Below are positions 1 through 63,764 of a DNA stretch of 63,764 bases, piece by piece. Below the pieces are notes generated by a model. It was not told the origin of the DNA and ran no database searches. It worked only from the letters and a program-made list of their open reading frames with translations. A program made the position numbers and the translations under genes. Source of the DNA: Knoellia subterranea KCTC 19937 (GTDB lineage: Bacteria > Actinomycetota > Actinomycetes > Actinomycetales > Dermatophilaceae); the NCBI RefSeq assembly GCF_000768685.1, contig NZ_AVPK01000013.1:1-63764 (forward strand), in the 5' to 3' direction. Positions within the stretch are counted from its first letter, which is position 1; every line of letters starts with the position of its first letter.

Positions 1-2
1 CC

Positions 3-794
3 GGCTTCGTCCGCTGGGACGAGAAGGACCGCTCCGGTGGTTCGGCTGGTTCGGGTGGAGCCGCGAAGCTCGTCGCCATTCCCGAGGGCAAGTTCGGCAA
101 GGGTTCGGCTGACCCGGCCGAGGATGGTTCGGGCCCCGATGGCTGGACCATCAAGGGCAACGAGGACTCGAACCTCTACCACACCGAAGAGAGCCCCTAC
201 TACGGCCGGACCAAGGCGGAGATCTGGTTCGACACCGAGGAGTCCGCTCGCGGTGCCGGCTTCGTTCGTTGGGACGAGAAGGACCGCTCCGGTGGTTCGG
301 CTGCCTCCGGTGGCGGAGCCGCGAAGCTCGTCGCCATTCCCGAGGGCAAGTTCGGCAAGGGTTCGGCTGACCCGGCCGAGGATGGTTCGGGCCCCGATGG
401 CTGGACCATCAAGGGCAACGAGGACTCGAACCTCTACCACACCGAAGAGAGCCCCTACTACGGCCGGACCAAGGCGGAGATCTGGTTCGACACCGAGGAG
501 TCGGCGCGTGGTGCCGGGTTCGTCCGCTGGGACGAGCGCGATCGGTCGGGCGGCTCCGGCGGTCCGGCGAAGCTCGTCGAGATTCCGGACGGCCGCTTCG
601 GCAAGGGGTCGGCGGACCCCGGTGAGGATGGCTCGGGCCCCGACGGCTGGGCGATCAAGGGCAACGAGAACTCGATGCTCTTCCACACGGAGGACAGCCC
701 GGCCTATGAGCGCACGAAGGCCGAGGTCTGGTTCCAGGACGAGGAGACCGCGCGCAAGGCGGGCTTCACGAAGTGGAACGAGCGCAACCGCTGA
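3..794 (+). CDS. C-terminal part of a tandem-repeat protein (IKGN...YHTE...AGF repeats), 5' end outside the window
   Basis: The frame is open from base 3 to a TGA at 792-794, so about 263 residues are visible and the start lies before the window. Three successive units of about 82-86 residues share the order KLV.IP.G.FGKGSADP, then GW.IKGNE.S, HTE.SP.Y.RTKAE.WF, and EE.AR.AGF..W. Unit spacing is 258 bp (gcgaag at 63 and 321) and then 246 bp (567). Bases 57-244 and 315-502 appear identical over 188 bp, while the last unit has drifted. Short KGN...YH...AGF domains of this kind occur at the C-termini of many actinobacterial proteins ('sunset' domain in NCBI naming, as I recall); their function is unknown to me. 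The Gly/Ser-rich joins look like flexible linkers. The identity of the N-terminal part cannot be judged from here. Confidence 0.75.
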   Translation, partial: GFVRWDEKDRSGGSAGSGGAAKLVAIPEGKFGKGSADPAEDGSGPDGWTIKGNEDSNLYHTEESPYYGRTKAEIWFDTEESARGAGFVRWDEKDRSGGSAASGGGAAKLVAIPEGKFGKGSADPAEDGSGPDGWTIKGNEDSNLYHTEESPYYGRTKAEIWFDTEESARGAGFVRWDERDRSGGSGGPAKLVEIPDGRFGKGSADPGEDGSGPDGWAIKGNENSMLFHTEDSPAYERTKAEVWFQDEETARKAGFTKWNERNR

Positions 795-811
795 CCCGAG
801 AAGTCAGTACC

Positions 812-851
812 TGACAGTGCCCGCGCCCCGTGAGGGACGCGGGCACTGTCA
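812..851. terminator. hairpin terminator after the repeat protein
   Basis: A perfect 14-bp stem (812-825 pairing with 838-851) with a 12-nt loop begins 18 bases after the stop codon. There is no T-tract, as is common in high-GC actinobacteria. Confidence 0.7.
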
Positions 852-887
852 CATGTGGGCGGAGCCAGCTTGACCCGACATGGGGGC

Positions 888-918
888 GCTCGACCCGACT
901 TGCCAGGTCGGGTCGAGC
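888..918. terminator. second hairpin between convergent genes
   Basis: A perfect 12-bp stem (888-899 with 907-918) and 7-nt loop lies between the repeat gene and the convergent hydrolase gene ending at 956. It probably terminates the minus-strand transcript. Confidence 0.6.
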
Positions 919-955
919 GGGCCTGTATCGGGTGACCCGATAATGGGGCGGCGGG

Positions 956-1510
956 TCAGAGGACGGTGATCTGGGGGGCGAACATCTCCATCGCACCCAG
1001 GGCCCGTTCGTGGGCCTCGGGGCTCGAGCCCGCACAGGCCTCCGCGACCACGCGTATGTTCGCACCCGCGTCACCGGCCGGCAGCGCCGTCGCGATGACG
1101 CAACAGTCGGTCGCGACACCGGCCAACGCCAGACGCGGCTGGTCGCCGATGACCGAACGCAGTTGCTGGCCCCACTTGCCGAAGGTCGGTTCGGTGACCA
1201 TGTGGTCGGCGAGGTGGGCGAGTTCCGGCACCACGGCATACAGGGGGTCCTCGTCGGGGACGAGCGCGAAGCCCCATTCGTCGTAATAGCTGGCCCACGA
1301 ACCACCGAGTCCCGGGTCCGCGACGAAGCGCGTCACGACAACCCGACCCGGGTATGCCGTTGCGAGACGTGCGATGCGCGGCACCGTCTCTGCCCACATC
1401 GGTGACCCCCACTGGCTCGTCGTGGGGTCGGCGAAGATCGCCTGCGGGTCGATGATGACGAGCCACTCGTCGTCGAGCGGCTCCACCGCCGAGACGTCGA
1501 GGCGGCTCAC
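956..1510 (-). CDS. isochorismatase-family cysteine hydrolase
   Basis: This is a 184-residue protein of the isochorismatase/cysteine hydrolase superfamily. The N-terminal LVIIDPQ carries the catalytic Asp, FGKW lies where the family Lys is expected, and the nucleophile Cys is in GVATDCCV. The GTG start (1508-1510) overlaps the stop of the upstream permease (GTGA), so the two are translationally coupled. Family members hydrolyse amides or vinyl ethers: N-carbamoylsarcosine, nicotinamide, ureidoacrylate, biuret. Linkage to an NCS1 nucleobase permease suggests catabolism of a purine or pyrimidine breakdown product. The exact substrate cannot be read from sequence. A longer open frame extends upstream, but it lies inside the permease gene. 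Confidence 0.85.
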   Translation of the reverse strand: MSRLDVSAVEPLDDEWLVIIDPQAIFADPTTSQWGSPMWAETVPRIARLATAYPGRVVVTRFVADPGLGGSWASYYDEWGFALVPDEDPLYAVVPELAHLADHMVTEPTFGKWGQQLRSVIGDQPRLALAGVATDCCVIATALPAGDAGANIRVVAEACAGSSPEAHERALGAMEMFAPQITVL

Positions 1511-3000
1511 GCCCCGGCCTCCTGCCGGGCCACCTTGCCCCGTCGGCCGAAGTAGGTGACGACGAATGACAGGAGGAGAGCGAGCAACACACCGAGGTTG
1601 GCGTAGGCGAAGGTCCCCTCCCAGTAGGAGCCCGCCGGGTCCTTGACGAACGTGCCCAGGCCGAGCGGGTCGAGGAGGAAGCCCTGCCAGTTGTTCCACG
1701 CCGCGTCGTCGGCGTAGCTGTTGACGACGAGGCCCCACCCGAGGACCGACGTGACGACCATCGTGCCGATTGAGAGCCAGTCGAAGGCTCCGTAGCGGCC
1801 GGAGGCATCGAAGAGGGCGTCCTCGTCGTAGTCGCGCTTGCGCAGCGCGATGTCGGCGATCATGATGCCCGCCCACGAGGCGAGCGGCACGCCGAGCGTG
1901 ATGAGGAACGACTGGAACGGCCCCAGGAAGTCCTCGGCGACGAAGACCACGAAGAACGTGCCGAGGGTGAGGATGACGCCGTCGACGAGGGCGGCAACTG
2001 GTCGGGGGAGGCGCACGCCCAGCGACAGCAGCGTGAGACCGGAGGAGTAGATACCGAGGACGGCGCCGGAGACGAGCGACAGGATCGCGGCGATGAGGAA
2101 CGGCACGAGCACCCACGTCGGCAGCAGACCGGCGAGGGTGCCGATCGGGTCCCCACCGATGCCATCGAGGACGTCCTTGTCGGACCCGGCGAGGGCCAGG
2201 CCGTAGCAGACGAGCAGCGCCGGGGCGAGGGCCCCGCCGAAGGTGTTCCAGCCGACGATGGCGGCTCCGCTGGCATCGCGACGCTGATAGCGGGACCAGT
2301 CGGCGGCGATGTTGATCCAGCCGAGCCCGAAGCCGGTCATGACCATGACGAGCGCGCCGATGGTGGCGCCGATGCCACCGGACGGGAGGGACGAGATCGC
2401 CGACCAGTCGAGGTGGGTGAACGTCATGATGATGTAGAGGATCGTGATGGCGCCGGTGATCCAGGTGAGGACCGACTGCATCCGCATGATGATGTGGTAG
2501 CCGGCGACGGCCGCGAGCACGATCATGGCCGCGACGACGATGGCTGCCACGATCTTGGTGCCGGTGCCTCCGCCCCACCCGAGGCGCTCGAAGATCGTCG
2601 AGGTCGCGAGGACGGCGAGGATCGCCAGGGCCGTCTCCCAGCCGATGGACACGAGCCACGAGATGACGCCCGGGACCTTCTGGCCCTTGACGCCGAACGC
2701 GGCACGCGACAGCACCATCGTGGGTGCCGAACCGCGCTTGCCCGCAATGGCGATGACACCGCAGAGAGCGAAGGACACGACCACGCCGATGACGGTCACG
2801 ACGACGGCCTGCCAGAAGGAGATGCCGAAGCCGAGGACGAACGCGGCATACGAGATGCCGAAGACGGACACGTTGGCGGCGAACCACGGCCAGAACAGGT
2901 CGCGCGGGGCCGCAGTTCGGTCCGCCTCGTCGATGATCTCGATACCGGTGGTCTCGACGCCGAGTCGCTTGGCAGCGTCGGCTGTGCGCACGTCAGTCAT
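1507..3000 (-). CDS. NCS1-family nucleobase:cation symporter (cytosine/purine permease)
   Basis: About 497 residues with roughly 12 hydrophobic segments. The conserved N-terminal approach (GIEIIDEADRTAAPRDLFWPW) and FAANVSVFGISYAAF helix are typical of CodB/PucI-like permeases that import cytosine, uracil, allantoin or related bases with a cation. It is the first gene of a two-gene operon with the isochorismatase-like hydrolase, which fits uptake followed by ring or amide cleavage. The start is chosen at the ATG of MTDVRTA; an in-frame ATG 12 bases upstream (3012) is possible, and neither has a good ribosome-binding site. Function by family; substrate unknown. Confidence 0.85.
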   Translation of the reverse strand: MTDVRTADAAKRLGVETTGIEIIDEADRTAAPRDLFWPWFAANVSVFGISYAAFVLGFGISFWQAVVVTVIGVVVSFALCGVIAIAGKRGSAPTMVLSRAAFGVKGQKVPGVISWLVSIGWETALAILAVLATSTIFERLGWGGGTGTKIVAAIVVAAMIVLAAVAGYHIIMRMQSVLTWITGAITILYIIMTFTHLDWSAISSLPSGGIGATIGALVMVMTGFGLGWINIAADWSRYQRRDASGAAIVGWNTFGGALAPALLVCYGLALAGSDKDVLDGIGGDPIGTLAGLLPTWVLVPFLIAAILSLVSGAVLGIYSSGLTLLSLGVRLPRPVAALVDGVILTLGTFFVVFVAEDFLGPFQSFLITLGVPLASWAGIMIADIALRKRDYDEDALFDASGRYGAFDWLSIGTMVVTSVLGWGLVVNSYADDAAWNNWQGFLLDPLGLGTFVKDPAGSYWEGTFAYANLGVLLALLLSFVVTYFGRRGKVARQEAGA

Positions 3001-3072
3001 GCTCGTGAGCATGTCAGATCACGGGCGGCATACGGTGCATGCCGCACGAGGAACGTCAGTGTGGATCAGGCG

Positions 3073-3267
3073 TCAACGACGCCCGGAGGCCCACTTGTCA
3101 TAGTCGTCATCCTCGTCGCCGTAGTCGGAGGAGCTCCGAGTCTGCGTTGACGTGGGTGAACTTCCGTGGAGTTCTCGCTCAAGCGCGCTCAAGTCGGTGT
3201 CGGGGCTGAAGTACTTCAGCTCGCGTGCCACCTTGGTCTGCTTGGCTTTTGCCCGGCCGCGCCCCAT
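3073..3267 (-). CDS. DUF3073 family small protein
   Basis: A 64-residue protein with the DUF3073 pattern: basic N-terminus MGRGRAKAKQTKVARELKY, then a PDTDL.ALERELHG segment and an acidic tail rich in Asp and Glu. The ATG at 3265-3267 is preceded by GAGGGG at good spacing, which supports this start over longer in-frame ones. The family is small, cytoplasmic, almost restricted to Actinobacteria and of unknown function. An octamer CGGCATAC lies just upstream (3296-3303). Confidence 0.85.
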   Translation of the reverse strand: MGRGRAKAKQTKVARELKYFSPDTDLSALERELHGSSPTSTQTRSSSDYGDEDDDYDKWASGRR

Positions 3268-3524
3268 GGCGTGACCCCCTCGTGCGTCAGCGGGACGGCA
3301 TACCGGAAGGGACGGCCCCGAAGGGGTCATCCCAAGTCAGCTGCGGTCCCGGGAATCGTGTGTATGTCGTGGGGTCAACGCTACATCAGGCCGAGGTGTT
3401 TCCGCTCCACCGGTCGGACTTCTGGACGCTCCGTCGCAGAAACAACGAGGCAGGATGCAACCGTGGAGGGAGGCTGGGCGTAGATGCTCCGACAGCAGGG
3501 CACGACGCGACTGGAGGGGGAGAC

Positions 3525-3910
3525 ATGCAGGCAGGAGACTTCGATCGGCTGTATCACGCGGCTGCACCACGGCTGATCAGTCAGGTCTACGCCATGTGCG
3601 GCAACCGGGCCGAGGCGGAGGACGTTGTCCAGGAGGCCTTCGAACGGGCCTGGCAACACCGCGAACGGATCGATGCCGACCGGCACCCGGAGGCCTGGGT
3701 GCGCACGACGGCGATGCGGCTCGCGGTGAGTCGCTGGCGCCGGCGGCTCAGCGCGAAGCCATCGTCCTGCACCACCTCGCCGATCTGTCGGTCGCCCAGA
3801 TCGCGGCGGAACTCGGCGTTCCGGACGGGACCATCAAGGCACGTCTCTCCCGCGGTCGCACCGCTCTCGCCTCTCTTCTCGCACCCACCTCGGAGGGCTC
3901 CCATGTCTGA
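3525..3910 (+). pseudogene. ECF (SigE-like) RNA polymerase sigma factor, broken by internal deletion and frameshift
   Basis: The ATG at 3525 follows GGAGGGGGAGAC. Region 2 is clear: FDRLYHAAAPRLI, then AEDVVQEAFERAW and HPEAWVRTTAMRLAVSRWRR. The region 2 frame then runs into KPSSC, while region 4 (QREAIVLHHLADLSVAQIAAELG, then GTIKARLSRGR) continues in another frame to a TGA at 3908-3910. Typical family members have about 35-45 linker residues between the two regions. Here they are essentially absent, so the likely event is an out-of-frame deletion near 3745-3755. The annotated span is 386 nt, not a multiple of three. The region 2 frame has no stop and runs in frame into the next gene. A sequencing error alone would not explain the missing linker. 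Confidence 0.75.
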
Positions 3911-4871
3911 CCACTTCACCAACCCGCAGGGCGGCGAGGACCCGATCGCCGATCGACTCCGTGCCTTCGGTGCCGGGGCCTCTCGGACGACCGTCCTTCC
4001 GCCGATCGAGGAGATCCACCGCGGCGGCGACCGGCGTCGGCGGACCCAGCGCGTGGCCGTCGGGGCTGCGACCCTCGCGGTGGGCGCGCTCATCGGCGGG
4101 GCTGTCTTCGCCAGCCAGTTGGGCCAGCGGGGCGACGAGACGCTGCTTCCCGGGACGCACACGCCCACCCCGACGGCCACGAGTCCCGAGGTGACGCCGA
4201 CGGTGACGTCGTCCACTTCGCCGACGGTCACCACGACACCCACGGCGTCCGCAACCACCACCGGTGGGTCCACGCCGAGCTCGACCCCGTCGGGCACACC
4301 CAGCCGCGGCTCGAGTCCGTCCACGCCGTCGTCGAACGGGTCACCGGCTCCCCACGAGGGCACGGAGACCGCAGTCATTCCCGAGAGCACGTACGTCGTG
4401 GTGCCAGCGGCCTGGAAGTCCTCCGCCCGCGACACCAACCTCGAATACATGGGCCACCCGGAAGCGACGGTTCACCGGTTGTGCCTGACCGACACCTCAC
4501 CCAACCCCGCGGACTTCGCCTGCGACCTCCAGATCGACGTCGGGTCGGTCCTCCCCGGCGCCGAGGGCAACAAGGTGTGGCAGCCGGGCCAAGTGGCTGG
4601 CTGGTCGGACAGGAGCGGGGTCACCCTCTGCCCCGGCGCCTCGGCCTCGGACGAGAACTACGTCGACACGAGAGCGGTTCCGAGCAAGTCGTTCACGCCG
4701 ATCGGGGTCAAGACGGCGGAGAAGTACACCTATCGGCTCACCTGCACGTCGGGCACGAAGTTCACGGTGGTGCAGTACTGGCTGCCCAACTCCCACATTC
4801 GGGTGACGGACTACACCGCGAGTTCTCGAGTGGACGACATCCTGGGTTCGTTCTTCTACCTGGGTTCCTGA
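3903..4871 (+). CDS. single-pass membrane protein with Thr/Ser/Pro-rich linker, sigma-operon partner
   Basis: A 322-residue protein starting MSDHFTNPQGG. A basic stretch (RRRRTQR) precedes one transmembrane helix at about residues 54-76, followed by about 90 residues rich in Thr, Ser and Pro and a C-terminal extracytoplasmic domain with several cysteines. Its ATG overlaps the end of the sigma gene (ATGTCTGA), the usual coupling for an ECF sigma factor and its membrane partner. It has no HxxxCxxC zinc anti-sigma motif, so an anti-sigma role is inference from position only. Because of the upstream frameshift, the sigma region 2 frame is open into this gene, giving a potential fusion of about 448 residues from 3525. 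Confidence 0.7.
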   Translation: MSDHFTNPQGGEDPIADRLRAFGAGASRTTVLPPIEEIHRGGDRRRRTQRVAVGAATLAVGALIGGAVFASQLGQRGDETLLPGTHTPTPTATSPEVTPTVTSSTSPTVTTTPTASATTTGGSTPSSTPSGTPSRGSSPSTPSSNGSPAPHEGTETAVIPESTYVVVPAAWKSSARDTNLEYMGHPEATVHRLCLTDTSPNPADFACDLQIDVGSVLPGAEGNKVWQPGQVAGWSDRSGVTLCPGASASDENYVDTRAVPSKSFTPIGVKTAEKYTYRLTCTSGTKFTVVQYWLPNSHIRVTDYTASSRVDDILGSFFYLGS

Positions 4872-4885
4872 CACTTCACAGGACG

Positions 4886-4929
4886 CGTATGCCGGCCGCT
4901 CACCTCGCGAGGTGAGCGGCCGGCATACG
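4886..4929. terminator. 44-bp perfect palindrome, bidirectional terminator, built from two octamer copies
   Basis: Every base of 4886-4929 pairs about the centre 4907/4908, giving a 22-bp perfect arm. It sits between the convergent membrane-protein gene (ends 4871) and the dehydrogenase gene (ends 4953). Each arm begins with the dispersed octamer (GTATGCCG at 4887-4894, CGGCATAC at 4921-4928) followed by GCCGCTCACCT. Confidence 0.8.
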
Positions 4930-4952
4930 TTGTGCTGATCGAAAGGCGAGGG

Positions 4953-6089
4953 TCAGCGCGTGGGGAGCCAGATCGTCGGCGAGCCAGCGGCCATGCGCTG
5001 CTCGGCGATGTGGTCCGCGGCGGCGGCAGGGCTCGTGCCGTGCTCATCGGCCGTGCGCAGCACCTCGAGGGTGTGCTCGAAGATCGCCGTCGCGCCCGTC
5101 TTGGCGCGGTCGAAGTCGAAGCCGAGAAGCTCGTCGCTCACCTGGATGACGCCGCCGGCGTTGACGAGGAAGTCGGGGCAGTAGGTGATGCCGCGCGCGA
5201 CGAGACGGTCGGCGGTGCCGCCATCGCCTTCGACGACGAGCTGGTTGTTCGCGCCGCCGCAGACGATGCGGGCGGTGAGGGCCTCGACGGTGTCGTTGTC
5301 GAGCGCGCCACCGAGAGCGCAGGGGGCGTAGACGTCGATGTCGCCGCGGACGAGCGCCGCGACGTCGGAGACGACCTCGATCTCGGGGTGCGTCTCGCGC
5401 AGTGCCTCGACCGCGGCTGCGTTGACGTCGGTGACGACGACGGTTGCACCGTCCTCGATGAGGTGGCCGGTGAGGATGCGCCCGACCTTGCCGACGCCGG
5501 CGATGCCGACCTTGCGGCCGCGCAGGGTGGGCTCACCCCAGACGTGCTGGGCTGCGGCGCGCATGCCCTGGAAGACACCGAAGGCGGTGAGGACGGAGGA
5601 GTCGCCGGCGCCACCGTTCTCGGGGGAGCGGCCCGTCGCGAACCGGGTCGTCTCGGCGACGACGTCCATGTCCTGCACGTAGGTGCCCACGTCGCACGCC
5701 GTGACGTAGCGGCCGCCGAGGCTCTCGACGAAGCGACCGAAGGCGCGGAGCAGCTCGGGAGACTTGATGGAGTTCGGGTCGCCGATGATCACGGCCTTGC
5801 CGCCACCGTGGGGGATGCCGGCCACGGCGTTCTTGTAGGACATGCCCCGCGAGAGGCGCAGGACGTCGGCGAGGGCGTCGTCGTGCGTCTCGTACGGGTA
5901 GAAGCGCGTGCCGCCGAGCGCCGGGCCGAGGGCCGTGTTGTGCAGGGCGATGATGGCGCGCAGGCCGGACTTCGGGTCGGAGCAGAAGACGACCTGCTCG
6001 TGGCCGGAGGTGTCGGTGCGGTCGAGCGGGGCTGCCGGCTCGATCGAGGTGGTCGGCTGGGCCGGCGTGGTGACGGGCGACGCGGTCAC
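4953..6089 (-). CDS. Glu/Leu/Phe/Val dehydrogenase family (leucine/valine dehydrogenase-like)
   Basis: About 378 residues. The substrate domain has [34 protein letters not shown] (catalytic Lys) and ACDVGT. The C-terminal Rossmann domain has [13 protein letters not shown], and CGGANNQL follows. The size and motifs match the branched-chain (Leu/Val/Phe) dehydrogenases rather than hexameric glutamate dehydrogenase. The reaction is reversible NAD-dependent oxidative deamination of an amino acid to its 2-oxo acid. The GTG start at 6087-6089 is chosen because AAAGGAG lies 8 nt upstream (6098-6104); a longer frame to 6134 lacks this. Confidence 0.88.
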
Positions 6090-6226
6090 GGTGGTGACTC
6101 CTTTGTCAGGGTGGGGCGCGCGGTGGCGCGACAACAGGCCGTGGGTCTCACGCTCCCCTCAGGCTAGACCCGCGCGCTCACCATCCCGAAAAGCCGCACG
6201 CGGCAGTCATGGGAGAGGATGGCGGC

Positions 6227-7288
6227 ATGCGCATCGGCTACAAGGCTTCGGCCGAACAGTTCGCCCCCGCCGAGCTCGCGGGCTACGCGGTCCTCGCCGA
6301 GGAGCTGGGGCTGGACTCGGTGACGATCTCGGACCACTTCCAGCCGTGGCGGCTCGAGGGCGGCCACGCGCCGAACTCCATCGCCTGGCTGTCGTGGGTC
6401 GCGGCGCGGACCGAGCGGGTGCTGCTCGGAACGTCGGTCATGACGCCGACGTTCCGCTACAACCCGGCGGTCGTGGCGCAGACGTTCGCGACCCTGGGCT
6501 GCCTCGCGCCGGGGCGCATCATGCTCGGCGTCGGGTCCGGCGAGGCGCTCAACGAGGTGGCCGTGGGCTCAGTCCCCGAGAGCGGCTGGCCCGAGTTCAA
6601 GGAGCGCTTCGGTCGCCTGCGCGAGTCGGTGCGGCTCATGCGCGAGCTGTGGACCAAAGACTCGGTCACGTTCGAGGGCGAGTACTACCGCACCGAGGAC
6701 GCGAAGATCTTCGATCGTCCGGACGTGCCGATTCCCGTGTACGTCGCCGCCGGTGGTCCGCTCGTCGCCCGGTATGCCGGCCGGTCCGGTGACGGTTTCA
6801 TCTGCACTTCCGGCAAGGGTCGCGAGCTCTATGCCGACCAGCTGATCCCGGCCGTGGCCGAGGGACGCGCGAAGGCTGGCCGGACCGAGGCCGATCCGTT
6901 TGACCGCATGATCGAGATCAAGGTGTCGTGGGACCCCGATGCCGACGCCGCTCTCGAGAACACCCGCTTCTGGGCGCCTCTCTCGCTCACGGCCGAGCAG
7001 AAGCACTCGATCCACAGCCCGGCCGAGATGGAGAAGGCCGCCGACGAGCTGCCCATCGAGCAGGTCGCCAAGCGCTGGATCGTCGCGTCTCGCCCGGAGG
7101 AGGTCGTGGAGTCCGTGCGCGAGTACACCGACCTCGGCTTCGACCACCTCGTCTTCCACGGGCCCGGGCACGACCAGGAGCGCTTCCTCCGTACCTTCAC
7201 CGAACAGGTCGTCCCCGGCCTGCGCGAACTCACCCCCGCCTCCCTCCCGACCGCACCCTCACCCACGCCCTCGAAGGACTCCGCCTGA
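6227..7288 (+). CDS. fgd: F420-dependent glucose-6-phosphate dehydrogenase
   Basis: A 353-residue luciferase-like TIM barrel that closely follows mycobacterial FGD. SDHFQPW lies at residues 35-41 (Asp36 and His37 match the catalytic pair), then [19 protein letters not shown] and [10 protein letters not shown] (Glu106). Further on are [21 protein letters not shown]-like [18 protein letters not shown] and [11 protein letters not shown]. It oxidises glucose-6-phosphate to 6-phosphogluconolactone while reducing coenzyme F420, which implies that the organism makes F420. The ATG at 6227 is preceded by GGGAGAGG. Its stop overlaps the next start (ATGA), heading a translationally coupled run. Tyr/Ala codons near residue 185 use the TATGCC octamer (6772). 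Confidence 0.93.
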
Positions 7289-7809
7289 TGGATGCCACTG
7301 CGATCAGCTCGACCGAGCTCGACATCGCCTCCCTCGTCCTGCGCCTCGCTCTCGGGCCGATGCTCATCGCGCACGGACTCAACAAGGTGCGCGGCGGTCT
7401 GTCCGGCACGGCGGGGTGGTTCGAGTCGCTCGGCCTCAAGCCGGGGTGGCTGCACGCGCGGGTGGCCGCTGCGACCGAGATCGGAGCCGGGGTCCTCGTG
7501 ACGCTCGGCCTGCTCAACGGTCTGGGCGCGATGGCGTTCGTCGGACTCATGACCGTGGCTGCGCTCACCGACCACAGGGGCAAGGGCTACTTCATCTTCA
7601 AGGGCGGGAACGAATACGTCATCCTCGTCGCGATCGTCGCCGTCGCGCTGGCCGTTGTCGGGCCGGGCCGGTGGTCGCTCGACGAGGCGTTCGGGCTGGA
7701 CCTTGCCGGAGTCGGCTGGGGCGTCATCGCCCTCGTCGGCGGTGTCCTCGCGGCCGCCGGCCTGCTCGTGACGTCCTACCGCCCCGAGAAGAAGGAGGCC
7801 GCAGCATGA
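7288..7809 (+). CDS. DoxX family membrane protein
   Basis: A 173-residue protein with four hydrophobic helices. The DoxX/DoxD pattern is visible: LVLRLALGPMLIAHGLNK, GWFESLGLKPG, then HARVAAATEIGAGVLV and GNEYVILVAIVAVAL. The start ATG (7288-7290) overlaps the fgd stop and its own stop overlaps the next gene. Members are small quinone-related or redox-associated membrane proteins of poorly defined function. Linkage to an F420 dehydrogenase suggests redox housekeeping, which is inference. Confidence 0.85.
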   Translation: MDATAISSTELDIASLVLRLALGPMLIAHGLNKVRGGLSGTAGWFESLGLKPGWLHARVAAATEIGAGVLVTLGLLNGLGAMAFVGLMTVAALTDHRGKGYFIFKGGNEYVILVAIVAVALAVVGPGRWSLDEAFGLDLAGVGWGVIALVGGVLAAAGLLVTSYRPEKKEAAA

Positions 7810-8579
7810 GCGAGACCACCGCCTCTGTCGTCGTCACCCGTGACGGTGCAGTCGGCCGCGTCCACCTCAATGCGCCTGACCGGCTCAACGCCTTGGACGC
7901 TGCCATGGGTGAAGCCGTCGTCCGTGCCATGACCGAGTTCGCTGCAGATCCATCGATCCGGGTGGTCGTGCTCAGTGGTGAAGGGCGCGCCTTCTCCGCC
8001 GGGGCAGACCTCGCGGGCTACGAAAAGGTCGGTGACCTCGACGACCTCCTCGCCGGGGCCGGACCGCTCATCCGGTCGATCTCCGGTTCGCGCACGCCCG
8101 TCCTGTCCCTCGTCACCGGGGTCGCCGCCGGAGTCGGGCTCTCCATGGCACTGGCCGCCCACTACTCCCTCGTGGCCGACGACGCGAAGCTCACCCTCGC
8201 CTTCGGTGGGATCGGGCTCATGCCCGACGGTGGGGCGACCGCTCTCGTCGCGGCCTCGATCGGCCGGGCACGCGCCATGCGAATGGCTCTCACCGGGGAA
8301 CGCGTCTCCGGCGCCCAGGCCGCGGACTGGGGTCTCGTGTCCGAATCCGTTGCGGCAGAGGACTTCTCGGCCCGGGCCGATGCTGTCGCGGCACAGCTGG
8401 CGGCCCTCGCTCCCGAGGCGGTGGCCCGCACCACCGCAGCCATCACGGCTGCCAGCCTCGACCTCGACCGGGCCCTCGACCGCGAGGAGTCGGGGCAGCA
8501 CGCACTCCTGCGCACCGCCGACTTCGCCGAGGGCGTGAGTGCCTTCCGGGAGAAGCGCCCGCCGACGTTCGGGGCGTGA
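7806..8579 (+). CDS. enoyl-CoA hydratase/isomerase family protein
   Basis: A 257-residue crotonase-fold protein. VGRVHLNAPDRLNALDAAM, the oxyanion-hole segment GRAFSAGADLAGY and VAAGVGLSMALAAHYSLVADDAKL are clear, as are FGGIGLMPDGGAT and LFTGERV-like ALTGERVSGAQAADWGLV. The region corresponding to the catalytic glutamates reads FGGIGLMPDGG, with Asp rather than Glu near the second site, so the reaction may be isomerase-type rather than hydration. AAGGAGG lies ahead of the ATG, and the start overlaps the DoxX stop. Likely cytoplasmic fatty-acid or aromatic-acid CoA metabolism. Confidence 0.88.
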   Translation: MSETTASVVVTRDGAVGRVHLNAPDRLNALDAAMGEAVVRAMTEFAADPSIRVVVLSGEGRAFSAGADLAGYEKVGDLDDLLAGAGPLIRSISGSRTPVLSLVTGVAAGVGLSMALAAHYSLVADDAKLTLAFGGIGLMPDGGATALVAASIGRARAMRMALTGERVSGAQAADWGLVSESVAAEDFSARADAVAAQLAALAPEAVARTTAAITAASLDLDRALDREESGQHALLRTADFAEGVSAFREKRPPTFGA

Positions 8580-9559
8580 CCACGGGCATGGGCGAGGTGA
8601 CAGCGGCGGGTGACGGGCCGGCATACCGGGCCTCTGACTGGACGCTCGAGGCGCTCCTCAGCGCCAAGGGTGACCAGCGGATCTCCATCGTCATCCCTGC
8701 CAAGAACGAGGAAGCCACCGTCGGCGAGGTTGCCGCACGCATCATTGCGGACCTGGGCGGGCTCGTCGACGAGGTCGTCGTCATCGACTCCGACTCGACC
8801 GACGCAACGGCGGAGGTCGCCCGGTCCGCGGGCGCAAAGGTGTTCTCCGCCAGGGAGATTCGCGCCGACCTAGGTTCGGTGCCGGGCAAGGGCGAGGCGC
8901 TGTGGAAGTCGCAGTTCGTCACGACGGGCGACGTCTTGGTCTTCGTCGATGCGGACCTCATCGACTGGGGGACGCACTTCGTCACTGGGCTCCTCGGACC
9001 GCTCCTCACGCGCGATGAGGTGCGACTGGTCAAAGCCATCTATGACCGGCCGATGATCGACGCGACCGGGCGTGAGGAGGAGTCGGGCGGTCGGGTCACC
9101 GAGCTCGTTGCCCGCCCGTGGCTCGCGCTGCACCGGCCCGAGCTTGCAGGTCTCGTCCAGCCGCTCTCGGGTGAGTGGGCGATCCGCCGTTCGACGTTCG
9201 CGAGCTTCGAGGTGCCGGTGGGCTACGGGGTGGAGATTGCAGCCGTGCTCGACACCGCTGACCGGTTCGGGGTCGACGCCATCGCGCAGGTCGACCTGGG
9301 GCTGCGCACCCACCGTCACCACCGGCATGACACGCTCGGCCTCATGGCAGTCCAGGTCCTTGCCGCGGCTGAGCGCCGTCGAGCCGCGGCGCCCGGGGGC
9401 GGTTCGCAGGACGCCTCGGTCACGTTGCGGCAGTATGCGCGCGGGCCGGAGGGCTTCGAGCCCCGGGTGAGCGAGGTCGGCGTGGGGGAGCGGCCTGCGG
9501 GCGTGACGGTCGGTATGCCGGCCCACGCAGAGCGTGGGACCCGCGCGGAGTCCCGATGA
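8576..9559 (+). CDS. gpgS: glucosyl-3-phosphoglycerate synthase
   Basis: About 327 residues, GT81/GT2-like. RISIVIPAKNEEATVGEV is the nucleotide-binding start, VVVIDSDSTDAT follows, PGKGEALWKS matches the family, and VFVDADLI holds the metal-binding DxD. It transfers glucose from a nucleotide sugar to 3-phosphoglycerate, the first step to glucosylglycerate and methylglucose lipopolysaccharide. The GTG at 8576 overlaps the previous stop (GTGA); an ATG 12 bases later is an alternative. It lies directly beside a folP2-like gene, as in mycobacteria. The C-terminal tail beyond about residue 290 is low-complexity and carries an octamer at 9513. Confidence 0.88.
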   Translation: MTTGMGEVTAAGDGPAYRASDWTLEALLSAKGDQRISIVIPAKNEEATVGEVAARIIADLGGLVDEVVVIDSDSTDATAEVARSAGAKVFSAREIRADLGSVPGKGEALWKSQFVTTGDVLVFVDADLIDWGTHFVTGLLGPLLTRDEVRLVKAIYDRPMIDATGREEESGGRVTELVARPWLALHRPELAGLVQPLSGEWAIRRSTFASFEVPVGYGVEIAAVLDTADRFGVDAIAQVDLGLRTHRHHRHDTLGLMAVQVLAAAERRRAAAPGGGSQDASVTLRQYARGPEGFEPRVSEVGVGERPAGVTVGMPAHAERGTRAESR

Positions 9560-10428
9560 GCGACCTCACCTTCCGCCTCGGCTCGCGCTCGTTCGATGCG
9601 CGCTCCCGACTCGTCATGGCCATCGTCAACCGAACCCCGGACTCGTTCTACGACAAGGGCGCGACGTGGCGTGAGGACGCCGCGTTCGAGCGAGTGCGCA
9701 CCGTCGTCGCTCAGGGCGCGGACATCGTCGACATCGGTGGGATCAAGGCGGCGCCCGGAGTCGAGATCGGGCCGGAGGAGGAGAAGGAACGCGTCGTCGA
9801 CTTCGTCGCCGCCGTGCGTGCCGAGCACCCCGAGCTGTTGATCTCCGTCGACACCTGGCGCGCGTCGGTGGGGCGGGCCGTGCTCGAGGCCGGGGCGGAC
9901 ATCCTCAACGACGCCTGGGGTGGGGCGGATCCGGAGCTCGTCGAGGTGGCTGCCGAGTTCGATGCCGCCGTCGTCTGCACCCACACCGGCGGTGTGACGC
10001 CCCGGACGCGTCCGCACCGGATCGAGTACGACGACGTCGTCGCGTCGGTTGTCGATTCCCTTGTGGCACAGGCGGATCGGGCGGTCTCGGTTGGAGTCGC
10101 GCGGGATCGGGTCGTCATCGACCCGGCGCACGACTTCGGCAAGAACTCGTGGCACTCCCTCGAGGTGACGCGGCGGCTGGACGAGCTCACCGCACTGGGG
10201 TGGCCGCTGTTGGTGTCCTTGTCGAACAAGGACTTCGTCGGCGAGGCCCTCGACCTGCCGGTGGGGGAGCGCCTCACGGGCACCCTGGCGGCAACGGCGA
10301 TCTCGGCGTGGCACGGCGCCCACATCTATCGCGTCCACGAGGTCGTCGAGACCCGACAGGTGCTCGACATGGTGTCCGTCATCGCCGGGGACTTGCCTCC
10401 TGCTCGAACCGCGAGGGGGCTCGCGTGA
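9556..10428 (+). CDS. folP2: dihydropteroate synthase family protein (FolP2-like)
   Basis: A 290-residue pterin-binding TIM barrel. MAIVNRTPDSFYD is the signature first strand, GADIVDIGGI the second, and ISVDTWRASV, DILNDAWGG, CTHTGG, IDPAHDFGKN and LVSLSNKDFV follow in the expected order. Adjacent to gpgS, as Rv1207-Rv1208 in M. tuberculosis. FolP2 paralogues are reported not to be the housekeeping dihydropteroate synthase, so sulfonamide-target activity should not be assumed. The substitution to GGIKAAPG where canonical FolP has GGESTRPG supports divergence. ATGA overlap with gpgS. Confidence 0.85.
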   Translation: MSDLTFRLGSRSFDARSRLVMAIVNRTPDSFYDKGATWREDAAFERVRTVVAQGADIVDIGGIKAAPGVEIGPEEEKERVVDFVAAVRAEHPELLISVDTWRASVGRAVLEAGADILNDAWGGADPELVEVAAEFDAAVVCTHTGGVTPRTRPHRIEYDDVVASVVDSLVAQADRAVSVGVARDRVVIDPAHDFGKNSWHSLEVTRRLDELTALGWPLLVSLSNKDFVGEALDLPVGERLTGTLAATAISAWHGAHIYRVHEVVETRQVLDMVSVIAGDLPPARTARGLA

Positions 10429-11105
10429 TCACCGATGTCGTCGTCGTCCCGGGAGCGCTGTTGTTGCTGCCGGAGTATCAGGGGCGTGTCGCCGCTGCTC
10501 CGGGGTTGCTCGAGTCGTGTGTTGGTGCGGTGCGCGACGCGGTCGCATCGGCGCACCACGTCGTCGTCGTGCACGGCACCGACCGTGAGCCGCGCAGCGC
10601 CCGCCCGGCAGCAGGTCTGCGGGTGGCCGACCACCTGCTCGGAGCCACCCACGAGAACTTCGACGTCGAGCATGTCGGCGTGGCGTGGGACGCGTCCGTT
10701 GCCGACTGCATCGCGCTCGGCCGAGCTGTCGCCGACCGTGAGGATGAGCGCTCGGGCAACCGGGCAACGACGCTTCTGGTGGTGGCCGACGGCTCGGCTC
10801 GTCGCACGGAGAAGGCGCCGGGGCACTTCGACGAGCGGGCCGCTGCTGTTGATGACTCCATCGTCGGCGCCGTCCGGGACGCGGCCGACGGAGGGCTCGA
10901 CCGGCTCCTCGACCTCGACCCGACGCTCTGCGCTGACCTGCTCGTGACCGGCCGTGCACCCCTTCAGGTCCTCGCTGCCGCAACCGGCGAAGCACTCGGC
11001 GGAGGGCACGAAGGTGAGCGGACGGCATACGAGGTCGTGTCGTGCGAGGTGAGCGACCCGTTCGGGGTGCTCTACGTCGTCGCCCACCTGCGCGCCCGCG
11101 CCTGA
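10425..11105 (+). CDS. class III extradiol dioxygenase subunit B (LigB)-like protein
   Basis: A 226-residue protein. It matches the actinobacterial LigB-like proteins in having VPGALLLLPEY at the N-terminus, HVVVVHG, TTLLVVADGSARRTEKAPGHF (His in the family position), LLVTGRAPLQVLAAA and DPFGVLYVVAHL at the end. The GTG start (10425-10427) overlaps the folP2 stop. The family looks structurally like ring-cleavage dioxygenases, but the cellular substrate is not established. It is the sixth and last gene of the coupled run that begins with fgd. Confidence 0.75.
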   Translation: MITDVVVVPGALLLLPEYQGRVAAAPGLLESCVGAVRDAVASAHHVVVVHGTDREPRSARPAAGLRVADHLLGATHENFDVEHVGVAWDASVADCIALGRAVADREDERSGNRATTLLVVADGSARRTEKAPGHFDERAAAVDDSIVGAVRDAADGGLDRLLDLDPTLCADLLVTGRAPLQVLAAATGEALGGGHEGERTAYEVVSCEVSDPFGVLYVVAHLRARA

Positions 11106-11113
11106 AACTTTCG

Positions 11114-11142
11114 CCGCGCGTGTCGAAAGTCGCGACGCGCGG
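11114..11142. terminator. hairpin after the fgd-to-LigB operon
   Basis: CCGCGCGT (11114-11121) pairs with ACGCGCGG (11135-11142) around a 13-nt loop, 8 bases after the operon stop. Confidence 0.5.
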
Positions 11143-11191
11143 TCGGCGCACAGGGTGACGGACCACCCGACGCACCGACCAAGGAGTCACC

Positions 11192-11473
11192 ATGTCGTTC
11201 CAGGCCTACCTCGACGCAGCCGAGAAGAAGACCGGCCGCACCCCGCAGGAACTTGTCGACGCCGCCCACGCCCGCGGCTTCGGCCCCGAGACGAAGGCCG
11301 GTGAGATCCTCGCCTGGCTGGCCGACGACCACGGGCTCGGCCGCGGACACGGCATGGCGCTCGTCCACGTCATCAAGAACGGGCCGACCATTCCGGGCAC
11401 GCACGTCGGGTCGGCCGGACCGCACCGCGACGACTCGACGGTGCTGCGCCTCGACGGGCTCGCCGCCCGCTGA
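11192..11473 (+). CDS. DUF4287 domain-containing protein
   Basis: A 93-residue soluble protein: FQAYLDAAEKKTGRTPQEL, then GEILAWLADDHGLGRGHGMALVHVIKNG, which is the DUF4287 core. AAGGAG precedes the ATG at 11192. Monocistronic between a hairpin and the scar at 11,630. Function unknown. Confidence 0.85.
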   Translation: MSFQAYLDAAEKKTGRTPQELVDAAHARGFGPETKAGEILAWLADDHGLGRGHGMALVHVIKNGPTIPGTHVGSAGPHRDDSTVLRLDGLAAR

Positions 11474-11486
11474 CCGGCCCGTCGAT

Positions 11487-11630
11487 TCAGTCCAGGCCGA
11501 GTCCTTCCTCGCGCGCACGCACGATGGCGGCGGCACGGTCGCGCACCGCGAGCTTCGTGAGGATGTTGGACACGACGTTGCGCACGGTCTTGGGCGAGAG
11601 CGTGAGACGGCGCGCGATGGTGAGGTTGTC
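11487..11630 (-). pseudogene. 3' fragment of a LuxR-family response regulator (HTH only)
   Basis: Only the C-terminal recognition half of a LuxR-type HTH remains: DNLTIARRLTLSPKTVRNVV, then SNILTKLAVRDRAAAIVRARE and a TGA at 11487-11489. The frame stays open upstream, but from about 11,631 it only reads the antisense of a dioxygenase gene. The receiver domain and the first HTH helix are missing. It meets a 5'-truncated gene of opposite orientation, so a single deletion probably removed both missing parts. Confidence 0.75.
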
Positions 11631-12353
11631 GTGCTCGATGACCCGGACTGGCTCGGGCAGCTCAAAGCCTGGTCGCAGGCCCTGCCCAAGCCGCGGGCGG
11701 TCGTCATCATCTCCGCCCACTGGGAGAACGCGCCCGTCGCCATCTCCGGCGCGGCTGCGGGGACGCCGCTCGTCTATGACTTCGGTGGCTTCCACCCGCA
11801 CTACTACACGCTCCAGTACGCGACGCCCGACGCGAGTGACCTCGCCCGGCGCCTCGCCGGAGTCCTCGGTGGCATCACGCCGATCCACCACCACGTCGAC
11901 CGCGGACTCGACCACGGCGCGTTCATCCCGATGATGGCGATGTATCCCGCCGCCGACGTCCCCGTCGTCCAGCTGAGCATGCCGAGCCTCGACCCCGTCG
12001 CACTGCACCGCCTCGGCGTCAAGCTCCGGGCGCTGCGCGACGAGGGCGTCCTCGTCATCGGCTCCGGCTTCATGACCCACTCCTTCGCGGTCATGCGCAA
12101 CCCCGCGCTCGCCGGTCACACGGAGGCGTTCGACGAGTGGGCGGCGGACGCGCTCGACCGTGGTGACGTGGATGCGCTCACGGACTACGTCGCCAAGGGT
12201 CCCGGTGCGGCGGTGTCGCACCCGACGGCCGACCACTTCGTCCCGCTGCTCCTCACCCTGGGTGCCGCGTCCGACGTCGGCCGCCCGCAGGTGAAGCACA
12301 TCATCGACGACACGAAGTTCCTCAACTCGATCCGCTCGATCCAGGTCGCCTAA
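11631..12353 (+). pseudogene. 5'-truncated extradiol dioxygenase (4,5-DOPA dioxygenase/YgiD family)
   Basis: About 240 residues: LDDPDWLGQLKAW, then AVVIISAHWE, LVYDFGGFHPHYY, GLDHGAFIPMMAMYP, VPVVQLSM, GSGFMTHSF and HPTADHFVPLL. Family members begin about 20 residues earlier with a GHGSP-type segment that holds one of the zinc-binding histidines, and this part is absent. The later metal-site histidines in SAHWE and MTHSF remain. A GTG at 11631 could restart translation, but the product would lack the first metal ligand. I therefore call it inactivated by the deletion that also truncated the luxR gene. Confidence 0.75.
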
Positions 12354-12393
12354 CAGACCCCGGACGGGGCTGGCAGGGCTGCATACTGCGGGG

Positions 12394-13734
12394 ATGCCGG
12401 CGTCGCCACGTACCTTGCCCTCCGCTCGGCTCACCCGGGCTCAAACGGCGGGGTATGCCGCGGGGTCGGTCGGGACGGGCGGCTTCGGCACCCTGCCGGG
12501 TCTGGTCCTCGCGTACTACCTCACCGACACTCTCGGGGTTGCTGCCGCGCTCGCGGCCGTCGTCGTCCTCCTGCCGAAGGTCTGGGACGTCGTCATCGAC
12601 CCGGCGATCGGTGCCCGGAGCGACGCCGAGGTGTCGGCGCACGGCTCGCGGCACCGGCTCATGACTCTCGGCGCGCTGACCCTGCCCGTGGGTTTCATCG
12701 CGATGTTCGCGGTGCCCTCAGGAATGGACGGGGCCGCAGCCGCGGTCTGGGTGGCCGTCGCGTTCGTCCTCGCGACGACGTCGTTCAGCCTCTTCCAGGT
12801 GCCCTACATCGCCGCACCTGCTGACCTCACCGACGACTACGCCGAACGCACCCGGATGATGGCGTGGCGCGTCGGCGTCCTCGCGCTGGCGATCCTCGCA
12901 TTCGGGGCGGGGGCACCGGGCATCCGGGACGCCCTCGGGGGAGGTCGCACCGGCTATCTCGTCATGGCGATCGTCAGCGCACTGGCCCTCATCGGCGGCA
13001 TGCTCGCAACGGCACGCAGCCTGCGCGGCCACGAGAGCCGCCCCAACGCGACGGCCGAATCCCCCTCTCTCCGTGCGGGACTCGCGGCTCTGCGGGAGCT
13101 ACCGAGGTTCCGCGCACTCCTCATCGTCTTCGTCCTGCAGGCCCTCGCCACAGGCATCGTGCTCGCGGCCGCGCAGTACGTCGCGACCTATCTCCTGGGC
13201 TCACAGTCGTGGGTCAGCGTCCTCTTCGCCGCCGTCGTCGCGCCCTCCCTCTTCGTCATGCCGCTGTGGAAGCGGCACGCGGCCGCACGAGGCAAGCGGA
13301 CGGCATACGCGACGTCTTCCTGGCTCTTCGTTGCCGCCTGCCTGCTGCAGGTTCCGGCGCTCGCCCTCGGCTGGGTGTGGCTGTCGATCCTCGCGCTCGC
13401 GCTCGGCGGTGTCGCGTATGCCGGGATGCAGCTCTTCCCGCTCGCGATGCTTCCCGACGTGGTCCAGGAGGCCGGGCGTGAGCGTGGGGGCGCGATGAGT
13501 GGGGTGTGGACGGCACTGGAGACCGCCGGGCTGGCGCTCGGGCCCGGCGTCGTCCTGCTCATGCTCGCGGCGGGAGGGTTCGTGTCGAGCGCCGGTGATC
13601 CGGTGGCGCAGCCGAGGGCGGCCGAAGTCGCGATCGCGCTGGCGTTCACCATCGTGCCCGCCGTCCTGGCGCTGGTGTCGCTCGTCGGGTTGCGTCGCTA
13701 CGAGGAGCCGGAGGTTGCCGCTGATGTCCGCTGA
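12394..13734 (+). CDS. GPH/MFS-2 family sugar:cation symporter-like transporter
   Basis: A 446-residue membrane protein with about 12 helices. LPKVWDVVIDPAIGARSD is the MelB-like cytoplasmic loop motif with its conserved Asp, and VPYIAAPADLTDDYAERTRMMAWRV is the second family signature. Members import glycosides, pentosides or hexuronides, and related proteins move other anions. Its stop overlaps the following PLP enzyme by 11 bases, so the pair is coupled. Whether it carries that enzyme's substrate or product is inference. Confidence 0.85.
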   Translation: MPASPRTLPSARLTRAQTAGYAAGSVGTGGFGTLPGLVLAYYLTDTLGVAAALAAVVVLLPKVWDVVIDPAIGARSDAEVSAHGSRHRLMTLGALTLPVGFIAMFAVPSGMDGAAAAVWVAVAFVLATTSFSLFQVPYIAAPADLTDDYAERTRMMAWRVGVLALAILAFGAGAPGIRDALGGGRTGYLVMAIVSALALIGGMLATARSLRGHESRPNATAESPSLRAGLAALRELPRFRALLIVFVLQALATGIVLAAAQYVATYLLGSQSWVSVLFAAVVAPSLFVMPLWKRHAAARGKRTAYATSSWLFVAACLLQVPALALGWVWLSILALALGGVAYAGMQLFPLAMLPDVVQEAGRERGGAMSGVWTALETAGLALGPGVVLLMLAAGGFVSSAGDPVAQPRAAEVAIALAFTIVPAVLALVSLVGLRRYEEPEVAADVR

Positions 13735-15139
13735 TGAGGTGCTGGGACGGCTGCGTGCCTATCGCGAGCACGACGCTCCGACGCACGGCGGGCGGGTCCT
13801 CTCGTACGTCTACGACCACGGCCTCCCCGAGCTCGATGACGTTGCGGCACAGGCGATTCGGCTCCTCCAGCCGGTCAACGGCCTCGACCCGACGACGTTC
13901 CCTTCGGTGGCGCTCATGGAGTCGGACATCGTGGCGTTCGGGCGCGCGATGCTGCACGGACCGGATGCCACGGGGTCGGTCACGTCCGGTGGCACGGAGA
14001 GCTGCCTGCTCGCGGTCAAGGCCGCGCGCGACCTGTGGGTGGCACGCGGAGGGGTCGGCCGGCCGCGGCTCGTCCTCTCGACGTCGGCGCACGCAGCGTT
14101 CCACAAGGCGGCGCACTACTTCGGGCTCGACGTGACGGTGGTGCCGGTGGACATGGAGACAGGGCGGGCGGACAGCGCCGACGTCGTCGCGGCGCTCGGC
14201 CCCGACGTCGCCCTCGTCGTCGTGTCCGCGCCGTCCTATCCGCACGGCGTCATCGACGACGTCGCCGTCATCGCTGGTGCTGCAGCCGATCGCGACATCC
14301 CGTGCCACGTCGACGCGTGCGTCGGCGGTTGGGTCCTCCCGTTCTGGGAGGAAGCGGGCGGAGAACCGTTGCCGCAGTGGGACTTTCGCGTACGCGGCGT
14401 GAGCAGCATCAGCGCCGACATCCACAAGTACGGCTACGCGCCCAAGGGCTCGTCCCTCCTCCTCTTCGCCGACAGCGAGCTCGACCTCGCCCGCTACTTC
14501 GCCATCACGGACTGGCTCGGCTACCCCGTCGTCAACCCGACGATGCTCGGCACCCGGTCGGCCACGTCGCTCGCCGCCGCGTGGGCGGTGGTCCAGACCC
14601 TCGGAACCGACGGGTATGCCGGCCTCACCCGTCGCGTCGTCGCCGCCACCTCCGGGGTGGTCACCGCGGTCGAGGGCATCGAAGGGTTGCGGGTGAAGGG
14701 GGAGCGGAGTGGTCCCCTGGTGGCCGTCGCGACGGATGACAGTGTCGACGAGTCGCGGAGGGTGGACCCGCTCCTGTGGACGGCGGCCGTCGCCGAGCGG
14801 GGCTTCGTCCTCCAGGGACAACCGGCTCTCACTCAGGCGGACGGCACGTGCATCCCGCACACGGCTCACCTCACCATCACGCCGGTGACGGAGGGGCTGC
14901 TCGACGAGCTTGTCCCCACGCTGGTCGAGGCTGCCGACGTGGCCCGGGGACACGCCCTGCCGAGCCCAGAAGCGTTGTCCCACACCGGCATACCGGATCC
15001 TGTCGCTCTTGCGGATGGTGCCCGAGCGGGCGGCGACCTCGACCTCACGACCGTTCTGTCGCTCATCGAGGCGCTGTCCCGTGAGGACTCCGCCCGACTG
15101 CTGTCGGCCTTCCTCCAGCGGTTCACCGCCCCGCGCTGA
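13724..15139 (+). CDS. PLP-dependent group II decarboxylase/sphingosine-1-phosphate lyase-like enzyme
   Basis: A 471-residue fold type I PLP enzyme. VTSGGTESCLLAVKAARDLW binds the phosphate, TSAHAAFHKAAHYFGLDV stacks on the ring, HVDACVGGWVLPFW holds the cofactor Asp, and SADIHKYGYAPKGSS holds the Schiff-base Lys. This arrangement is closest to sphingosine-phosphate lyase and glutamate/aromatic decarboxylases. The ATG at 13724 overlaps the transporter gene. The C-terminal 70 residues are less conserved. Substrate unknown; an amino-acid decarboxylation or phospho-aldol cleavage is expected. Confidence 0.82.
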   Translation: MSADEVLGRLRAYREHDAPTHGGRVLSYVYDHGLPELDDVAAQAIRLLQPVNGLDPTTFPSVALMESDIVAFGRAMLHGPDATGSVTSGGTESCLLAVKAARDLWVARGGVGRPRLVLSTSAHAAFHKAAHYFGLDVTVVPVDMETGRADSADVVAALGPDVALVVVSAPSYPHGVIDDVAVIAGAAADRDIPCHVDACVGGWVLPFWEEAGGEPLPQWDFRVRGVSSISADIHKYGYAPKGSSLLLFADSELDLARYFAITDWLGYPVVNPTMLGTRSATSLAAAWAVVQTLGTDGYAGLTRRVVAATSGVVTAVEGIEGLRVKGERSGPLVAVATDDSVDESRRVDPLLWTAAVAERGFVLQGQPALTQADGTCIPHTAHLTITPVTEGLLDELVPTLVEAADVARGHALPSPEALSHTGIPDPVALADGARAGGDLDLTTVLSLIEALSREDSARLLSAFLQRFTAPR

Positions 15140-15260
15140 GCGATCCGCGTCGCTCACCCGGGGTCCGACGGACGGGTGCACCCCGAGAACCGGACGTGGG
15201 CACTTCCGGGGGCGGACGGCATACGCCAAGGTGGAAGGACGACTCGCGAAGGGAACGTCC

Positions 15261-15872
15261 ATGCAGAGCGTCATGATCGACCTCATCATCTCCCTCGACG
15301 GCTACGCGGCGGCCGATGGTTGGCCGGGGCTGTGGGGGGTGGAGAGCCCTGAATATCTCGATTGGCTGGGGGCGCAGGACACCGACTACACCGTGCTGTT
15401 GGGTGCGAAGACCTATCGGCTCATGTCGGACTTCGCGGCACAGATGCCGGACGATCCGGGCTTCGTGCAGATGGCGGAGATGCCCAAGGTCGTCTTCTCG
15501 TCGACGCTGGACGAACCCTTGTCGTGGGCGAATTCCGTTCTCGTGAGGGAGGATCCGGTCGCCTGGGTGCGTGAGCAGAAGGAGTCCGGGCCGCGGCCCA
15601 TGCGGACCCTGGGCAGTCTTTCGGTATGCCGGTCGCTCCTTGTCGCCGGGCTCGTCGACCGTTTCCGTGTGGTCGTCTTTCCCTTCATCACGGGCGCGAG
15701 GGGGCAGGAGCGGATCTTCGACGGCTATCCCGACATCGGGCTCGAGCTCGTGGAGAGCAAGACGTTCGACAAGGGGATGCAGCTGCTTGAGTACGTCCCG
15801 ACGGTGCTCGACGGACCGCCCGCCGGTGGGCTTGGCTCGATGCCGGAGTCGCAGCCCGACGGTGGCCGATGA
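15261..15872 (+). CDS. RibD C-terminal/dihydrofolate reductase-like protein
   Basis: A 203-residue protein of the DHFR/RibD_C fold: VMIDLIISLDGYAAADGW, VLLGAKTYRLM, MPKVVFSSTLDEP, TLGSLSVCRSLLVAGLVDRF and FPFITGARGQERIF. These are the nucleotide and fold motifs of stand-alone bacterial RibD-like reductases, common in actinobacteria. The ATG at 15261 follows GAAGGG. Substrate not known. Octamers lie upstream (15217) and inside (15624). Confidence 0.82.
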   Translation: MQSVMIDLIISLDGYAAADGWPGLWGVESPEYLDWLGAQDTDYTVLLGAKTYRLMSDFAAQMPDDPGFVQMAEMPKVVFSSTLDEPLSWANSVLVREDPVAWVREQKESGPRPMRTLGSLSVCRSLLVAGLVDRFRVVVFPFITGARGQERIFDGYPDIGLELVESKTFDKGMQLLEYVPTVLDGPPAGGLGSMPESQPDGGR

Positions 15873-15997
15873 GGCCGGCTTTTGCTCGGTGGTCCGCGCT
15901 GATACCTCGGTCTGTGCGTTGTCGGGGGAGAGGCGTAGCGTGACGCCGGACCGACCGTCGGGGCCGGCCTTGATGCATGTCCGGCGAGGAGACCGCG

Positions 15998-17500
15998 ATG
16001 TCGGTGAACGACCAGGTGAGCACGCGCCAAGACGGTGGTGACGCCGCATCGGCGCCGGGGCCCAGTCCGTGGCCAGCGCTGTGGGCGATGGTGCTCGGCT
16101 TCTTCATGATCCTCGTCGACACGACGATCGTCTCGGTCGCGACGCCGGCGATCATGGAGGGCCTGGACACCGACGTCAACGGTGTCGTATGGGTGACGAG
16201 CGCCTACCTGCTGGCCTATGCCGTGCCGCTGCTCATCACCGGTCGGCTCGGTGACCGGTTCGGTCCCAAGAACCTGTATCTCATCGGGCTCGCCGTCTTC
16301 ACGGCCGCGTCGCTGTGGTGCGGGCTCACCGACTCCATCGGGGGCCTCATCGCGGCCCGCATCGTTCAGGGTCTCGGCGCCTCGATGCTCACGCCGCAGA
16401 CGATGGCCGTCATCACACGCACCTTCCCGGCCGCCTCGCGCGGACAGGCGATGGCCCTCTGGGGTGCAACGGCCGGTGTCGCCGTCCTCGTGGGCCCCAT
16501 CCTCGGTGGCGTCCTCGTGGATGGCCCCGGCTGGGAGTGGATCTTCTTCGTCAACGTGCCCGTCGGCCTCTTCGGAATCGCGCTCGCGGCGCGGCTCGTG
16601 CCGAAACTCGAGACGCACGCGCACACCTTCGACTGGCTCGGTGTCGTCCTGTCCGCGGTCGGCATGTTCCTGCTCGTGTTCGGGGTGCAAGAGGGCGAGA
16701 CCTACGACTGGGGCACGATCAACGGGTTCGTCTCGGTGCCGCTCCTCATCGGCGCCGGGCTCGTCGTCATCGCGGCCTTCCTGTGGTGGCAGCGACGCAA
16801 CACGAGCGAGCCGCTGTTGCCCCTCGGCCTGTTCGGCGACCGCAACTTCTCCTTGGCCAACGTCGCGATCACGTCGATCGGGTTCTCCATCACCGCGATG
16901 GGCTTCCCGCTCATGCTCTTCGCCCAGGTCGTCCTCGGGCTGTCGCCGACGCGAGCGGCGCTCCTGCTCGTCCCGATGGCCGTCGTCTCGATCCTGCTCG
17001 CTCCGGTCGTCGGCAAGCTCACCGACCGTATGCACCCGCGCCAGCTCGTCACGTTCGGCATCGCCTGCACCGCTGCGAGCCTGTTCTGGCTGAGCCGCAT
17101 CATGACGCCGGACGTGCCGACCTGGCAGCTGCTGCTGCCGATGACGCTCATGGGTGTGGGCAGCGCCTCCATGTGGGCGCCGCTCGGCGCGACGGCCACT
17201 CGGAACCTGCCCATCCGCCTGGCGGGCGCCGGGGCGGGCGTCTACAACACGACCCGTCAGGTCGGGGCGGTCCTCGGCAGTGCGGCCATCGCCGCCCTCA
17301 TGGAGAACCGCCTCACGGTGCACCTGCTCGGAATGTCCTCCGACGGTGGCGCGCTCCAGCGGGCCACGGGGGCGATGCCGCCCGAGGTCGCGGACGGCTT
17401 CGCGCAGGCGATGGCCCAAGCGCTGGTGCTGCCGGCTGCCGTCCTCGTCGTGGGTGTGATCGCCGCCCTGATGTTCGAGCGCCCCGGCCACCAGGTCTGA
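15998..17500 (+). CDS. MFS drug transporter, DHA2 (EmrB/QacA) family, 14 TM
   Basis: About 500 residues with roughly 14 helices. FFMILVDTTIVSVATPAIM is the first-helix signature with the membrane Asp, LLITGRLGDRFGPKN is MFS motif A, and GWEWIFFVNVPVG lies at the usual place. DHA2 exporters use the proton gradient to expel lipophilic drugs or metabolites. GAGGAG at 15985-15990 supports this ATG; a possible earlier ATG at 15977 has no ribosome-binding site. A 13-bp hairpin follows the gene. Confidence 0.88.
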   Translation: MSVNDQVSTRQDGGDAASAPGPSPWPALWAMVLGFFMILVDTTIVSVATPAIMEGLDTDVNGVVWVTSAYLLAYAVPLLITGRLGDRFGPKNLYLIGLAVFTAASLWCGLTDSIGGLIAARIVQGLGASMLTPQTMAVITRTFPAASRGQAMALWGATAGVAVLVGPILGGVLVDGPGWEWIFFVNVPVGLFGIALAARLVPKLETHAHTFDWLGVVLSAVGMFLLVFGVQEGETYDWGTINGFVSVPLLIGAGLVVIAAFLWWQRRNTSEPLLPLGLFGDRNFSLANVAITSIGFSITAMGFPLMLFAQVVLGLSPTRAALLLVPMAVVSILLAPVVGKLTDRMHPRQLVTFGIACTAASLFWLSRIMTPDVPTWQLLLPMTLMGVGSASMWAPLGATATRNLPIRLAGAGAGVYNTTRQVGAVLGSAAIAALMENRLTVHLLGMSSDGGALQRATGAMPPEVADGFAQAMAQALVLPAAVLVVGVIAALMFERPGHQV

Positions 17501-17585
17501 GGCCGCGCCTCGCCCCACCGGTACTCGGACCCGTGGCCCTGCGAGGTCCCGGCCTGCGACGGTGCGGACCACCGCCCGGAAACGG

Positions 17586-17624
17586 CGAAACCGCAGGTGC
17601 GCGGACGGCATACCTGCGGTTTCG
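17586..17624. terminator. hairpin terminator containing an octamer copy
   Basis: CGAAACCGCAGGT (17586-17598) pairs perfectly with 17612-17624. The octamer CGGCATAC (17606-17613) spans the loop and the base of the 3' arm. It lies between the MFS gene and the convergent tRNA-Phe. Confidence 0.7.
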
Positions 17625-17639
17625 TGGAGTTTCGAACTC

Positions 17640-17716
17640 TGGTGGCCAGGGACGGGGTCGAACCGTCGACCTTCCGATTTTCAGTCGGACGCTCGTACCA
17701 ACTGAGCTACCTGGCC
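17640..17716 (-). tRNA. tRNA-Phe (GAA), CCA encoded
   Basis: The reverse complement folds as a tRNA with acceptor GGCCAGG/CCTGGCC, D-arm GCTCAGTTGG, anticodon loop CTGAAAA (anticodon GAA), T-arm GGTTCGACCC, discriminator A and an encoded CCA (17640-17642). Confidence 0.95.
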
Positions 17717-17815
17717 GGGTCACACAACACGTCAGGTCTCCCTGACGCGACGGCAACTATAACTCATGGGGCGGGGCACCCCGAAACCGTCGGGGAACGC
17801 ACGCGACGCTCGCTC

Positions 17816-18202
17816 TCACGGCCGGTCCTGCGTGCTGCGAGACCTGTTCCACCGTGCCAGTGCGGCGATCGGCAGGAAGAGCCAGAACCCGGACAGTGGG
17901 GTCATGAGGATGCCCCACACGCCGGTGACGGCCATGAGGGCGGCGAACCCGGCAGGCGGGCGACCGGTGCGTCGCTCCTCCGCGAGGACCATGAGGCCGA
18001 CGAGCCCCAGGAGGAGGCCGGCCGTGACGTACCAGAAGGCGGCGCCGCGCACCGTGGTCAGCGCGGGATCCGCATCGACCGCGAAGAGGATGCCGCTGTC
18101 CACGATGCTGCGGACCGAGTCGCCGTAGAAGAGCGTCGTGGCCGCAACGTGGACCACTGCGAGCGCGGTGGTCCACGCCCCCGACGACTGCCATACCTTC
18201 AT
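17816..18202 (-). CDS. small four-helix membrane protein (DUF6463-like)
   Basis: A 128-residue protein beginning MKVWQSSGAWTTALAVVHV with about four hydrophobic helices, the last reading WGILMTPLSGFWLFLP. This arrangement fits DUF6463-type actinobacterial membrane proteins. The ATG at 18200-18202 has GGGAGG upstream; a longer frame to 18304 lacks one. Function unknown. Confidence 0.75.
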   Translation of the reverse strand: MKVWQSSGAWTTALAVVHVAATTLFYGDSVRSIVDSGILFAVDADPALTTVRGAAFWYVTAGLLLGLVGLMVLAEERRTGRPPAGFAALMAVTGVWGILMTPLSGFWLFLPIAALARWNRSRSTQDRP

Positions 18203-18227
18203 CGCAAACCTCCCCCTCGCCCTCCCC

Positions 18228-18533
18228 TCAGGAGCGCAGGATCTTCTCCATGGGCCGGCCCTTGGCGAGCTCGTCGACGAGCTTGTCGAGGTCCTTGACG
18301 CCACAGACGGACCCGGTGATGAGCTCGGCGTTCGGGTTGAGGTGCGCCGCCGCGAAGAAGTCCGCGAAGGTCGTCTCGTCCTTGAGGTGCTTCTCCAGCG
18401 CCTTCTCGTCGAAGCCCGTGAGCCACTCGATGACCTCGTGCAGCTCGTCGGTGGTGCGCCCCTTCTTCTCGACCTTCGTCACGTAGTGCGGATAGACCGA
18501 CGCGACCGGGATGCGGAAGACCCTGTGGCTCAT
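18228..18533 (-). CDS. DUF2200 family protein
   Basis: A 101-residue soluble protein: HRVFRIPVASVYPHYVTKVEKKGRT, ELHEVIEWLTGF, then FFAAAHLNPNAELITGSVCG and a short C-terminal helix. These are the DUF2200 motifs and the usual family length. It lies 25 bp upstream of the DUF6463-like gene in the same direction, so they may be cotranscribed. Function unknown. Confidence 0.85.
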   Translation of the reverse strand: MSHRVFRIPVASVYPHYVTKVEKKGRTTDELHEVIEWLTGFDEKALEKHLKDETTFADFFAAAHLNPNAELITGSVCGVKDLDKLVDELAKGRPMEKILRS

Positions 18534-18618
18534 GCCTGCGAGCGTAGTCCGCCGACATGACAGCCCGTATGCCGTCCGCCCCGGAATGCGACCGCGTCAC
18601 CGTGGCGTTGTGCCGGGC

Positions 18619-19542
18619 ATGCAAGCCATCACGTACAGCGAGTACGGCACCCCTGACACCCTCACTCTTTCCGAGCTCCCCGACCCCAAGGTGGGCCCCG
18701 GCGAGGTGCTCATCCGTGTCCGCAGCGCCTCGGTCAACCCGGTCGACTGGAAGCTCATGGCCGGCTACCTCGACGGCCTCATGCAGGTCGACTTTCCCGT
18801 CATCCCGGGCTGGGACGTCGCCGGTGTCGTTGAGGCCGTCGGTCTGGACACCCCGGAGTACGCCGTCGGTGGCGAGGTCATCTCCTACGCCCGCAAGGAC
18901 TGGGTCCAGCAGGGCACGTTCGCCGAGCTCGTCTCGGCCCCCGTGCGCACGGTCGCACGCAAGCCCAAGAGCCTCGACTGGCACCAGGCCGCAGGTCTTC
19001 CGCTCACCGGCCTCACGGCATACCAGCTCCTGAACCGGCTCGGCACGAAGGCGGGCGACACCGTCCTCATCCACGCTGCCGCAGGCGGCGTTGGCATCCT
19101 CGGTGTGCAGATCGCGCGCGCACTCGGTGCGCGCGTCATCGGCACCGCGTCCGAGGGCAACCACGAGTTCCTGCGCGAGCTTGGCGTCGAGCCGGTCGTC
19201 TATGGCGACGGTCTGGCCGAGCGGGTGCGTGAGCTCGCGCCCGAGGGCGTGGATGTCGTCGCGGACTTCGTCGGTGGCGTCCTCGACGTCACCCAGTCGG
19301 TCCTCAAGGAGGGCGGCCGCCACGGTTCGATTGCCGACGGCGCGGTCGAGGGTGCGGGCGGCATCGCGGCGTGGGTGCGTCCCGACGCCGCTGACCTCCA
19401 GGCGCTCGCGGACCTCGCCGACGCCGGGAAGCTCACCGTGCCGGTGGCCGAGGTCTTCGACCTTGCTGACGCGGCGGCGGCCTATCGACTGAGCCAGACC
19501 GGCCACGTGCGCGGCAAGATCGCGATCCGCGTGAGCGACTAA
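18619..19542 (+). CDS. zinc-independent quinone oxidoreductase/NADP-dependent alcohol dehydrogenase family
   Basis: A 307-residue medium-chain dehydrogenase. GEVLIRVRSASVNPVDWK is the N-terminal catalytic-domain signature, GWDVAGVVEAVG follows, TVLIHAAAGGVGILGVQIAR is the Rossmann motif, and a short substrate domain ends GKIAIRVSD. The absence of the Cys/His zinc ligands of alcohol dehydrogenase makes it quinone-oxidoreductase-like (NADPH-dependent reduction of enones or quinones). No strong ribosome-binding site precedes the ATG at 18619. It is followed by a perfect 16-bp terminator. Confidence 0.86.
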   Translation: MQAITYSEYGTPDTLTLSELPDPKVGPGEVLIRVRSASVNPVDWKLMAGYLDGLMQVDFPVIPGWDVAGVVEAVGLDTPEYAVGGEVISYARKDWVQQGTFAELVSAPVRTVARKPKSLDWHQAAGLPLTGLTAYQLLNRLGTKAGDTVLIHAAAGGVGILGVQIARALGARVIGTASEGNHEFLRELGVEPVVYGDGLAERVRELAPEGVDVVADFVGGVLDVTQSVLKEGGRHGSIADGAVEGAGGIAAWVRPDAADLQALADLADAGKLTVPVAEVFDLADAAAAYRLSQTGHVRGKIAIRVSD

Positions 19543-19554
19543 GTCCCTTGGCAA

Positions 19555-19593
19555 GACGAGAGCCCCACACCTTGTCGGTGTGGGGCTCTCGTC
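19555..19593. terminator. strong hairpin terminator
   Basis: A perfect 16-bp stem (19555-19570 with 19578-19593) and 7-nt loop lies 12 bases after the oxidoreductase stop and just before the convergent tRNA-Asp. Confidence 0.8.
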
Positions 19594-19599
19594 GCTGTG

Positions 19600-19673
19600 C
19601 GACCCCGACGGGACTCGAACCCGCGACCTCCGCCGTGACAGGGCGGCGCGCTAACCAACTGCGCTACGGGGCC
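19600..19673 (-). tRNA. tRNA-Asp (GTC)
   Basis: The reverse complement gives acceptor GGCCCCG/CGGGGTC, D-arm GCGCAGTTGGTTAGCGC, anticodon loop CTGTCAC (anticodon GTC) and T-arm GCGGGTTCGAGTCCCGT. The discriminator is G and CCA is not encoded. Confidence 0.94.
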
Positions 19674-19698
19674 TTGCTGGTGCAAGACCTGTACTGCG

Positions 19699-19771
19699 TA
19701 TCCCCAACGGGATTCGAACCCGTGCTACCGCCGTGAAAGGGCGGGGTCCTGGGCCGCTAGACGATGGGGAC
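19699..19771 (-). tRNA. tRNA-Glu (TTC)
   Basis: The reverse complement gives acceptor GTCCCCA/TGGGGAT, anticodon loop CTTTCAC (anticodon TTC) and T-arm ACGGGTTCGAATCCCGT. CCA is not encoded. It lies 25 bp upstream of tRNA-Asp on the same strand, so they are probably cotranscribed. Confidence 0.93.
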
Positions 19772-19903
19772 CCTATCTTTCGATCGAATCCTCCACACGT
19801 CGCGCAGCGCGCGGGCGCTCGGATCCGTCGTGGACTCGGAAAGCATAAGGGACGATCGCGCAGGTTCCAAAACGAGGGTTCTCGAGGCGGATCCGCGGCG
19901 GAT

Positions 19904-19947
19904 TCATGGGGCCAAACGCGCGCTCTGCCGCGCCCTTGGCCCCATGA
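19904..19947. terminator. hairpin terminator downstream of the GntR gene
   Basis: A 12-bp stem (19904-19915 with 19936-19947) lies 30 bases past the stop of the minus-strand regulator and upstream of the tRNA pair. Confidence 0.6.
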
Positions 19948-19976
19948 GGAAGGACCCTGTATGCCGTCCGCTCACC

Positions 19977-20351
19977 TCACGCGCGCGCCTCCCGCAGCGC
20001 TGCGCGCACGAGGTCGATGGCTGCGGAGTCGGTGAGTCCGGCGCGGGCGGCCGACTGGGCGTAGGTGACGGCGTGCCGGTGCAGGGCGGCGTCGGTGGCA
20101 TGACCGCCGGGGGCGACGGTGGTGCCGGCGCGACGGCCCGTGGTCACGAGCCCTTCGGCCTCGAGCTCCTTGTAGGCCCGGGCCACGGTGTTGACGGCGA
20201 TGCCGAGGTCGGCGGCCAGGGCCCGGACGGTGGGGAGACGGTCGCCCTCGGCCAGTGCGCCGCTGCTGATGAGACCGGCGAGCTGCGCCCGCACCTGCTC
20301 GTATGGCGGCTCCGCCGCGGAGTCGTCAACGCTGAGGGCGAGTTGGGTCAT
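19977..20351 (-). CDS. GntR family transcriptional regulator (YtrA-like, short)
   Basis: A 124-residue protein. The winged HTH is clear: PPYEQVRAQLAGLISSGAL, GDRLPTVRALAADLGIAVNTVARAYKELEAEG and LVTTGRRAGT. A short C-terminal helical part follows and there is no large effector domain, which is typical of the YtrA subfamily. YtrA regulators usually act beside ABC transporter genes, but none is adjacent here. The gene's end overlaps an extended octamer unit (19959-19976). A cluster of palindromes sits directly upstream. Confidence 0.85.
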   Translation of the reverse strand: MTQLALSVDDSAAEPPYEQVRAQLAGLISSGALAEGDRLPTVRALAADLGIAVNTVARAYKELEAEGLVTTGRRAGTTVAPGGHATDAALHRHAVTYAQSAARAGLTDSAAIDLVRAALREARA

Positions 20352-20392
20352 GACTCGTGAGGATGCTGCGGTGGGCGGACGTGAGTCAAGGA

Positions 20393-20470
20393 CCCGGCTC
20401 GCGAGCCGGGTGCCCATTCCCGAGCCTGATCGATCCGGCTCGGGAGAGGGTCGGCGGCTCGCGAGCCGGA
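20393..20470. promoter_or_regulatory. cluster of three GGCTCG-based palindromes
   Basis: CCCGGCTCGCGAGCCGGG (20393-20410) and CGGCTCGCGAGCCG (20455-20468) are perfect palindromes. Between them, CCCGAGCC (20419-20426) pairs with GGCTCGGG (20437-20444). The cluster lies between the stop of the PHP gene (20481) and the start of the GntR gene (20351). It may serve as the PHP terminator, as operator sites for the regulator, or as both. Confidence 0.5.
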
Positions 20471-20480
20471 TCCGAACGGG

Positions 20481-21545
20481 TCAGCTCGTGGGATCGGCCC
20501 AGGCGTGGAGCCGGTCGGCGTCCCACGTCGTGATGATGCGGTCCCACGGCACACCGAGCAGTTCGGCCCGCTCGCATCCGTAGGCCTTCATGTCGAGCTG
20601 CCCGGGCGCATGTGCATCCGAGTCGATGGAGAAGACGCACCCGATCTCCAGGGCCAGCTCGATGAGTTCGTCCGGAGGGTCCTGCCGCTCGGGGCGGCTG
20701 TTGATCTCGACCGCCGTGTTGCCCTCGAGGCAGGCCTCGAACACGGCGCGCGCGTCAAAGTCCGACTGTGGCCTCGTGCCGCGCGACCCTTCGACCAGAC
20801 GTCCGGTGCAGTGCCCGAGCACGTTGACGCGCGGGTTGAGGACGGCGTTGACCATGCGCTTCGTCATCGGCGCGGAGTTCATCTTCAGCTTGCTGTGGAC
20901 CGAGGCGGTCACGAGGTCGAGCTGGCCGAGCATGACGTCGGTCTGGTCGAGTGAGCCGTCGTCGAGGATGTCGACCTCGATTCCCTTGAAGAGCCGAAAT
21001 GTCTGTCCCACACCGCGATTGATCGCGTCAACGATGGCGATCTGCTTCGTCAGGCGCTCGGCGGTGAGGCCATTGGCGACACGAAGCTGGGGCGAGTGAT
21101 CGGTCAGCACCATCCACTCATGGCCGAGTTCGATGCCGGTGAGCACCATCTCGTCGATGGGCGACCCGCCGTCACTCCAGTCGGAGTGGAGGTGGCAGTC
21201 ACCGCGCAACGCGGCATACAGGTCCTCGCCGCCGTCGGCCAGTGGGCCACCGCTGTTGTCCTGCAACGATTCCAGGTATGCCGGCAGCTCACCTCGCGCT
21301 GCCTCCTCGACGACCGATGCGGTCGTCTTCCCGATGCCGGGGACCTGTTGGATCGTGCCGGCTTCAACGTGAGCCGCGACCTCGTCGTCGCCGATCTCCT
21401 TGAGGGCCTTGACGGCCTTGCGGAACGCCTCGACCCGGTAGGTCCCGGCGCGGTTGCGTTCGAGGAGGAAGGCGATGCGGCGCAGGGCGTCGGTGGGATC
21501 GACGGGAGCCTCGAGGGGTGGGAGCAGGGCGACCATGTCCTCCAT
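20481..21545 (-). CDS. PHP domain protein with N-terminal helix-hairpin-helix (PolX-like, no polymerase core)
   Basis: A 354-residue protein. Residues about 15-90 form the polymerase-X type HHH_8 domain (RIAFLLERNRAGTYRVEAFRK and IQQVPGIGKTTASV). From about residue 115 a PHP domain follows with metal ligands in GDCHLHSDWSDG, VLTDHS, GIEVDI, ASVHSK, VLGHCTGR, EINS and SIDSDAHAPGQL. Such proteins are predicted metal-dependent phosphoesterases or 3'-5' exonucleases linked to DNA repair. The nucleotidyltransferase palm of PolX is absent. The ATG at 21545 is not well supported by a ribosome-binding site; an ATG three codons later is preceded by GGAGG at short spacing. Confidence 0.83.
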   Translation of the reverse strand: MEDMVALLPPLEAPVDPTDALRRIAFLLERNRAGTYRVEAFRKAVKALKEIGDDEVAAHVEAGTIQQVPGIGKTTASVVEEAARGELPAYLESLQDNSGGPLADGGEDLYAALRGDCHLHSDWSDGGSPIDEMVLTGIELGHEWMVLTDHSPQLRVANGLTAERLTKQIAIVDAINRGVGQTFRLFKGIEVDILDDGSLDQTDVMLGQLDLVTASVHSKLKMNSAPMTKRMVNAVLNPRVNVLGHCTGRLVEGSRGTRPQSDFDARAVFEACLEGNTAVEINSRPERQDPPDELIELALEIGCVFSIDSDAHAPGQLDMKAYGCERAELLGVPWDRIITTWDADRLHAWADPTS

Positions 21546-21580
21546 CTTGCCTGTCGGGGGCGGCGGGCAGGATGGGCGCC

Positions 21581-22294
21581 ATGAGTCTTCCGACGACCTT
21601 CCGCTCCCTGCACGACTCCGACTTCTTCGTCCTGCCCAACGCGTTCGACGCCGGGTCGGCGAAGCGGCTTGCGGAGGCCGGCTTCGCGGCCATCGCCACG
21701 ACCAGCCACGGGCACGCGGCCACCCTCGGCAAGTCCGACCTGGAGGTGACGCGCGACGAGATGGTCGAGCACGTCGCCCTGCTCGCGAGCGTCGTCGACG
21801 TCCCGATCAACGTCGACTCGGCCGACTGCTACCCGCACGATGACGGTGGCGTCGCGCGCACGGTAGAGCTGCTCGCCGTGGCCGGTGCGTCAGGTCTGTC
21901 GATCGAGGACTACGACCCGCAGGCCAGGGCAATGGTCCCGCTCGACGAAGCCGTTGCCCGCGTGGCTGCCGTGGTCGAGGAGGCTGGACAGCACGGCATC
22001 GTCGTGACGGCTCGGTGCGAGAGCGTGCTCTACGGGTTCGATGACGACCCGGTGGCTCGGCTGGCCGCCTACCGCGACGCCGGTGCCGACGTCCTCTACG
22101 CGCCCCTCGTCAACGACGAGGAGCGACTCGCAGCCATCGTCGCGCTGGGGCGCCCCGTCAATGTGTTGGCCGCCGGAGACCACCCGGCGCCGGACCGACT
22201 GCGCGAGCTCGGCGTTCGTCGCTTCAGCACCGGCGGCGCGTTGACCCAGGTCGCGTACGACGCCGCCGTGTCCTACGCGAAGTCCCTCACCTGA
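21581..22294 (+). CDS. isocitrate lyase/phosphoenolpyruvate mutase family protein
   Basis: A 237-residue TIM barrel. FVLPNAFDAGSAKRLAEAGF, ATTSHGHA, VPINVDSADCYPHD, GASGLSIEDYDP, VTARCESVLYG and DAGADVLYAP follow the PEP mutase/carboxyphosphonoenolpyruvate mutase-like pattern. Family enzymes act on C-C or C-P bonds of 2-oxo acids with Mg2+. Stand-alone members are common and mostly of unknown substrate. The metal-site Asp is in NVDSAD. Confidence 0.85.
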   Translation: MSLPTTFRSLHDSDFFVLPNAFDAGSAKRLAEAGFAAIATTSHGHAATLGKSDLEVTRDEMVEHVALLASVVDVPINVDSADCYPHDDGGVARTVELLAVAGASGLSIEDYDPQARAMVPLDEAVARVAAVVEEAGQHGIVVTARCESVLYGFDDDPVARLAAYRDAGADVLYAPLVNDEERLAAIVALGRPVNVLAAGDHPAPDRLRELGVRRFSTGGALTQVAYDAAVSYAKSLT

Positions 22295-22305
22295 CATACC
22301 CCCGG

Positions 22306-22380
22306 CGACTTCTTGCCCTCGTGGGACACATGGAACGCGCCCTTCGGGCGCGCGTCGTGTCCCACGCGGGCAAGAAGTCG
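22306..22380. terminator. 75-nt long hairpin between two plus-strand genes
   Basis: 22306-22317 pairs perfectly with 22369-22380. The stem continues through 22318-22329 against 22357-22368 with one mismatch, and a further inner stem of about 7 bp (CGCGCCC/GGGCGCG) closes it. It ends 14 bases before the ATG of the next gene, so it could terminate the upstream transcript or form a leader structure. Confidence 0.6.
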
Positions 22381-22393
22381 TTAGCGTTTGGCC

Positions 22394-23713
22394 ATGACGG
22401 AGCAGTCAGCACCCGGACCGGGGCGCGAGCGGCAGAGCACGATCTATCGACGCGGCACGCTGGGGCAGCGGCCCACCGTGCCGACCGACCCCGACGCACT
22501 CGAGGCAGCAGCGGTGGACGTCCTGTCGGAACGGGCCCGGGCCTACGTCGTGGGAGGCGCCGGGTCAGGAGCGACGATGCGGGCCAACCGGGAGGCCTTC
22601 GACCGGTGGCAGGTCGTGCCACGGATGCTGCACGGGAACACGGCACGCGACCTGAGCACCGAGGTCCTCGGAACGAACCTGACGGCTCCGGTGATGGTGG
22701 CCCCCGTGGGTGCCGCCGACCTCGTCGCTCCCGGGTCCGACGTCGCCATCGCCCGCGGCGCGGCGGCAGCAGGAACTCCCTACATCTTCTCGACCCAAGG
22801 GTGCTGCCCCATGGAGGAGACGGCCCGGGCGATGGGGGACGTGCCGTGGTGGTACCAGCTCTACTGGTCCGTCGACGAGCCCCTCGTCGACTCCCTCATC
22901 GGTCGTGCCGAGGCGGCGGGAGCCAAGGCCCTCGTCGTCACCCTCGACACGACGATGCTCGGGTGGCGAACCCAGGATCTCGACCTCGGATCCCTGCCCT
23001 TCACGCAGGGGATGGGCGTCGCCCAATACACCTCGGACCCGCGCTTCATGGAGATCGTGCGGGAGCGCATCTCCGCCGCAGGGGATGAGCCGTCGCCGCT
23101 GGCGGGCACGCGCGGCGTCGGGAGGGTCGTTGCCGCGGCATCGGGCGCGCGCACCCTGCTCAGCCAGGCGCGGCGTCACCCGGGAGGGACACGCGACAAC
23201 CTGCGATCGGCCGAGCCCCAGGCGGCCGTCGAGACCTTCCTCGACATCTACAGCAACCCCGGGCTCTCGTGGGCCCATATCGAGACCCTCCGGGATCGCA
23301 CGCGAATTCCGCTGCTGCTCAAGGGAATCCTGCATCCTGACGATGCGCAGCGAGCCTTCGACCTCGGAGTGGACGGCATCATCGTGTCCAACCACGGAGG
23401 TCGTCAGGTCGACCGGTCCGTCGCGTCACTGGACGCGCTCGTCGCCATCCGCGAGCGGATCGGGCGTGAGCCAACCGTCCTCCTCGACAGCGGGGTGCGG
23501 TCGGGTGCAGACGTGTTCGTTGCCCTCGCGCTCGGTGCCGATGCCTGCCTCATCGGCCGGCCGCACATCTACGGCCTGGCCCTCGACGGGTCCAACGGCG
23601 TGCGCGACGTCCTCGACAACGTCATCGCCGAACTCGACCTCACGATGGGGCTCGCCGGTGCGGCGACGATCGACGACATCACGCGCGAGGCCTTCCTCAT
23701 CACCACGCGCTGA
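22394..23713 (+). CDS. FMN-dependent alpha-hydroxy acid oxidase/dehydrogenase (lactate 2-monooxygenase-like)
   Basis: A 439-residue flavoenzyme. ARAYVVGGAGSGATMRANREAF, PVMVAPVGAADL, GTPYIFSTQGCCPMEE, WWYQLYWS, LVVTLDT and LLLKGILHPDDA (active-site Lys) are visible. GIIVSNHGGRQVDRSV contains the catalytic His/Arg, and LLDSGVRSGADVFVALALGADACLIGRPHIYGLA closes the barrel. The length (long insertion around residues 210-290) is nearer lactate 2-monooxygenase than short lactate oxidase. It oxidises an L-2-hydroxy acid; the lactate assignment is inference. Confidence 0.85.
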   Translation: MTEQSAPGPGRERQSTIYRRGTLGQRPTVPTDPDALEAAAVDVLSERARAYVVGGAGSGATMRANREAFDRWQVVPRMLHGNTARDLSTEVLGTNLTAPVMVAPVGAADLVAPGSDVAIARGAAAAGTPYIFSTQGCCPMEETARAMGDVPWWYQLYWSVDEPLVDSLIGRAEAAGAKALVVTLDTTMLGWRTQDLDLGSLPFTQGMGVAQYTSDPRFMEIVRERISAAGDEPSPLAGTRGVGRVVAAASGARTLLSQARRHPGGTRDNLRSAEPQAAVETFLDIYSNPGLSWAHIETLRDRTRIPLLLKGILHPDDAQRAFDLGVDGIIVSNHGGRQVDRSVASLDALVAIRERIGREPTVLLDSGVRSGADVFVALALGADACLIGRPHIYGLALDGSNGVRDVLDNVIAELDLTMGLAGAATIDDITREAFLITTR

Positions 23714-23720
23714 CGTATCC

Positions 23721-23770
23721 GGGACGGAACGCGCAAGAAGGCGGCGCTCTGGGATGGAATGCGCAAGAAG
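23721..23770. repeat. two 20-bp imperfect direct repeats between convergent genes
   Basis: GGGACGGAACGCGCAAGAAG (23721-23740) recurs at 23751-23770 with two changes. Related words (GGGACAC..GGAACGCGC and GCAAGAAGTC) occur in the hairpin on the other side of the same flavoenzyme gene. Confidence 0.55.
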
Positions 23771-24970
23771 TCAGGCAAGCTCGGTGAGCGCCTCGAGCAG
23801 CCGGTCGATGTCCGTGTCGTCCGTGTAGGGCGCAAGCCCGACGCGCACGCCCCCATCGTCCCCCAGCCCGAGGTGACGTGACGCCTCGAGTGCATAGAAG
23901 TGTCCGGCCGGTGCATTGACGCCCTTCTCGGCGAGGGCGCGCCGCACGTCCTGCGCGGGCATTCCGTCGACCGTGAAGAGGAGGGTCGGGGTGCGCTTGC
24001 AGGCGCGCGACCAGAGGGTGACGCGATCCATCGCCCCGAGGCCGGCCTCGAGGCGGGCCAGGAGCCGGTGCTCGTGATCGTCCAAGGCCTCAAAACTCGC
24101 CAGCACGCGGTCGCGCCGGGAGCCGGTCGCCGACGGGTCGAGCCCGGCCAGGACCTCGACGGCTGCGGTCGTGCCCGCGAGCAGTTCATAGGGGAGGGTG
24201 CCGAGTTCGAAGCGTTCGGGCACAGCGTCGCTCGACGGCAGGAGCTTGTCCATGCGCAGCGTCTCGAGCAGCTCGGGTGAGGCGGCGACCACACCGAGGT
24301 GCGGTCCGAGGAACTTGTAGGGCGAGCACGTCCAGAAGTCCACGCCGAGGGTGTCGAGGTCGACCGACGCGTGGGCGGTCGCGTGCACTCCATCGACCCA
24401 GTGCAGGGCGCCGACCTCGTGGACGGCGCGGGCGATCTTGCAAACGGGCGGCTTGGTGCCGATGAGATTGGAGGCGGCGCTCGTCGCCACGAGTCGGGTC
24501 CGCTCGGTGATCAACGATGTCACCGCGTCCGAATGCAGCTCACCCGTGTCCGGCTCGAAGTCGGCCCACTTCACCACGGCACCGACGGACTCGGCGGCCT
24601 GCACCCACGGTCGGATGTTCGAGTCGTGGTCGAGGCGAGTCACGATGACCTCGTCGCCCGGCGCCCACGTGCGCGCCAGGGCGCGGGACAGGTCATAGGT
24701 CAGGGCGGTGGCGCTGCGCCCGAACACGACACCGCGCGGATCGGCGCCCAGCAGGTCAGCTATGGCCGAGCGCGCCTGCGCCACAACGGATTCGGCGCGT
24801 CGCTCGCTCACGGTCACGTCGCCGCGGTTCGAGATCGCGGACACGAGGGTGTCGTGGACGGCGCGCGCGACAGGTGTCGGGGTCTGTGACCCGCCCGGGC
24901 CATCGAAGTGAGCGGCTCCCTCACCCAGCGCAGGGAAGAGGGCTCGAACGGCAACGACGTCATAGGTCAC
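23771..24970 (-). CDS. cysteine desulfurase-like aminotransferase class V protein
   Basis: A 399-residue PLP enzyme. HFDGPGGSQTPTPVARAV at the start, VVFGRSATALTYDLSRAL, VIVTRLDHDSNIRPW, VDGVHATAHASVDL (cofactor Asp) and WTCSPYKFLGPHLG (Schiff-base Lys) follow the IscS-like subfamily often named 'cysteine desulfurase-like' (TIGR01976 type). It is not next to iron-sulfur assembly genes and lacks an obvious SufS/IscS catalytic-Cys loop, so the true reaction is uncertain. Confidence 0.83.
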   Translation of the reverse strand: MTYDVVAVRALFPALGEGAAHFDGPGGSQTPTPVARAVHDTLVSAISNRGDVTVSERRAESVVAQARSAIADLLGADPRGVVFGRSATALTYDLSRALARTWAPGDEVIVTRLDHDSNIRPWVQAAESVGAVVKWADFEPDTGELHSDAVTSLITERTRLVATSAASNLIGTKPPVCKIARAVHEVGALHWVDGVHATAHASVDLDTLGVDFWTCSPYKFLGPHLGVVAASPELLETLRMDKLLPSSDAVPERFELGTLPYELLAGTTAAVEVLAGLDPSATGSRRDRVLASFEALDDHEHRLLARLEAGLGAMDRVTLWSRACKRTPTLLFTVDGMPAQDVRRALAEKGVNAPAGHFYALEASRHLGLGDDGGVRVGLAPYTDDTDIDRLLEALTELA

Positions 24971-25018
24971 GACCTCAACGTATCCCTCGGTGGTGCGCGG
25001 CCTCAGCCGATGGGGCGA

Positions 25019-25864
25019 TCAGGCGCAGGCAGGTGCCTGGGCCACGGCAGCAGCCGCCTTGGCATGGGCCGGGATGCTCTTCTGGGCGTCGCTCACGGCC
25101 TTGAGCCAGGTCTGGTGGTACTGCCCACCGTCGGTGTGTGCCTTGTTGGCCATCATCCGCATGTGGGCCGACCACTCGTTCTGCACCTTCGTGCCGGTGG
25201 TGCGGACCGCGTCGAGTGCCTTGAGGCGGGCGGTGCACGCCGTGACACCGGCGTCGGCGGGCACGACCTTGGCGGCGTCGCCGCAGGCGGCCCCCGTGGC
25301 CGTGAACGCCTTGGTCGTCGCGGCGACGGCCTTCTCGTCGGCGAGGCCGAACGCCTTCGAGTCGGCGTAGATCTTCTTCGTCTGCTCGAGCGTGATGCGA
25401 CCGCTCGTCTTGGCCAGGTAGGCGTCCGTGTGCTGCTTCCAGTGCGTGGCCGAGCCGGCCACCGCTGTCGCGACGGCCTCGGCGGCGCGAACCTGGGCCG
25501 TGCACGAGGCGCGGGCCCGCTCGGCAGCGGCCTCGTCGGCCGAGGGCGAGGCGCTGGCCGGAGCGCTGGGGGAGGCAGTGGTCGAGTCCGACGCGGTCGA
25601 CGACGCAGTCGGCGTCGTGCTCGACGCAGTGGTGTCGCCCTGCGACGTGCCATCGCCGTCGTCGCCGAGGATCGACCCGGCGGCCCACGCACCGCCGCCA
25701 GCAACAAGGATCACTCCCGCGATGACCGCGGCAGTGATGCGACCGGCATGACCTCCAGAATGGCGCCCCACGAGTGGCCATGCTTCCAGCCCGGGCACGC
25801 TCTCGTGGCGGATTGGCGGGATTGGCCGGATTGGTTCACGCGAAACACGGCCCAAATGGTTCAT
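25019..25864 (-). CDS. single-pass membrane protein with helical extracellular domain, unknown function
   Basis: About 281 residues. A proline- and arginine-rich cytoplasmic start leads to one membrane helix near residues 48-72 (ITAAVIAGVILVAGGGAWAA). A linker rich in Thr, Ser and Pro follows, then an Ala-rich helical domain containing four Cys, the last in APACA at the C-terminus. No family recognised. The start is uncertain: the ATG at 25862-25864 lacks a good ribosome-binding site and the frame stays open to 26002. Divergent from the next membrane gene, with a very short gap. Confidence 0.6.
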   Translation of the reverse strand: MNHLGRVSREPIRPIPPIRHESVPGLEAWPLVGRHSGGHAGRITAAVIAGVILVAGGGAWAAGSILGDDGDGTSQGDTTASSTTPTASSTASDSTTASPSAPASASPSADEAAAERARASCTAQVRAAEAVATAVAGSATHWKQHTDAYLAKTSGRITLEQTKKIYADSKAFGLADEKAVAATTKAFTATGAACGDAAKVVPADAGVTACTARLKALDAVRTTGTKVQNEWSAHMRMMANKAHTDGGQYHQTWLKAVSDAQKSIPAHAKAAAAVAQAPACA

Positions 25865-25904
25865 TCGGGGGACGGGCACCCCGCCCATGGCCTTGGATGA
25901 GGGC

Positions 25905-26495
25905 ATGACCCTCGCCTCTGGCCCGACCGTCGAGGGCGTTTCACCACGCCCCTGGGCCTCGGCCATGCGGCACGTCCAAAGGCGGTGGCACGCCCTCGTC
26001 ACGATCCTGTGGATGCTCGTGCTCGCGCTGTCGCCGGTGCTGCGGCTGGACGGGGTCGGGCACGATGTCGCGCTGGCCGCTCACCTGCTCGGCATGGTGG
26101 TCGGCTTCGGGGCCGTCCTGCTCGTCGACTGGCACGGCCTGGTGTGGCTCTCCGGGCTGCGTACCTTCCGCGACTCACTCCGCGTCGGCGAGGCAGCGCA
26201 CCCGCTCGTGTGGATGGGCCTGCTCCTCATCCTCGTGTCCGGAGCCTTCCTCGGCCCCGACCTCGGTCAGCCGACGACGTGGATCAAGCAGGTGGCCGTC
26301 CTCGCACTCGTCAACAACGGCGTCGCCGTGCGTCGACTGGGCGCCCGCCTCAGCCTGCTGAAGCCGCGAATCCACAGCCTGGCGGAGCTCCCGGAGCGTC
26401 ACCGCGTCGCGATGATCGTCAGCCTCACGGTGTCCCAGATCGGCTGGTGGACGGCGGCCATCGTCGGTTACCTCGAGACGCTCAGCCGCCGCTGA
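25905..26495 (+). CDS. multi-pass membrane protein, unknown family
   Basis: About 196 residues with roughly five hydrophobic segments: VTILWMLVLALSPVL, LLGMVVGFGAVLLV, LVWMGLLLILVSGAFLGP and VSQIGWWTAAIVGYL. The Gly/His pattern (AHLLGMVVGFGAVLLVDWHG) resembles small heme- or quinone-adjacent membrane proteins, but I do not assign a function. The ATG at 25905 is preferred because GATGAGGGC precedes it; an upstream ATG at 25887 is possible. Its 3' end overlaps the convergent gene by 14 bp. Confidence 0.6.
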   Translation: MTLASGPTVEGVSPRPWASAMRHVQRRWHALVTILWMLVLALSPVLRLDGVGHDVALAAHLLGMVVGFGAVLLVDWHGLVWLSGLRTFRDSLRVGEAAHPLVWMGLLLILVSGAFLGPDLGQPTTWIKQVAVLALVNNGVAVRRLGARLSLLKPRIHSLAELPERHRVAMIVSLTVSQIGWWTAAIVGYLETLSRR

Positions 26496-27429
26496 CCCAC
26501 GCGTAGCGCCGCACGACGTCCCCTTCGAGCACCGTGAGTCCGTCGTCGTCGATGCGCAGCGTGCGCAGTGGGTCGTCTCCGACGACCTGTCCGGTATGCC
26601 GTCCGCCCACCTCGAGCGTTGCCCTCCCGTTCCCGAAGGGCCACCACCACGGCTGGGAACGGCGGGCGAGGGTCGTCGTGTCGTGGCTGGCTCCATCCAG
26701 CTGGGCGCAGGTGCCGGTCGTGGTGGCGGACGTCGGCGTGTCGAGCGTGGGATAGGTGGTGCGGTGGCACCCCGTACCGCTCGACACGTCGAGGACCAGC
26801 GCTCCGTTGCGGCCCACAGAGGCCGTTGCCCTCTCTCGGAGGACGATTCGGCTCGTGGCCGGATCGATGAGCAGGAGACTTCCGTCCTCGGTGGGGAGCG
26901 CGCCGACGGTGGGGAGGTCGCCGTTCCCGCCGACGACGGGGGCCGCCGTGCCAGCGCCCGTCGGCTGTGGCGTCGTCCAGGACTGTGCGCCGTTGCCGCC
27001 GATCCCGACCAGACGACAGGCGAGGGGCGTGCCCCCGCATGCCTGGACCACTGTCGCCTCCGGGCTGGCCGCGACGAGCGTCAGTCGGTGCGCTGGCGGT
27101 CCCTGCCACGTCCAGCGTGAGCGGCCGTCCAGGCCGGCGCCGTCGAGAGTGCCGTCGCGCAGGACGAGCATCCGCCCGCCGCCGATCGCCTTCGTCCCAC
27201 CCGTCACCGACCCCAGGGTGATGCGGGTGCCGGTGACGAGGTCGATGGCGACGTTGGAGTCGGTCGCGACGAGCGCCCGATCACCGACGACCTCGCCGGC
27301 GACGGCCTCGGCCTCCCACTGGCCATCGAGGCCACCGGTCCTCGGGCCCGTCGCCCAGCCGACCACGATGGCGAGCCCGAGCACGAGAGCCGCGAGGACG
27401 GCATACGCGATCGTGCGACGGGACCTCAT
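26482..27429 (-). CDS. membrane-anchored PQQ/WD-like beta-propeller protein
   Basis: About 315 residues. The N-terminal helix AYAVLAALVLGLAIVVGWA anchors or exports it. The rest is beta-rich with repeated blade-like segments (DRALVATDSNVAIDLVTGTRI, MLVLRDGTLDGAGLDGRSRWTW, LLLIDPATSRIVL), resembling PQQ-type propeller repeats. Two Cys pairs may form disulfides outside the membrane. The start at MRSRR (27427-27429) sits 17 bp from the end of the guaB1 gene on the same strand, so cotranscription is likely. Function unknown. Confidence 0.65.
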   Translation of the reverse strand: MRSRRTIAYAVLAALVLGLAIVVGWATGPRTGGLDGQWEAEAVAGEVVGDRALVATDSNVAIDLVTGTRITLGSVTGGTKAIGGGRMLVLRDGTLDGAGLDGRSRWTWQGPPAHRLTLVAASPEATVVQACGGTPLACRLVGIGGNGAQSWTTPQPTGAGTAAPVVGGNGDLPTVGALPTEDGSLLLIDPATSRIVLRERATASVGRNGALVLDVSSGTGCHRTTYPTLDTPTSATTTGTCAQLDGASHDTTTLARRSQPWWWPFGNGRATLEVGGRHTGQVVGDDPLRTLRIDDDGLTVLEGDVVRRYAWVSGG

Positions 27430-27445
27430 GCGGCAGGTGAACCGG

Positions 27446-28891
<1,446 letters not shown>

Positions 28892-28922
28892 CTAAGAGGC
28901 GCCGTGTAGCAGGATCGTCCCC

Positions 28923-30173
28923 GTGAGTCTGCTTGCCCCGTCCCCCGCCGATGAGGCCCGCCGGTCCGGTCTGCGCCGGATGCGGGCGGTCGCCCTCGGC
29001 CTGCTCGTGCTCGCCGCCATCGTGTATGCCGTGACGTTGCGTCACGAGACCGGCTGGCTCGGCTTCGTCAACGCCGGAGCCGAGGCGGCCATGGTGGGTG
29101 CGCTCGCGGACTGGTTCGCCGTGACGGCGCTGTTCCGCCACCCGCTCGGGCTTCCGGTGCCGCACACGGCGATCATCCCGAAGCGCAAGAACGAGATCGG
29201 CCGCAACCTCCAGGAGTTCGTCACCGAGAACTTCCTCACCGAGGAGATCGCGCGCGAGCGGCTCGAGGCCGCGCACGTCGGCGAGCGAGTCGGCGTCTGG
29301 CTCGGGGAACCGGCGCACCGACAGCGGGTCATGACCGAGGTGGTGCGCGTGACGCGCGCCGGCCTCGGCCGGCTGTCCGACGACGACGTTCGCGAGGTGA
29401 TCACGGACTTCGTCCTGCCGCGTCTCGCAACCGAACCGATCAGTCCCATCGCCGGGTCACTCCTCGATGGTGTCGTCTCCGAGCGGACCCACCACGGCTT
29501 GGTCGACCTCGGGCTCGAGCAGTTGCACGACTGGCTCGTCGAGAACCCCGGGACGTTCTCGTCGGTCGTCGGCGAGCGGGCACCGTGGTGGTCGCCGCCG
29601 TGGGTCGACGACAAGGTCATCGGCTGGAGCTATCAGCAGGTGTTGTCGTGGCTGCGCGACATCCGGCAGTCCCCCTTACACCCGGCGCGCGTGGCGCTCG
29701 ACGACCTGTTGGCGCGGCTCGCGCAGGACCTGCAGCACGATCCCGAGGTCATCGCGCGGGCCGAGTCCCTCAAGGAGCGGCTGCTGTCGCACCCTCAGGT
29801 GCCCGAGACCGCCGTGGGCCTGTGGCGGTCCTTCGCCGCAGCCCTCGAGAAGGCGATGGACGACCCGGGGTCGTACTTCCACGTTCGTGGCGAGGAACTC
29901 CTTGAGCACCTGGGGGCGCACCTCGTCGAGGACGTCGCGTGGCGCTCGCGGCTCGAGGGGCATCTCGGTGAGGCGGTGTCGTTCTTCGTCAACACGTACG
30001 GCTCCGAGCTCGCCGAGGTCATCTCGGTGACGGTCGAGCAGTGGGACGGCAAGGAGGCGGCCGAGCGGATCGAGTTGCACGTCGGCCGTGACCTGCAGTT
30101 CATCCGGATCAACGGCACCATCGTCGGTGCCCTGGCCGGAATCACCATCCACGCCCTGAGCGCCCTTCTCTGA
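28923..30173 (+). CDS. DUF445 family membrane-associated protein
   Basis: A 416-residue protein starting at a GTG. GWLGFVNAGAEAAMVGALADWFAVTALFRHPLGLPVPHTAIIP is the DUF445 signature after an N-terminal helix. Then come long amphipathic helices (IGRNLQEFVTENFLTEE) and a C-terminal hydrophobic segment, FIRINGTIVGALAGITIHAL. YjiN/YheB-like proteins are bound to the inner membrane at both ends; function not established. Confidence 0.85.
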   Translation: MSLLAPSPADEARRSGLRRMRAVALGLLVLAAIVYAVTLRHETGWLGFVNAGAEAAMVGALADWFAVTALFRHPLGLPVPHTAIIPKRKNEIGRNLQEFVTENFLTEEIARERLEAAHVGERVGVWLGEPAHRQRVMTEVVRVTRAGLGRLSDDDVREVITDFVLPRLATEPISPIAGSLLDGVVSERTHHGLVDLGLEQLHDWLVENPGTFSSVVGERAPWWSPPWVDDKVIGWSYQQVLSWLRDIRQSPLHPARVALDDLLARLAQDLQHDPEVIARAESLKERLLSHPQVPETAVGLWRSFAAALEKAMDDPGSYFHVRGEELLEHLGAHLVEDVAWRSRLEGHLGEAVSFFVNTYGSELAEVISVTVEQWDGKEAAERIELHVGRDLQFIRINGTIVGALAGITIHALSALL

Positions 30174-30240
30174 CTGACGCTCCCCGCCCGACTCCGACGG
30201 CCCTGACCCGGCAGTCCCCTGCTGGTCCGGCCTGCAGGTC

Positions 30241-30297
30241 GCGACGGTCCATGTCGTTCCCGACCGTCCACGCCCCCAGAGCGCCATGGACCGTCGC
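30241..30297. terminator. inverted repeat after the DUF445 gene
   Basis: GCGACGGTCCATG (30241-30253) pairs with its complement at 30285-30297 around a 31-nt loop. Probable terminator, though the loop is long. Confidence 0.4.
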
Positions 30298-30366
30298 GAA
30301 CGCCATGGCCCGAGGGCCTGACCCAGCCCTGGACCGCGCGGCATGCGAAAAAAAGGTCGAGGCCGA

Positions 30367-30390
30367 TGTCGATCGGGGGGTCCGCCGATC
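30367..30390 (+). promoter_or_regulatory. candidate ECF42-type promoter upstream of the DUF998-YCII-sigma genes
   Basis: TGTCGA at 30367-30372 is followed after 13 nt by CGATC (30386-30390), about 60 bp before the DUF998 ATG. I recall TGTCGA as the -35 consensus of ECF42 sigma factors with a CGA(T/C)C-like -10. The spacing here is shorter than usual, so this is tentative autoregulation. Confidence 0.3.
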
Positions 30391-30449
30391 GTGGAGGGGG
30401 TGCATCGGGCGGTGGCACCAGGCCCCGCCCCACACTCCAGGAGACGATC

Positions 30450-31139
30450 ATGACCACGCACAACAGCGCTCAGACCACAGCCCCGCACACCTGTGACGAC
30501 GGCTGGACCCCCGCCCACGTCACGCGTTCCTACCTCGGCTGGGGGGTCGTCGCAGGTCCGCTCTACGTCGTCACCTCCATGGTGCAGGGCCTCACCCGGG
30601 ACGGCTTCGACTTCACCAGGCACCAGTGGAGCCTGCTCGAGAACGGCGACCTCGGTTGGATCCAGGTCACCAACTTCGTTCTCACCGGGCTGGCGCTCAT
30701 GGCTTTCGCCGTCGGGCTTCACCGGGCACTTGCAGGTGGGCGCGGTCGGCGAGCCGCCTGGCTCGCGGGCACCTTCGGGGCCAGCATGGTCGGCGCCGCG
30801 ATCTTCCGCGCCGACCCGGCACTCGGTTTCCCCGTGGGTACGCCCGAGGGCGTCGGTGTCATCACGACGAGCGGGATCCTGCACTTCGCCTGCGCCGGAG
30901 TCGGGTTCACCGCGATCGCCGTGGCGTGCTTCGTCGTGGCCCGTCGCCTTGCCGACGAGGGCGCGCGCGTCATGGCGTGGTTCTCCCGGATCACTGGCGT
31001 CGCCTTCCTCGGCGGGTTCGCGTGCGTCGCCTCCAGCGGCGGCAACGTCATCGCGAACCTCGCCTTCACGGCCGCCGTCATCCTCGTCTTCACGTGGATC
31101 GCCGTTGTCGCCGTCAACCGCTACCGGGCTCTCGCCTGA
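30450..31139 (+). CDS. DUF998 family membrane protein
   Basis: A 229-residue protein with about six helices. GWGVVAGPLYVVTSMVQGLTRDGFDFTRHQWSLLENGDLGWIQVTNF is the DUF998 signature, and GAAIFRADPALGFPVGTPEG is also typical. AGGAG precedes the ATG at 30450. In actinobacteria these proteins are often regulated by, and next to, ECF sigma factors. Here it is followed by a DGPF protein and an ECF42 gene. Confidence 0.85.
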   Translation: MTTHNSAQTTAPHTCDDGWTPAHVTRSYLGWGVVAGPLYVVTSMVQGLTRDGFDFTRHQWSLLENGDLGWIQVTNFVLTGLALMAFAVGLHRALAGGRGRRAAWLAGTFGASMVGAAIFRADPALGFPVGTPEGVGVITTSGILHFACAGVGFTAIAVACFVVARRLADEGARVMAWFSRITGVAFLGGFACVASSGGNVIANLAFTAAVILVFTWIAVVAVNRYRALA

Positions 31140-31175
31140 CAGCATGTGAATCAATCGCAGAGACAGGAGAATTCG

Positions 31176-31547
31176 ATGCGCTACATCATCATCCTGAAGG
31201 GCACCCAGCCTGCCGGACCACCGCCCGAGGGCCTCATGGAGGCGATCATGGGGCTCGGCGCCGAGGCCACGGCATCCGGTTCCATGATCGAGAACGCCGG
31301 CCTCGCACCCAGCGCCACCGGTGCGCAGGTGACCGTCGCCGCCGGTGAGCTCTCGGTCATGGACGGTCCGTTCGCGGAGGCCAAGGAGTACATCAGCTAC
31401 GCGATCTACGACGTCCGCTCCAAGGAGGAGGCCGTCGAATGGGCGTCCCGCTTCATGCAGCTCCACGTCGACCGCTGGCCCGGGTGGGAGGGCACGTCCG
31501 ACGTGGTCAAGATCTTCGGTCCCGAGGACTTTGCGCCGCCACAGTGA
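31176..31547 (+). CDS. YCII-related DGPF domain protein
   Basis: A 123-residue ferredoxin-like fold protein. RYIIILKG at the start, then SVMDGPFAEAKEYISYAIYDVRSKEEAVEWASRF. The DGPF motif and length are those of the partner proteins of ECF41/ECF42 sigma factors. AGGAG-AATTCG precedes the ATG. Catalytic role unknown, though a YciI-like hydrolase or isomerase is possible. It stands 36 bp after the DUF998 gene and 88 bp before the sigma gene. Confidence 0.85.
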   Translation: MRYIIILKGTQPAGPPPEGLMEAIMGLGAEATASGSMIENAGLAPSATGAQVTVAAGELSVMDGPFAEAKEYISYAIYDVRSKEEAVEWASRFMQLHVDRWPGWEGTSDVVKIFGPEDFAPPQ

Positions 31548-31599
31548 CCGACGGTTCGGGTATGCCGGTGGGCTGGCTCGGGCGTGCGCGCCCGGCGTC

Positions 31600-31633
31600 G
31601 TTGACCCTCCTCGAGTGATCGGGGAGGGTCAAC
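31600..31633 (+). promoter_or_regulatory. hairpin that includes the ribosome-binding site of the ECF42 sigma gene
   Basis: GTTGACCCTCC (31600-31610) pairs perfectly with GGAGGGTCAAC (31623-31633). The 3' arm contains GGAGGG, the only Shine-Dalgarno-like sequence for the ATG at 31636. Folding would hide it. The structure could be a translational switch or an intergenic terminator. Confidence 0.5.
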
Positions 31634-31635
31634 TC

Positions 31636-32952
31636 ATGTCGACGACCGACTCAGCACCCGGTGCGCAGCCACGGGTCGATGCTGCAGACACCTCCGGTGC
31701 GACCCATCGTGCCGTGGAGGCGATCTGGCGTATCGAGTCCGGGCGACTCATCGCCGGACTGGCGCGGGTGACCGGAGACGTCGGGATCGCGGAGGACATG
31801 GCCCAGGAGGCTCTCGTCGCCGCGCTTGAGCAGTGGCCCCGGACCGGAGTGCCGCCCAACCCGGCGGGCTGGCTCATGACGACTGCCAAACGTCGAGCGA
31901 TCGACGCCCACCGCCGAGAATCGAACTTCGGGCGCAAGGCCGCGGTCCTCGGCGAGGAGGCTGTGAGCGGCGTCGATTCCGATGCGGTCATCGACGCGAT
32001 GGACGACCACGTCCACGACGATGTCCTGCGCCTGCTGTTGACCGCCTGCCACCCCGTGCTGTCGCTCGAGTCGCGGGTTGCCCTGACGCTCCGCTGCCTT
32101 GCGGGGCTGTCGACGGACGAGATCGCCCGGGCGTTCCTCGTCCCCGAGGCGACGGCGGCTCAACGCATCGTGCGGGCGAAGAACACCTTGGCGGACAGAG
32201 GTGTTCAGTTCGAGCTCCCGGGGCCGGAGGAGCTGTCGGAGCGCATGTCCTCGGTGCTCGAGGTGGTCTATCTCGTCTTCAATGAGGGCTACTCGGCGAC
32301 GAGCGGCAGTGACTGGACGCGCCCCGACCTGTGCAACGAGGCGATCCGGCTCGGGCGCCTGCTCGCCGGGCTCGTGCCTGAGGAGCCGGAGGTCCATGGG
32401 CTGCTCGCTCTCATGGAGTTCCAGGCGTCGAGGCTGCCCGCGCGTGTCGGGCCCAGCGGAGAGGCCGTGCTTCTGCCCGACCAGGACCGGCGGCTCTGGG
32501 ACCGGCTGTTGGTGCGCCGGGGGCTCGAGGGACTGACTCGTGCCGAGAGCCTCGGGAAGCCGCTCGGGCCGTATTCGCTCCAGGCAGGTATCGCCGCCTG
32601 CCATGCCCGAGCACTGCGTGCCGATGACACGGACTGGGCGCGAATCGTGTCCCTCTACGATGTGCTGGTCCGGGTGTGGCCCTCGCCTGTGGTGGCTCTG
32701 AATCGGGCTGTGGCAGTGAGTTTTTTGCAAGGTCCCGAGGCTGGACTGAAGGAGTTGGAGACGGTGGCCGCATCCGGTCGGCTGGACCTCTATCCGCATC
32801 TGCACGCTGCTCGAGGCGACCTGCATGCCCGTTCCGGCAGGCTGGAAGAGGCAGCCGAGGCCTTCGCCCGCGCGGCCGAACTCAGCCGCAACGAGGCCGA
32901 CCGCGCCACCTTCACCCGTCGAGCAACCGAACTCAGGGGCACTCCGGGCTGA
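31636..32952 (+). CDS. ECF42-type RNA polymerase sigma factor with C-terminal TPR-like extension
   Basis: A 438-residue protein, twice the length of a simple ECF sigma factor. Region 2 spans about residues 25-95 (IWRIESGRLIAGLARVTGDVGIAEDMAQEALVAALEQWP, PAGWLMTTAKRRAID). Region 4 is about 130-180 (ACHPVLSLESRVALTLRCLAGLSTDEIARAFLVPEATAAQRIVRAK). The remaining 250 residues hold the ECF42 signature (VLYLVFNEGY-like VVYLVFNEGYSATSG) and a TPR-like end (LYPHLHAARGDLHARSGRLEEAAEAFARA). ECF42 factors lack a classical anti-sigma factor and are governed by this extension. They are genetically linked to DGPF proteins, as here. Confidence 0.9.
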   Translation: MSTTDSAPGAQPRVDAADTSGATHRAVEAIWRIESGRLIAGLARVTGDVGIAEDMAQEALVAALEQWPRTGVPPNPAGWLMTTAKRRAIDAHRRESNFGRKAAVLGEEAVSGVDSDAVIDAMDDHVHDDVLRLLLTACHPVLSLESRVALTLRCLAGLSTDEIARAFLVPEATAAQRIVRAKNTLADRGVQFELPGPEELSERMSSVLEVVYLVFNEGYSATSGSDWTRPDLCNEAIRLGRLLAGLVPEEPEVHGLLALMEFQASRLPARVGPSGEAVLLPDQDRRLWDRLLVRRGLEGLTRAESLGKPLGPYSLQAGIAACHARALRADDTDWARIVSLYDVLVRVWPSPVVALNRAVAVSFLQGPEAGLKELETVAASGRLDLYPHLHAARGDLHARSGRLEEAAEAFARAAELSRNEADRATFTRRATELRGTPG

Positions 32953-32960
32953 GCGTCGGA

Positions 32961-33737
32961 TCAGTGGCGGGGCGGGCGGGGGAGGAACATCGACGTGCGC
33001 TGCATGTATTCGGGATAGCCGGGTCGCTTGGCCATCTCGGACTCGAGGAGCCTGGCACCGGTGGCGAAGGCGAGGAAGTACGTCATGACGATCGGCGAGA
33101 AGACAGTGAGCACCGCCGGCCACACCTCGGCGCAGATGATCCACAGCCCCCACCAGACGGCCGAGTCGCCGAAGTAGTTCGGGTGCCGCGTCCACGCCCA
33201 CAACCCGCGGTCCATGATCTTGCCCTTGTTGGCGGGATCGGCCTTGAACCGCGCCAATTGCGCGTCACCGATCGCCTCGAAGCCGACACCGACGACGAAG
33301 ACGACGACGCCGAGCGCCGCCACCCAGCCCAGCGGCTTCGACCCTGCGGCGGCCGCGACCTGGAGTGGCATCGAGACGATGTATGCCGCGAGGGCCTGGA
33401 CGGCGAAAACCTTGCGGACGGCATACATGAATCGACGCTCAGGGGGCGCCGCTGACAGGAGTTTCTCGTAGCGCGGATCCTCACCACCCCCGCGCGCACG
33501 GCGTTCGATGTGCCATGCGAGCCGTCCTCCCCAGATCGTGACGAGCACGGCGAGCAGCACCGACCGCGAGCTCGGCCCGAGCGCCACACATACCCACGCG
33601 ATCGCGACGAACACCAAGCCCCACGCCACGTCGACGACGCTCACCCGCCCGACCCGGCGCGCGACGAGTGCCGTGACACCCATCACGAGCAGCGCCACCA
33701 GGAGCGAGCACAGCGTGACGACGACGAAGCGGCCCAT
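32961..33737 (-). CDS. DUF1295 membrane protein (steroid 5-alpha-reductase/ICMT-like)
   Basis: About 258 residues and six to seven helices. SVVDVAWGLVFVAIAWVCV, WGGRLAWHIERRARGGGEDPRY, FVVGVGFEAIGDAQLARFK, then GKIMDRGLWAWTRHPNYFGDSAVWWGLW and a last helix, as in DUF1295 (COG3752) proteins. The C-terminal fold resembles NADPH-dependent 5-alpha-reductases and isoprenylcysteine methyltransferases. The ATG (33735-33737) overlaps the stop of the Cfa-like gene (TCA/TGA at 33737-33739), so the two are coupled. In proteobacteria this family is linked to fatty-acid modification loci. Substrate unknown. Confidence 0.85.
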   Translation of the reverse strand: MGRFVVVTLCSLLVALLVMGVTALVARRVGRVSVVDVAWGLVFVAIAWVCVALGPSSRSVLLAVLVTIWGGRLAWHIERRARGGGEDPRYEKLLSAAPPERRFMYAVRKVFAVQALAAYIVSMPLQVAAAAGSKPLGWVAALGVVVFVVGVGFEAIGDAQLARFKADPANKGKIMDRGLWAWTRHPNYFGDSAVWWGLWIICAEVWPAVLTVFSPIVMTYFLAFATGARLLESEMAKRPGYPEYMQRTSMFLPRPPRH

Positions 33738-35017
33738 CACCGCACCGTCTCATGTGCGATGGCCGGACCACCGGGTCGCCGCGCCAGGATCTGGTCCACG
33801 CCCATCCGTCCGTCGCGGAAGGCCTGCCGCCCACCGACGAGATAGAGCCGCCACACCCGCGCCATCTCCTCGCCGACGAGGTCGACGACGGCAGCCCAGT
33901 TCTTCTCGAACGTCTCGAGCCAGGCATCGACCGTCCACACGTAGTGCTCGCGCATCGCGTGGACGTCCCGCACCTCGAGCCCGCCCGACTCGATGAGTTC
34001 GACCGTCCCACCGACGGGCCGCATGTGCATGTCAGGGGCGATGAACGACTCGATGAACGGCCCGCCTCCGGGGTGGCGCCCGCGCCGCGACATCTGCTGC
34101 ACGAGGACCGCGCCGCCCGGCTTCACCGCTTCGCGGAGAACAGCGACGTATGCCGGGTAGTTGCCTTCGCCGACGTGCTCGCCCATCTCGATCGACGCCA
34201 CTGCGTCGTAGGGGCCGTCGTCGACCTCTCGGTAATCCTGCAACCGGATCTCGACCCGTCCCTCGAGCCCACGCTCGCGAATCCGCGCGTCGATGAAGGC
34301 CTTCTGCTCGGCCGCAATGGTCACTCCGGTGACGTGGGCACCGAAGTGCTCCGCGGCATACAGAGACAACGAACCCCAGCCACAGCCGACGTCGAGGAAG
34401 CGCGCTCCCTCGCTCAGGCCGATCTTGCGGCAGACGAGGTCGAGCTTCGCGGCCTGGGCCGACTCGAGCGACTGCCCGGTGCTCGCCGGGTCGCCCGACC
34501 ACCATGCCGAGGAGTAGGCGAGGCGCGGGTCGAGGAGCAGCTCGTAGAAGGCGTTGGACAGGTCGTAGTGATGGCTGATCGCCGAGCGGTCCCGACCGAG
34601 CGAGTGGAGGCGACCGCGCAGGCGGGCCTGGCTGCGCGGCGGGGCAGGGGGAGTGCCGAGGGCGCCGATCTCCCGGGCGAGCGCCACGAGCCGCGGGGCC
34701 GTGCGGGCCAGTGCCGCGGGGCGCAGGCCGCTCACGCCGCGCGCCGTCAGGGTCTCGCGGGCGAGGTCGAGTGCCTCACCGACGTCACCCTCGATGTCGA
34801 GCTCGCCCGTGACGTAGGCCTGGGAGGCGCCGAGCTCGCCGGGACTCCACAGCAGTCGACGCAAGGCATCGGGGGACCGCAGGACGACGACCGGACCCTC
34901 CACCGGTCCCGTCCGAGAGCCGTCCCAGACGCGTAGCCCGACCGGGAGCGGGCCACGCAGGACCGGCCCCAGGGCAGCAGAGATTCGTGGGGCAAGGGGC
35001 GCGCGCTCGGTGCTCAC
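33737..35017 (-). CDS. cyclopropane-fatty-acid synthase family methyltransferase (first copy)
   Basis: A 426-residue SAM-dependent methyltransferase: HHYDLSNAFYELLLDP, FLDVGCGWGSLSLYAAEHFGAHVTGVTIA (SAM site), LQDYREVDDGPYDAVASIEMGEHVG and YVAVLREAVKPGG. It transfers a methylene or methyl group from SAM to the double bond of phospholipid acyl chains. Two cysteines of E. coli Cfa are replaced: YSCA reads YSSA, and the C-terminal NACAGAF segment reads LVGGRQAF. This suggests methyl branching or another variant reaction rather than plain cyclopropanation. The GTG start has AAGGA upstream. It heads the minus-strand arm of a divergent lipid cluster. Confidence 0.88.
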   Translation of the reverse strand: MSTERAPLAPRISAALGPVLRGPLPVGLRVWDGSRTGPVEGPVVVLRSPDALRRLLWSPGELGASQAYVTGELDIEGDVGEALDLARETLTARGVSGLRPAALARTAPRLVALAREIGALGTPPAPPRSQARLRGRLHSLGRDRSAISHHYDLSNAFYELLLDPRLAYSSAWWSGDPASTGQSLESAQAAKLDLVCRKIGLSEGARFLDVGCGWGSLSLYAAEHFGAHVTGVTIAAEQKAFIDARIRERGLEGRVEIRLQDYREVDDGPYDAVASIEMGEHVGEGNYPAYVAVLREAVKPGGAVLVQQMSRRGRHPGGGPFIESFIAPDMHMRPVGGTVELIESGGLEVRDVHAMREHYVWTVDAWLETFEKNWAAVVDLVGEEMARVWRLYLVGGRQAFRDGRMGVDQILARRPGGPAIAHETVR

Positions 35018-35115
35018 GGAGGTCCTTCGGTGCCGCCGCGCCCGCGGATGGGTCAGCGCACCTGTCGGCACGCATCCGCACCCATCCGGACGCCTCCCCG
35101 CGCCGAACACCCGGC
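35018..35115. promoter_or_regulatory. 98-bp divergent intergenic region of the lipid cluster
   Basis: This gap must contain promoters for both arms of the cluster (Cfa/DUF1295 leftwards, flavoprotein/DUF1365/Cfa rightwards). I see no convincing dyad or ECF-type -35/-10 pair by eye. Confidence 0.4.
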
Positions 35116-36396
35116 ATGACTGCCACGCGCGACGTCCGCGACCACCGACCGCGCACCGCCGTCGTGGGGTCCGGCGTGTCCGGACTCACGGCCGCCCACG
35201 TGCTCTCCCGCCAGCACGCTGTCACCCTCTTCGAGGCCGAGGCACGACTCGGCGGGCACGCCCACACGCACACGGTCGTGCACCCCGAGGGGGGCGAAGT
35301 CCGCGTCGACTCGGGATTCATCGTCCACAACGACCGGACCTACCCACATCTGGGCCGCCTCTTCGCCGAGCTCGGGATCGCTGTGCGCGACACCGAGATG
35401 TCGATGTCGATCTCGGATGAGGCCACGGGAATCGAGTACGCCGGCGGTCGGGGTCTGAGCGGCTTCCTGGCCCGGCCGAGCCAGCTGGCTTCGCGGGACT
35501 ACCTCACGATGCTGCGCTCGGTCCGCCGCTTCCACCGTGAGGCAGCAGCCTTCCTTGCGGAGACCGGCGCCGACGACGCGACGACGTATGGGGAGTTCAT
35601 CGCGTCGCGCGCCTTCCCGACGAGTTTCATCGAGTTGTATGCCGTCCCGCTCGTGTCGTGCGTCTGGTCCAGTGGGCGTGGGGACGCCCTGGAGTACCCG
35701 GCGCGCTACCTCTTCGAGTTCCTCGACCACCACGGGATGCTCGGCATCACCGGCTCCCCGCAGTGGCGGACCGTCGTCGGAGGATCGGCGACCTACGTCG
35801 AGGCGCTCGCGGCCCGGCTGCCCGACGTGCGGCGGGGCGTGGCCGTCAGGGGCATCGAGCGCGACGCGGGCGGGGTGCACGTCACGTCCGCCAGGGGCAC
35901 CGAGCGCTTCGACCACGTCGTCGTCGCGACGCACGCGGACGATGCTCTCCACCTCCTCATCGACGCGACGCCCGCCGAGAAGGAGGTCCTCGGGGCGTTC
36001 CGCTACTCCCGCAACGAGACCGTGCTCCACCGCGATGCATCGCTGTTGCCCGGGTCGACCCGGGCCCGGGCCTCCTGGAACTACCGCACCCAGGCTGGGG
36101 GAGGCCGGCCCGTCGTCACCTATGACATGACACGACTCATGGGGCTGTCGGCCAGCGACCCGCTCTTCGTGACGCTCAACGCGACCCAGCTCATCGACCC
36201 GGACTCGGTCATCGCGGTCATGGACTACGCCCACCCGATCCACGACCTCGACGCGGTGCGTGCGCAGCGACGACGCGACGAGATCACCACGGGGACAACG
36301 GTTTTCGCCGGCGCCCACTGGGGCTGGGGCTTCCACGAGGACGGCTGCCGTTCCGGCGTCGAGGCGGCGCACGCCCTGGGAGTGTCGTGGACCTGA
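35116..36396 (+). CDS. FAD-dependent oxidoreductase, COG2907 family
   Basis: A 426-residue amine-oxidase-like flavoprotein. TAVVGSGVSGLTAAHVLSRQ is the dinucleotide fold, followed by FEAEARLGGHAHTHTV, VDSGFIVHNDRTYPHL, VSCVWSSG, YLFEFLDHHGMLGITGSPQWRTV, VVGGSATYVEAL and the FAD-closing segment FAGAHWGWGFHEDGCRSGVEAA. COG2907 proteins recur with Cfa-family enzymes, DUF1365 and DUF1295. In Rhodobacter a similar set makes furan fatty acids, as I recall (UfaM/UfaD/UfaO). Proposed role: desaturation or oxidation of a methylated acyl chain, which is inference. Confidence 0.87.
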   Translation: MTATRDVRDHRPRTAVVGSGVSGLTAAHVLSRQHAVTLFEAEARLGGHAHTHTVVHPEGGEVRVDSGFIVHNDRTYPHLGRLFAELGIAVRDTEMSMSISDEATGIEYAGGRGLSGFLARPSQLASRDYLTMLRSVRRFHREAAAFLAETGADDATTYGEFIASRAFPTSFIELYAVPLVSCVWSSGRGDALEYPARYLFEFLDHHGMLGITGSPQWRTVVGGSATYVEALAARLPDVRRGVAVRGIERDAGGVHVTSARGTERFDHVVVATHADDALHLLIDATPAEKEVLGAFRYSRNETVLHRDASLLPGSTRARASWNYRTQAGGGRPVVTYDMTRLMGLSASDPLFVTLNATQLIDPDSVIAVMDYAHPIHDLDAVRAQRRRDEITTGTTVFAGAHWGWGFHEDGCRSGVEAAHALGVSWT

Positions 36397-37172
36397 CGGC
36401 CGACCGGGTGAGCACCGAGGGCCTGAGGATCGAACTCCCGTCGCTCCCGGCGCTCGTCGTCGGCCGGGTCCACCACACCCGACCCGGTCCGGTCAGGCAC
36501 TCGTTCACGCACCGCCACTACCAGTGGTTGATCGACCTCGACGAGCCGCTGCACCTGCCGCGATGGCTCAAACCAGTCGCGTCGTTCCGTCCGGAGGACC
36601 ACCTCGCGGGCGAGGAGAGTCTCCCCGCACTCAAGGCGAACGTCCTGCGCTGTCTCGAGCGCGCCGGCATACCGGCAGATGGGGTGACGCGCGTCGTCGC
36701 CCTGACGCACGCCCGCGTCCTCGGTCACGTCTTCGACCCCATGACCGCCTACTGGTGCCTCGACGAAGCTGGATTGCTGCGTGGTGTCGTCATCGAGGTC
36801 CACAACACCTACGGCGGACGGCATGCGTATGCCGTGCAGCCGGATCGCGATGGCCTCGCCTCCGTGGACAAGGACTTCTACGTCTCGCCGTTCAACGACA
36901 CGTCGGGGGAGTACGCGGTGCAGGTCCGACTCACCGAAGAGCGCGTCCGGGTGGGCATCCGCCTGCGCCGTGACGGTGAGCTGCTCATGACGGCCGTCGT
37001 CGACGGTGCGGTGGTGCCGGCCACGTCGCGCTCGGTGATCGCAACCGTGCTCCGACATCCGTTCATGCCCCAGCGGGTGAGCGCCCTGATCCGCTTCCAC
37101 GGCATCCGCCTGTGGGCGCGACGCCTGCCCGTCCAGCCACGACCAGCCCCCTCGAAGGAGAGTGTCCGATGA
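36387..37172 (+). CDS. DUF1365 family protein
   Basis: A 261-residue protein: LVVGRVHHTRPGPVRHSFTHRHYQWLIDLDEP, ALTHARVLGHVFDPMTAYWC, VVIEVHNTYGGRHAYAV and DKDFYVSPFNDTSGEY are strong DUF1365 motifs, rich in conserved His, Asp and Tyr. The GTG start overlaps the flavoprotein gene by 10 bp, and its stop overlaps the next ATG. The family is almost always found beside COG2907 and Cfa genes; biochemical role unproven. Confidence 0.88.
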   Translation: MDLTADRVSTEGLRIELPSLPALVVGRVHHTRPGPVRHSFTHRHYQWLIDLDEPLHLPRWLKPVASFRPEDHLAGEESLPALKANVLRCLERAGIPADGVTRVVALTHARVLGHVFDPMTAYWCLDEAGLLRGVVIEVHNTYGGRHAYAVQPDRDGLASVDKDFYVSPFNDTSGEYAVQVRLTEERVRVGIRLRRDGELLMTAVVDGAVVPATSRSVIATVLRHPFMPQRVSALIRFHGIRLWARRLPVQPRPAPSKESVR

Positions 37173-38434
37173 CCTCCGACGTCCTCCAAGGACTCGAACT
37201 GCCCACTGTGAGAACAGGATTCACGCGGGGGGTGGTGGCGAGGTCGCTCGTGCGACGCATCGTTGCGGCCATGCCCGTGCAGCTGCGACAACCTGACGGG
37301 ACAACCTTTGGTGCCGGCTCCGATGGCGACCCCGTCCTCGAGGTCGTCCGCCCCGGTGCTCTGTGGCGACGTCTCGAGCAGCACCCCAAGATCGGCCTCG
37401 GCGAGGCCTACATGGCGGGGGACTGGCGGGCGGCGCACGGGACGGACCTCGCCGAGGCCCTTTTGCCGTTCGCGTCCCGCCTCGGCCGACTGCTGCCGCG
37501 CCCGATCCTCAGGATGCGCGGGCTCGTGGACCGGGCCCTGCCCACCGGCACCCGCAACACGCTCACCGGCAGCCGGTCGAACATCGAGGCGCACTACGAC
37601 CTGTCCAATGACCTCTTCGCGGCGTTCCTCGACCCGACCATGTCCTATTCATCGGCGCTGTTCGACCCGTCACGGCCGCGGGCCGGCCAGTCACTCCTCG
37701 AGGCCCAGCACCGCAAGATCGACGCCATCCTCGACCGGGCCGGGGTCGGTGCCGGCACGCGGCTGCTCGAGATCGGTTCGGGCTGGGGCGAACTCGCTCT
37801 CCGAGCAGCCGCGCGCGGGGCCGACGTCCTCACCATCACCCTGTCGAGCGAGCAGCAGGCGCTCGCTCGCGACCGGATCGCGGCTGCCGGGCTCTCGGAC
37901 CGCGTCGAGGTGCGCCTCCAGGACTACCGGGAGGTCTCGCGGGAGCTCGACGGGCCCTTCGAAGCCGTCGTGTCGGTGGAGATGATCGAGGCCGTGGGGG
38001 AGGAGTTCTGGCCGACCTACTTCTCGGCCATCGACCGGCTCCTCGCTCCCGGTGGTGTCGCTGTCATCCAGGCGATCCTCATGGAACACGACCGGCTCCT
38101 GGCGACCCGCACCTCCTACGGCTGGATCCAGAAATACATCTTCCCCGGAGGCCTCATCCCGTCACTGGACGCGATCCGGGAGGTGAGCGGACGGCATACG
38201 GGATTGCAGGTCACCCAGGTGCACGCCTTCGGCGCGGACTACGCCGAGACGTTGCGGCGCTGGCGGATGCGATTCCTGGAGGAGTGGCCGCGGCTCGAGG
38301 GCGGCGCGTTCGACGAGACATTCCGGCGGATGTGGGAGTTCTACCTGGCCTACTGCGAGGCGGGATTCGCGTCCGGCTATCTCGACGTCGCCCAGGTGGT
38401 GCTCAACCGGCCCAGTCGGGATCGGCTGCGGTGA
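37169..38434 (+). CDS. cyclopropane-fatty-acid synthase family methyltransferase (second copy)
   Basis: A 421-residue SAM-dependent enzyme: HYDLSNDLFAAFLDPTMSYSSALF, LLEIGSGWGELALRAAARGADVLTITLS, LQDYREVSRELDGPFEAVVSVEMIEAVGEEFW and FPGGLIPSLDAI. It keeps the C-terminal Cys (FYLAYCEAGF), which the first copy lost, but also has YSSA in place of YSCA. GAAGGAG lies before the ATG, which overlaps the DUF1365 stop. It is third in the plus-strand arm. An octamer (38192-38199) encodes GRHTG, in frame. The 3' end overlaps the convergent SDR gene by 32 bp. Confidence 0.9.
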   Translation: MTSDVLQGLELPTVRTGFTRGVVARSLVRRIVAAMPVQLRQPDGTTFGAGSDGDPVLEVVRPGALWRRLEQHPKIGLGEAYMAGDWRAAHGTDLAEALLPFASRLGRLLPRPILRMRGLVDRALPTGTRNTLTGSRSNIEAHYDLSNDLFAAFLDPTMSYSSALFDPSRPRAGQSLLEAQHRKIDAILDRAGVGAGTRLLEIGSGWGELALRAAARGADVLTITLSSEQQALARDRIAAAGLSDRVEVRLQDYREVSRELDGPFEAVVSVEMIEAVGEEFWPTYFSAIDRLLAPGGVAVIQAILMEHDRLLATRTSYGWIQKYIFPGGLIPSLDAIREVSGRHTGLQVTQVHAFGADYAETLRRWRMRFLEEWPRLEGGAFDETFRRMWEFYLAYCEAGFASGYLDVAQVVLNRPSRDRLR

Positions 38435-39401
38435 GGCGCGCCGGGTCGACCGTCCCCGGCTCGGGCAGCCGGCGCCCGCTCTCGTCGACGAGGGCGGCCC
38501 GCACCGACTCGGCGTAGCGAAGGTGGCCGCCCGGTGGTGGCTCGATGAGGTCATCGATGTCGCTCTCGCGTCGCACAACCTCGTGAATGAGACTGCCCAC
38601 CAACGGTTTGGCGATGCCCGATGGCACCGGCGTGACAAGGCCGACCCAGTGCGACGCCAGGCCCGGTGTGAGGACCGGGACGGAGCGGATGGGTCGCGAC
38701 CTCAGCCCGGCGACCCGCGCGAATCCGTGGATCATCTCGCGATACGTGAGGACGTCGGGGCCGCCGATGTCGAAGGTGCGGTTCGGCGTGCCCGGCATCG
38801 TCGCGGCACCCACGAGGTAGTGCAGGACATCACGGATGGCGATCGGCTGGATGCGGTTGTCGACCCACTTCGGCGTGAGCATGATGGGCAGTCGGTTCGT
38901 GAGGTGGCGGAGCATCTCGAACGATGCGGACCCGGCACCGATGATCACGGCTGCCTGGAGGACCACCGTCGGCACACCGGACGCCATGAGGAGGTCGCCG
39001 ACCTCGACCCGCGAGGCGAGGTGCGACGAAAGGTGGCCGCCGTCCGGGTGCAGCCCGGAGAGATAGACGATCCGCTGCACCTGCGCCGCCTGCGCCGCGA
39101 GCCCGAACAGGCGCGCCAGCTCGCGGTCGCGTTCCTCGAAGTCGGGGGAGCCGTCCATCGAGTGCAGCAGGTAGTAGGCGACGTCGATGCCCTCGAGTGC
39201 CCGGTCGAGGTCCTGGCGCACCCCGGCGTCGCCCTCGACGATCTCCACGGCGTCGTGCCAGTGCCGCGCGTCGAGGCGCCCGGCCGACCGCGTGAGCACG
39301 CGGACGTCATGGCCGACCGCGAGCAGGGCAGGCACGAGCCGCGACCCGATGTAGCCGGTCGCCCCCGTCACGAGCACGCGAACGCGCTGGTCAGAAGTCA
39401 T
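38403..39401 (-). CDS. NAD(P)-binding SDR-family protein (atypical, NmrA/complex I 39-kDa-like)
   Basis: About 332 residues. RVLVTGATGYIGSRLVPALLAVGHDVRVLTR is the N-terminal Rossmann motif, AYYLLHSM and RIVYLSGLHPDGG replace the classical YxxxK, and PTVVLQAAVIIGAGSASFEMLRHL and GGPDVLTYREMI follow. This is the extended atypical SDR group often annotated as DUF2867-less NAD-epimerase. It ends at 38403, overlapping the Cfa gene. Two possible starts, at 39401 (used here) and 39410. It may supply a reductive step to the lipid cluster, from position only. Confidence 0.82.
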   Translation of the reverse strand: MTSDQRVRVLVTGATGYIGSRLVPALLAVGHDVRVLTRSAGRLDARHWHDAVEIVEGDAGVRQDLDRALEGIDVAYYLLHSMDGSPDFEERDRELARLFGLAAQAAQVQRIVYLSGLHPDGGHLSSHLASRVEVGDLLMASGVPTVVLQAAVIIGAGSASFEMLRHLTNRLPIMLTPKWVDNRIQPIAIRDVLHYLVGAATMPGTPNRTFDIGGPDVLTYREMIHGFARVAGLRSRPIRSVPVLTPGLASHWVGLVTPVPSGIAKPLVGSLIHEVVRRESDIDDLIEPPPGGHLRYAESVRAALVDESGRRLPEPGTVDPARLTAADPDWAG

Positions 39402-39422
39402 CTGTGGCATCGTCTCATCGTC

Positions 39423-40148
39423 ATGGAGCGCGCACTGGCAGAACTGCGGCGGTTCTTCCGCGCGGCCCTCGTCGTGCCCGTTCCCCGGGACCACACCGAG
39501 ACCGATGCGGCGTTCCGCCGTCGCCGGATCGTGGCCGTCGCGACGCTGGCCGTCGGGGTCGTCGTCAACGCGTGGGCCCTACGGATTCCGCCCGGGGACC
39601 GGCTGTTCTACGTCGGCACGGTGGTGCTGGCCCTCGTGTGGACCGTGGGAGCGTTCCTGTCCGGGCCGTTGCACCTCGGGCGGGCCCACACCCGGGGCGG
39701 AGCGGCGCCGAGCCGGGCCGTCGTGCAGTCGCTTGTCCTCGGTCTCATGCTGCTGGCGGTCTTCCTCGTCGGCGCGCTCGTGGTCGCACGAATTCCGTTG
39801 CTGCGAGGGCCTGTTGACGGTTTGCTCGATCACGCCCGTTTCGGCTCACTCGCCGTCGTCGCCGTCATCACCGCCCTCAACGGATTGGCGGAAGAGCTCT
39901 TCTATCGCGGTGCGCTCTTTGCGGCCGTCGGCCGGCGGCACGCTGTTCTCGTCACGACGATCGTGTATGCCGTCGTGTCAGCTGCCGCTGGCGTCCCCCT
40001 TCTCGTCCTCGCGGCTGCGATCCTCGGCGCGGTCGTCGGCCTGCAGCGTCGGGTCACCGGCGGGATCCTCGGGCCGACGATCACCCACCTCGTGTGGTCT
40101 CTCGGGATGTTGTTCCTGCTTCCGCAGGTCCTCGCCGCTGCTGGGTGA
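39423..40148 (+). CDS. CPBP family intramembrane metalloprotease
   Basis: A 241-residue membrane protein. The CPBP motifs are visible: LNGLAEELFYRGALFAAV (EExxxR) near residues 158-175, and the later His in GPTITHLVWSLGMLFL. CPBP/Abi proteases cleave membrane substrates, for example CAAX-like or bacteriocin-related peptides. Divergent from the SDR gene by 21 bp. Confidence 0.87.
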   Translation: MERALAELRRFFRAALVVPVPRDHTETDAAFRRRRIVAVATLAVGVVVNAWALRIPPGDRLFYVGTVVLALVWTVGAFLSGPLHLGRAHTRGGAAPSRAVVQSLVLGLMLLAVFLVGALVVARIPLLRGPVDGLLDHARFGSLAVVAVITALNGLAEELFYRGALFAAVGRRHAVLVTTIVYAVVSAAAGVPLLVLAAAILGAVVGLQRRVTGGILGPTITHLVWSLGMLFLLPQVLAAAG

Positions 40149-40201
40149 AGCTCGCCCCGGTCGGCGGGGACGATCGCGCGGGCCCGGACGTTGGGAGGGT
40201 C

Positions 40202-40588
40202 ATGAGCACCCTCACCTGCCCCAAGTGCGGATCCGAGATGCGCAACTACGAGCGCAACCAGGTCCACGTCGACCAGTGCACCGGCTGCGGTGGCCTCTTC
40301 CTCGACAGGGGTGAGCTCGAGGCCCTCGTCAACGCCGAGACCGCCTGGTACCAGCCACCGGCCCAGGGTCAGCAGGGCCAGCAGAGCCAGCCCCAGCAGC
40401 AGGCGCCGCCGGCAGCGGCACCGCAGCAACCGGCATACCGGCAGGGTCAGTACGAACAGCCCTACGGGCAGCCGGCAGCGCAGGGTTATGGGCAGGCGCC
40501 CCGCTACTCCTCGTCCCCCGGCAAGTACGGCTACGGCCAGCCCGGCTACCGCCGCAAGAAGTCGTTCCTCTCCGAGCTCTTCGACTGA
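40202..40588 (+). CDS. TFIIB-type zinc-ribbon protein with Gln/Pro/Tyr-rich tail
   Basis: A 128-residue protein. The ribbon CPKCGSEMRNY, then DQCTGCGGLFLDRGELEAL (residues 6-43) is the zf-TFIIB motif. The rest is a low-complexity tail of Gln, Pro, Gly and Tyr (QGQQGQQSQPQQQ, PYGQPAAQGYGQ) ending KKSFLSELFD. GGGAGG precedes the ATG. Family function unknown; the tail suggests a disordered, possibly condensate-forming region. Confidence 0.85.
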   Translation: MSTLTCPKCGSEMRNYERNQVHVDQCTGCGGLFLDRGELEALVNAETAWYQPPAQGQQGQQSQPQQQAPPAAAPQQPAYRQGQYEQPYGQPAAQGYGQAPRYSSSPGKYGYGQPGYRRKKSFLSELFD

Positions 40589-40606
40589 CGCGAGCCCCTT
40601 CCTCGC

Positions 40607-40639
40607 AAGCCCTCGTTGACATCTGGTCAGCGGGGGTTT
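40607..40639. terminator. imperfect hairpin after the zinc-ribbon gene
   Basis: AAGCCCTCG (40607-40615) pairs with CGGGGGTTT (40631-40639), including G-T pairs, around a 15-nt loop. Confidence 0.45.
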
Positions 40640-40658
40640 GTCGTGCCATATTTCGTCC

Positions 40659-41495
40659 ATGACGGTTGGGGTAGGGGGCGACGTCGCGCAGGCCGCGACA
40701 CCGGAGCAGCACCGCGAGGCGCAGGGGTGGCATGAGCGGTTCATCACCGCGTTCGGGGGTGCCGTCGTGGCGGTGTGCCTCGTGCTGCTCGGCTTCGCGT
40801 GGAACGACGGGCTGCGAGGGTCCAGCTTCGCGGAGCTGCGGTCCGACATCGCGTCCGGAACGGTGCAGGAGTGGTACGTCGCTGGCTCCCTGCACCAGGG
40901 TCGCCTCGACCTCCTGGAGGCGGAGCGCTCGCTGCTCCACGACGAGACCGTAGACGTGAACGGCGAGGTGGTCGGTACCTCGACGACGTCCTATGGCGTT
41001 GTTGGTGAGCCGACCGGCGGGATTCTCGTGTGGCGCTCGTTCGGTTCGCCCGGCTGGCAGGTCGCCGTGGCCGACAACGACCCGGGTTCCTTCGGCGAGA
41101 TGAGTGTGGACTCCAACGAGGCATCGGCGGCCCTCGTGCGTCAGTTGCGCGACGCCGGCGTCGCGATGCGCCCCTTCTCGTTCGGCGACGGGACGACTAT
41201 GGGGAACCTCGCTGCGTTGGGTGGGTTGATCGTCCTCGGCGGGCTCGTCATGGGCGCCGCGCCTCGCGTCGGGACGCGGTGGTTCTGGTTCTGGATGTTG
41301 GTCAACGGCCCGCTCCTGCTCGGCTTCATCGCGTATGCCGTGGTGGAGCTCATCGGGTTCCGTCGCCGTCCGGAGCGGCCCCTCGACAGACGGTTCAACG
41401 GGTGGGTCGGCTTCTTCGGCGCCTTCGCGCTGGGCCTCGGGGTGGCGATGGTGGGGGAACTGCTGCGCAACCGGGGCGTGCCTCTCCCGCTCTGA
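40659..41495 (+). CDS. multi-pass membrane protein of unknown family
   Basis: A 278-residue protein. One helix near residues 32-48 (AFGGAVVAVCLVLLGFAW) precedes a 120-residue soluble domain (SFAELRSDIASGTVQEWYVAGSL). Three more helices follow (LGGLIVLGGLVMGA, WFWFWMLVNGPLLLGFIAYAV, GFFGAFALGLGVAMV). No family recognised. Last backbone gene before the island, with an octamer at 41333. Confidence 0.65.
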   Translation: MTVGVGGDVAQAATPEQHREAQGWHERFITAFGGAVVAVCLVLLGFAWNDGLRGSSFAELRSDIASGTVQEWYVAGSLHQGRLDLLEAERSLLHDETVDVNGEVVGTSTTSYGVVGEPTGGILVWRSFGSPGWQVAVADNDPGSFGEMSVDSNEASAALVRQLRDAGVAMRPFSFGDGTTMGNLAALGGLIVLGGLVMGAAPRVGTRWFWFWMLVNGPLLLGFIAYAVVELIGFRRRPERPLDRRFNGWVGFFGAFALGLGVAMVGELLRNRGVPLPL

Positions 41496-41595
41496 GATGA
41501 CCTCAGTCGGCGTCGCCGGTCTGGCCTGCGTCCAGCACGCTCGAGGTCTCTGCCACCTGGGGGAGCGTCGGGCGACTTTGAGGCCGAGTTGGAAG

Positions 41596-41781
41596 CGGGC
41601 GGACGAACCCACGCCGGGAACCCACATCCTGATGCTCGTCCAAGACCTCCACGTCCGCATCATCGACGCCGCCACCGGCGAACTCCTACGCGAACTCGTC
41701 CTCGACCCCCACCGCACCTACCACGGCACAGGCCGCCCACCAGGACCCCACAAAAAGAAGGACCGGACCCACAATTCGTAG
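41596..41781 (+). pseudogene. C-terminal remnant of an IS481-family transposase
   Basis: The frame encodes ILMLVQDLHVRIIDAATGEL, then LRELVLDPHRTYHGTGRPPG and a basic tail to a stop at 41781. This is the usual end of IS481-type transposases (HVRV.ATGE.LREL.LDP). The DDE core and N-terminus are missing, and no inverted repeat pair is visible. A 10-bp terminator hairpin follows at 41760-41790. Confidence 0.65.
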
Positions 41782-41790
41782 GTCCGGTCC
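41760..41790. terminator. hairpin at the IS remnant end
   Basis: GGACCGGACC (41760-41769) pairs perfectly with GGTCCGGTCC (41781-41790) around an 11-nt loop that includes the remnant's stop codon. Confidence 0.65.
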
Positions 41791-41815
41791 ATTCCGATGT
41801 CTTGCGACATCACAA

Positions 41816-41859
41816 GGTGGGCCCCGTGGGACTCGAACCCACAACCTACGGATTAAAAG
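41816..41859 (-). repeat. 3' half of a tRNA-Lys (TTT): probable attachment-site remnant
   Basis: The reverse complement reads CTTTTAATCCG, then a T-arm GTGGGTTCGAGTCCCAC, the 3' acceptor strand GGGGCCC and ACC. The 5' half (acceptor, D-arm, 5' anticodon stem) is absent upstream. Integrases of the tyrosine type recombine exactly in this half of tRNA genes and leave such a copy at one end of the element. Its orientation puts the inserted DNA on the right (above 41,860). The intact tRNA-Lys and the integrase are not in the window. Confidence 0.7.
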
Positions 41860-41956
41860 TTCTCAGGGCTGAGTGTCAGACGGACTCATGCGATCGCTAG
41901 TCGTGCTCAAACAGGTGAAGCCTAAGCATATGCGCCTTGGGGCAGAAGCCAGCAAC

Positions 41957-41973
41957 TGCACCACAATTGCACC
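41957..41973. repeat. short direct repeat TGCACC-ACAAT-TGCACC near the att remnant
   Basis: Two TGCACC words 11 bp apart, about 100 bp inside the island edge. They could be integrase arm-binding sites left after the integrase was lost; weak evidence. Confidence 0.25.
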
Positions 41974-42008
41974 GGCCTATCTTCCCGGCTCCGACGACTG
42001 CGCAGATG

Positions 42009-42526
42009 CTCATCGCCACCCTGGGCCGTTCGCTGACCCTGCATCGTGAGCTGCTCATGCGGGTCGGTGGGGTGTTCATCATCCTCATGGGCCTGGTCTT
42101 CCTCGGAAGTGGTGCGGGAGCTGGCTCACAACGTCAGTTCGCCCCGTCATGGGCCCCCAAACCGGACTCCTGGGGGCACCCCTGGTCGGGGCCATCCTTC
42201 GGACTCGGCTGGGCTCCGTGCACCGGCCCCACCCTCGCCGCCGTCATGACCCTCTCGGCCTCGACCACGAACCCCAGCACGGGTCGCGCGGTCACCCTCG
42301 CCACGGCATACGCCCTCGGGTTGGGTTGCCATTCATCCTCGCGGCCGCCTGGATCGAACGCTTCGGGCGAGTCTCCAGCTGGGTCCGTGACCACCACCGC
42401 CTCATTCAGACCCTCGGTGGAGGGATGCTCATCACCGTCGGGCTGCTGCTCCTCACCGGGGTCCGGGAAGGCCTCACCCGTTGGCTGCAAGCTGAGCTTG
42501 TGTCCGGCTTCCAAGTGCCGATCTGA
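42009..42526 (+). pseudogene. ccdA: decayed second copy of ccdA (C-terminal two thirds, frameshifted)
   Basis: This stretch parallels 57,345-57,861 of the intact ccdA almost base for base, with scattered substitutions. It lacks the first 75-80 codons (including the FASPCVLPLVPGF segment). It has at least two single-base deletions, near 42,150 (tcatgggccccc against tcgtggcgccc) and near 42,325, so no frame spans it. The Cys motif GWAPCTGPTLAA and the end LQAELVSGF remain in different frames. It makes a diverged direct repeat flanking the island with the intact gene 15 kb away, and it carries one octamer (42304). Confidence 0.85.
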
Positions 42527-42826
42527 CGTGCCTGATCGCCATGGGCGGTCTTCGTTTGTGTCACTTCTCGGATACGCCGGCTGCCTCGCGAGTGTGTGGA
42601 GCTACCCGATCACAGCCGGGCTCAGCTCCACCACGCGGTGGATCGGCGCGGGATCTCTGGCCCACTCGGTGGCGCAGTCATCCTGTACGGCTATGCCCCC
42701 GGTTGGCCTGCGCCGACGCTTTAGCCGGAGTGTGGCTGGCAGCCAGCGTGCTCAGTTGCCCGGTCTTCCCTAACCGGAAACTGAGCAGTTCTGCCGATGG
42801 CCGCCAGCCACACGATTCCGCCGGCT
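42527..42826. other. 300-bp stretch without a supported gene
   Basis: No recognisable complete gene. Several frames are open over parts of it but show no domain. Probably degenerate island DNA between the ccdA remnant and the copper operon terminus. Confidence 0.4.
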
Positions 42827-43702
42827 TCAGCGCAGGGGCGCGAACGTGGACCCGCTGTCCACCGAGCGGACGATCGCAGTGGGTGTCACGACCAGGATCT
42901 CCATGCGCCCGTCGACGATGCTGGCCCCGAGGGCTTGGGGTGGCCCTAGAGGCTTGCCTGAAGCAGGCTTCCAGGTCCGACCGGCGTCGCTGCTCACGAA
43001 CACCGCACCCGATGGGTCGATGCCGACGACCTGACGGGCATCGGCCCAGTCCAGGAGAACCAGTGCCGGCGCCTCGGCCACGGGCGTCCAGGTGTCGCCG
43101 TAGGTGTTTGAGGCCTGGACGCCTGCACTGGTCGCGGCCAGCACGTTTGCACCGTCGGGCGATGCGCCCAATGAGGTCACTTCGGCGGACATGGGCTGGT
43201 TCCGCCAGGTGCGGCCGTCCTCGCTGACCCGCAGGGTGCCGTCATATCCGAGTAGGCCTCGGCTGGACGATGTCAGTGCGTGGAAGTCGGACTGCCCGCC
43301 GCGGGATCGAACTGTCCAGGTCTTCCCGTTGTCGCCCGATTCGATGACGCCCACGGGTTGTGGGAGGTCGGTGCCGACACCGGGATGCCCTGATGAGAGC
43401 AGGTCGCCCGACTCGGTCATCGTGAAGCCCATGAGGTCGACGGTCGGACCGTCGACCCGTGAAGGACCGGAGGCCGTGATCACGAACAGTCCGTCGTGGG
43501 TGGCGACGTAGACATCACCGCTGGTGGGGCGTCGGGCGATCCCGTGCGCGTGCCCGGCGATCAGCGGATTGGGGCTCTGCCCGACAGCGACAGCGGGCTC
43601 TCGCTGGGCTGGGTCATCGGGACCAAACAGTCCGACACTGGCAACGATCAGTGCCGCGAACACGACCGCCGCGAGGAGCGGCAGCAAGATGCGTGATCTC
43701 AT
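42827..43702 (-). CDS. F510_1955 family glycosylhydrolase-like (BNR/sialidase-type propeller), exported
   Basis: A 291-residue protein. The N-terminal helix LLPLLAAVVFAALIVASVGLF is a signal or anchor. The propeller shows repeated BNR-like blades: VIESGDNGKTWTVRSR, LRVSEDGRTWRNQP, VQASNTYGDTWTPVAEA, VFVSSDAGRTWKPAS and IVRSVDSGSTFAPLR (the S.D.G.TW pattern). The HAHGIARRPTSGDVYVATHDGLF opening is typical of this family, which is common in copper islands. Last gene of the minus-strand copper operon, 3 bp after DUF305. No sialidase activity is implied. Confidence 0.8.
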   Translation of the reverse strand: MRSRILLPLLAAVVFAALIVASVGLFGPDDPAQREPAVAVGQSPNPLIAGHAHGIARRPTSGDVYVATHDGLFVITASGPSRVDGPTVDLMGFTMTESGDLLSSGHPGVGTDLPQPVGVIESGDNGKTWTVRSRGGQSDFHALTSSSRGLLGYDGTLRVSEDGRTWRNQPMSAEVTSLGASPDGANVLAATSAGVQASNTYGDTWTPVAEAPALVLLDWADARQVVGIDPSGAVFVSSDAGRTWKPASGKPLGPPQALGASIVDGRMEILVVTPTAIVRSVDSGSTFAPLR

Positions 43703-43705
43703 GGC

Positions 43706-44311
43706 TCAGTCGCCAGTGAGCAGCGACGTCATGGTGGCGATCTCGTGGCTCTGTCCCTCGATGATCGCTTGGGCCAACTTCTTGGCGTCAGCGTCGGAGC
43801 CAGCCGTCAGTTCTGTGCGCGCCATCGCGATCGCACCCTGGTGGTGCTCGATCATCATCTGCAGCCACATCTTGTCGAACGCGGCGCCCGCGGCGGTCTC
43901 GAGCTGACCCATCTCCTCCATGCTCATCATGCCGTCGCCGTGCTGCATGCCCGTCGCCGCCGGGACGGGTTCACCCCACGCCTGCAGCCAGCCCGACATC
44001 TGCTTGATCTCGGGATCCTGTGCGGCCTGGATCTGCGATGCGAGGTCTTTGACCTCTTGGCTGCTGGAGCGGGTGGGCACCATCGCGGCCATCGTCACCG
44101 CCTGAGCGTGGTGCGGGATCATGTCGGTCGCGAACGTCACGTCGGCGTCGTTGTGCGCTCCCGGGGCGGACGTTCCCGAGGCGGGCGTCGTGGCCGCGCC
44201 GGGACTGGTGTTGGTCATATTGCTCACGTCATGCCCGCCGTTATCGGTGCAGGCGGACAGGGTCGCGGCCGCGAGGGCGGACACGACAAAGACACGGGTG
44301 ATGCGCTTCAT
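43706..44311 (-). CDS. DUF305 lipoprotein, copper-island type
   Basis: A 201-residue protein. A signal peptide ends in the lipobox LSAC (Cys21), followed by a Thr/Ser/Pro linker. The ferritin-like DUF305 helices carry the conserved metal-site candidates: FATDMIPHHAQAVTMAAM, SGWLQAWGE and FDKMWLQMMIEHHQGAIAMAR, with paired His and many Met. The family occurs with copper-resistance genes and is thought to bind metal outside the membrane. Downstream of the DUF6153 gene and reading away from the CsoR-type operator. Confidence 0.88.
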   Translation of the reverse strand: MKRITRVFVVSALAAATLSACTDNGGHDVSNMTNTSPGAATTPASGTSAPGAHNDADVTFATDMIPHHAQAVTMAAMVPTRSSSQEVKDLASQIQAAQDPEIKQMSGWLQAWGEPVPAATGMQHGDGMMSMEEMGQLETAAGAAFDKMWLQMMIEHHQGAIAMARTELTAGSDADAKKLAQAIIEGQSHEIATMTSLLTGD

Positions 44312-44386
44312 GGGTCAATCTCCGTTTCGAGGGGTCTGGCTGGGCGTGCAGGAAGGAGTCGGACGCGGGCACTGCCCGCGTACAGC

Positions 44387-44890
44387 TCACGTCCGCAGCA
44401 CACAAACCTCGATCGGTGACAGCGCCATCCGGCGCAACGGTGAGCGCACAGCCACACCCGCATGCGACCACGAGAGGAGCATCAGGGCAACGCGCCCGCG
44501 CAACAGGTGCCGCAGAGCCACCAGCAACGCCAACGCGAGCAAACTCGACACCACCGCCAAGCACATGGCAGCCAAGGCATCCCCACCCGGCGCCAAGCAC
44601 CCAAAGCACGTCGCGGTGATGACCTCAGAGTTCAACGCCTTTGTGACAGTGGCGCCGTCGGGATCCGCAACGCTGTGGTGGGAGCCCGAACCCGTCGTAG
44701 GCGAGGCCGTGGGCGCCCCGATCGTGCCCGCCGCCAGCATCTGGTGAGACTCGCTACCAGCCGACCCCGCCGCGCCGTGGTGTCCAGCGCCCATGGAATG
44801 CATCCCCACCACGGCCAACACCAGCACGAAGACGGCCACGAGCCGCCATCCGCGCCGTGCCGCCGCAACTGAGGTCAACATGCGGCCCAT
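44387..44890 (-). CDS. DUF6153 family His-rich membrane protein
   Basis: A 167-residue protein. The first helix [23 protein letters not shown] is followed by a His/Ser loop (GSHHSVAD), then CFGCLAPGG and a second helix, [21 protein letters not shown]. These features match DUF6153 in actinobacterial copper loci. The His, Met and CxxC positions could handle copper at the membrane. The ATG at 44890 has GGTGAG upstream. First gene of the minus operon, 65 bp from the operator. Confidence 0.72.
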
Positions 44891-44954
44891 TCTCTCACCC
44901 GCCAACGCGTCGATCCCAGAGCGTCCTCTCCCCTGAACCGAACCACTGGACTCA

Positions 44955-44973
44955 GATACCCCCCTGGGGTATC
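44955..44973. promoter_or_regulatory. CsoR-type copper operator in the divergent copper promoter
   Basis: GATACCCCCCTGGGGTATC is a palindrome with 8-bp arms (44955-44962 and 44966-44973), the classical CsoR/RicR recognition pattern TACCCC..GGGGTA. It lies between the DUF6153-DUF305-F510 operon and copZ-copA, so one site could control both. CsoR releases it when it binds Cu(I). No csoR gene is present in the window. Confidence 0.85.
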
Positions 44974-45031
44974 GTCTCCAGTGTTGCCCGCCCCGCGCAA
45001 GGCGCTGGACCACCATCGAGAGGCCCCACCC

Positions 45032-45232
45032 ATGAACACCACCACAGTCACCGTCCAAGGCATGACCTGCGGCGGCTGCGCCACCAAGGTGAGCGCCGCT
45101 GTCGAAGCCCTCGCGGGCATCTCGAGCGCCGAGGTCGACTTGGGCGCTGGGACCCTGACCGCCACCGGACAGGACGTCGACGAGGCCGCTGTGCGCGCCG
45201 CCATCGCCTCCGCCGGCTACCAGACCGCCTGA
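45032..45232 (+). CDS. copZ: copper chaperone, heavy-metal-associated domain
   Basis: A 66-residue HMA protein. [15 protein letters not shown] holds the Cu(I)-binding CxxC (Cys13, Cys16), and the ferredoxin-like fold ends [11 protein letters not shown]. It carries Cu(I) to the ATPase encoded 32 bp downstream. The CsoR-type operator lies about 60 bp upstream. Confidence 0.92.
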
Positions 45233-45264
45233 GCCCACCCAGGCGGACAAAGGAGATGAGCGTT

Positions 45265-47646
45265 GTGAACGACGACACCGAACACGCCAATGCTGTGACC
45301 ACGGTGAAGGATCCTGTCTGCGGGATGGACGTCGATCCCGCTGTCCGTGCGCACCGGTCTGAGCATGACGGCCGCACGTTCCACTTCTGTTCTGCGCGCT
45401 GCAAGGCCACGTTCGATGACGATCCTGCGGCGTACTCTTCGGCGAGCACCGACGGTCCCGACCGCGGCGCGCATGACCATCACAGCCAAGGGTCTGGCGG
45501 GGACGGCGCAGCAACGACACCGGTGTCTGGAGAAGTCGCGGAGTGGACCTGCCCGATGCACCCGGAAATCCGGCGACCCGGTCCGGGTTCGTGCCCGATC
45601 TGCGGGATGGCCCTCGAACCCGTGATGGTGACCGCGGCCAGCGGGCCCAGCCCTGAGCTGGCTGACATGACCCGTCGCTTCTGGACCGGTGTCGCCCTCT
45701 CAGTCCCCGTGGTCATCCTGGGCATGGGTGGCGACCTGATCCCGGCGATCCACGACGCGATCTCACCGCGAGTGTCCGCGTGGTTGCAACTGGTCTTCGC
45801 CACCCCCGTGGTGTTGTGGGCGGGGTGGCCGTTCTTCCAGCGGGGCTGGACCTCGGTGCGCACCCTCAAACTGAACATGTTCACCCTCATTGCCATGGGC
45901 ACCGGCGTCGCCTGGCTGTTCAGCGTCGTGGCCACCCTCACACCGGGGATCTTCCCTGAGGCCTTCCGGATGGATGGTGCGGTCGATGTCTACTTCGAAG
46001 CCGCCTCGGTCATCACCACGCTTGTCCTGCTCGGGCAGGTCCTCGAGCTGCGGGCCCGCGAGCAGACGTCCGGCGCCATTCGGGCCCTACTCGACCTCAC
46101 ACCTGACACCGCGCGTCGGATCAATCCGGACGGCACAGAACATGAGGTGACCCTGGACCAGGTGAACGTGGGTGACCGGTTCCGGGTCCGGCCGGGCGAG
46201 AAGATCCCCGTCGACGGGCTTGTCGAGGAGGGGCGTTCCACCCTTGACGAGTCCTTGGTGACCGGTGAGTCGATGCCGGTGACCAAGGCCGTTGACGACA
46301 CGGTCATCGGCGGGACTATCAACCAAAGCGGGTCGTTGATCGTGCGGGCCGAGAAGGTCGGTCGCGACACCATGCTGGCTCGGATCGTGCAGATGGTCGC
46401 CGACGCGCAGCGCTCCCGCGCACCGATCCAGCGGGTCGCGGACCAGGTGGCGGCATGGTTCGTGCCCGCCGTCATCGTCATCGCGATCGTCGCGTTCGCG
46501 GTGTGGGCCGCGGTCGGTCCCGACCCGCGGCTGGCCCACGCGCTCGTCGTGGCCGTGTCCGTCCTCATCATCGCGTGCCCCTGTGCCCTGGGCCTGGCGA
46601 CACCGATGTCGATCATGGTCGGTGTCGGGCGAGGGGCCGGGCTCGGTGTCCTGATCAAGAATGCCGAAGCGCTCGAGCGAATGGAGAAGGTCGACACCCT
46701 CGTCGTGGACAAGACCGGGACCCTCACCGAGGGCAACCCATCCGTGACGCAGGTCGTCACCACTGCGGAGTTTGAGCAGGACGACCTGCTGCGCCTCGTG
46801 GCCGGGGTCGAACGAGCCTCCGAACACCCCCTGGCAACAGCCATCGTCAACGCCGCCACCCAGGCTGGCCTGACCATCCCGGACGTGGCCGACTTCGATG
46901 CACCTGTGGGCAAGGGTGTGATCGGAACGGTGGAACAGCGCCAGGTCCGGGTCGGCAGCGCATCCTTCCTGACCGATGAAGGAATCGACCCGAGCGCACT
47001 GTCGACACAGGCCGACCAGCTGCGCGCCGACGGAGCAACGGTGATCTTCGCAGGCGTGGACGCCCGGGTCGCGGGGATCATCGCGATCGCCGACCCGGTC
47101 AAGGAGACGACGCCGGCGGCCGTGGAAGCGCTGCGCGCGGAAGGTGTCGAGGTCGTCATGCTCACGGGTGACAACCGGGTCACCGCGCAAGCCGTCGCAC
47201 GCCGGCTCGGCATCGACCAGGTCGAGGCTGAGGTCATGCCCGACCACAAGGCCGACGTCGTCATGCGGCTGCGCAGCCAAGGACGCGTCGTGGCCATGGC
47301 AGGCGACGGCGTCAACGACGCGCCCGCCCTCGCGGCCGCCGACGTGGGCCTGGCAATGGGATCAGGAACCGACGTGGCCATTGAGAGCGCCGGCATCACC
47401 CTTCTCAAGGGCGAAATGACCGGCATCGTGCGAGCACGCAAACTGTCTGAAGCGACCATGTCGAACATCCGTCAGAACCTCGTGTTCGCATTCATGTACA
47501 ACGTCGCCGGCATCCCCATCGCAGCCGGAGTCCTCTACCCCACCTTCGGGCTCCTGCTCTCCCCGATGATCGCCGCAGCAGCGATGGCCCTCTCCTCGGT
47601 CAGCGTCATCGCAAACGCCCTACGTCTGCGCGCACAACGCCTGTAA
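45265..47646 (+). CDS. copA: copper-translocating P1B-type ATPase
   Basis: About 793 residues. Domain order: YHS-like metal domain ([12 protein letters not shown], residues about 14-55), a second metal-binding ribbon ([26 protein letters not shown]), then the P1B core. The core shows [15 protein letters not shown] (CPC metal site), [11 protein letters not shown] (phosphorylated Asp), SEHPLATAI and [11 protein letters not shown]. The last helices contain YNVAGIP and [11 protein letters not shown], the Cu(I)-specific P1B-1 signatures, so it exports Cu(I). The GTG at 45265 is chosen because AAAGGAG lies 9 nt upstream; the ATG at 45256 is too close. A hairpin follows. Confidence 0.92.
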
Positions 47647-47659
47647 ACGCCAAGCAAGC

Positions 47660-47700
47660 AGCGCCACCCAGGTGTCACTCGACGTCACCCAGGTGGCGCT
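47660..47700. terminator. hairpin terminator after copA
   Basis: AGCGCCACC (47660-47668) pairs with GGTGGCGCT (47692-47700), 13 bases after the stop; a shorter inner stem is possible. Confidence 0.65.
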
Positions 47701-47947
47701 AGGGGTACGTGACCGACACTCTCGGCCCGGCGGGTCAACGCTGCTCGAGCCAGCGATTTTGCGGACGAACGGTGAATGGTCCGAATCTCAGTAGTGATCG
47801 TTCGCGCACGCACACCTGGCGGGCGTGCGCCGGTAGCGCGGTGGGTTTCCCGGGATGCTGCGGTACGTGCTCTCTGGCGAAATCCGGCGGACGGTGTAGT
47901 GCGTAGGGCGTCTTGGTGAAAGGCTGTGCGGCAAGTGAGGAGCCGCC
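47701..47947. other. gene-free stretch between copA and the zinc-finger gene
   Basis: About 250 bp with no supported gene. It is somewhat less GC-rich around 47,750-47,800 and contains GGCGGGCGTGCGCC-type inverted words, but I find no clear promoter. Confidence 0.35.
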
Positions 47948-48106
47948 ATGCGCGTCAGCACCACCGGAAAAGTGGCCGAACCCGTTCGGGCGTGTGGCTG
48001 TTGCGGCCGTGAGCGCCGTCGGCTTGCCGAACTTGGGTCCACGCCGGGGGTGTACATCTGCCGGCTGTGCGCGCTGTGGGCGGTGCGGCGGGCGTCCCGC
48101 CGGTGA
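47948..48106 (+). CDS. 52-residue ClpX-type C4 zinc-finger protein
   Basis: The ATG at 47948 follows GAGGAGCCGCC and the frame ends at TGA 48104-48106. The product reads VRACGCCGRERRRLAELGS, then TPGVYICRLCALW. Two CxxC pairs 20 residues apart with PGVYIC match the zinc-binding domain at the N-terminus of ClpX (CSFCG...PGVYICDEC). Only that domain is present. It might bind DNA, RNA or a protease adaptor, or buffer metal. It is convergent with the MerR gene and lies in the middle of a metal island, so a metal-linked role is plausible but unproven. Confidence 0.7.
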   Translation: MRVSTTGKVAEPVRACGCCGRERRRLAELGSTPGVYICRLCALWAVRRASRR

Positions 48107-48109
48107 CGA

Positions 48110-48508
48110 TCAGCTGCTCGGGATGATGTGGCAGATGCCGTCCTCGTGGCAGGCCGCCGGGTCCAGGGTGGCGGCGCGGTTCCGGAGCCGGCGGACCTCC
48201 GCCCGGGTCGCCTCGAGTTCAGCGATGCGCTCGTCGAGCGCGGTCGCGTGCCGATCGAGCAGCGCCGTGACATGAAAGCACGGTGGGCCCTGGTCCTCGC
48301 GGACCGCCATGACGGTGCGGATCTCCGCGAGGGTGAGACCGGCCGCTTGCGCGGCCCGCACGAAAGCGAGTCGGGCCGGCGCAGTCTCGTCGTAGTCCCG
48401 GTATCCCGCCGCTGTCCGTGCTGGTGGGGGCAGGACCCCGGCCTCCTCGTAAAACCTCAGCGCCTTGGTCGTCAGACCGGCGCGCTCGGCCAGCTCTCCG
48501 ATTTGCAC
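48110..48508 (-). CDS. merR: MerR-family heavy-metal-responsive regulator
   Basis: A 132-residue protein. The HTH MQIGELAERAGLTTKALRFYEEAGVLPPPART with GYRDYD, a long dimerisation helix and three cysteines at 77 (GPPCFHV), 120 (PAACHED) and 126 (GICHI). Tn501 MerR binds Hg(II) with Cys82, Cys117 and Cys126, so the layout fits mercury sensing; ZntR/CadR-like sensing cannot be excluded. A GTG start. Divergent from merA, whose promoter has the overlong spacer that MerR proteins untwist. Confidence 0.8.
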   Translation of the reverse strand: MQIGELAERAGLTTKALRFYEEAGVLPPPARTAAGYRDYDETAPARLAFVRAAQAAGLTLAEIRTVMAVREDQGPPCFHVTALLDRHATALDERIAELEATRAEVRRLRNRAATLDPAACHEDGICHIIPSS

Positions 48509-48525
48509 ATCCTCAGCCTACGACC

Positions 48526-48557
48526 TTGACCTTCCCGTGCGCTGGAACCTTTACGGT
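48526..48557 (+). promoter_or_regulatory. MerR-type promoter of merA with 20-bp spacer
   Basis: TTGACC (48526-48531) and TACGGT (48552-48557) are 20 bp apart, too long for normal sigma-70 use but typical of MerR-family promoters. An imperfect dyad (CCTTCC..GGAACC) lies in the spacer. The -10 ends 6 bp before the merA ATG, so the transcript is likely leaderless. Confidence 0.65.
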
Positions 48558-48563
48558 CTGCTG

Positions 48564-49943
48564 ATGGACAACGAGGACACCTGGGACCTGGTCGTGATCG
48601 GCACGGGTGGCGCAGCGATGGCCGCGGGGATCGAGGCCAGATCACGCGGCAAGTCCGTCCTGCTGGTCGAGCACGGCGTCCTCGGTGGGACGTGCCTCAA
48701 CGTCGGCTGCATCCCAAGCAAGAACCTGCTCGCGGCAGCCGGGCGTCGCCACCAGGCGCTGGTCAACCCCTTCCCGAGCGTCCCGACTGGTGCCGCAGAC
48801 GTGGACCTGCCGGCACTGATGGTGCAGAAGCAGGACCTGATCGACCAGCTCCGGCAGGCCAAATACACCGTCGTAGCCGACGCGCACGGTTTCCAGGTCC
48901 AGTACGGCCACGCCAGCTTTGTCGACCAGGAGACGTTGCAGGTCGACGGCAAGCGGGTCGCCGCACGTGCCTTCGTCGTTGCAACAGGCTCAGTAGTGCA
49001 CATTCCGGACGTGCCGGGCGTGGACACGGTCGACCCGCTGACCAGCACGACCGCGATGGAGCAGCAGGACCTTCCCGGGTCGGTGGTGATCGTCGGCGGC
49101 GGCTATGTCGGCCTGGAGCAGGCTCAACTGTGGGCCCACTTGGGTGTGCGCGTCACTGTCGTCGGCCGGTTGGCGCCGCACGCTGAGCCGGAGGTCGCCG
49201 ACGTGCTCCGCGGGGTGTTCGCCGACGAGGGCATCACCGTCGTCGAGGAGCGCGCCGCCACTGTGGAGCGCACCGAAAACGGCGACGCTCTGGTCCGGAC
49301 CGAACTCGGCCATGAAGTGACTGGACAACGACTGCTGATAGCGACCGGTCGACGTGCGAACACCGACGGGCTCGGGTTGGACTCTGCCCGGGTCGGCACC
49401 GACGACCGCGGATACATCACGGTCGACCGGTTTCAGCGCACCAGCAACCCGCGGATCTACGCCGCCGGCGACGTCTCCGGCGCCGCGCAGCACGTCTACG
49501 TGGCGGCGCGCACCGGGCACGCGGCGGCTGCAGGAGCCCTCGGTGAGCCCACCACGGTTGACTACCGGGGGCTGCCGGCGGTGACGTTCACGACCCCGCA
49601 ACTGGCCAGCGCAGGGCTCACGGAAGAGCAAGCGCTGGCCGCCGGGTACGACTGCGACTGCCGGGTCCTGGGCGCGCAGGACATCCCACGGGCCCTGGTC
49701 AACCGCGACACCCGCGGTGTCCTCAAGCTCGTCGTGGACGCGGGCACCGGCAAAGTTCTGGGCGTCCACGCCGCGCTCGACGGCGCCGGGGACGTGATGC
49801 TCGCGGCGACCTACGCGATCAAATACGGCCTAACCGTTGATCAGCTCGCCGACACCTGGGCGCCCTACCTCACGATGAGCGAGGCGCTGCGCATCTGCGC
49901 CGGCCTATTCCGCAGCGACAAACCGACCAGTTGCTGCGCGTGA
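48564..49943 (+). CDS. merA: mercury(II) reductase
   Basis: A 459-residue flavoprotein disulfide reductase. DLVVIGTGGAAMAAGIEA binds FAD, GGTCLNVGCIPSKNLL holds the redox pair Cys44/Cys49, VVIVGGGYVGLEQAQLWAHLG binds NADPH and IYAAGDVSGAAQH follows. The C-terminus ends SCCA, the vicinal Cys pair (457, 458) that hands Hg(II) to the active site and separates MerA from other family members. The N-terminal HMA (NmerA) domain is absent, as in many actinobacterial MerA. It reduces Hg(II) to volatile Hg(0). No merB or Hg transporter is adjacent. Confidence 0.9.
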   Translation: MDNEDTWDLVVIGTGGAAMAAGIEARSRGKSVLLVEHGVLGGTCLNVGCIPSKNLLAAAGRRHQALVNPFPSVPTGAADVDLPALMVQKQDLIDQLRQAKYTVVADAHGFQVQYGHASFVDQETLQVDGKRVAARAFVVATGSVVHIPDVPGVDTVDPLTSTTAMEQQDLPGSVVIVGGGYVGLEQAQLWAHLGVRVTVVGRLAPHAEPEVADVLRGVFADEGITVVEERAATVERTENGDALVRTELGHEVTGQRLLIATGRRANTDGLGLDSARVGTDDRGYITVDRFQRTSNPRIYAAGDVSGAAQHVYVAARTGHAAAAGALGEPTTVDYRGLPAVTFTTPQLASAGLTEEQALAAGYDCDCRVLGAQDIPRALVNRDTRGVLKLVVDAGTGKVLGVHAALDGAGDVMLAATYAIKYGLTVDQLADTWAPYLTMSEALRICAGLFRSDKPTSCCA

Positions 49944-50279
49944 CCGGCCAGCATCCGCGACCTCATCCGCGGCGTGGATCAGGACACCCCCCATGCCGGG
50001 ACTTGGGCGTGCCCGTGCTCGTTGATGTCTGCGCTCCAGCCGGTGTAGGACTACGACCGCGTGCCGCGTCGTCCATCATCGACCGATATCGACCACGGCG
50101 TCGGTGGACGGAACCCGTCGCCCGCGAAAGGCCGGCGTGCCCATCAGGAACTCGGCGAGGTCGGGTCGTCAGCACGCGGATCTCATCGCGGATGATGAGG
50201 CCCGTGAAAGGGCAACGTCTCGTGGGGCAACCACGCGCCGTGGACGTACCTTCCTGCGTGCGGACGTTGAGACGCTGGG
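49944..50279. other. 336-bp stretch without a supported gene
   Basis: No family motif in any frame. Short open frames exist on both strands but lack ribosome-binding sites or recognisable domains. It separates merA from the convergent cadD and may contain a degraded gene. Confidence 0.4.
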
Positions 50280-50867
50280 TCAGAGGCCGAACGCTCCGCC
50301 CTCGATCAGGATGACGAGGCCGAGCACGATGAGGACGAGCGGGAACAAGATGTGCTCCCAACGCTCCAGCACCTCTGCGATCGGTTTGCGGGTGGCCACG
50401 AACTTGGCGGCAAGGACGAGAACGACTACCAGGGCCAAGAACACGACGCAATAGGCCACGAGGGCGCCGGTGCCGACGGTGAGGAAGACCGGCACGTAGA
50501 CCCCGATGTTGTCTCCACCGTTGGCGAAGGTGACTGCGGCCACGGTGAGGGCGCTGATCGGCCTGTCCGCGACGCTGTCGTCGTCGTCCCCGTTGCGCCA
50601 CACCTGCCAGGCGGCGTAGCCCCCAAGCAGCAGTGGGATGAGGCCGAAGTACGGGATGGCGTCGTCGGGAAGGAACAGCCCCGCTCCGAAGGTCACCGCG
50701 AGTGAGGCGAGGAGGATGCCACCGAAACCGAGGTACTGCCCGACGACGATTTTGGTGGTGGTACCTCGTTGCCCGGCTCCGCGCGCGAAGAACAGGGACA
50801 GAACGATGATGTCGTCGATGTTGGTGACCAAGAACAGGCCAATCGCCTGCAACGCGGAGATGATCAA
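50280..50867 (-). CDS. cadD: CadD family cadmium resistance transporter
   Basis: A 195-residue membrane protein with five to six helices. ATNIDDIIVLSLFFARG-like VTNIDDIIVLSLFFARG is the CadD signature, GQYLGFGGILLASLA follows, and TFANGGDNIGVYVPVF is the second conserved loop with Asp and Asn. CadD proteins export or exclude Cd2+. The start ATG overlaps the lspA stop (TGA 50864-50866), and it is the last gene of the cmtR-cadA-lspA-cadD operon. Confidence 0.88.
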   Translation of the reverse strand: MIISALQAIGLFLVTNIDDIIVLSLFFARGAGQRGTTTKIVVGQYLGFGGILLASLAVTFGAGLFLPDDAIPYFGLIPLLLGGYAAWQVWRNGDDDDSVADRPISALTVAAVTFANGGDNIGVYVPVFLTVGTGALVAYCVVFLALVVVLVLAAKFVATRKPIAEVLERWEHILFPLVLIVLGLVILIEGGAFGL

Positions 50868-51511
50868 GTCCCTGTCTCCTTCGTTTCTTCGGTGTCGACG
50901 CTCTTCTTAGTTTCGCCTCGAGAGGACTGCCCGTGCTCGATGGCTGCGACGGCTGAGCTCCGATCGCCGGCGAACGGCAGGTTGGTCGTCATGGAGTGCC
51001 TGTCATGACTCGTGTGGGTGGCCGGGTGGTCCTCCATCGGCTCCGGTTTATTCGTCGTACGTTCGGGGCGGGTGTGCAGCAGGGCGATCACGATGAAGCC
51101 GGTGATGAGGAAGGTGTCGGCGAGGTTGAAGGTGGGCCACCAGCCGGTATGCAGGTAGTCGGTCACCACGCCGTCGCGGGCGCGGTCGACGACGTTGGCG
51201 ACGGCCCCGCCGATCACGGCGCCGCCGGCGGCCCTTTCGACCCACCCCGCCTGGGGCGCCCTGTGCCAGGCATACCCCATAAGCGCTACCGCGATGGCCG
51301 CAGTGACGGTCACGATTACTGCTGCGGGCAGCGCGTTGCCCATGCTGAAGGCCACGCCGGAGTTGTAGGCCAGCTGCAGCTGCAGCAGTCCGAGGTCAAC
51401 CGAGGAGTCGGCGAGCCGGACCTCTGATGCTGCCTTGGCGGCCAAGTCGATCGCGGCAACCGTCACCGCCGCGAGCAGGACCGTCGTGCGTCCGGAGCGG
51501 GCTCGCGTCAT
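50864..51511 (-). CDS. lspA: signal peptidase II (island-borne) with hydrophilic C-terminal extension
   Basis: A 215-residue protein. About 160 residues match LspA: [56 protein letters not shown]. The catalytic aspartates are in NVVDR and NLAD. About 50 residues rich in Glu, Thr, Lys and Ser follow the last helix, beyond the usual length. LspA removes lipoprotein signal peptides. A second copy in cadmium islands is well known, though its benefit is not clear. The ATG overlaps the cadA stop. Confidence 0.88.
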   Translation of the reverse strand: [215 protein letters not shown]

Positions 51512-53502
51512 GGCCCTGCCGGACCCACCGCTGACCTCGCCGTGGCTTCCGCCGTCACCGCGGCCGCCGTGGGCGTGGCCGCGGGTGCCGGAGGAAGCGG
51601 GCGGACGCGGCCGGCGCGTACCCCGTTGCCGATCACAAAGATCTCGGCGATCTCATGGACCAGTACCACGGCGGCGAGGCCGAGCACGCCGAGGGCGGCG
51701 AGCGGGATCAGGATGGCGATCAAGCCCAGGGAGAGGCCGACGTTCTGCAGCATGATCGACCTGGCGCGGCGGGCGTGGGTCAGGGTGTGCGGCAGGTGGC
51801 GCAGGTCCTCACCCATGAGGGCCACGTCGGCGGTCTCGATGGCGACGTCGCTGCCCATGGCGCCCATGGCGATTCCGACGTCGGCGGTTGCCAAGGCGGG
51901 GGCGTCGTTGACTCCGTCGCCGACCATCGCGGTCGGGGTGCTCTCACGGAGCCGGCGGATGATGGCCGACTTGTCCTCGGGGCGGAGGTCTGCGTGGACA
52001 TCAGTGATGCCGGCCTGGGCGGCCAGGGCGGCGGCGGTGCGTTCGTTGTCGCCGGTGAGCATCGCGACCTGGTAGCCGCTGGCACGGAGCCGGGCGACGA
52101 CCTCGGCTGCCTCGGGGCGCAGGTCATCGCGGACCGCGACGGCCCCGATCACGGCCCCGTCGTACTCGACCAGCACTGCAGTGGCGCCCGCTTCCTGCAT
52201 GGCAGTGACGGGCCCGGCGAGCTCACCGGCGGGGATCCAGTCGGGTCGGCCCAAACGGGCCGGCCGGCCGTCGATGGTGCCGGTGAGACCGGCGCCGGTG
52301 ACGGCCTCGACGTCCTGGGCGTCACGGTGGTCGGTGACGGCGGCCAGGATCGCGCGGGCCAGGGGATGCTCACTGCGGGACTCCAGGGCGGCCGCGATGT
52401 CGAGGACTTGCTCCCGGGTCTGGCCGGGAATGGTGGCGACCTCGACGACGGCGGGTTCGTTGCGGGTCAAGGTGCCGGTCTTGTCCAGGGCGACGGCACG
52501 GATCCGGCCCAGCGCCTCCAGTGCGGCGCCGCCCTTGACCAGGGCGCCGATGCGGCTGGCGGCACCGATGGCGGCGACGACGGTGACCGGCACGGAAATC
52601 GCCAGCGCGCACGGGGAGGCGGCGACCAGGACCACCAGGGCGCGTTCGATCCAGGTCGCGGGGTCACCGAGCAGACTTCCGGCGATCGCGATGACGGCGG
52701 CCAGGACCATGATGCCGGGCACCAGGGGTTTGGCGATGCGGTCGGCCAGCCGCTGGGCGTCGCCCTTGCGGGACTGCTCGGCCTCGACGATGTTGACGAT
52801 TCGGGCCAAGGAGTTGTCCTCGGCGGTGGTGGTGACCTCGACCTCAAGGACGCCGGTGCCGTTGATGGAGCCGGCGTACACGGTATCCCCGGCCCCGGCC
52901 TCGACCGGTACGGACTCCCCGGTGAGGGCTGAGACGTCCAGGGCGGTGCGGCCGGTGCGGATGACGCCGTCGGTGGCGACGCGCTCGCCGGGCCGGACCA
53001 GGAGCAGGTCTCCGATTGCGAGCTCTGCGGGGGCCACGGTGACCTGGGTGCCGTCGCGGAGGATGGTGGCCTCGGCCGGGACCAGGGACAGCAGTGCGCG
53101 CAGGCCGCGGCGGGTGCGGGCCACGGCGTACTCCTCCAGGCCCTCGCTGATGGAGTAGAGGAAGGCCAGCATGGCAGCCTCGGCGACCTCGCCGAGGATG
53201 ACCGCGCCGACCGCAGCGATTGTCATCAGGGTGCCGACGCCGATCTTGCCCTTGGACAGCCGCTTCAGGGTGCTGGGCACGAACGTCCAGGCCCCCAGCG
53301 CCAGCGCGATGGCGTTCAGGCCGGTCACCACGCCCCGGGAGGCGTCGTTGAGGTCGGCAATGAATCCCGCGATCAGGAAGAGTCCGGCGAGGGCAGCGAA
53401 CCGCAGCTCGCTGACCTCCCACAATCGCTCCGGCTCGTGCTCCTCCAGCTCGTCGTCGTCGGTGCGGGGTTCGTCGTGGCCGCAGCCGCAGGCGTCCGTC
53501 AC
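51508..53502 (-). CDS. cadA: heavy-metal P1B-type ATPase (Cd/Zn/Co type)
   Basis: A 664-residue transporter. The N-terminus is short, with CGCGHDEP and acidic/His residues instead of a full HMA domain. The core has TGES, AASPCALAISVPV (SPC rather than CPC), ALDKTGTLT, SEHPLARAI and [11 protein letters not shown]. The last helix reads VLVHEIAEIFVIGNGVR. SPC and a helix-8 His-Glu are features of P1B-4 (Co/Zn/Cd) ATPases, but HEIAE differs from the usual HEGST, so the substrate is uncertain. Its start overlaps the regulator's stop. Domain and context indicate divalent-cation export. Confidence 0.88.
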   Translation of the reverse strand: MTDACGCGHDEPRTDDDELEEHEPERLWEVSELRFAALAGLFLIAGFIADLNDASRGVVTGLNAIALALGAWTFVPSTLKRLSKGKIGVGTLMTIAAVGAVILGEVAEAAMLAFLYSISEGLEEYAVARTRRGLRALLSLVPAEATILRDGTQVTVAPAELAIGDLLLVRPGERVATDGVIRTGRTALDVSALTGESVPVEAGAGDTVYAGSINGTGVLEVEVTTTAEDNSLARIVNIVEAEQSRKGDAQRLADRIAKPLVPGIMVLAAVIAIAGSLLGDPATWIERALVVLVAASPCALAISVPVTVVAAIGAASRIGALVKGGAALEALGRIRAVALDKTGTLTRNEPAVVEVATIPGQTREQVLDIAAALESRSEHPLARAILAAVTDHRDAQDVEAVTGAGLTGTIDGRPARLGRPDWIPAGELAGPVTAMQEAGATAVLVEYDGAVIGAVAVRDDLRPEAAEVVARLRASGYQVAMLTGDNERTAAALAAQAGITDVHADLRPEDKSAIIRRLRESTPTAMVGDGVNDAPALATADVGIAMGAMGSDVAIETADVALMGEDLRHLPHTLTHARRARSIMLQNVGLSLGLIAILIPLAALGVLGLAAVVLVHEIAEIFVIGNGVRAGRVRPLPPAPAATPTAAAVTAEATARSAVGPAGP

Positions 53503-53888
53503 GGTGCTACTCCCTCGGTGGCGGTGGGGGTGGTCTCGGGGTGGGTGTCGGCGGGGCCGTAGGTGGGGCAGAGCTCGACGGCCTCGCCGGTCAGGGCGAG
53601 CAGCTTCTCGGCCGCGCCGAGCAGGTCCATCAGCTCCGGGTGGGCGATGGAGTAGAACATCTGCCGCCCCTCTGGCCGACCGACGATCAGACCGCAGTCA
53701 CGTAGGCAGGCCAGATGGCCTGACACGGTGCCTTGGGCCAGATCGAGGGCCTTGGTGAGGTCCACCACCCGCCGCTCCCCGTGGGCGAGCTGCCGAACGA
53801 TCGCCAACCGGTTGCGATCTGCGAGGCCGTGGAACAGGGCAGCGCCGCGCCGCAGCCCTGGGTCCGCCTGCGCCGTTGTCATTGCCAT
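53499..53888 (-). CDS. cmtR: ArsR/SmtB-family metal sensor (CmtR-like)
   Basis: A 129-residue winged-helix repressor: RNRLAIVRQLAHGERRVVDL and LAQGTVSGHLACLRDCGLIVGRPEGRQMFYSI. Cys61 and Cys65 in the recognition region (ACLRDCG) plus Cys107 (ELCPTYG) match the three Cd/Pb ligands of mycobacterial CmtR (Cys57, Cys61, Cys102). It should release the operator when Cd(II) or Pb(II) binds. Starts at 53888, or at 53882 two codons later. First gene of the minus operon; divergent from the MmpL gene. Confidence 0.87.
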   Translation of the reverse strand: MAMTTAQADPGLRRGAALFHGLADRNRLAIVRQLAHGERRVVDLTKALDLAQGTVSGHLACLRDCGLIVGRPEGRQMFYSIAHPELMDLLGAAEKLLALTGEAVELCPTYGPADTHPETTPTATEGVAP

Positions 53889-53892
53889 ACGC

Positions 53893-53919
53893 CGATGATA
53901 GCGTCCATCCTATTGATCG
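53893..53919. promoter_or_regulatory. candidate CmtR operator dyad
   Basis: GATGATAG (53894-53901) and CTATTGATC (53910-53918) form an imperfect AT-rich dyad in the 70-bp gap between cmtR and the MmpL gene. It is a likely binding site and core promoter for one or both directions. Confidence 0.45.
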
Positions 53920-53959
53920 TCCAGTTCCGCTGACAGCGGCCACCTTAAAGGGTCCCACG

Positions 53960-56227
53960 ATGGAGAAAGCAGCTGTGAACCTCGAGCGGAGCGGAAAGCG
54001 CGAGCTGGAGACGGGGCCGGGGCCGCTCCTGCGGTTGCTGCTCCGTCGCCGCGGACTGGTGCTGTTGGCGGCGCTGGTGCTCATGATCCTGGCCGGGGTG
54101 GCCGGGCGGGATGCCGGGGACAAACTGACCTCCGGCGCGTACCTGGACCCCTCAGCACAGTCGCAACGTGCGGCCGCCGTTCTGAGCCAGGACTTCCCCG
54201 GCGGGCCGCCGAACCTGGTCCTGATCGCCCAGGCGAACACCGGCACCGTCGACTCCCCGGCAACCGTGGAGGCGGGGTCCAAGCTCGCCACGCAGCTGGC
54301 CGAGACACCCGGCGTTGGAGGGGTGCACTCCTACTGGATGACCCCCAACCCCTCGCTGCGCGCGGCCGACGGCCGGTCCGCGCTGATCGCACTTCAGCTC
54401 ACCGGCGGCGAGCACGCCGCACAGAAGACCGCGGCGAGGATCATCGACGACCTCGAGGAAGACTCAAGCGCGTTGCGGGTAGGTGCCACCGGGCCCGCCG
54501 CGGTCGGTCTCGCCGTCGACGAGCAGGCCGAGAGCGATCTAGTCTCCGCGGAGATGGTGACGTTGCCGATCACCCTGCTCGTGCTGCTGCTGGTCTTTGG
54601 ATCCGCGATCGCGGCTGGCCTGCCACTGTTGGTGGGTGCCGGCGCGGTGGTCGGCACTCTGGCGATGCTCGGCCTGCTCGCAGAGGCCACCACGATGTCG
54701 ACCTACGCACTGAACCTGACCACCGCGCTCGGGTTCGGGCTGGCGGTGGACTACAGCCTCTTCCTGGTCACACGGTTCCGCGAGGAACGTCGCGCCGGCC
54801 GCACCGTCGACTCCGCTGTGGTCATCACGGTGCGCACTGCCGGCCGCACCGTGGTGTTTTCCGCGCTTACGGTGGCGCTCTCGCTCTCGGCGCTCTTGCT
54901 GTTCCCGATGCCCTTCCTCCGCTCGCTCGGCTGCGCCGGCATCGCGGTCACCGCGCTGGCCGCCCTGACCGCGGTGGTCCTGATCCCGGCGATGCTGGCC
55001 CTGGTCGGGCACCGGCTCGACCGGGCCGACGTGTTCGCCCCGATCCGCCGGCGCATCACCCGTCGCCGCGCCGGTGTCGGGGAGGATCAGCTGGCCTGGC
55101 ACCGGATCGCAGCCCTGGTGATGCGGCGCCCCCTCCTGATCCTGGTCTCGGTCAGCGCCCTGCTCATCCTACTGGTGCTGCCCTTCGTCGGGGTCCGGTT
55201 CGGCCTGCTGGATCACCGGACCCTCCCGGCCGACCACCCCGTCGCCGACACTGCGGAACGGCTGGCCCGGGACTTCCCCGCAGCGGCCGAGGACCCGATC
55301 ACCGTGGTCCTTCCCGGCCACGACGCCCCCAGCGCCGCCACTGACGAGCAAATGGTCACGTACGCCTCGCGCCTGTCCAACCTGCCAGGCGTGACCGCGG
55401 TTGAGACCGCCACCGGCCGCTACATCGACGGCCGAACCGTACCGGCGAGGAGCCCAGAAACCGAGGCACTCGGCAGCCGCTACACCTCGGCGGCCGGGAC
55501 CTGGATGGCCGTCTCCACCTCAGCCACCGACCCCGCTGACGCCGGCACTGTCGTACGAGACATCCGCAAGCAGCCGGCACCAGAGGAAGCGCTGGTCGGC
55601 GGGTCCGCGGCCACCCTGGTCGATGCCACCGACACCATCGCCGACCGGCTGCCCTGGGCACTAGGCGTCATCGGGCTGTCCACCTTCGTCCTACTGTTCC
55701 TGTTCACCGGGTCGCTGCTCATTCCGGTGAAGGCGATCGTGACCAACCTGCTCAGCCTCAGCGCCACCTTCGGAGCCCTGGTCTATGTGTTCCAAGAAGG
55801 CCACCTGCGCTGGCTGGTCGGCGACTTCACCCCGACCGGCACGCTAGAAACCACGTTGCCAGTGCTGATCTTCTGTATCGCCTTCGGCCTGTCGATGGAC
55901 TACGAGGTCTTCCTGCTGTCCAGGATCACCGAGGCCCACCGCAACGGCGCCACCACCACCGAAGCCGTCGCCCAAGGTCTGCAACGCACCGGGGGACTGA
56001 TCACCGCCGCAGCCGCCATTCTGGTCACCGTCTTCTTGGCCCTCGCCGCCTCGAACCTCACCGCCCTGAAGGTGATCGGCGTGGGCCTCACCCTCGCCGT
56101 CGTCCTCGACGCCACCATCGTCCGCACCCTCCTGGTCCCCGCAATCATGCGGCTAGCCGGCGAGGCCAACTGGTGGGCCCCCGCGCCGCTACGGCGCCTT
56201 CACAAACGGCTTGGACTCACCGACTAA
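53960..56227 (+). CDS. MMPL/RND family transporter
   Basis: A 755-residue membrane protein with about 12 helices in two homologous halves: an N-terminal helix, a large extracytoplasmic domain (residues 50-190), five to six helices, then the same order again. ALNLTTALGFGLAVDYSLFLVTRFREE and IFCIAFGLSMDYEVFLLSRITEAHR contain the paired Asp-Tyr proton-relay motifs of MmpL. It resembles lipid or drug exporters, not the CusA metal pumps. AAAGGG precedes the ATG at 53960; a GTG at 53975 is also possible. Divergent from cmtR, so it may be metal-responsive, with an unknown substrate. Confidence 0.85.
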   Translation: MEKAAVNLERSGKRELETGPGPLLRLLLRRRGLVLLAALVLMILAGVAGRDAGDKLTSGAYLDPSAQSQRAAAVLSQDFPGGPPNLVLIAQANTGTVDSPATVEAGSKLATQLAETPGVGGVHSYWMTPNPSLRAADGRSALIALQLTGGEHAAQKTAARIIDDLEEDSSALRVGATGPAAVGLAVDEQAESDLVSAEMVTLPITLLVLLLVFGSAIAAGLPLLVGAGAVVGTLAMLGLLAEATTMSTYALNLTTALGFGLAVDYSLFLVTRFREERRAGRTVDSAVVITVRTAGRTVVFSALTVALSLSALLLFPMPFLRSLGCAGIAVTALAALTAVVLIPAMLALVGHRLDRADVFAPIRRRITRRRAGVGEDQLAWHRIAALVMRRPLLILVSVSALLILLVLPFVGVRFGLLDHRTLPADHPVADTAERLARDFPAAAEDPITVVLPGHDAPSAATDEQMVTYASRLSNLPGVTAVETATGRYIDGRTVPARSPETEALGSRYTSAAGTWMAVSTSATDPADAGTVVRDIRKQPAPEEALVGGSAATLVDATDTIADRLPWALGVIGLSTFVLLFLFTGSLLIPVKAIVTNLLSLSATFGALVYVFQEGHLRWLVGDFTPTGTLETTLPVLIFCIAFGLSMDYEVFLLSRITEAHRNGATTTEAVAQGLQRTGGLITAAAAILVTVFLALAASNLTALKVIGVGLTLAVVLDATIVRTLLVPAIMRLAGEANWWAPAPLRRLHKRLGLTD

Positions 56228-56487
56228 CCACCCGATCACACGGAACGGAGAAGCATCATCCCCGGTGCGCCATACTCACCTGGCGGTGCGCTCGGTAACC
56301 CGTCCGGACGGATTGCGACTGCCTCCGCTAAATCCCTGCAGGCCGATCGACCACTCTGGTTCGTTTGCGACAATCTCAGAATGACCCCGACCGACACCTT
56401 CTCGAAGCGCGGAGACGCGTTCGAATTGCCCGCTGGTAGCGATCCCGCTGCGGCAGCGTTGCCCCTCGTCCCTTCGGGAGCCTGCGC
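56228..56487. other. 260-bp stretch with an open but start-less frame running into resA
   Basis: From the MmpL stop to 56491 one frame is open for 87 codons and ends in a TGA overlapping the resA ATG (ATGA). It contains RIATASAKSLQADRPLWF and MTPTDTFSKRGDAFELP. A tiny gene (ATG 56381, 36 residues) or the 3' end of a truncated native gene is possible. In related operons a phosphoglycerate-mutase gene sits here, but I do not recognise its motifs. This is the likely right junction of the island. Confidence 0.35.
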
Positions 56488-57108
56488 ATGACCCGTCACA
56501 TCACTCGGTATGCCGTGCCGCGCCGCAGTGTCGTGGTCGTTGCCTCCGCGTTTGCTCTGCTAACGATTGGAGGCTGCTCGTCGGACCCCAACTCCATCGC
56601 TGAGCAGGCCAAGCGGGGCGACCAGAAGGGCTACATCGCAGGCAACGGTGCGATCGAGCAGATCCCGGTCTCAAAGCGGCTCAAGCCCATCACCCTCGTG
56701 GGCACCACCTTGGATGGCACGAACTGGTCAAGCACCTCAGCCCGGGGCAAGGACATCGTCGTCATCAACCTCTGGGGCTCGTGGTGCCCTCCGTGCATCA
56801 CCGAGATCCCTGACCTCGAGAAGGTCTGGACCGAAGTCCAGGCGGCCAAGAAGCCCGTGCAGTTCATGGGGATCGACTTCCGCGAATCCCCCGAACGCGG
56901 GCGGGCGTTCGTCTCAACGCAGAAGATGACCTACCCCAGCCTGAGCGATGAATCTGGCGTCCTCATCCTTGCCTTCGGTCGTCAAGCCCCGACGAGCCCG
57001 CCCTCCACGCTCATCCTCGACCGTGAGGGGCGGGTCGCCGCCCGCGCCAGCGGCGTCGTGTCGGCCGCGACACTTCGGGGCCTCATCGACGACGTACTCA
57101 AGTCCTGA
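56488..57108 (+). CDS. resA: TlpA/ResA-like thiol-disulfide oxidoreductase lipoprotein
   Basis: A 206-residue protein. A signal peptide ends at a lipobox (TIGGC, Cys30). The thioredoxin domain has INLWGSWCPPC (Cys100, Cys103), MGIDFRESPERG and a Pro-rich cis-Pro region (TSPPSTLILDREGRV). ResA keeps apocytochrome c cysteines reduced outside the membrane so that heme can attach. First gene of resA-ccdA-resB-ccsB. An octamer (56508) lies in its signal sequence, marking the return of host-type DNA. Confidence 0.9.
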   Translation: MTRHITRYAVPRRSVVVVASAFALLTIGGCSSDPNSIAEQAKRGDQKGYIAGNGAIEQIPVSKRLKPITLVGTTLDGTNWSSTSARGKDIVVINLWGSWCPPCITEIPDLEKVWTEVQAAKKPVQFMGIDFRESPERGRAFVSTQKMTYPSLSDESGVLILAFGRQAPTSPPSTLILDREGRVAARASGVVSAATLRGLIDDVLKS

Positions 57109-57111
57109 CCC

Positions 57112-57861
57112 GTGACCGACACCATCGCCTCCGGGGCACTACCCATCGCCGTCCTCATCGCGGCCCTCGCCGGGCTCGTGTCCTTCGCGTCGCCGTGTGT
57201 GCTGCCGCTCGTACCGGGCTTCCTTGGCTACGTCACCGGAATCAGCGACACCGCGCTGGAACAGCGTTCACGCGGCCGGATGGTGCTCGGCGCGTTGCTG
57301 TTCGTCCTCGGCTTCGCCGCCGTCTTCGTCCTGGGGTCGATCTTCATCGCCACCCTGGGCCGCTCGCTGACCGTGCATCGTGAGCTGCTCATGCGGGTCG
57401 GTGGGGTGTTCATCATCCTCATGGGCCTGGTCTTCCTCGGAATCGGTGCGGGCGCAGGCTCACAACGTCAGTTCGCCCCGTCGTGGCGCCCGCGGACCGG
57501 GCTCCTGGGGGCACCCCTGGTCGGGGCCGTCTTCGGGCTCGGCTGGGCTCCCTGCACCGGCCCAACCCTCGCCGCCGTCATGACCCTCTCGGCCTCGACC
57601 ACGAACCCGAGCACTGGTCGCGCGGTGACTCTCGCCACGGCATACGCCCTCGGTCTGGGGCTGCCATTCATCCTCGCCGCGGCCGGGATCGAGCGCTTCG
57701 GGCGAGTCGCCGGCTGGGTCCGACGGCACCATCGCCTGATTCAGTACGTCGGTGGCGGGCTGCTCATCGCCGTCGGGCTGCTCCTGCTGACCGGCGTGTG
57801 GGAAGCCCTCACCCGCTGGCTGCAGGCTGAGCTCGTCTCTGGCTTCGTGGTGGTGATCTGA
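57112..57861 (+). CDS. ccdA: cytochrome c biogenesis protein CcdA
   Basis: A 249-residue six-helix protein. FASPCVLPLVPGFLGYV in helix 1 and GLGWAPCTGPTLAAVM in helix 4 hold the two redox Cys that pass electrons from cytoplasmic thioredoxin to ResA. A GTG start 3 bp after resA; its stop overlaps the resB ATG. The last two thirds have a decayed homologue at 42,009-42,526. Confidence 0.93.
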   Translation: MTDTIASGALPIAVLIAALAGLVSFASPCVLPLVPGFLGYVTGISDTALEQRSRGRMVLGALLFVLGFAAVFVLGSIFIATLGRSLTVHRELLMRVGGVFIILMGLVFLGIGAGAGSQRQFAPSWRPRTGLLGAPLVGAVFGLGWAPCTGPTLAAVMTLSASTTNPSTGRAVTLATAYALGLGLPFILAAAGIERFGRVAGWVRRHHRLIQYVGGGLLIAVGLLLLTGVWEALTRWLQAELVSGFVVVI

Positions 57862-59450
57862 TGAGCCTCTCGACCCAACCCGCGGACCCCCGCCGCGACG
57901 AGGGCATCGCCCAGCCCAAGCTCGGCACCCTCGGGCTGCTGCGATTCGCGTGGCGCCAGCTGACGTCGATGCGCACCGCGCTCTTCCTGTTGCTCCTCCT
58001 CGCCGTCGCCGCGCTGCCCGGCTCGATCTTCCCGCAGCGCTCCATCGACGCCGTCCGGACCACCGACTGGATCGCCCGGCACGAGAGCGCCGGCCCGATC
58101 CTCGACCGGCTGGGCTTCTTCGAGGTCTATGCGTCACCGTGGTTCGCCGCGATCTACCTCCTGCTGCTCGTCTCACTCGTCGGGTGCGTCCTGCCGCGGT
58201 CCAAGGTCCACTGGAGGGCCATGCGGTCGCAGCCGCCGCGTGCGCCGAAACGGCTGGAACGACTGGCTGCCCACGAATCTGTGACCCTCGACGGGTCGCC
58301 CGACGCCGTGCTGGCCGACGTCCGGGCCGCCCTGACGTCACGCCGCTTCCGCACCCACTCGCACGACGACTCCACGGTCTCCGCCGAGAAGGGCTACCTC
58401 AAGGAGACCGGCAACCTCTTCTTCCACCTCGCGCTCATCGGCGTCATCCTCGGCATGGCCTGGGGGCACCTGATGGGGTGGAAGGGCGATGTCATCATCC
58501 CGGTGGGGCAGACGTTCGCCAACACTGCTGCCCGCTTTGACACCCTCAGCCCAGGTCCGCTCGTCGACACCGCCAACTTCGAGCCCTTCGCGATGAAGCT
58601 CACCCGCTTCGACGCCGTGTTCGAGACCGACGTCAAGGGTCAGGGTCAGTTCGGATCGCCACGAGACTTCACCGCATACGTCGACTTCACGAAGGAACCT
58701 GGCGCGAAGGTCGAGAAGAAGGTCATCCGGGTCAATGGGCCTCTTGAGACCGGCGGAGGGACGGCCTTCCTTCTCGGCAACGGCTATGCGCCGCGCCTCA
58801 CCGTCAAGGACGCCGACGGCAAGGTCACCTATTCGGAGGTGACACCGTTCCTGGCCCAGGACAACCTCTACACGTCCGTCGGTGCAGTCAAGGTCGCCGG
58901 GGCGGGTCCCGTGGGCAAGCAGCTCGGGTTCGCGGGGCTCTTCCTGCCCACGGCCGTCCTCGACGAGCAGGGTCCGCGCTCGGTCTTCCCGGATGCGCTC
59001 GAGCCGGCGCTCGCCCTGTCGGCCTTCGAGGGGACGCTCTTCCCCGGTGGGCGGCCGCAGTCGGTCTACTCGCTCGACACCGCCGAGATGACCCAGCTCA
59101 AGAACAAGGAGGGGACCGACCTCCTCCGGATCTGGCTCACGCCGGGCCAGACCTACACGTTGCCCGGCGGTCAGGGCAGCATCACCTTCGATGGTGTCGA
59201 GCGTTTCGCCGGCATCTCAATCCGCAGCGACCCGGGCAAGGAGGTCACTCTGGTGTCCGCCCTCGTGGCGCTGCTGGGGCTGCTCCTATCGCTGACGATC
59301 CGGCGTCGGCGGGTCTTCGTGCGGGTTGCGCCCGCCGATGACGAGGGCCGTACCGTAGTGAGCATCGGCGGCCTGGCCAAGGACGACGACGAGGGCATGG
59401 GCGAGCAGCTCGAAGATATCCTCACGCGACTGAAGGAACGACGCACGTGA
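57861..59450 (+). CDS. resB: cytochrome c biogenesis protein ResB
   Basis: A 529-residue protein. Three N-terminal helices (TALFLLLLLAVAALPGSIFPQ, PWFAAIYLLLLVSLVGCVLPRS, LFFHLALIGVILGMAWG), a large extracytoplasmic domain and a last helix (VTLVSALVALLGLLLSLTI), as in ResB/Ccs1. With CcsB it forms the system II heme-attachment synthase. ATGA overlaps with ccdA before it and GTGA with ccsB after it. Confidence 0.92.
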   Translation: MSLSTQPADPRRDEGIAQPKLGTLGLLRFAWRQLTSMRTALFLLLLLAVAALPGSIFPQRSIDAVRTTDWIARHESAGPILDRLGFFEVYASPWFAAIYLLLLVSLVGCVLPRSKVHWRAMRSQPPRAPKRLERLAAHESVTLDGSPDAVLADVRAALTSRRFRTHSHDDSTVSAEKGYLKETGNLFFHLALIGVILGMAWGHLMGWKGDVIIPVGQTFANTAARFDTLSPGPLVDTANFEPFAMKLTRFDAVFETDVKGQGQFGSPRDFTAYVDFTKEPGAKVEKKVIRVNGPLETGGGTAFLLGNGYAPRLTVKDADGKVTYSEVTPFLAQDNLYTSVGAVKVAGAGPVGKQLGFAGLFLPTAVLDEQGPRSVFPDALEPALALSAFEGTLFPGGRPQSVYSLDTAEMTQLKNKEGTDLLRIWLTPGQTYTLPGGQGSITFDGVERFAGISIRSDPGKEVTLVSALVALLGLLLSLTIRRRRVFVRVAPADDEGRTVVSIGGLAKDDDEGMGEQLEDILTRLKERRT

Positions 59451-60430
59451 CCCACGAGACCCTGGCGAGCTACGCCAACGTCAGCCTGTACTCCGCCATG
59501 GTGGTCCTCACCCTCTCCATGCTTGGGTATGCCGTCTACCTGGCAGGTCTGCTTCCCGCACGTGACGCTGCGGTGGAGTCTGCCGATGCGCAGGACCGCG
59601 AGCTCGTCGCCGCTGGCGGTGGCACGGTGTCCAGCGATGCGTCGTCGGATGGTGCCGCGAGCCCGACACCGACCGACTCCGAGGTGCCCCTGCGGGCGCG
59701 CAAAGCGGGTGGGGTCGCCCAGACGCTCGCGATCCTGGGCACGTTGCTGCTGTTCGCCTCGGCGGCTCTGCGCGGTGCGTCGGTGGAACGCTGGCCGCTG
59801 GGCAACATGTTCGAGTTCGGGGTGGCCTCGGCCCTGTTCACGATGGTGGTCTTCGTCGTGTGGGGTCTGCGCCGCGACCTGCGCTGGCTCGGGATCTTCG
59901 TCGTCGCCCCGGTGCTGGTTCTGCTCGGGCTGGCCAACACGGTCTGGTACACCGAGGCCGCAGAACTCATGCCGTCGCTCAAGAGCATCTGGCTCGTCAT
60001 CCACGTCACCGTCGCGACGATCTCGGTCGGGCTCTTCGCCGTCGGGTTCGTCGTCGCTCTCCTCTATCTCGCCAAGGACCGGTTCGGTGAGAGTCGCGGC
60101 GTGCTGCGGGCAGTGCCCGACTCCCGCACTCTCGAGCGCCTCGCCTACTCGTTGCACATCATCGCGTTCCCGCTGTGGACGTTCACCCTCATCGCCGGCG
60201 CCATCTGGGCCCGGCAGGCCTGGGGTTCCTACTGGAACTGGGACCCCAAGGAGGTCTGGACCTTCATCATCTGGGTCGTCTATGCCGCCTACATGCATGC
60301 CCGGGTGACGCGCGGCTGGCGACGCCAGTCGGCGACCTGGATCGCGGTTGCGGGCTTTGCCTGCATCATCGTCAACTACTCCATCGTCAACATGTATTTC
60401 GTGGGCATGCACTCCTACTCTGGCCTCTGA
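59447..60430 (+). CDS. ccsB: cytochrome c biogenesis protein CcsB (ResC)
   Basis: A 327-residue membrane protein with a GTG start overlapping the resB stop. WGSYWNWDPKEVWTFIIW is the heme-handling WWD motif, flanked by conserved His in IHVTVATISVG, LHIIAFPLW and VGMHSYSG. It exports heme and, with ResB, attaches it to CxxCH of cytochromes c. A Ser/Thr/Pro-rich insertion (residues about 60-80) is common in actinobacteria. Octamer at 59527. Confidence 0.93.
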   Translation: MTHETLASYANVSLYSAMVVLTLSMLGYAVYLAGLLPARDAAVESADAQDRELVAAGGGTVSSDASSDGAASPTPTDSEVPLRARKAGGVAQTLAILGTLLLFASAALRGASVERWPLGNMFEFGVASALFTMVVFVVWGLRRDLRWLGIFVVAPVLVLLGLANTVWYTEAAELMPSLKSIWLVIHVTVATISVGLFAVGFVVALLYLAKDRFGESRGVLRAVPDSRTLERLAYSLHIIAFPLWTFTLIAGAIWARQAWGSYWNWDPKEVWTFIIWVVYAAYMHARVTRGWRRQSATWIAVAGFACIIVNYSIVNMYFVGMHSYSGL

Positions 60431-60974
60431 CATGGCGATGGTGCGTTGTCGATCCTGAGACCAGCCCAACGGTCAGCAGGGCGGTGAACCCGGCGACGCC
60501 GAGGATGGGTTGGGGAACCCGAACGCAGCAGCTTGGTCGGTGTTCACGACCGAGACGCAGGACAGCAGAACAGTCCCAGGACTCGCAGAGGCCACCCACG
60601 TCGACATCAAAGACCTCACCATGAACCGTCAGATCCCTCTGCCCGACGGGGTCCGCGCCGTAGTGGCGATTGGAGCGAACGCCTTGGTGGACGCCATCCG
60701 TGCAGCCGCCGACAGCGCAAACTGGCTCCCCAGCACCACCACGACACAAGCGCGCCGCGGGCGAGCGCCGGTCCGCACCGCTAGTTCCGACGCCGCGCTC
60801 ACGAGTCTCCGATATGCGCGCGGTCGGTCGTGGCCGGTAGCGGTATCACCGAAGTTCATCGCGCTGGGTGCGTGAGGCCCTCCGCCCGCTGCCGGGCGCG
60901 CAGCCAGCCTCAGACGTTGCTCTCGTTCCAGCCCTGCGCCGACCCTCTGCCCGTGCGCGGGGTTCGAGGTGAGG
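60431..60974. other. 544-bp stretch with at most one doubtful small gene
   Basis: A plus-strand frame from 60510 (or ATG 60621) to 60875 encodes up to 121 residues, including MNRQIPLPDGVRAVVAIGA and LVDAIRAAADSANWLP. It has no clear ribosome-binding site and no recognised domain. No hairpin or RNA was found. It may be a decayed gene between ccsB and SURF1. Confidence 0.3.
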
Positions 60975-61769
60975 TCAGTAGTCCTCCTCGTCCCAAATGC
61001 GGACCTTCTTCGGCTTGGCCACCCGGTCGGTGTCCTCGTCCCGCAGCTCGCGGCGGATCCCGAGCCAGATGAGCAGCAGGCCCAGCGGCAAAGTCATCCA
61101 CCACTGGAACGCGTACGCCTGGTGCGGTCCGAGGCTGCGGTCCGGGTCCTCGAGACGGTCCGGTCGCGGCGCGGAGGTGCCGCCGGCCGTGCGCTCGGTG
61201 TCGAGCACGACGTAGCCGTCGAGCACCTCTGTGTCCCACGCGCGCTCGACGTCGGGGACGGCGATGCTGGCCACCTGGCCGCGGGGGAGCGTCTTTCGCT
61301 GGGTTGTCTCGCCGGGGCGAACCCAGCCGACGACCGTGACCTCACCCGCGGGCGCGGCCGCCACGTCCGGTGCCACGGCGGCGCCCCGGTCCGAGTTCTC
61401 CACCCAGCCCCGGTCGACCACGACAGTTCGTCCGTCCGGCAGCGTCAACGGCGCGAGGACCTCGTAGCCGAAGACGCTGTTGTTCGGACGGTTACGCACG
61501 AGCAACTGCTCGCCGGCATACGTGCCGGTCGCGGTGACCTTGGTCCAGTCCTTGCGCGAGCGTTCGACCGGACGGTCGGACAGCACGTCGGTGACCGGGA
61601 TGGGATCGGCGCGGTAGTGCGCGTCAAGGAGGGCGTTGCGCTCGACCTTGAACTCGTGGCGCGCGTACTGCCAGTGACCCAGCTGGTAGGCGAGGACTGC
61701 GTACAGCAGGGCGAGGGCCAGTGCACCCAGCCAGCGCGGGGTGAACAGACGCCGTGACACGGCCGTCAC
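60975..61769 (-). CDS. SURF1 family cytochrome oxidase assembly protein
   Basis: A 264-residue protein with a helix near each end: WLGALALALLYAVLAYQLGHWQYAR and YAFQWWMTLPLGLLLIWLGIR. Between them are the SURF1 motifs VTATGTYAGEQLLVRNRPN, GYEVLAPLTLPDGRTVVVDRGWV and VVGWVRPGE. SURF1 helps insert heme a into cytochrome c oxidase. A GTG start. Near ccsB, which fits a respiratory neighbourhood. Octamer at 61514. Confidence 0.9.
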   Translation of the reverse strand: MTAVSRRLFTPRWLGALALALLYAVLAYQLGHWQYARHEFKVERNALLDAHYRADPIPVTDVLSDRPVERSRKDWTKVTATGTYAGEQLLVRNRPNNSVFGYEVLAPLTLPDGRTVVVDRGWVENSDRGAAVAPDVAAAPAGEVTVVGWVRPGETTQRKTLPRGQVASIAVPDVERAWDTEVLDGYVVLDTERTAGGTSAPRPDRLEDPDRSLGPHQAYAFQWWMTLPLGLLLIWLGIRRELRDEDTDRVAKPKKVRIWDEEDY

Positions 61770-61770
61770 G

Positions 61771-61974
61771 CTACCGGCCTACTCGGGGGTCATGCCTGCT
61801 GCCCCGACCACCGCCCTCCTCCACGGTCGAGGGGCCGGTCCCCCAATCCCGCGCGACCTGCCGCTGCGGAACACCGTCCGCGACCAGCCGACGCACAAAC
61901 GCCCCATCCTCCATGGAGATCACCCATCCAAACTGTCTGGGCGGCATCATTATCGGACCGTCGCTTATGGCCAC
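61771..61974 (-). pseudogene. N-terminal remnant of an IS21-type transposase (IstA-like)
   Basis: The frame reads GWVISMEDGAFVRRLVADG, then VPQRQVARDWGTGPSTVEE. This is the HTH start of IS21 transposases (VI(S)(V/M)EDW..IRRL...G.P...ARR.G...TV). The rest of the transposase and the istB gene are missing, and the frame turns to Gly-rich noise before its stop. Confidence 0.5.
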
Positions 61975-62079
61975 GTTCTCGAGCGTCGTCGACAGGAAGT
62001 GAATGGCTCGAGCAGTGGGATTGACCGGCGGATCGGCCGCGGCCCACGACGCGACACACCACGCCGCCTGCCTAACGGG

Positions 62080-62871
62080 TCACTTGAGGGTGACGTGGAC
62101 GTGGTCTTTATGGTTTTGGGTGGTGGAACCGCGGTCGTCCATCGGATCCCACGTGCCTCCTGGCTCCCAGAATCGCTGGTACCAGATGAGGTACTTGACG
62201 TCGTACGAGGCAACGTTGGCTTTGATGAAAGCCGCGACGGCGTCACCTTGGCTCCGTGAGGACACCATCAGATCCAACGCTTGACCAGTTCCGTGCTCTC
62301 CTGCCCCCGCGCGGTAACCGCCGATCGACGCCAGACCGAATCGTTGCTGAACGGCTGTGCACAAGCGGGCAGCCGAATTCTGTACGCCCAGGCCGCCGCA
62401 TTGTCGTGAAACGCTCACCACACGCTGCGCCTTCGGCTCAGAGGTCTGGCGTTTGACCTCCGGCGCCTGTGCTCGGGGCAGCACGGGCTGTTGAGCCCGT
62501 GGCGTCGGCGGCGGCTTCGGGAGTGCCGTCACCCCCGACACCCCTACGGGCGTCGTGCCGATTCGTGCAGGTTTGGCGGGTGCGGACACGGCCGCGCGGG
62601 TTGCCGCCGAGAGGCGGCCAGCGCTGCGCGAGGCAGCCGAAGGGGCAGAGCGTTCGGTGGCGACCTCAGCAGAAGCGTGCGGAAGGAGCAAGGTGGCGGA
62701 GGCTTGGCCTACCGGAAGGCTCAGGAGTGCCATTGATCCACCGATCAGGCCGGCCGCCACCAAGGCCTTTGTGCATGACGCGATCCCCACGCGCGAAGTG
62801 CCGGCAGGGAAACGGCGGATCGGGCCGGCCGCGCGTCGTCGGCCTGCTGAGCGGGTGGGTGGCACGATCAA
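62080..62871 (-). CDS. secreted M15-like domain protein (ARB_07466-type C-terminal domain)
   Basis: A 263-residue protein. A basic start and hydrophobic core (ALVAAGLIGGSMALLSLPV) form a signal peptide. An Ala/Pro/Ser/Arg-rich linker to about residue 155 leads to the C-terminal domain: CGGLGVQNSAARLCTAVQQRFG, YRAGAGEHGTGQALDLMVSS, YLIWYQRFWEPGG and NHKDHVHVTLK. The H...D...HVH pattern is that of D-Ala-D-Ala peptidase-type (M15/HedgehogN) zinc sites. Probable cell-wall protein. Confidence 0.82.
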   Translation of the reverse strand: MIVPPTRSAGRRRAAGPIRRFPAGTSRVGIASCTKALVAAGLIGGSMALLSLPVGQASATLLLPHASAEVATERSAPSAASRSAGRLSAATRAAVSAPAKPARIGTTPVGVSGVTALPKPPPTPRAQQPVLPRAQAPEVKRQTSEPKAQRVVSVSRQCGGLGVQNSAARLCTAVQQRFGLASIGGYRAGAGEHGTGQALDLMVSSRSQGDAVAAFIKANVASYDVKYLIWYQRFWEPGGTWDPMDDRGSTTQNHKDHVHVTLK

Positions 62872-63103
62872 ACCTTCCGGGGCGGGCGAGAACGCGCACT
62901 AACGTAACTGACTGCCCGCCGGATGTCACATTTCGGTAACGGCGACTTGCCGAAGGCGCCGCGGTTGGCCCAAAGCCAACGTCAGTCCTGACCGGGCCAG
63001 CCGTGGGCGCCTCATAGGGCTGTGCGGCTCACTGGGACTGGCCCTTTACCCTTGGCGGGAGCCCACAGGTAGATGGAGGGCCTCGTTGAGCAAGGAGATG
63101 GGT
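62872..63103. other. divergent intergenic region
   Basis: 232 bp between the secreted protein and DUF3105. It contains GTTACCGAAATGTGACA on the minus strand, which resembles promoter motifs before actinobacterial wall-hydrolase genes, and GGTTGGCCCAAAGCCAAC as a small hairpin. I could not make it match a c-di-AMP riboswitch. Confidence 0.35.
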
Positions 63104-63727
63104 GTGTCACTGACTGATGGCGGCAAGCAGGCTAGCCCTGGTCGACAAAAGTTGTTGGATCTGCGCCAGCAGCAAGCCCGGCGTGAGCGGCGGCAGCGGT
63201 TGATGATTTGGGGCGCCGCCGCCTCGAGTGTGCTGCTGGTGGTCGGGGTGGTTGCGACGGCGCTGATCCTCGACCAGCGGAACACCCCCAGCCTCGGCGC
63301 GGTACAGACGTTCACGCCGGAGGCCGGTCACACCGAGAGCCCCGTCACGTACGAACAGTCGCCCCCCGCCGGTGGTGAGCACGCGCCGGTGTGGTTGAAC
63401 TGTGGCTCGTACGACGCTCCCGTGACCAACGAGAACGCGGTGCACTCAATGGAGCACGGGGCGGTCTGGATCACCTACAGCCCTGACTTGCCCGCAGCGC
63501 AGGTTGAGACGCTGCGTGAGTCTGTTCCCGACACGTACATGGTGCTATCCCCGTACGAAGGTCTGCCCTCGCCCGTCGTGGCGTCCGCCTGGGGTAAGCA
63601 ACTGCACCTGTCCGGGGCGGACGATGCCCGTCTGACGGAGTTCGTCCGCGAGTTCCGACAGGGCAAGCAGACGCCCGAGCCTGGCGCGCTTTGCACGGGT
63701 GGCGTGGATGGTGGGCCAACCTCGTGA
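63104..63727 (+). CDS. DUF3105 family membrane-anchored protein
   Basis: About 207 residues. A basic Gln/Arg-rich start (LLDLRQQQARRERRQR), one helix (IWGAAASSVLLVVGVVATALIL), then the DUF3105 domain: PPAGGEHAPVWLNCGSYDAPV, AVHSMEHGAVWITYSP and the closing ALCTGG. Conserved His, Cys and Met suggest metal binding, and the family often pairs with DUF305. The GTG at 63104 is chosen because AAGGAG lies 6 nt upstream; a TTG at 63086 is in frame. Confidence 0.87.
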   Translation: MSLTDGGKQASPGRQKLLDLRQQQARRERRQRLMIWGAAASSVLLVVGVVATALILDQRNTPSLGAVQTFTPEAGHTESPVTYEQSPPAGGEHAPVWLNCGSYDAPVTNENAVHSMEHGAVWITYSPDLPAAQVETLRESVPDTYMVLSPYEGLPSPVVASAWGKQLHLSGADDARLTEFVREFRQGKQTPEPGALCTGGVDGGPTS

Positions 63728-63764
63728 CTGGGTAGTTGAGTCCCCGATAGTGGTGTAGCGCGGT

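Follow-up and report, generated by a model that had tools for sequence, protein, structure and literature searches.

A strand-symmetric, non-palindromic octamer in Knoellia subterranea and its relatives as the putative core of a dialect-forming DNA-uptake sequence

The window analysed here is a stretch of 63,764 nucleotides from Knoellia subterranea KCTC 19937, an actinobacterium of soil type. It contains a tRNA-Phe gene (17640-17716, minus strand), a block of metal-resistance-type genes and, from position 1234 to 61514-61521, 44 exact copies of the octamer GTATGCCG, 22 per strand (Table 1). The word is non-palindromic, in that it differs from its own reverse complement. An exact recount agrees with the first-pass annotation in number, orientation and range, but the 15-20 fold excess estimated there was too low: dinucleotide shuffles of the window contain a mean of 1.04 and a maximum of 7 copies, and 0 of 100 reach 44, which gives an excess of about 42-fold (44 versus about 1 expected). 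The whole-genome count proposed at the time is likewise far from expectation, with 2,444 copies in 3.57 Mb compared to 54 (22 + 32) for the same word read backwards. The genome total divides into 1,233 forward and 1,211 reverse copies, figures that come from draft contigs of arbitrary orientation and cannot show polarity.

Table 1. Copies of GTATGCCG and the motif-free stretch in the window
Feature	Position	Strand	Match
GTATGCCG	1234..1241	-	exact match
GTATGCCG	1352..1359	+	exact match
GTATGCCG	2844..2851	-	exact match
GTATGCCG	3026..3033	-	exact match
GTATGCCG	3296..3303	-	exact match
GTATGCCG with 3' tail (GTATGCCGNCCGCNCNCCT), left arm of hairpin 4887-4928	4887..4894	+	exact match
GTATGCCG with 3' tail, right arm of hairpin 4887-4928	4921..4928	-	exact match
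GTATGCCG	6772..6779	+	exact match
GTATGCCG	8619..8626	-	exact match
GTATGCCG	9513..9520	+	exact match
GTATGCCG with 3' tail	11023..11030	-	exact match
GTATGCCG	12453..12460	+	exact match
GTATGCCG with partial tail	13301..13308	-	exact match
GTATGCCG	13416..13423	+	exact match
GTATGCCG	14614..14621	+	exact match
GTATGCCG	14986..14993	-	exact match
GTATGCCG with partial tail	15217..15224	-	exact match
GTATGCCG	15624..15631	+	exact match
GTATGCCG with 3' tail, inside hairpin 3' of tRNA-Phe	17606..17613	-	exact match
GTATGCCG	18567..18574	+	exact match
GTATGCCG	19016..19023	-	exact match
GTATGCCG with 3' tail	19959..19966	+	exact match
GTATGCCG	21212..21219	-	exact match
GTATGCCG with near-full tail	21276..21283	+	exact match
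GTATGCCG with 3' tail	26594..26601	+	exact match
GTATGCCG	27399..27406	-	exact match
GTATGCCG	29024..29031	+	exact match
GTATGCCG	31560..31567	+	exact match
GTATGCCG, inverted pair with 33419, in called gene	33381..33388	+	exact match
GTATGCCG, inverted pair with 33381	33419..33426	-	exact match
GTATGCCG	34148..34155	+	exact match
GTATGCCG	34354..34361	-	exact match
GTATGCCG	35637..35644	+	exact match
GTATGCCG	36665..36672	-	exact match
GTATGCCG	36827..36834	+	exact match
GTATGCCG with 3' tail	38192..38199	-	exact match
GTATGCCG	39965..39972	+	exact match
GTATGCCG	40431..40438	-	exact match
GTATGCCG	41333..41340	+	exact match
GTATGCCG, last before motif-free stretch	42304..42311	-	exact match
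Motif-free 14.2-kb stretch, metal-resistance-type genes, island-like	42312..56507	.	zero GTATGCCG
GTATGCCG	56508..56515	+	exact match
GTATGCCG	57638..57645	-	exact match
GTATGCCG	59527..59534	+	exact match
GTATGCCG	61514..61521	-	exact match

Placement relative to genes was analysed in 464 kb of the genome, window included, with 296 copies of GTATGCCG. Of these, 210 are genic, 83 intergenic and 3 lie at an edge; since 12.5% of this sequence is intergenic, the density is 1.4 per kb between genes versus 0.5 per kb within them. Intergenic density is 1.23 per kb between divergent, 1.83 between tandem and 1.48 between convergent genes. As the first-pass annotation had noticed, genic copies fall in all frames: 110 are read as nnG-TAT-GCC-Gnn (Tyr-Ala), 70 as nCG-GCA-TAC (Ala-Tyr) and 30 otherwise. 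The codons used depend on context. For Tyr-Ala, the ratio of TAT-GCC to TAC-GCC is 110 to 16 in G..G context but 13 to 52 in n..n; for Ala-Tyr, that of GCA-TAC to GCC-TAC is 70 to 35 after CG but 6 to 147 elsewhere. Codon choice follows the word, and codon usage fails to account for it. These counts rule out protein coding as the cause, as had been argued, and dispose of Tyr-Ala codon-pair usage as an explanation of the excess.

Close pairs of copies have a characteristic layout. In the 464-kb sample, the 19 pairs within 60 bp are all inverted and none is direct, compared to an expectation of 11 pairs, half of them direct, under random placing; within 80 bp, 22 of 23 are inverted. Both spots previously assigned to terminators (4886-4929 and 17586-17624) are real hairpins: the copies at 4887 and 4921 are the left and right arms of the first, which folds at -52.2 kcal/mol over 75 nt, and the second, directly 3' of the tRNA-Phe gene, contains the copy at 17606-17613. 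Between genes, moreover, the 8-bp core continues into an 11-base 3' tail, giving an extended motif of about 19 bp, GTATGCCGtCCGCtCaCCT. At least 8 of the 11 tail bases match at 19 of 55 unpaired intergenic copies versus 15 of 8,380 random intergenic places, and, scored against the same tail, 5 of 32 copies in two further genomes of this genus match versus 5 of 2,400 random places. GTATGCCGNCCGCNCNCCT occurs 134 times genome-wide, and its reversal 0 times.

A repeat element of the REP or MITE kind was considered and rejected: there is no long conserved unit, and genic copies have little in common beyond the core. The hairpin pairs and the tail of the intergenic copies would suit a word that is no more than a fragment of terminators or of some repeat family, but this is scarcely credible, being contradicted by the 210 of 296 copies that lie in called genes, share little outside the core and preserve the word through their choice of codons; the spaces between divergent genes are rich in copies as well (1.23 per kb).

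Within the family, GTATGCCG is bimodally distributed, being on in 85 and off in 64 of 149 genomes; the genomes with the word have from hundreds to thousands of copies each. Nineteen other families, sampled with 273 genomes, show no excess (maximum 177, versus 135 for the reversed word). Comparison at orthologous loci, one of the checks suggested earlier, shows site conservation well above that of permuted words: in three genome pairs, 85 of 103, 71 of 82 and 76 of 85 aligned sites are intact, against 33%, 33% and 37% for the permuted-word control. Relatives use words that differ from GTATGCCG at one position or relax one. GGATGCCG occurs 3,949 times in genome G033, 3,816 times in G024 and 3,838 times in G093, and GTATGNCG is the variant word in G011 and G034; these two dialects are well supported. 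In small samples (20-40 kb), GAATGCCG is found alongside GTATGCCG in G020, and GTATGCGG is found in G027.

The even strand split had been held against polar motifs such as KOPS and Chi, and this exclusion stands. The ratio is 22:22 in the window and 86:101 on a 300-kb contig stretch with weak GC skew; no strand polarity is seen in either, although, because the replication origin and terminus were not located, a polarity switch within the 300 kb is not strictly excluded. Chi and KOPS are likewise 8-bp, non-palindromic, genome-wide words, but they are strand-polar, whereas the stretches tested show no bias for GTATGCCG. A recombination signal of the Chi type, recognised by an end-resection nuclease, would share with Chi its length, asymmetry, over-representation and variation between clades, and would be compatible with conservation at orthologous sites; we nevertheless consider it improbable, given the lack of orientation bias, the inversion of every pair within 60 bp in this genome, and the 11-base tail between genes, which is not expected of Chi.

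The stretch at 42312-56507 has zero copies, a point that the first-pass annotation does not mention, and a gap of this size arises in 0.15% of 2,000 random placings. Its genes encode two heavy-metal P-type ATPases, a DUF305 protein, a pyridine nucleotide-disulphide oxidoreductase, signal peptidase II and an MMPL protein. Parts of it are matched by 92 plasmid records, compared to 12 for window positions 1-20000. The largest gap of the 300-kb stretch and that of the window are both island-like.

As to uptake machinery, this genome encodes ComEC and a ComEA-like protein and has a Tad-type locus with an ATPase and a small pilin-like protein. However, the machinery is present in word-off relatives too and is thus not discriminating: of 58 relatives, word-on and word-off alike, 57 have ComEC and all 58 have TIGR03819 matches (52 over the cut-off). 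The genes around the Tad and ComEC loci of this genome were looked up in further neighbourhoods (17 of Tad, 27 of ComEC); none of them was common to all word-bearing neighbourhoods and missing from all word-off ones, and among the few genes examined no receptor candidate separated word-on from word-off genomes. Of 36 family genomes, 34 lack the type IV pilus protein PilM, among them the present one. A literature search returned no report of uptake or transformation for Knoellia or its family. Micrococcus luteus lies outside the word-carrying family. It is, like the present host, an actinobacterium with comEA/comEC and tad loci, and there these loci, Tad/Flp pilus genes among them, are required for transformation, in an account whose excerpted text mentions no uptake word (PMC4322843).

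That the machinery does not track the word would be natural if GTATGCCG were bound by a cytoplasmic protein that serves to organise, segregate or otherwise mark the chromosome and whose specificity drifts between genera. Such a protein could also explain the even strand split, the genome-wide spread, the conservation of orthologous sites, the single relaxed positions in relatives and the absence from two island-like stretches. We regard it as rather unlikely: the 64 of 149 genomes without the word would be odd for a chromosome organiser, about one copy per 1.5 kb with random spacing fits no macrodomain or segregation site known to us, and uptake sequences are known to be arranged in inverted hairpin pairs. 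A methyltransferase or defence system labelling self DNA is very improbable; some modification systems do have non-palindromic 6-8-bp sites, but such sites are usually neutral or avoided, compared to some 45-fold enrichment here, and it is not evident what the extended tail and the inverted pairing would do for methylation. HIP1 of cyanobacteria resembles GTATGCCG in the singular over-representation of an octamer, but a HIP1-type word is unlikely because HIP1 is palindromic and GTATGCCG is not; we know of no hairpin pairing or directional tail for HIP1.

Among the options offered by the first-pass annotation (uptake, HIP1-type, DNA-binding or methylation), an uptake sequence fits best, by virtue of the inverted hairpin pairs in this genome, the extended asymmetric flank, the family dialects and the two motif-free island-like stretches. 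Also in its favour are the genome-wide excess on both strands, the sharp core, the codon choice, the higher intergenic density, the intact orthologous sites, the bimodal on/off distribution, the ComEC, ComEA-like and Tad-type genes, and the parallels in M. luteus transformation and the Neisseriaceae DUS. We consider it probable that GTATGCCG forms the core of a Gram-positive DNA-uptake sequence that comes in dialects. With slightly less assurance, we lean towards a fuller model in which a Gram-positive family (Intrasporangiaceae, by named relatives) has its own uptake language, independent of those of Neisseriaceae and Pasteurellaceae, with a 19-bp asymmetric signal, an obligatory 8-bp core, a surface receptor linked to the Tad/Flp pilus or ComEA, up to five dialects, bilingual genomes and several losses. 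Naturally competent cells would bind word-bearing double-stranded DNA at their surface, most strongly when GTATGCCGtCCGCtCaCCT is present, through a receptor that is probably a minor Tad/Flp pilin or another cell-envelope protein working with ComEA and ComEC. Uptake and recombination would therefore be biased to DNA from close kin over foreign DNA, and preferential import of word alleles would build up the word on both strands where coding and regulation allow, with intergenic DNA and hairpin stems filling most readily and newly acquired islands filling slowly. Shifts in receptor specificity would produce dialects in different genera, and after loss of the system the word would fade.

Several observations count against an uptake role, besides the failure of the machinery to track the word. 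Decaying uptake sites should leave raised one-mismatch words, as in Haemophilus, but these are hardly raised here: the core is sharp, with 22 of 24 such words at 0-1.7 times first-order expectation and only CTATGCCG and GTAGGCCG higher, at about 4 times. Outside alignable regions, a category that takes in DNA with no partner stretch retrieved, density falls only modestly, from 0.66 per kb inside to 0.58, 0.59 and 0.48. Close pairs of GGATGCCG are not mainly inverted, the inverted/direct counts being 9/15 in G130, 4/2 in G024, 3/0 in G033 and 2/2 in G073. Finally, spacing of GTATGCCG is no more even than random (CV 0.91 versus 0.93 over 300 kb; the motif-free gap raises it to 1.48 in the window), although even spacing is claimed for known uptake sequences in a section of PMC1939737.

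Comparison with established systems shows both likeness and difference, and the excerpted literature describes uptake sequences for Pasteurellaceae and Neisseriaceae, both Gram-negative (PMC1939737, PMC7811141). Similarly to the Pasteurellaceae USS, GTATGCCG combines a short core with weaker flanking bases, but its flank is GC-rich and strong only between genes, and hosts, word and machinery are unrelated. In Neisseria, ComP is the DUS receptor. Copy numbers are similar to those of the USS, with 1,465 9-bp cores in H. influenzae according to an extract of PMC7811141. Like the Neisseriaceae DUS, as portrayed in portions of PMC3630211, the present word is short, non-palindromic and present in thousands of copies, has dialects in one family with one genome carrying two, and forms inverted pairs in intergenic stem-loops or terminators. 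Unlike the DUS, it is an unrelated word of Gram-positive hosts with a putative uptake role, PilM is mostly missing, a Tad-type locus is present instead, and no ComP-like receptor was found.

If the uptake interpretation is true, high-GC Gram-positive bacteria would supply a third case, independent of the other two and with a different pilus type, implying that preference for self DNA evolves repeatedly. It would offer a means of searching for a sequence-specific DNA receptor in a monoderm and a hint for transforming these environmental bacteria, with the word placed on the DNA. The family would provide at least 149 genomes in on, off, switched and bilingual states in which the rise and loss of such a code could be traced.

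The 44 copies of the octamer GTATGCCG counted in the 63,764-base window by the first-pass annotation, 22 per strand, were borne out, and compare with 1.04 in shuffles that keep the dinucleotides. The host genome as a whole (3,566,056 bases in 33 contigs) contains 1,233 forward and 1,211 reverse copies, but only 54 of the same word read backwards. In a 464-kb sample, composed of the window and 20 host-genome stretches, 296 copies occur where 6.3 are expected from dinucleotides, and 22 of the 24 one-mismatch neighbours lie at 0–1.7 times expectation in the same sample; only CTATGCCG (n = 22, 4.2-fold) and GTAGGCCG (n = 40, 4.0-fold) are raised. The copies showed no even spacing when this was looked for. 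As had been argued from the strand split, the word appears non-polar, no strand bias being seen in the stretches tested. We think that GTATGCCG is probably a DNA-uptake sequence, judging from the combination of features described below. A Chi-like signal seems quite improbable for a word so evenly divided between strands, and we give still less credence to a methylation-related word.

Genes were predicted with a codon-usage script, and on this basis 210 of the 296 copies are genic, 83 intergenic, and 3 at an edge, with intergenic DNA making up 12.5% of the total. Genic copies are read as nnG-TAT-GCC-Gnn (110), nCG-GCA-TAC (70), or in other frames (30). Where the flanks permit the word, Tyr-Ala is encoded by TAT-GCC 110 times and by TAC-GCC 16 times, whereas elsewhere the corresponding counts are 13 vs 52 (n..n), 2 vs 20 (G..n), and 20 vs 48 (n..G). 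Ala-Tyr after CG is encoded 70 times by GCA-TAC and 35 times by GCC-TAC, as opposed to 6 and 147 times in other contexts. Because the codon preference switches with the word-permitting context, it is the word that dictates the codons and not the reverse. These context-dependent counts rule out codon-pair usage as the cause of the excess and uphold the first-pass annotation in its claim that protein coding is not the source, TAT-GCC being preferred only where the word forms.

The word is also kept up at orthologous sites. When a 300-kb host stretch was compared with 200-kb stretches of two other genomes of its genus, G005 and G006, and these with each other, 85 of 103, 71 of 82, and 76 of 85 aligned sites were intact, in aligned parts with 82–84% DNA identity. 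The control, other permutations of the same letters and thus matched for letters but not for coding frame, gave 33%, 33%, and 37%. The comparison leaves out 84 of 187, 105 of 187, and 35 of 120 sites without a gap-free alignment, partly because the partner stretch is absent from the sample. A word maintained in this manner could instead be the site for another DNA-binding role, which we regard as unlikely.

Close copies are arranged in a distinctive way. All 19 pairs within 60 bases of each other are inverted, where random placing expects 11 pairs, half of them direct, and within 80 bases the inverted fraction is 22 of 23. Many inverted pairs are intergenic with strong folding, for example, 4887/4921 in the window. 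Intergenic copies occur at divergent, tandem, and convergent gene pairs alike (1.23, 1.83, and 1.48 copies per kb), and they are therefore not only terminators. An element confined to terminators is ruled out by these sites of all orientations together with the genic copies, the codon choice, and the little-shared genic flanks. The inverted arrangement is not a general feature of the sampled genomes that use a related word, GGATGCCG, where close pairs number 4 inverted and 2 direct in G024 and 3 and 0 in G033. In a third such genome, G130 (stretches L183–L190), they are mainly direct (15 of 24, with 9 inverted, in 160 kb), unlike those of GTATGCCG in the host genome, and this slightly reduces the probability that we give to an uptake role.

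On their 3' side, intergenic copies have a directional tail in common, which extends the motif to GTATGCCGtCCGCtCaCCT. Of 55 unpaired intergenic copies, 19 agree with the tail at 8 or more of its 11 bases, vs 15 of 8,380 random intergenic places, a test that is partly circular because the tail was derived from the host genome itself; for genic or edge copies the figure is 18 of 213. The same tail is found in G005 and G006 at 5 of 32 unpaired intergenic copies vs 5 of 2,400 random places, some of the sites being perhaps orthologous. The pattern GTATGCCGNCCGCNCNCCT, present at 7 of the 44 window copies, has 134 occurrences in the host and 43 in G029. In the eight genomes classed in the host's genus its count ranges from 17 to 142, and in the remaining 48 genomes of the search it never exceeds 10; the reversed pattern is at zero everywhere. 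The 8 and 16 sites examined in G028 and G033 suggest that other genera may have other tails.

The named records nearest to one window protein come from Knoellia (seven, at 78–93% protein identity) and from Janibacter sp. HTCC2649 (one, at 90%). Knoellia is a member of the Intrasporangiaceae, and we scored family genomes as word-on if they had at least 300 copies of GTATGCCG and at least 2.5 times the count of the reversed word. This holds for 85 of 149 genomes, in 31 of 53 genera, leaving 64 word-off. The distribution of counts is bimodal, and just eight genomes fall in the range from 300 to 1,000. No excess was found in 273 genomes (completeness 80% or more) from 19 other families of the order, where the maximum is 177 copies with 135 of the reversed word, nor did 17 genomes of the order's other families, each sampled by a single 20-kb stretch, reveal any word of comparable strength. 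By eye, 13 of the 64 word-off genomes, sampled at 20–40 kb each, likewise have no equally strong word, although a weak or longer one could escape at this depth; the strongest were 9 copies vs 0.3 expected in G031 and 12 vs 0.7 in G018. Two genomes are poor beside rich genus mates, namely G150 (37 copies; mates 1,251–1,660) and G097 (19 copies; mates 1,062–3,681), and make good pairs in which to find a gene lost with the word.

Other family members use variants of the word. GGATGCCG reaches 3,949 copies in G033, 3,816 in G024, 3,838 in G093, 4,480 in G130, and 3,619 in G144. Two genomes carry both words, with 2,195 GGATGCCG and 1,217 GTATGCCG in G073, where they are intermixed within the same contigs, and 2,099 and 1,189 in G107. 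The other 142 genomes hold 241 to 1,336 copies of GGATGCCG, a word with a high background, as the frequency of its reversed form also shows. With the sixth position relaxed (GTATGNCG), the counts for C, T, G, and A are 30, 10, 10, and 20 in 38 kb of G011 and 20, 3, 9, and 20 in G034, and small samples gave 12 GAATGCCG in 20 kb of G020 and 11 GTATGCGG in 40 kb of G027. A tree built from as many as five proteins encoded near comEC, covering 23 of 28 genomes after five with too few proteins were dropped, places the GTATGNCG pair as sisters (support 1.0), as well as the GGATGCCG pair G024/G033 (0.997), while word-off genomes appear at several places, some nested within word-on ones. The tree fits a single gain followed by change and loss; several gains are also possible. 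Pure-GTATGCCG blocks lie at contig ends (L182, L191) of the GGATGCCG genome G130, and their best match outside the genus is the word-on G096 (87%; other genera about 70%). We set aside the reading of these blocks as imported DNA, because they are 100% identical in G144 (G144:C129), part is repeated within G130, and a control region finds nothing better than E 2.6e-5 in G144, a genome of 83% completeness; import is no likelier than contamination, misassembly, or a mobile element.

Two long gaps in the host genome are free of the word, and both look like acquired DNA. The window gap is a metal-resistance-type cluster with two heavy-metal P-type ATPases, DUF305, an oxidoreductase, signal peptidase II, and an MMPL protein. 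Plasmid records that match some part of this cluster number 92, with coverage of at most 17% among the 15 of 92 matches listed, which include actinobacterial plasmids (Rhodococcus, Mycolicibacterium, Streptomyces, Gordonia) at 75–79% identity over 14–17% of the gap; a word-rich 20-kb control matches 12 plasmid records, nine at tRNA genes. The second gap has a GC content of 0.625 vs about 0.69 and carries surface-polysaccharide genes (glycosyltransferase, polysaccharide pyruvyl transferase, and nucleotide-sugar genes). However, the density of GTATGCCG outside alignable regions in general is only modestly below that inside, which counts against scarcity in acquired DNA.

Word-free gaps in the host genome, with probabilities by random placing
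Feature	Position	Length	p
Gap in the window	42312-56507		0.0015
Gap in the 300-kb stretch	G000:C1:209842-224975 (L011:9842 to L012:4975)	15.1 kb	0.016

The host encodes a ComEC protein with Competence and metallo-beta-lactamase domains and a ComEA-like protein that carries SLBB and helix-hairpin-helix. Its Tad-type locus contains genes for a T2SSE ATPase that exceeds the TIGR03819 cut-off, a T2SSF-like protein that narrowly misses the Pfam cut-off, and a small DUF4244 protein resembling Flp pilin. Of 58 relatives, word-on and word-off alike, 57 have ComEC and all have TIGR03819 matches (52 over the cut-off). PilM of type IV pili is present in 2 of 36 family genomes and absent from the host. 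In this search for a receptor none of these genes followed the word completely, and when host genes around the Tad and ComEC loci were compared with 17 other Tad and 27 other ComEC loci, none occurred in every word-bearing and no word-off neighbourhood. A gene adjoining comEC (L124:2307-2918), whose product we take to resemble the lipid enzyme PlsY, is found in nine word-bearing neighbourhoods (GTATGCCG or GGATGCCG) and no word-off one; its absence from word-on G011, G012, G019, G025, G028, and G034 shows that it does not track the word fully, and shared ancestry is therefore likely to lie behind its pattern. Another Tad-type ATPase (E about 1e-98) was rejected by eye since, among the matches listed, word-off G030 and G035 have it and word-on G003, G011, and G029 do not. 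The Tad-type locus also contains one clear sortase-domain protein (Pfam) and a neighbour similar by eye (L123:10710-12635), neither of which was matched at any of the other 17 Tad loci. Adjoining the locus is a helicase (L123:14336-17176) that combines MrfA Zn-binding with HRQ1 winged-helix domains and might link the pilus to DNA processing.

Among openly accessible papers other than preprints, judged largely by the titles listed, we found no report of GTATGCCG, or of such a word for Knoellia, Intrasporangiaceae, or Actinobacteria/Actinomycetota; for Gram-positive bacteria, the one study found is on Veillonella, and its authors screened for a candidate uptake word and settled on none. Taken together, the features come close to the fingerprint of the uptake sequences of Neisseriaceae (DUS) and Pasteurellaceae (USS), as portrayed in PMC3630211 and PMC7811141. 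The points of likeness are the even use of both strands, copies paired as inverted hairpins, a core whose flank is weaker and lies on one side only, dialects that differ by a single letter within one family, bilingual genomes, and the lack of the word in the two island-like gaps. We know of no other class of genomic word that combines all of them. In Micrococcus luteus, transformation requires tad genes and the comEA/EC locus, according to PMC4322843 and PMC6370729. Machinery alone proves nothing, but given this precedent and the presence of ComEC, a ComEA-like protein, and a Tad-type locus, the host could be competent. By its layout, GTATGCCG would work like a DUS and is a candidate member of that class.
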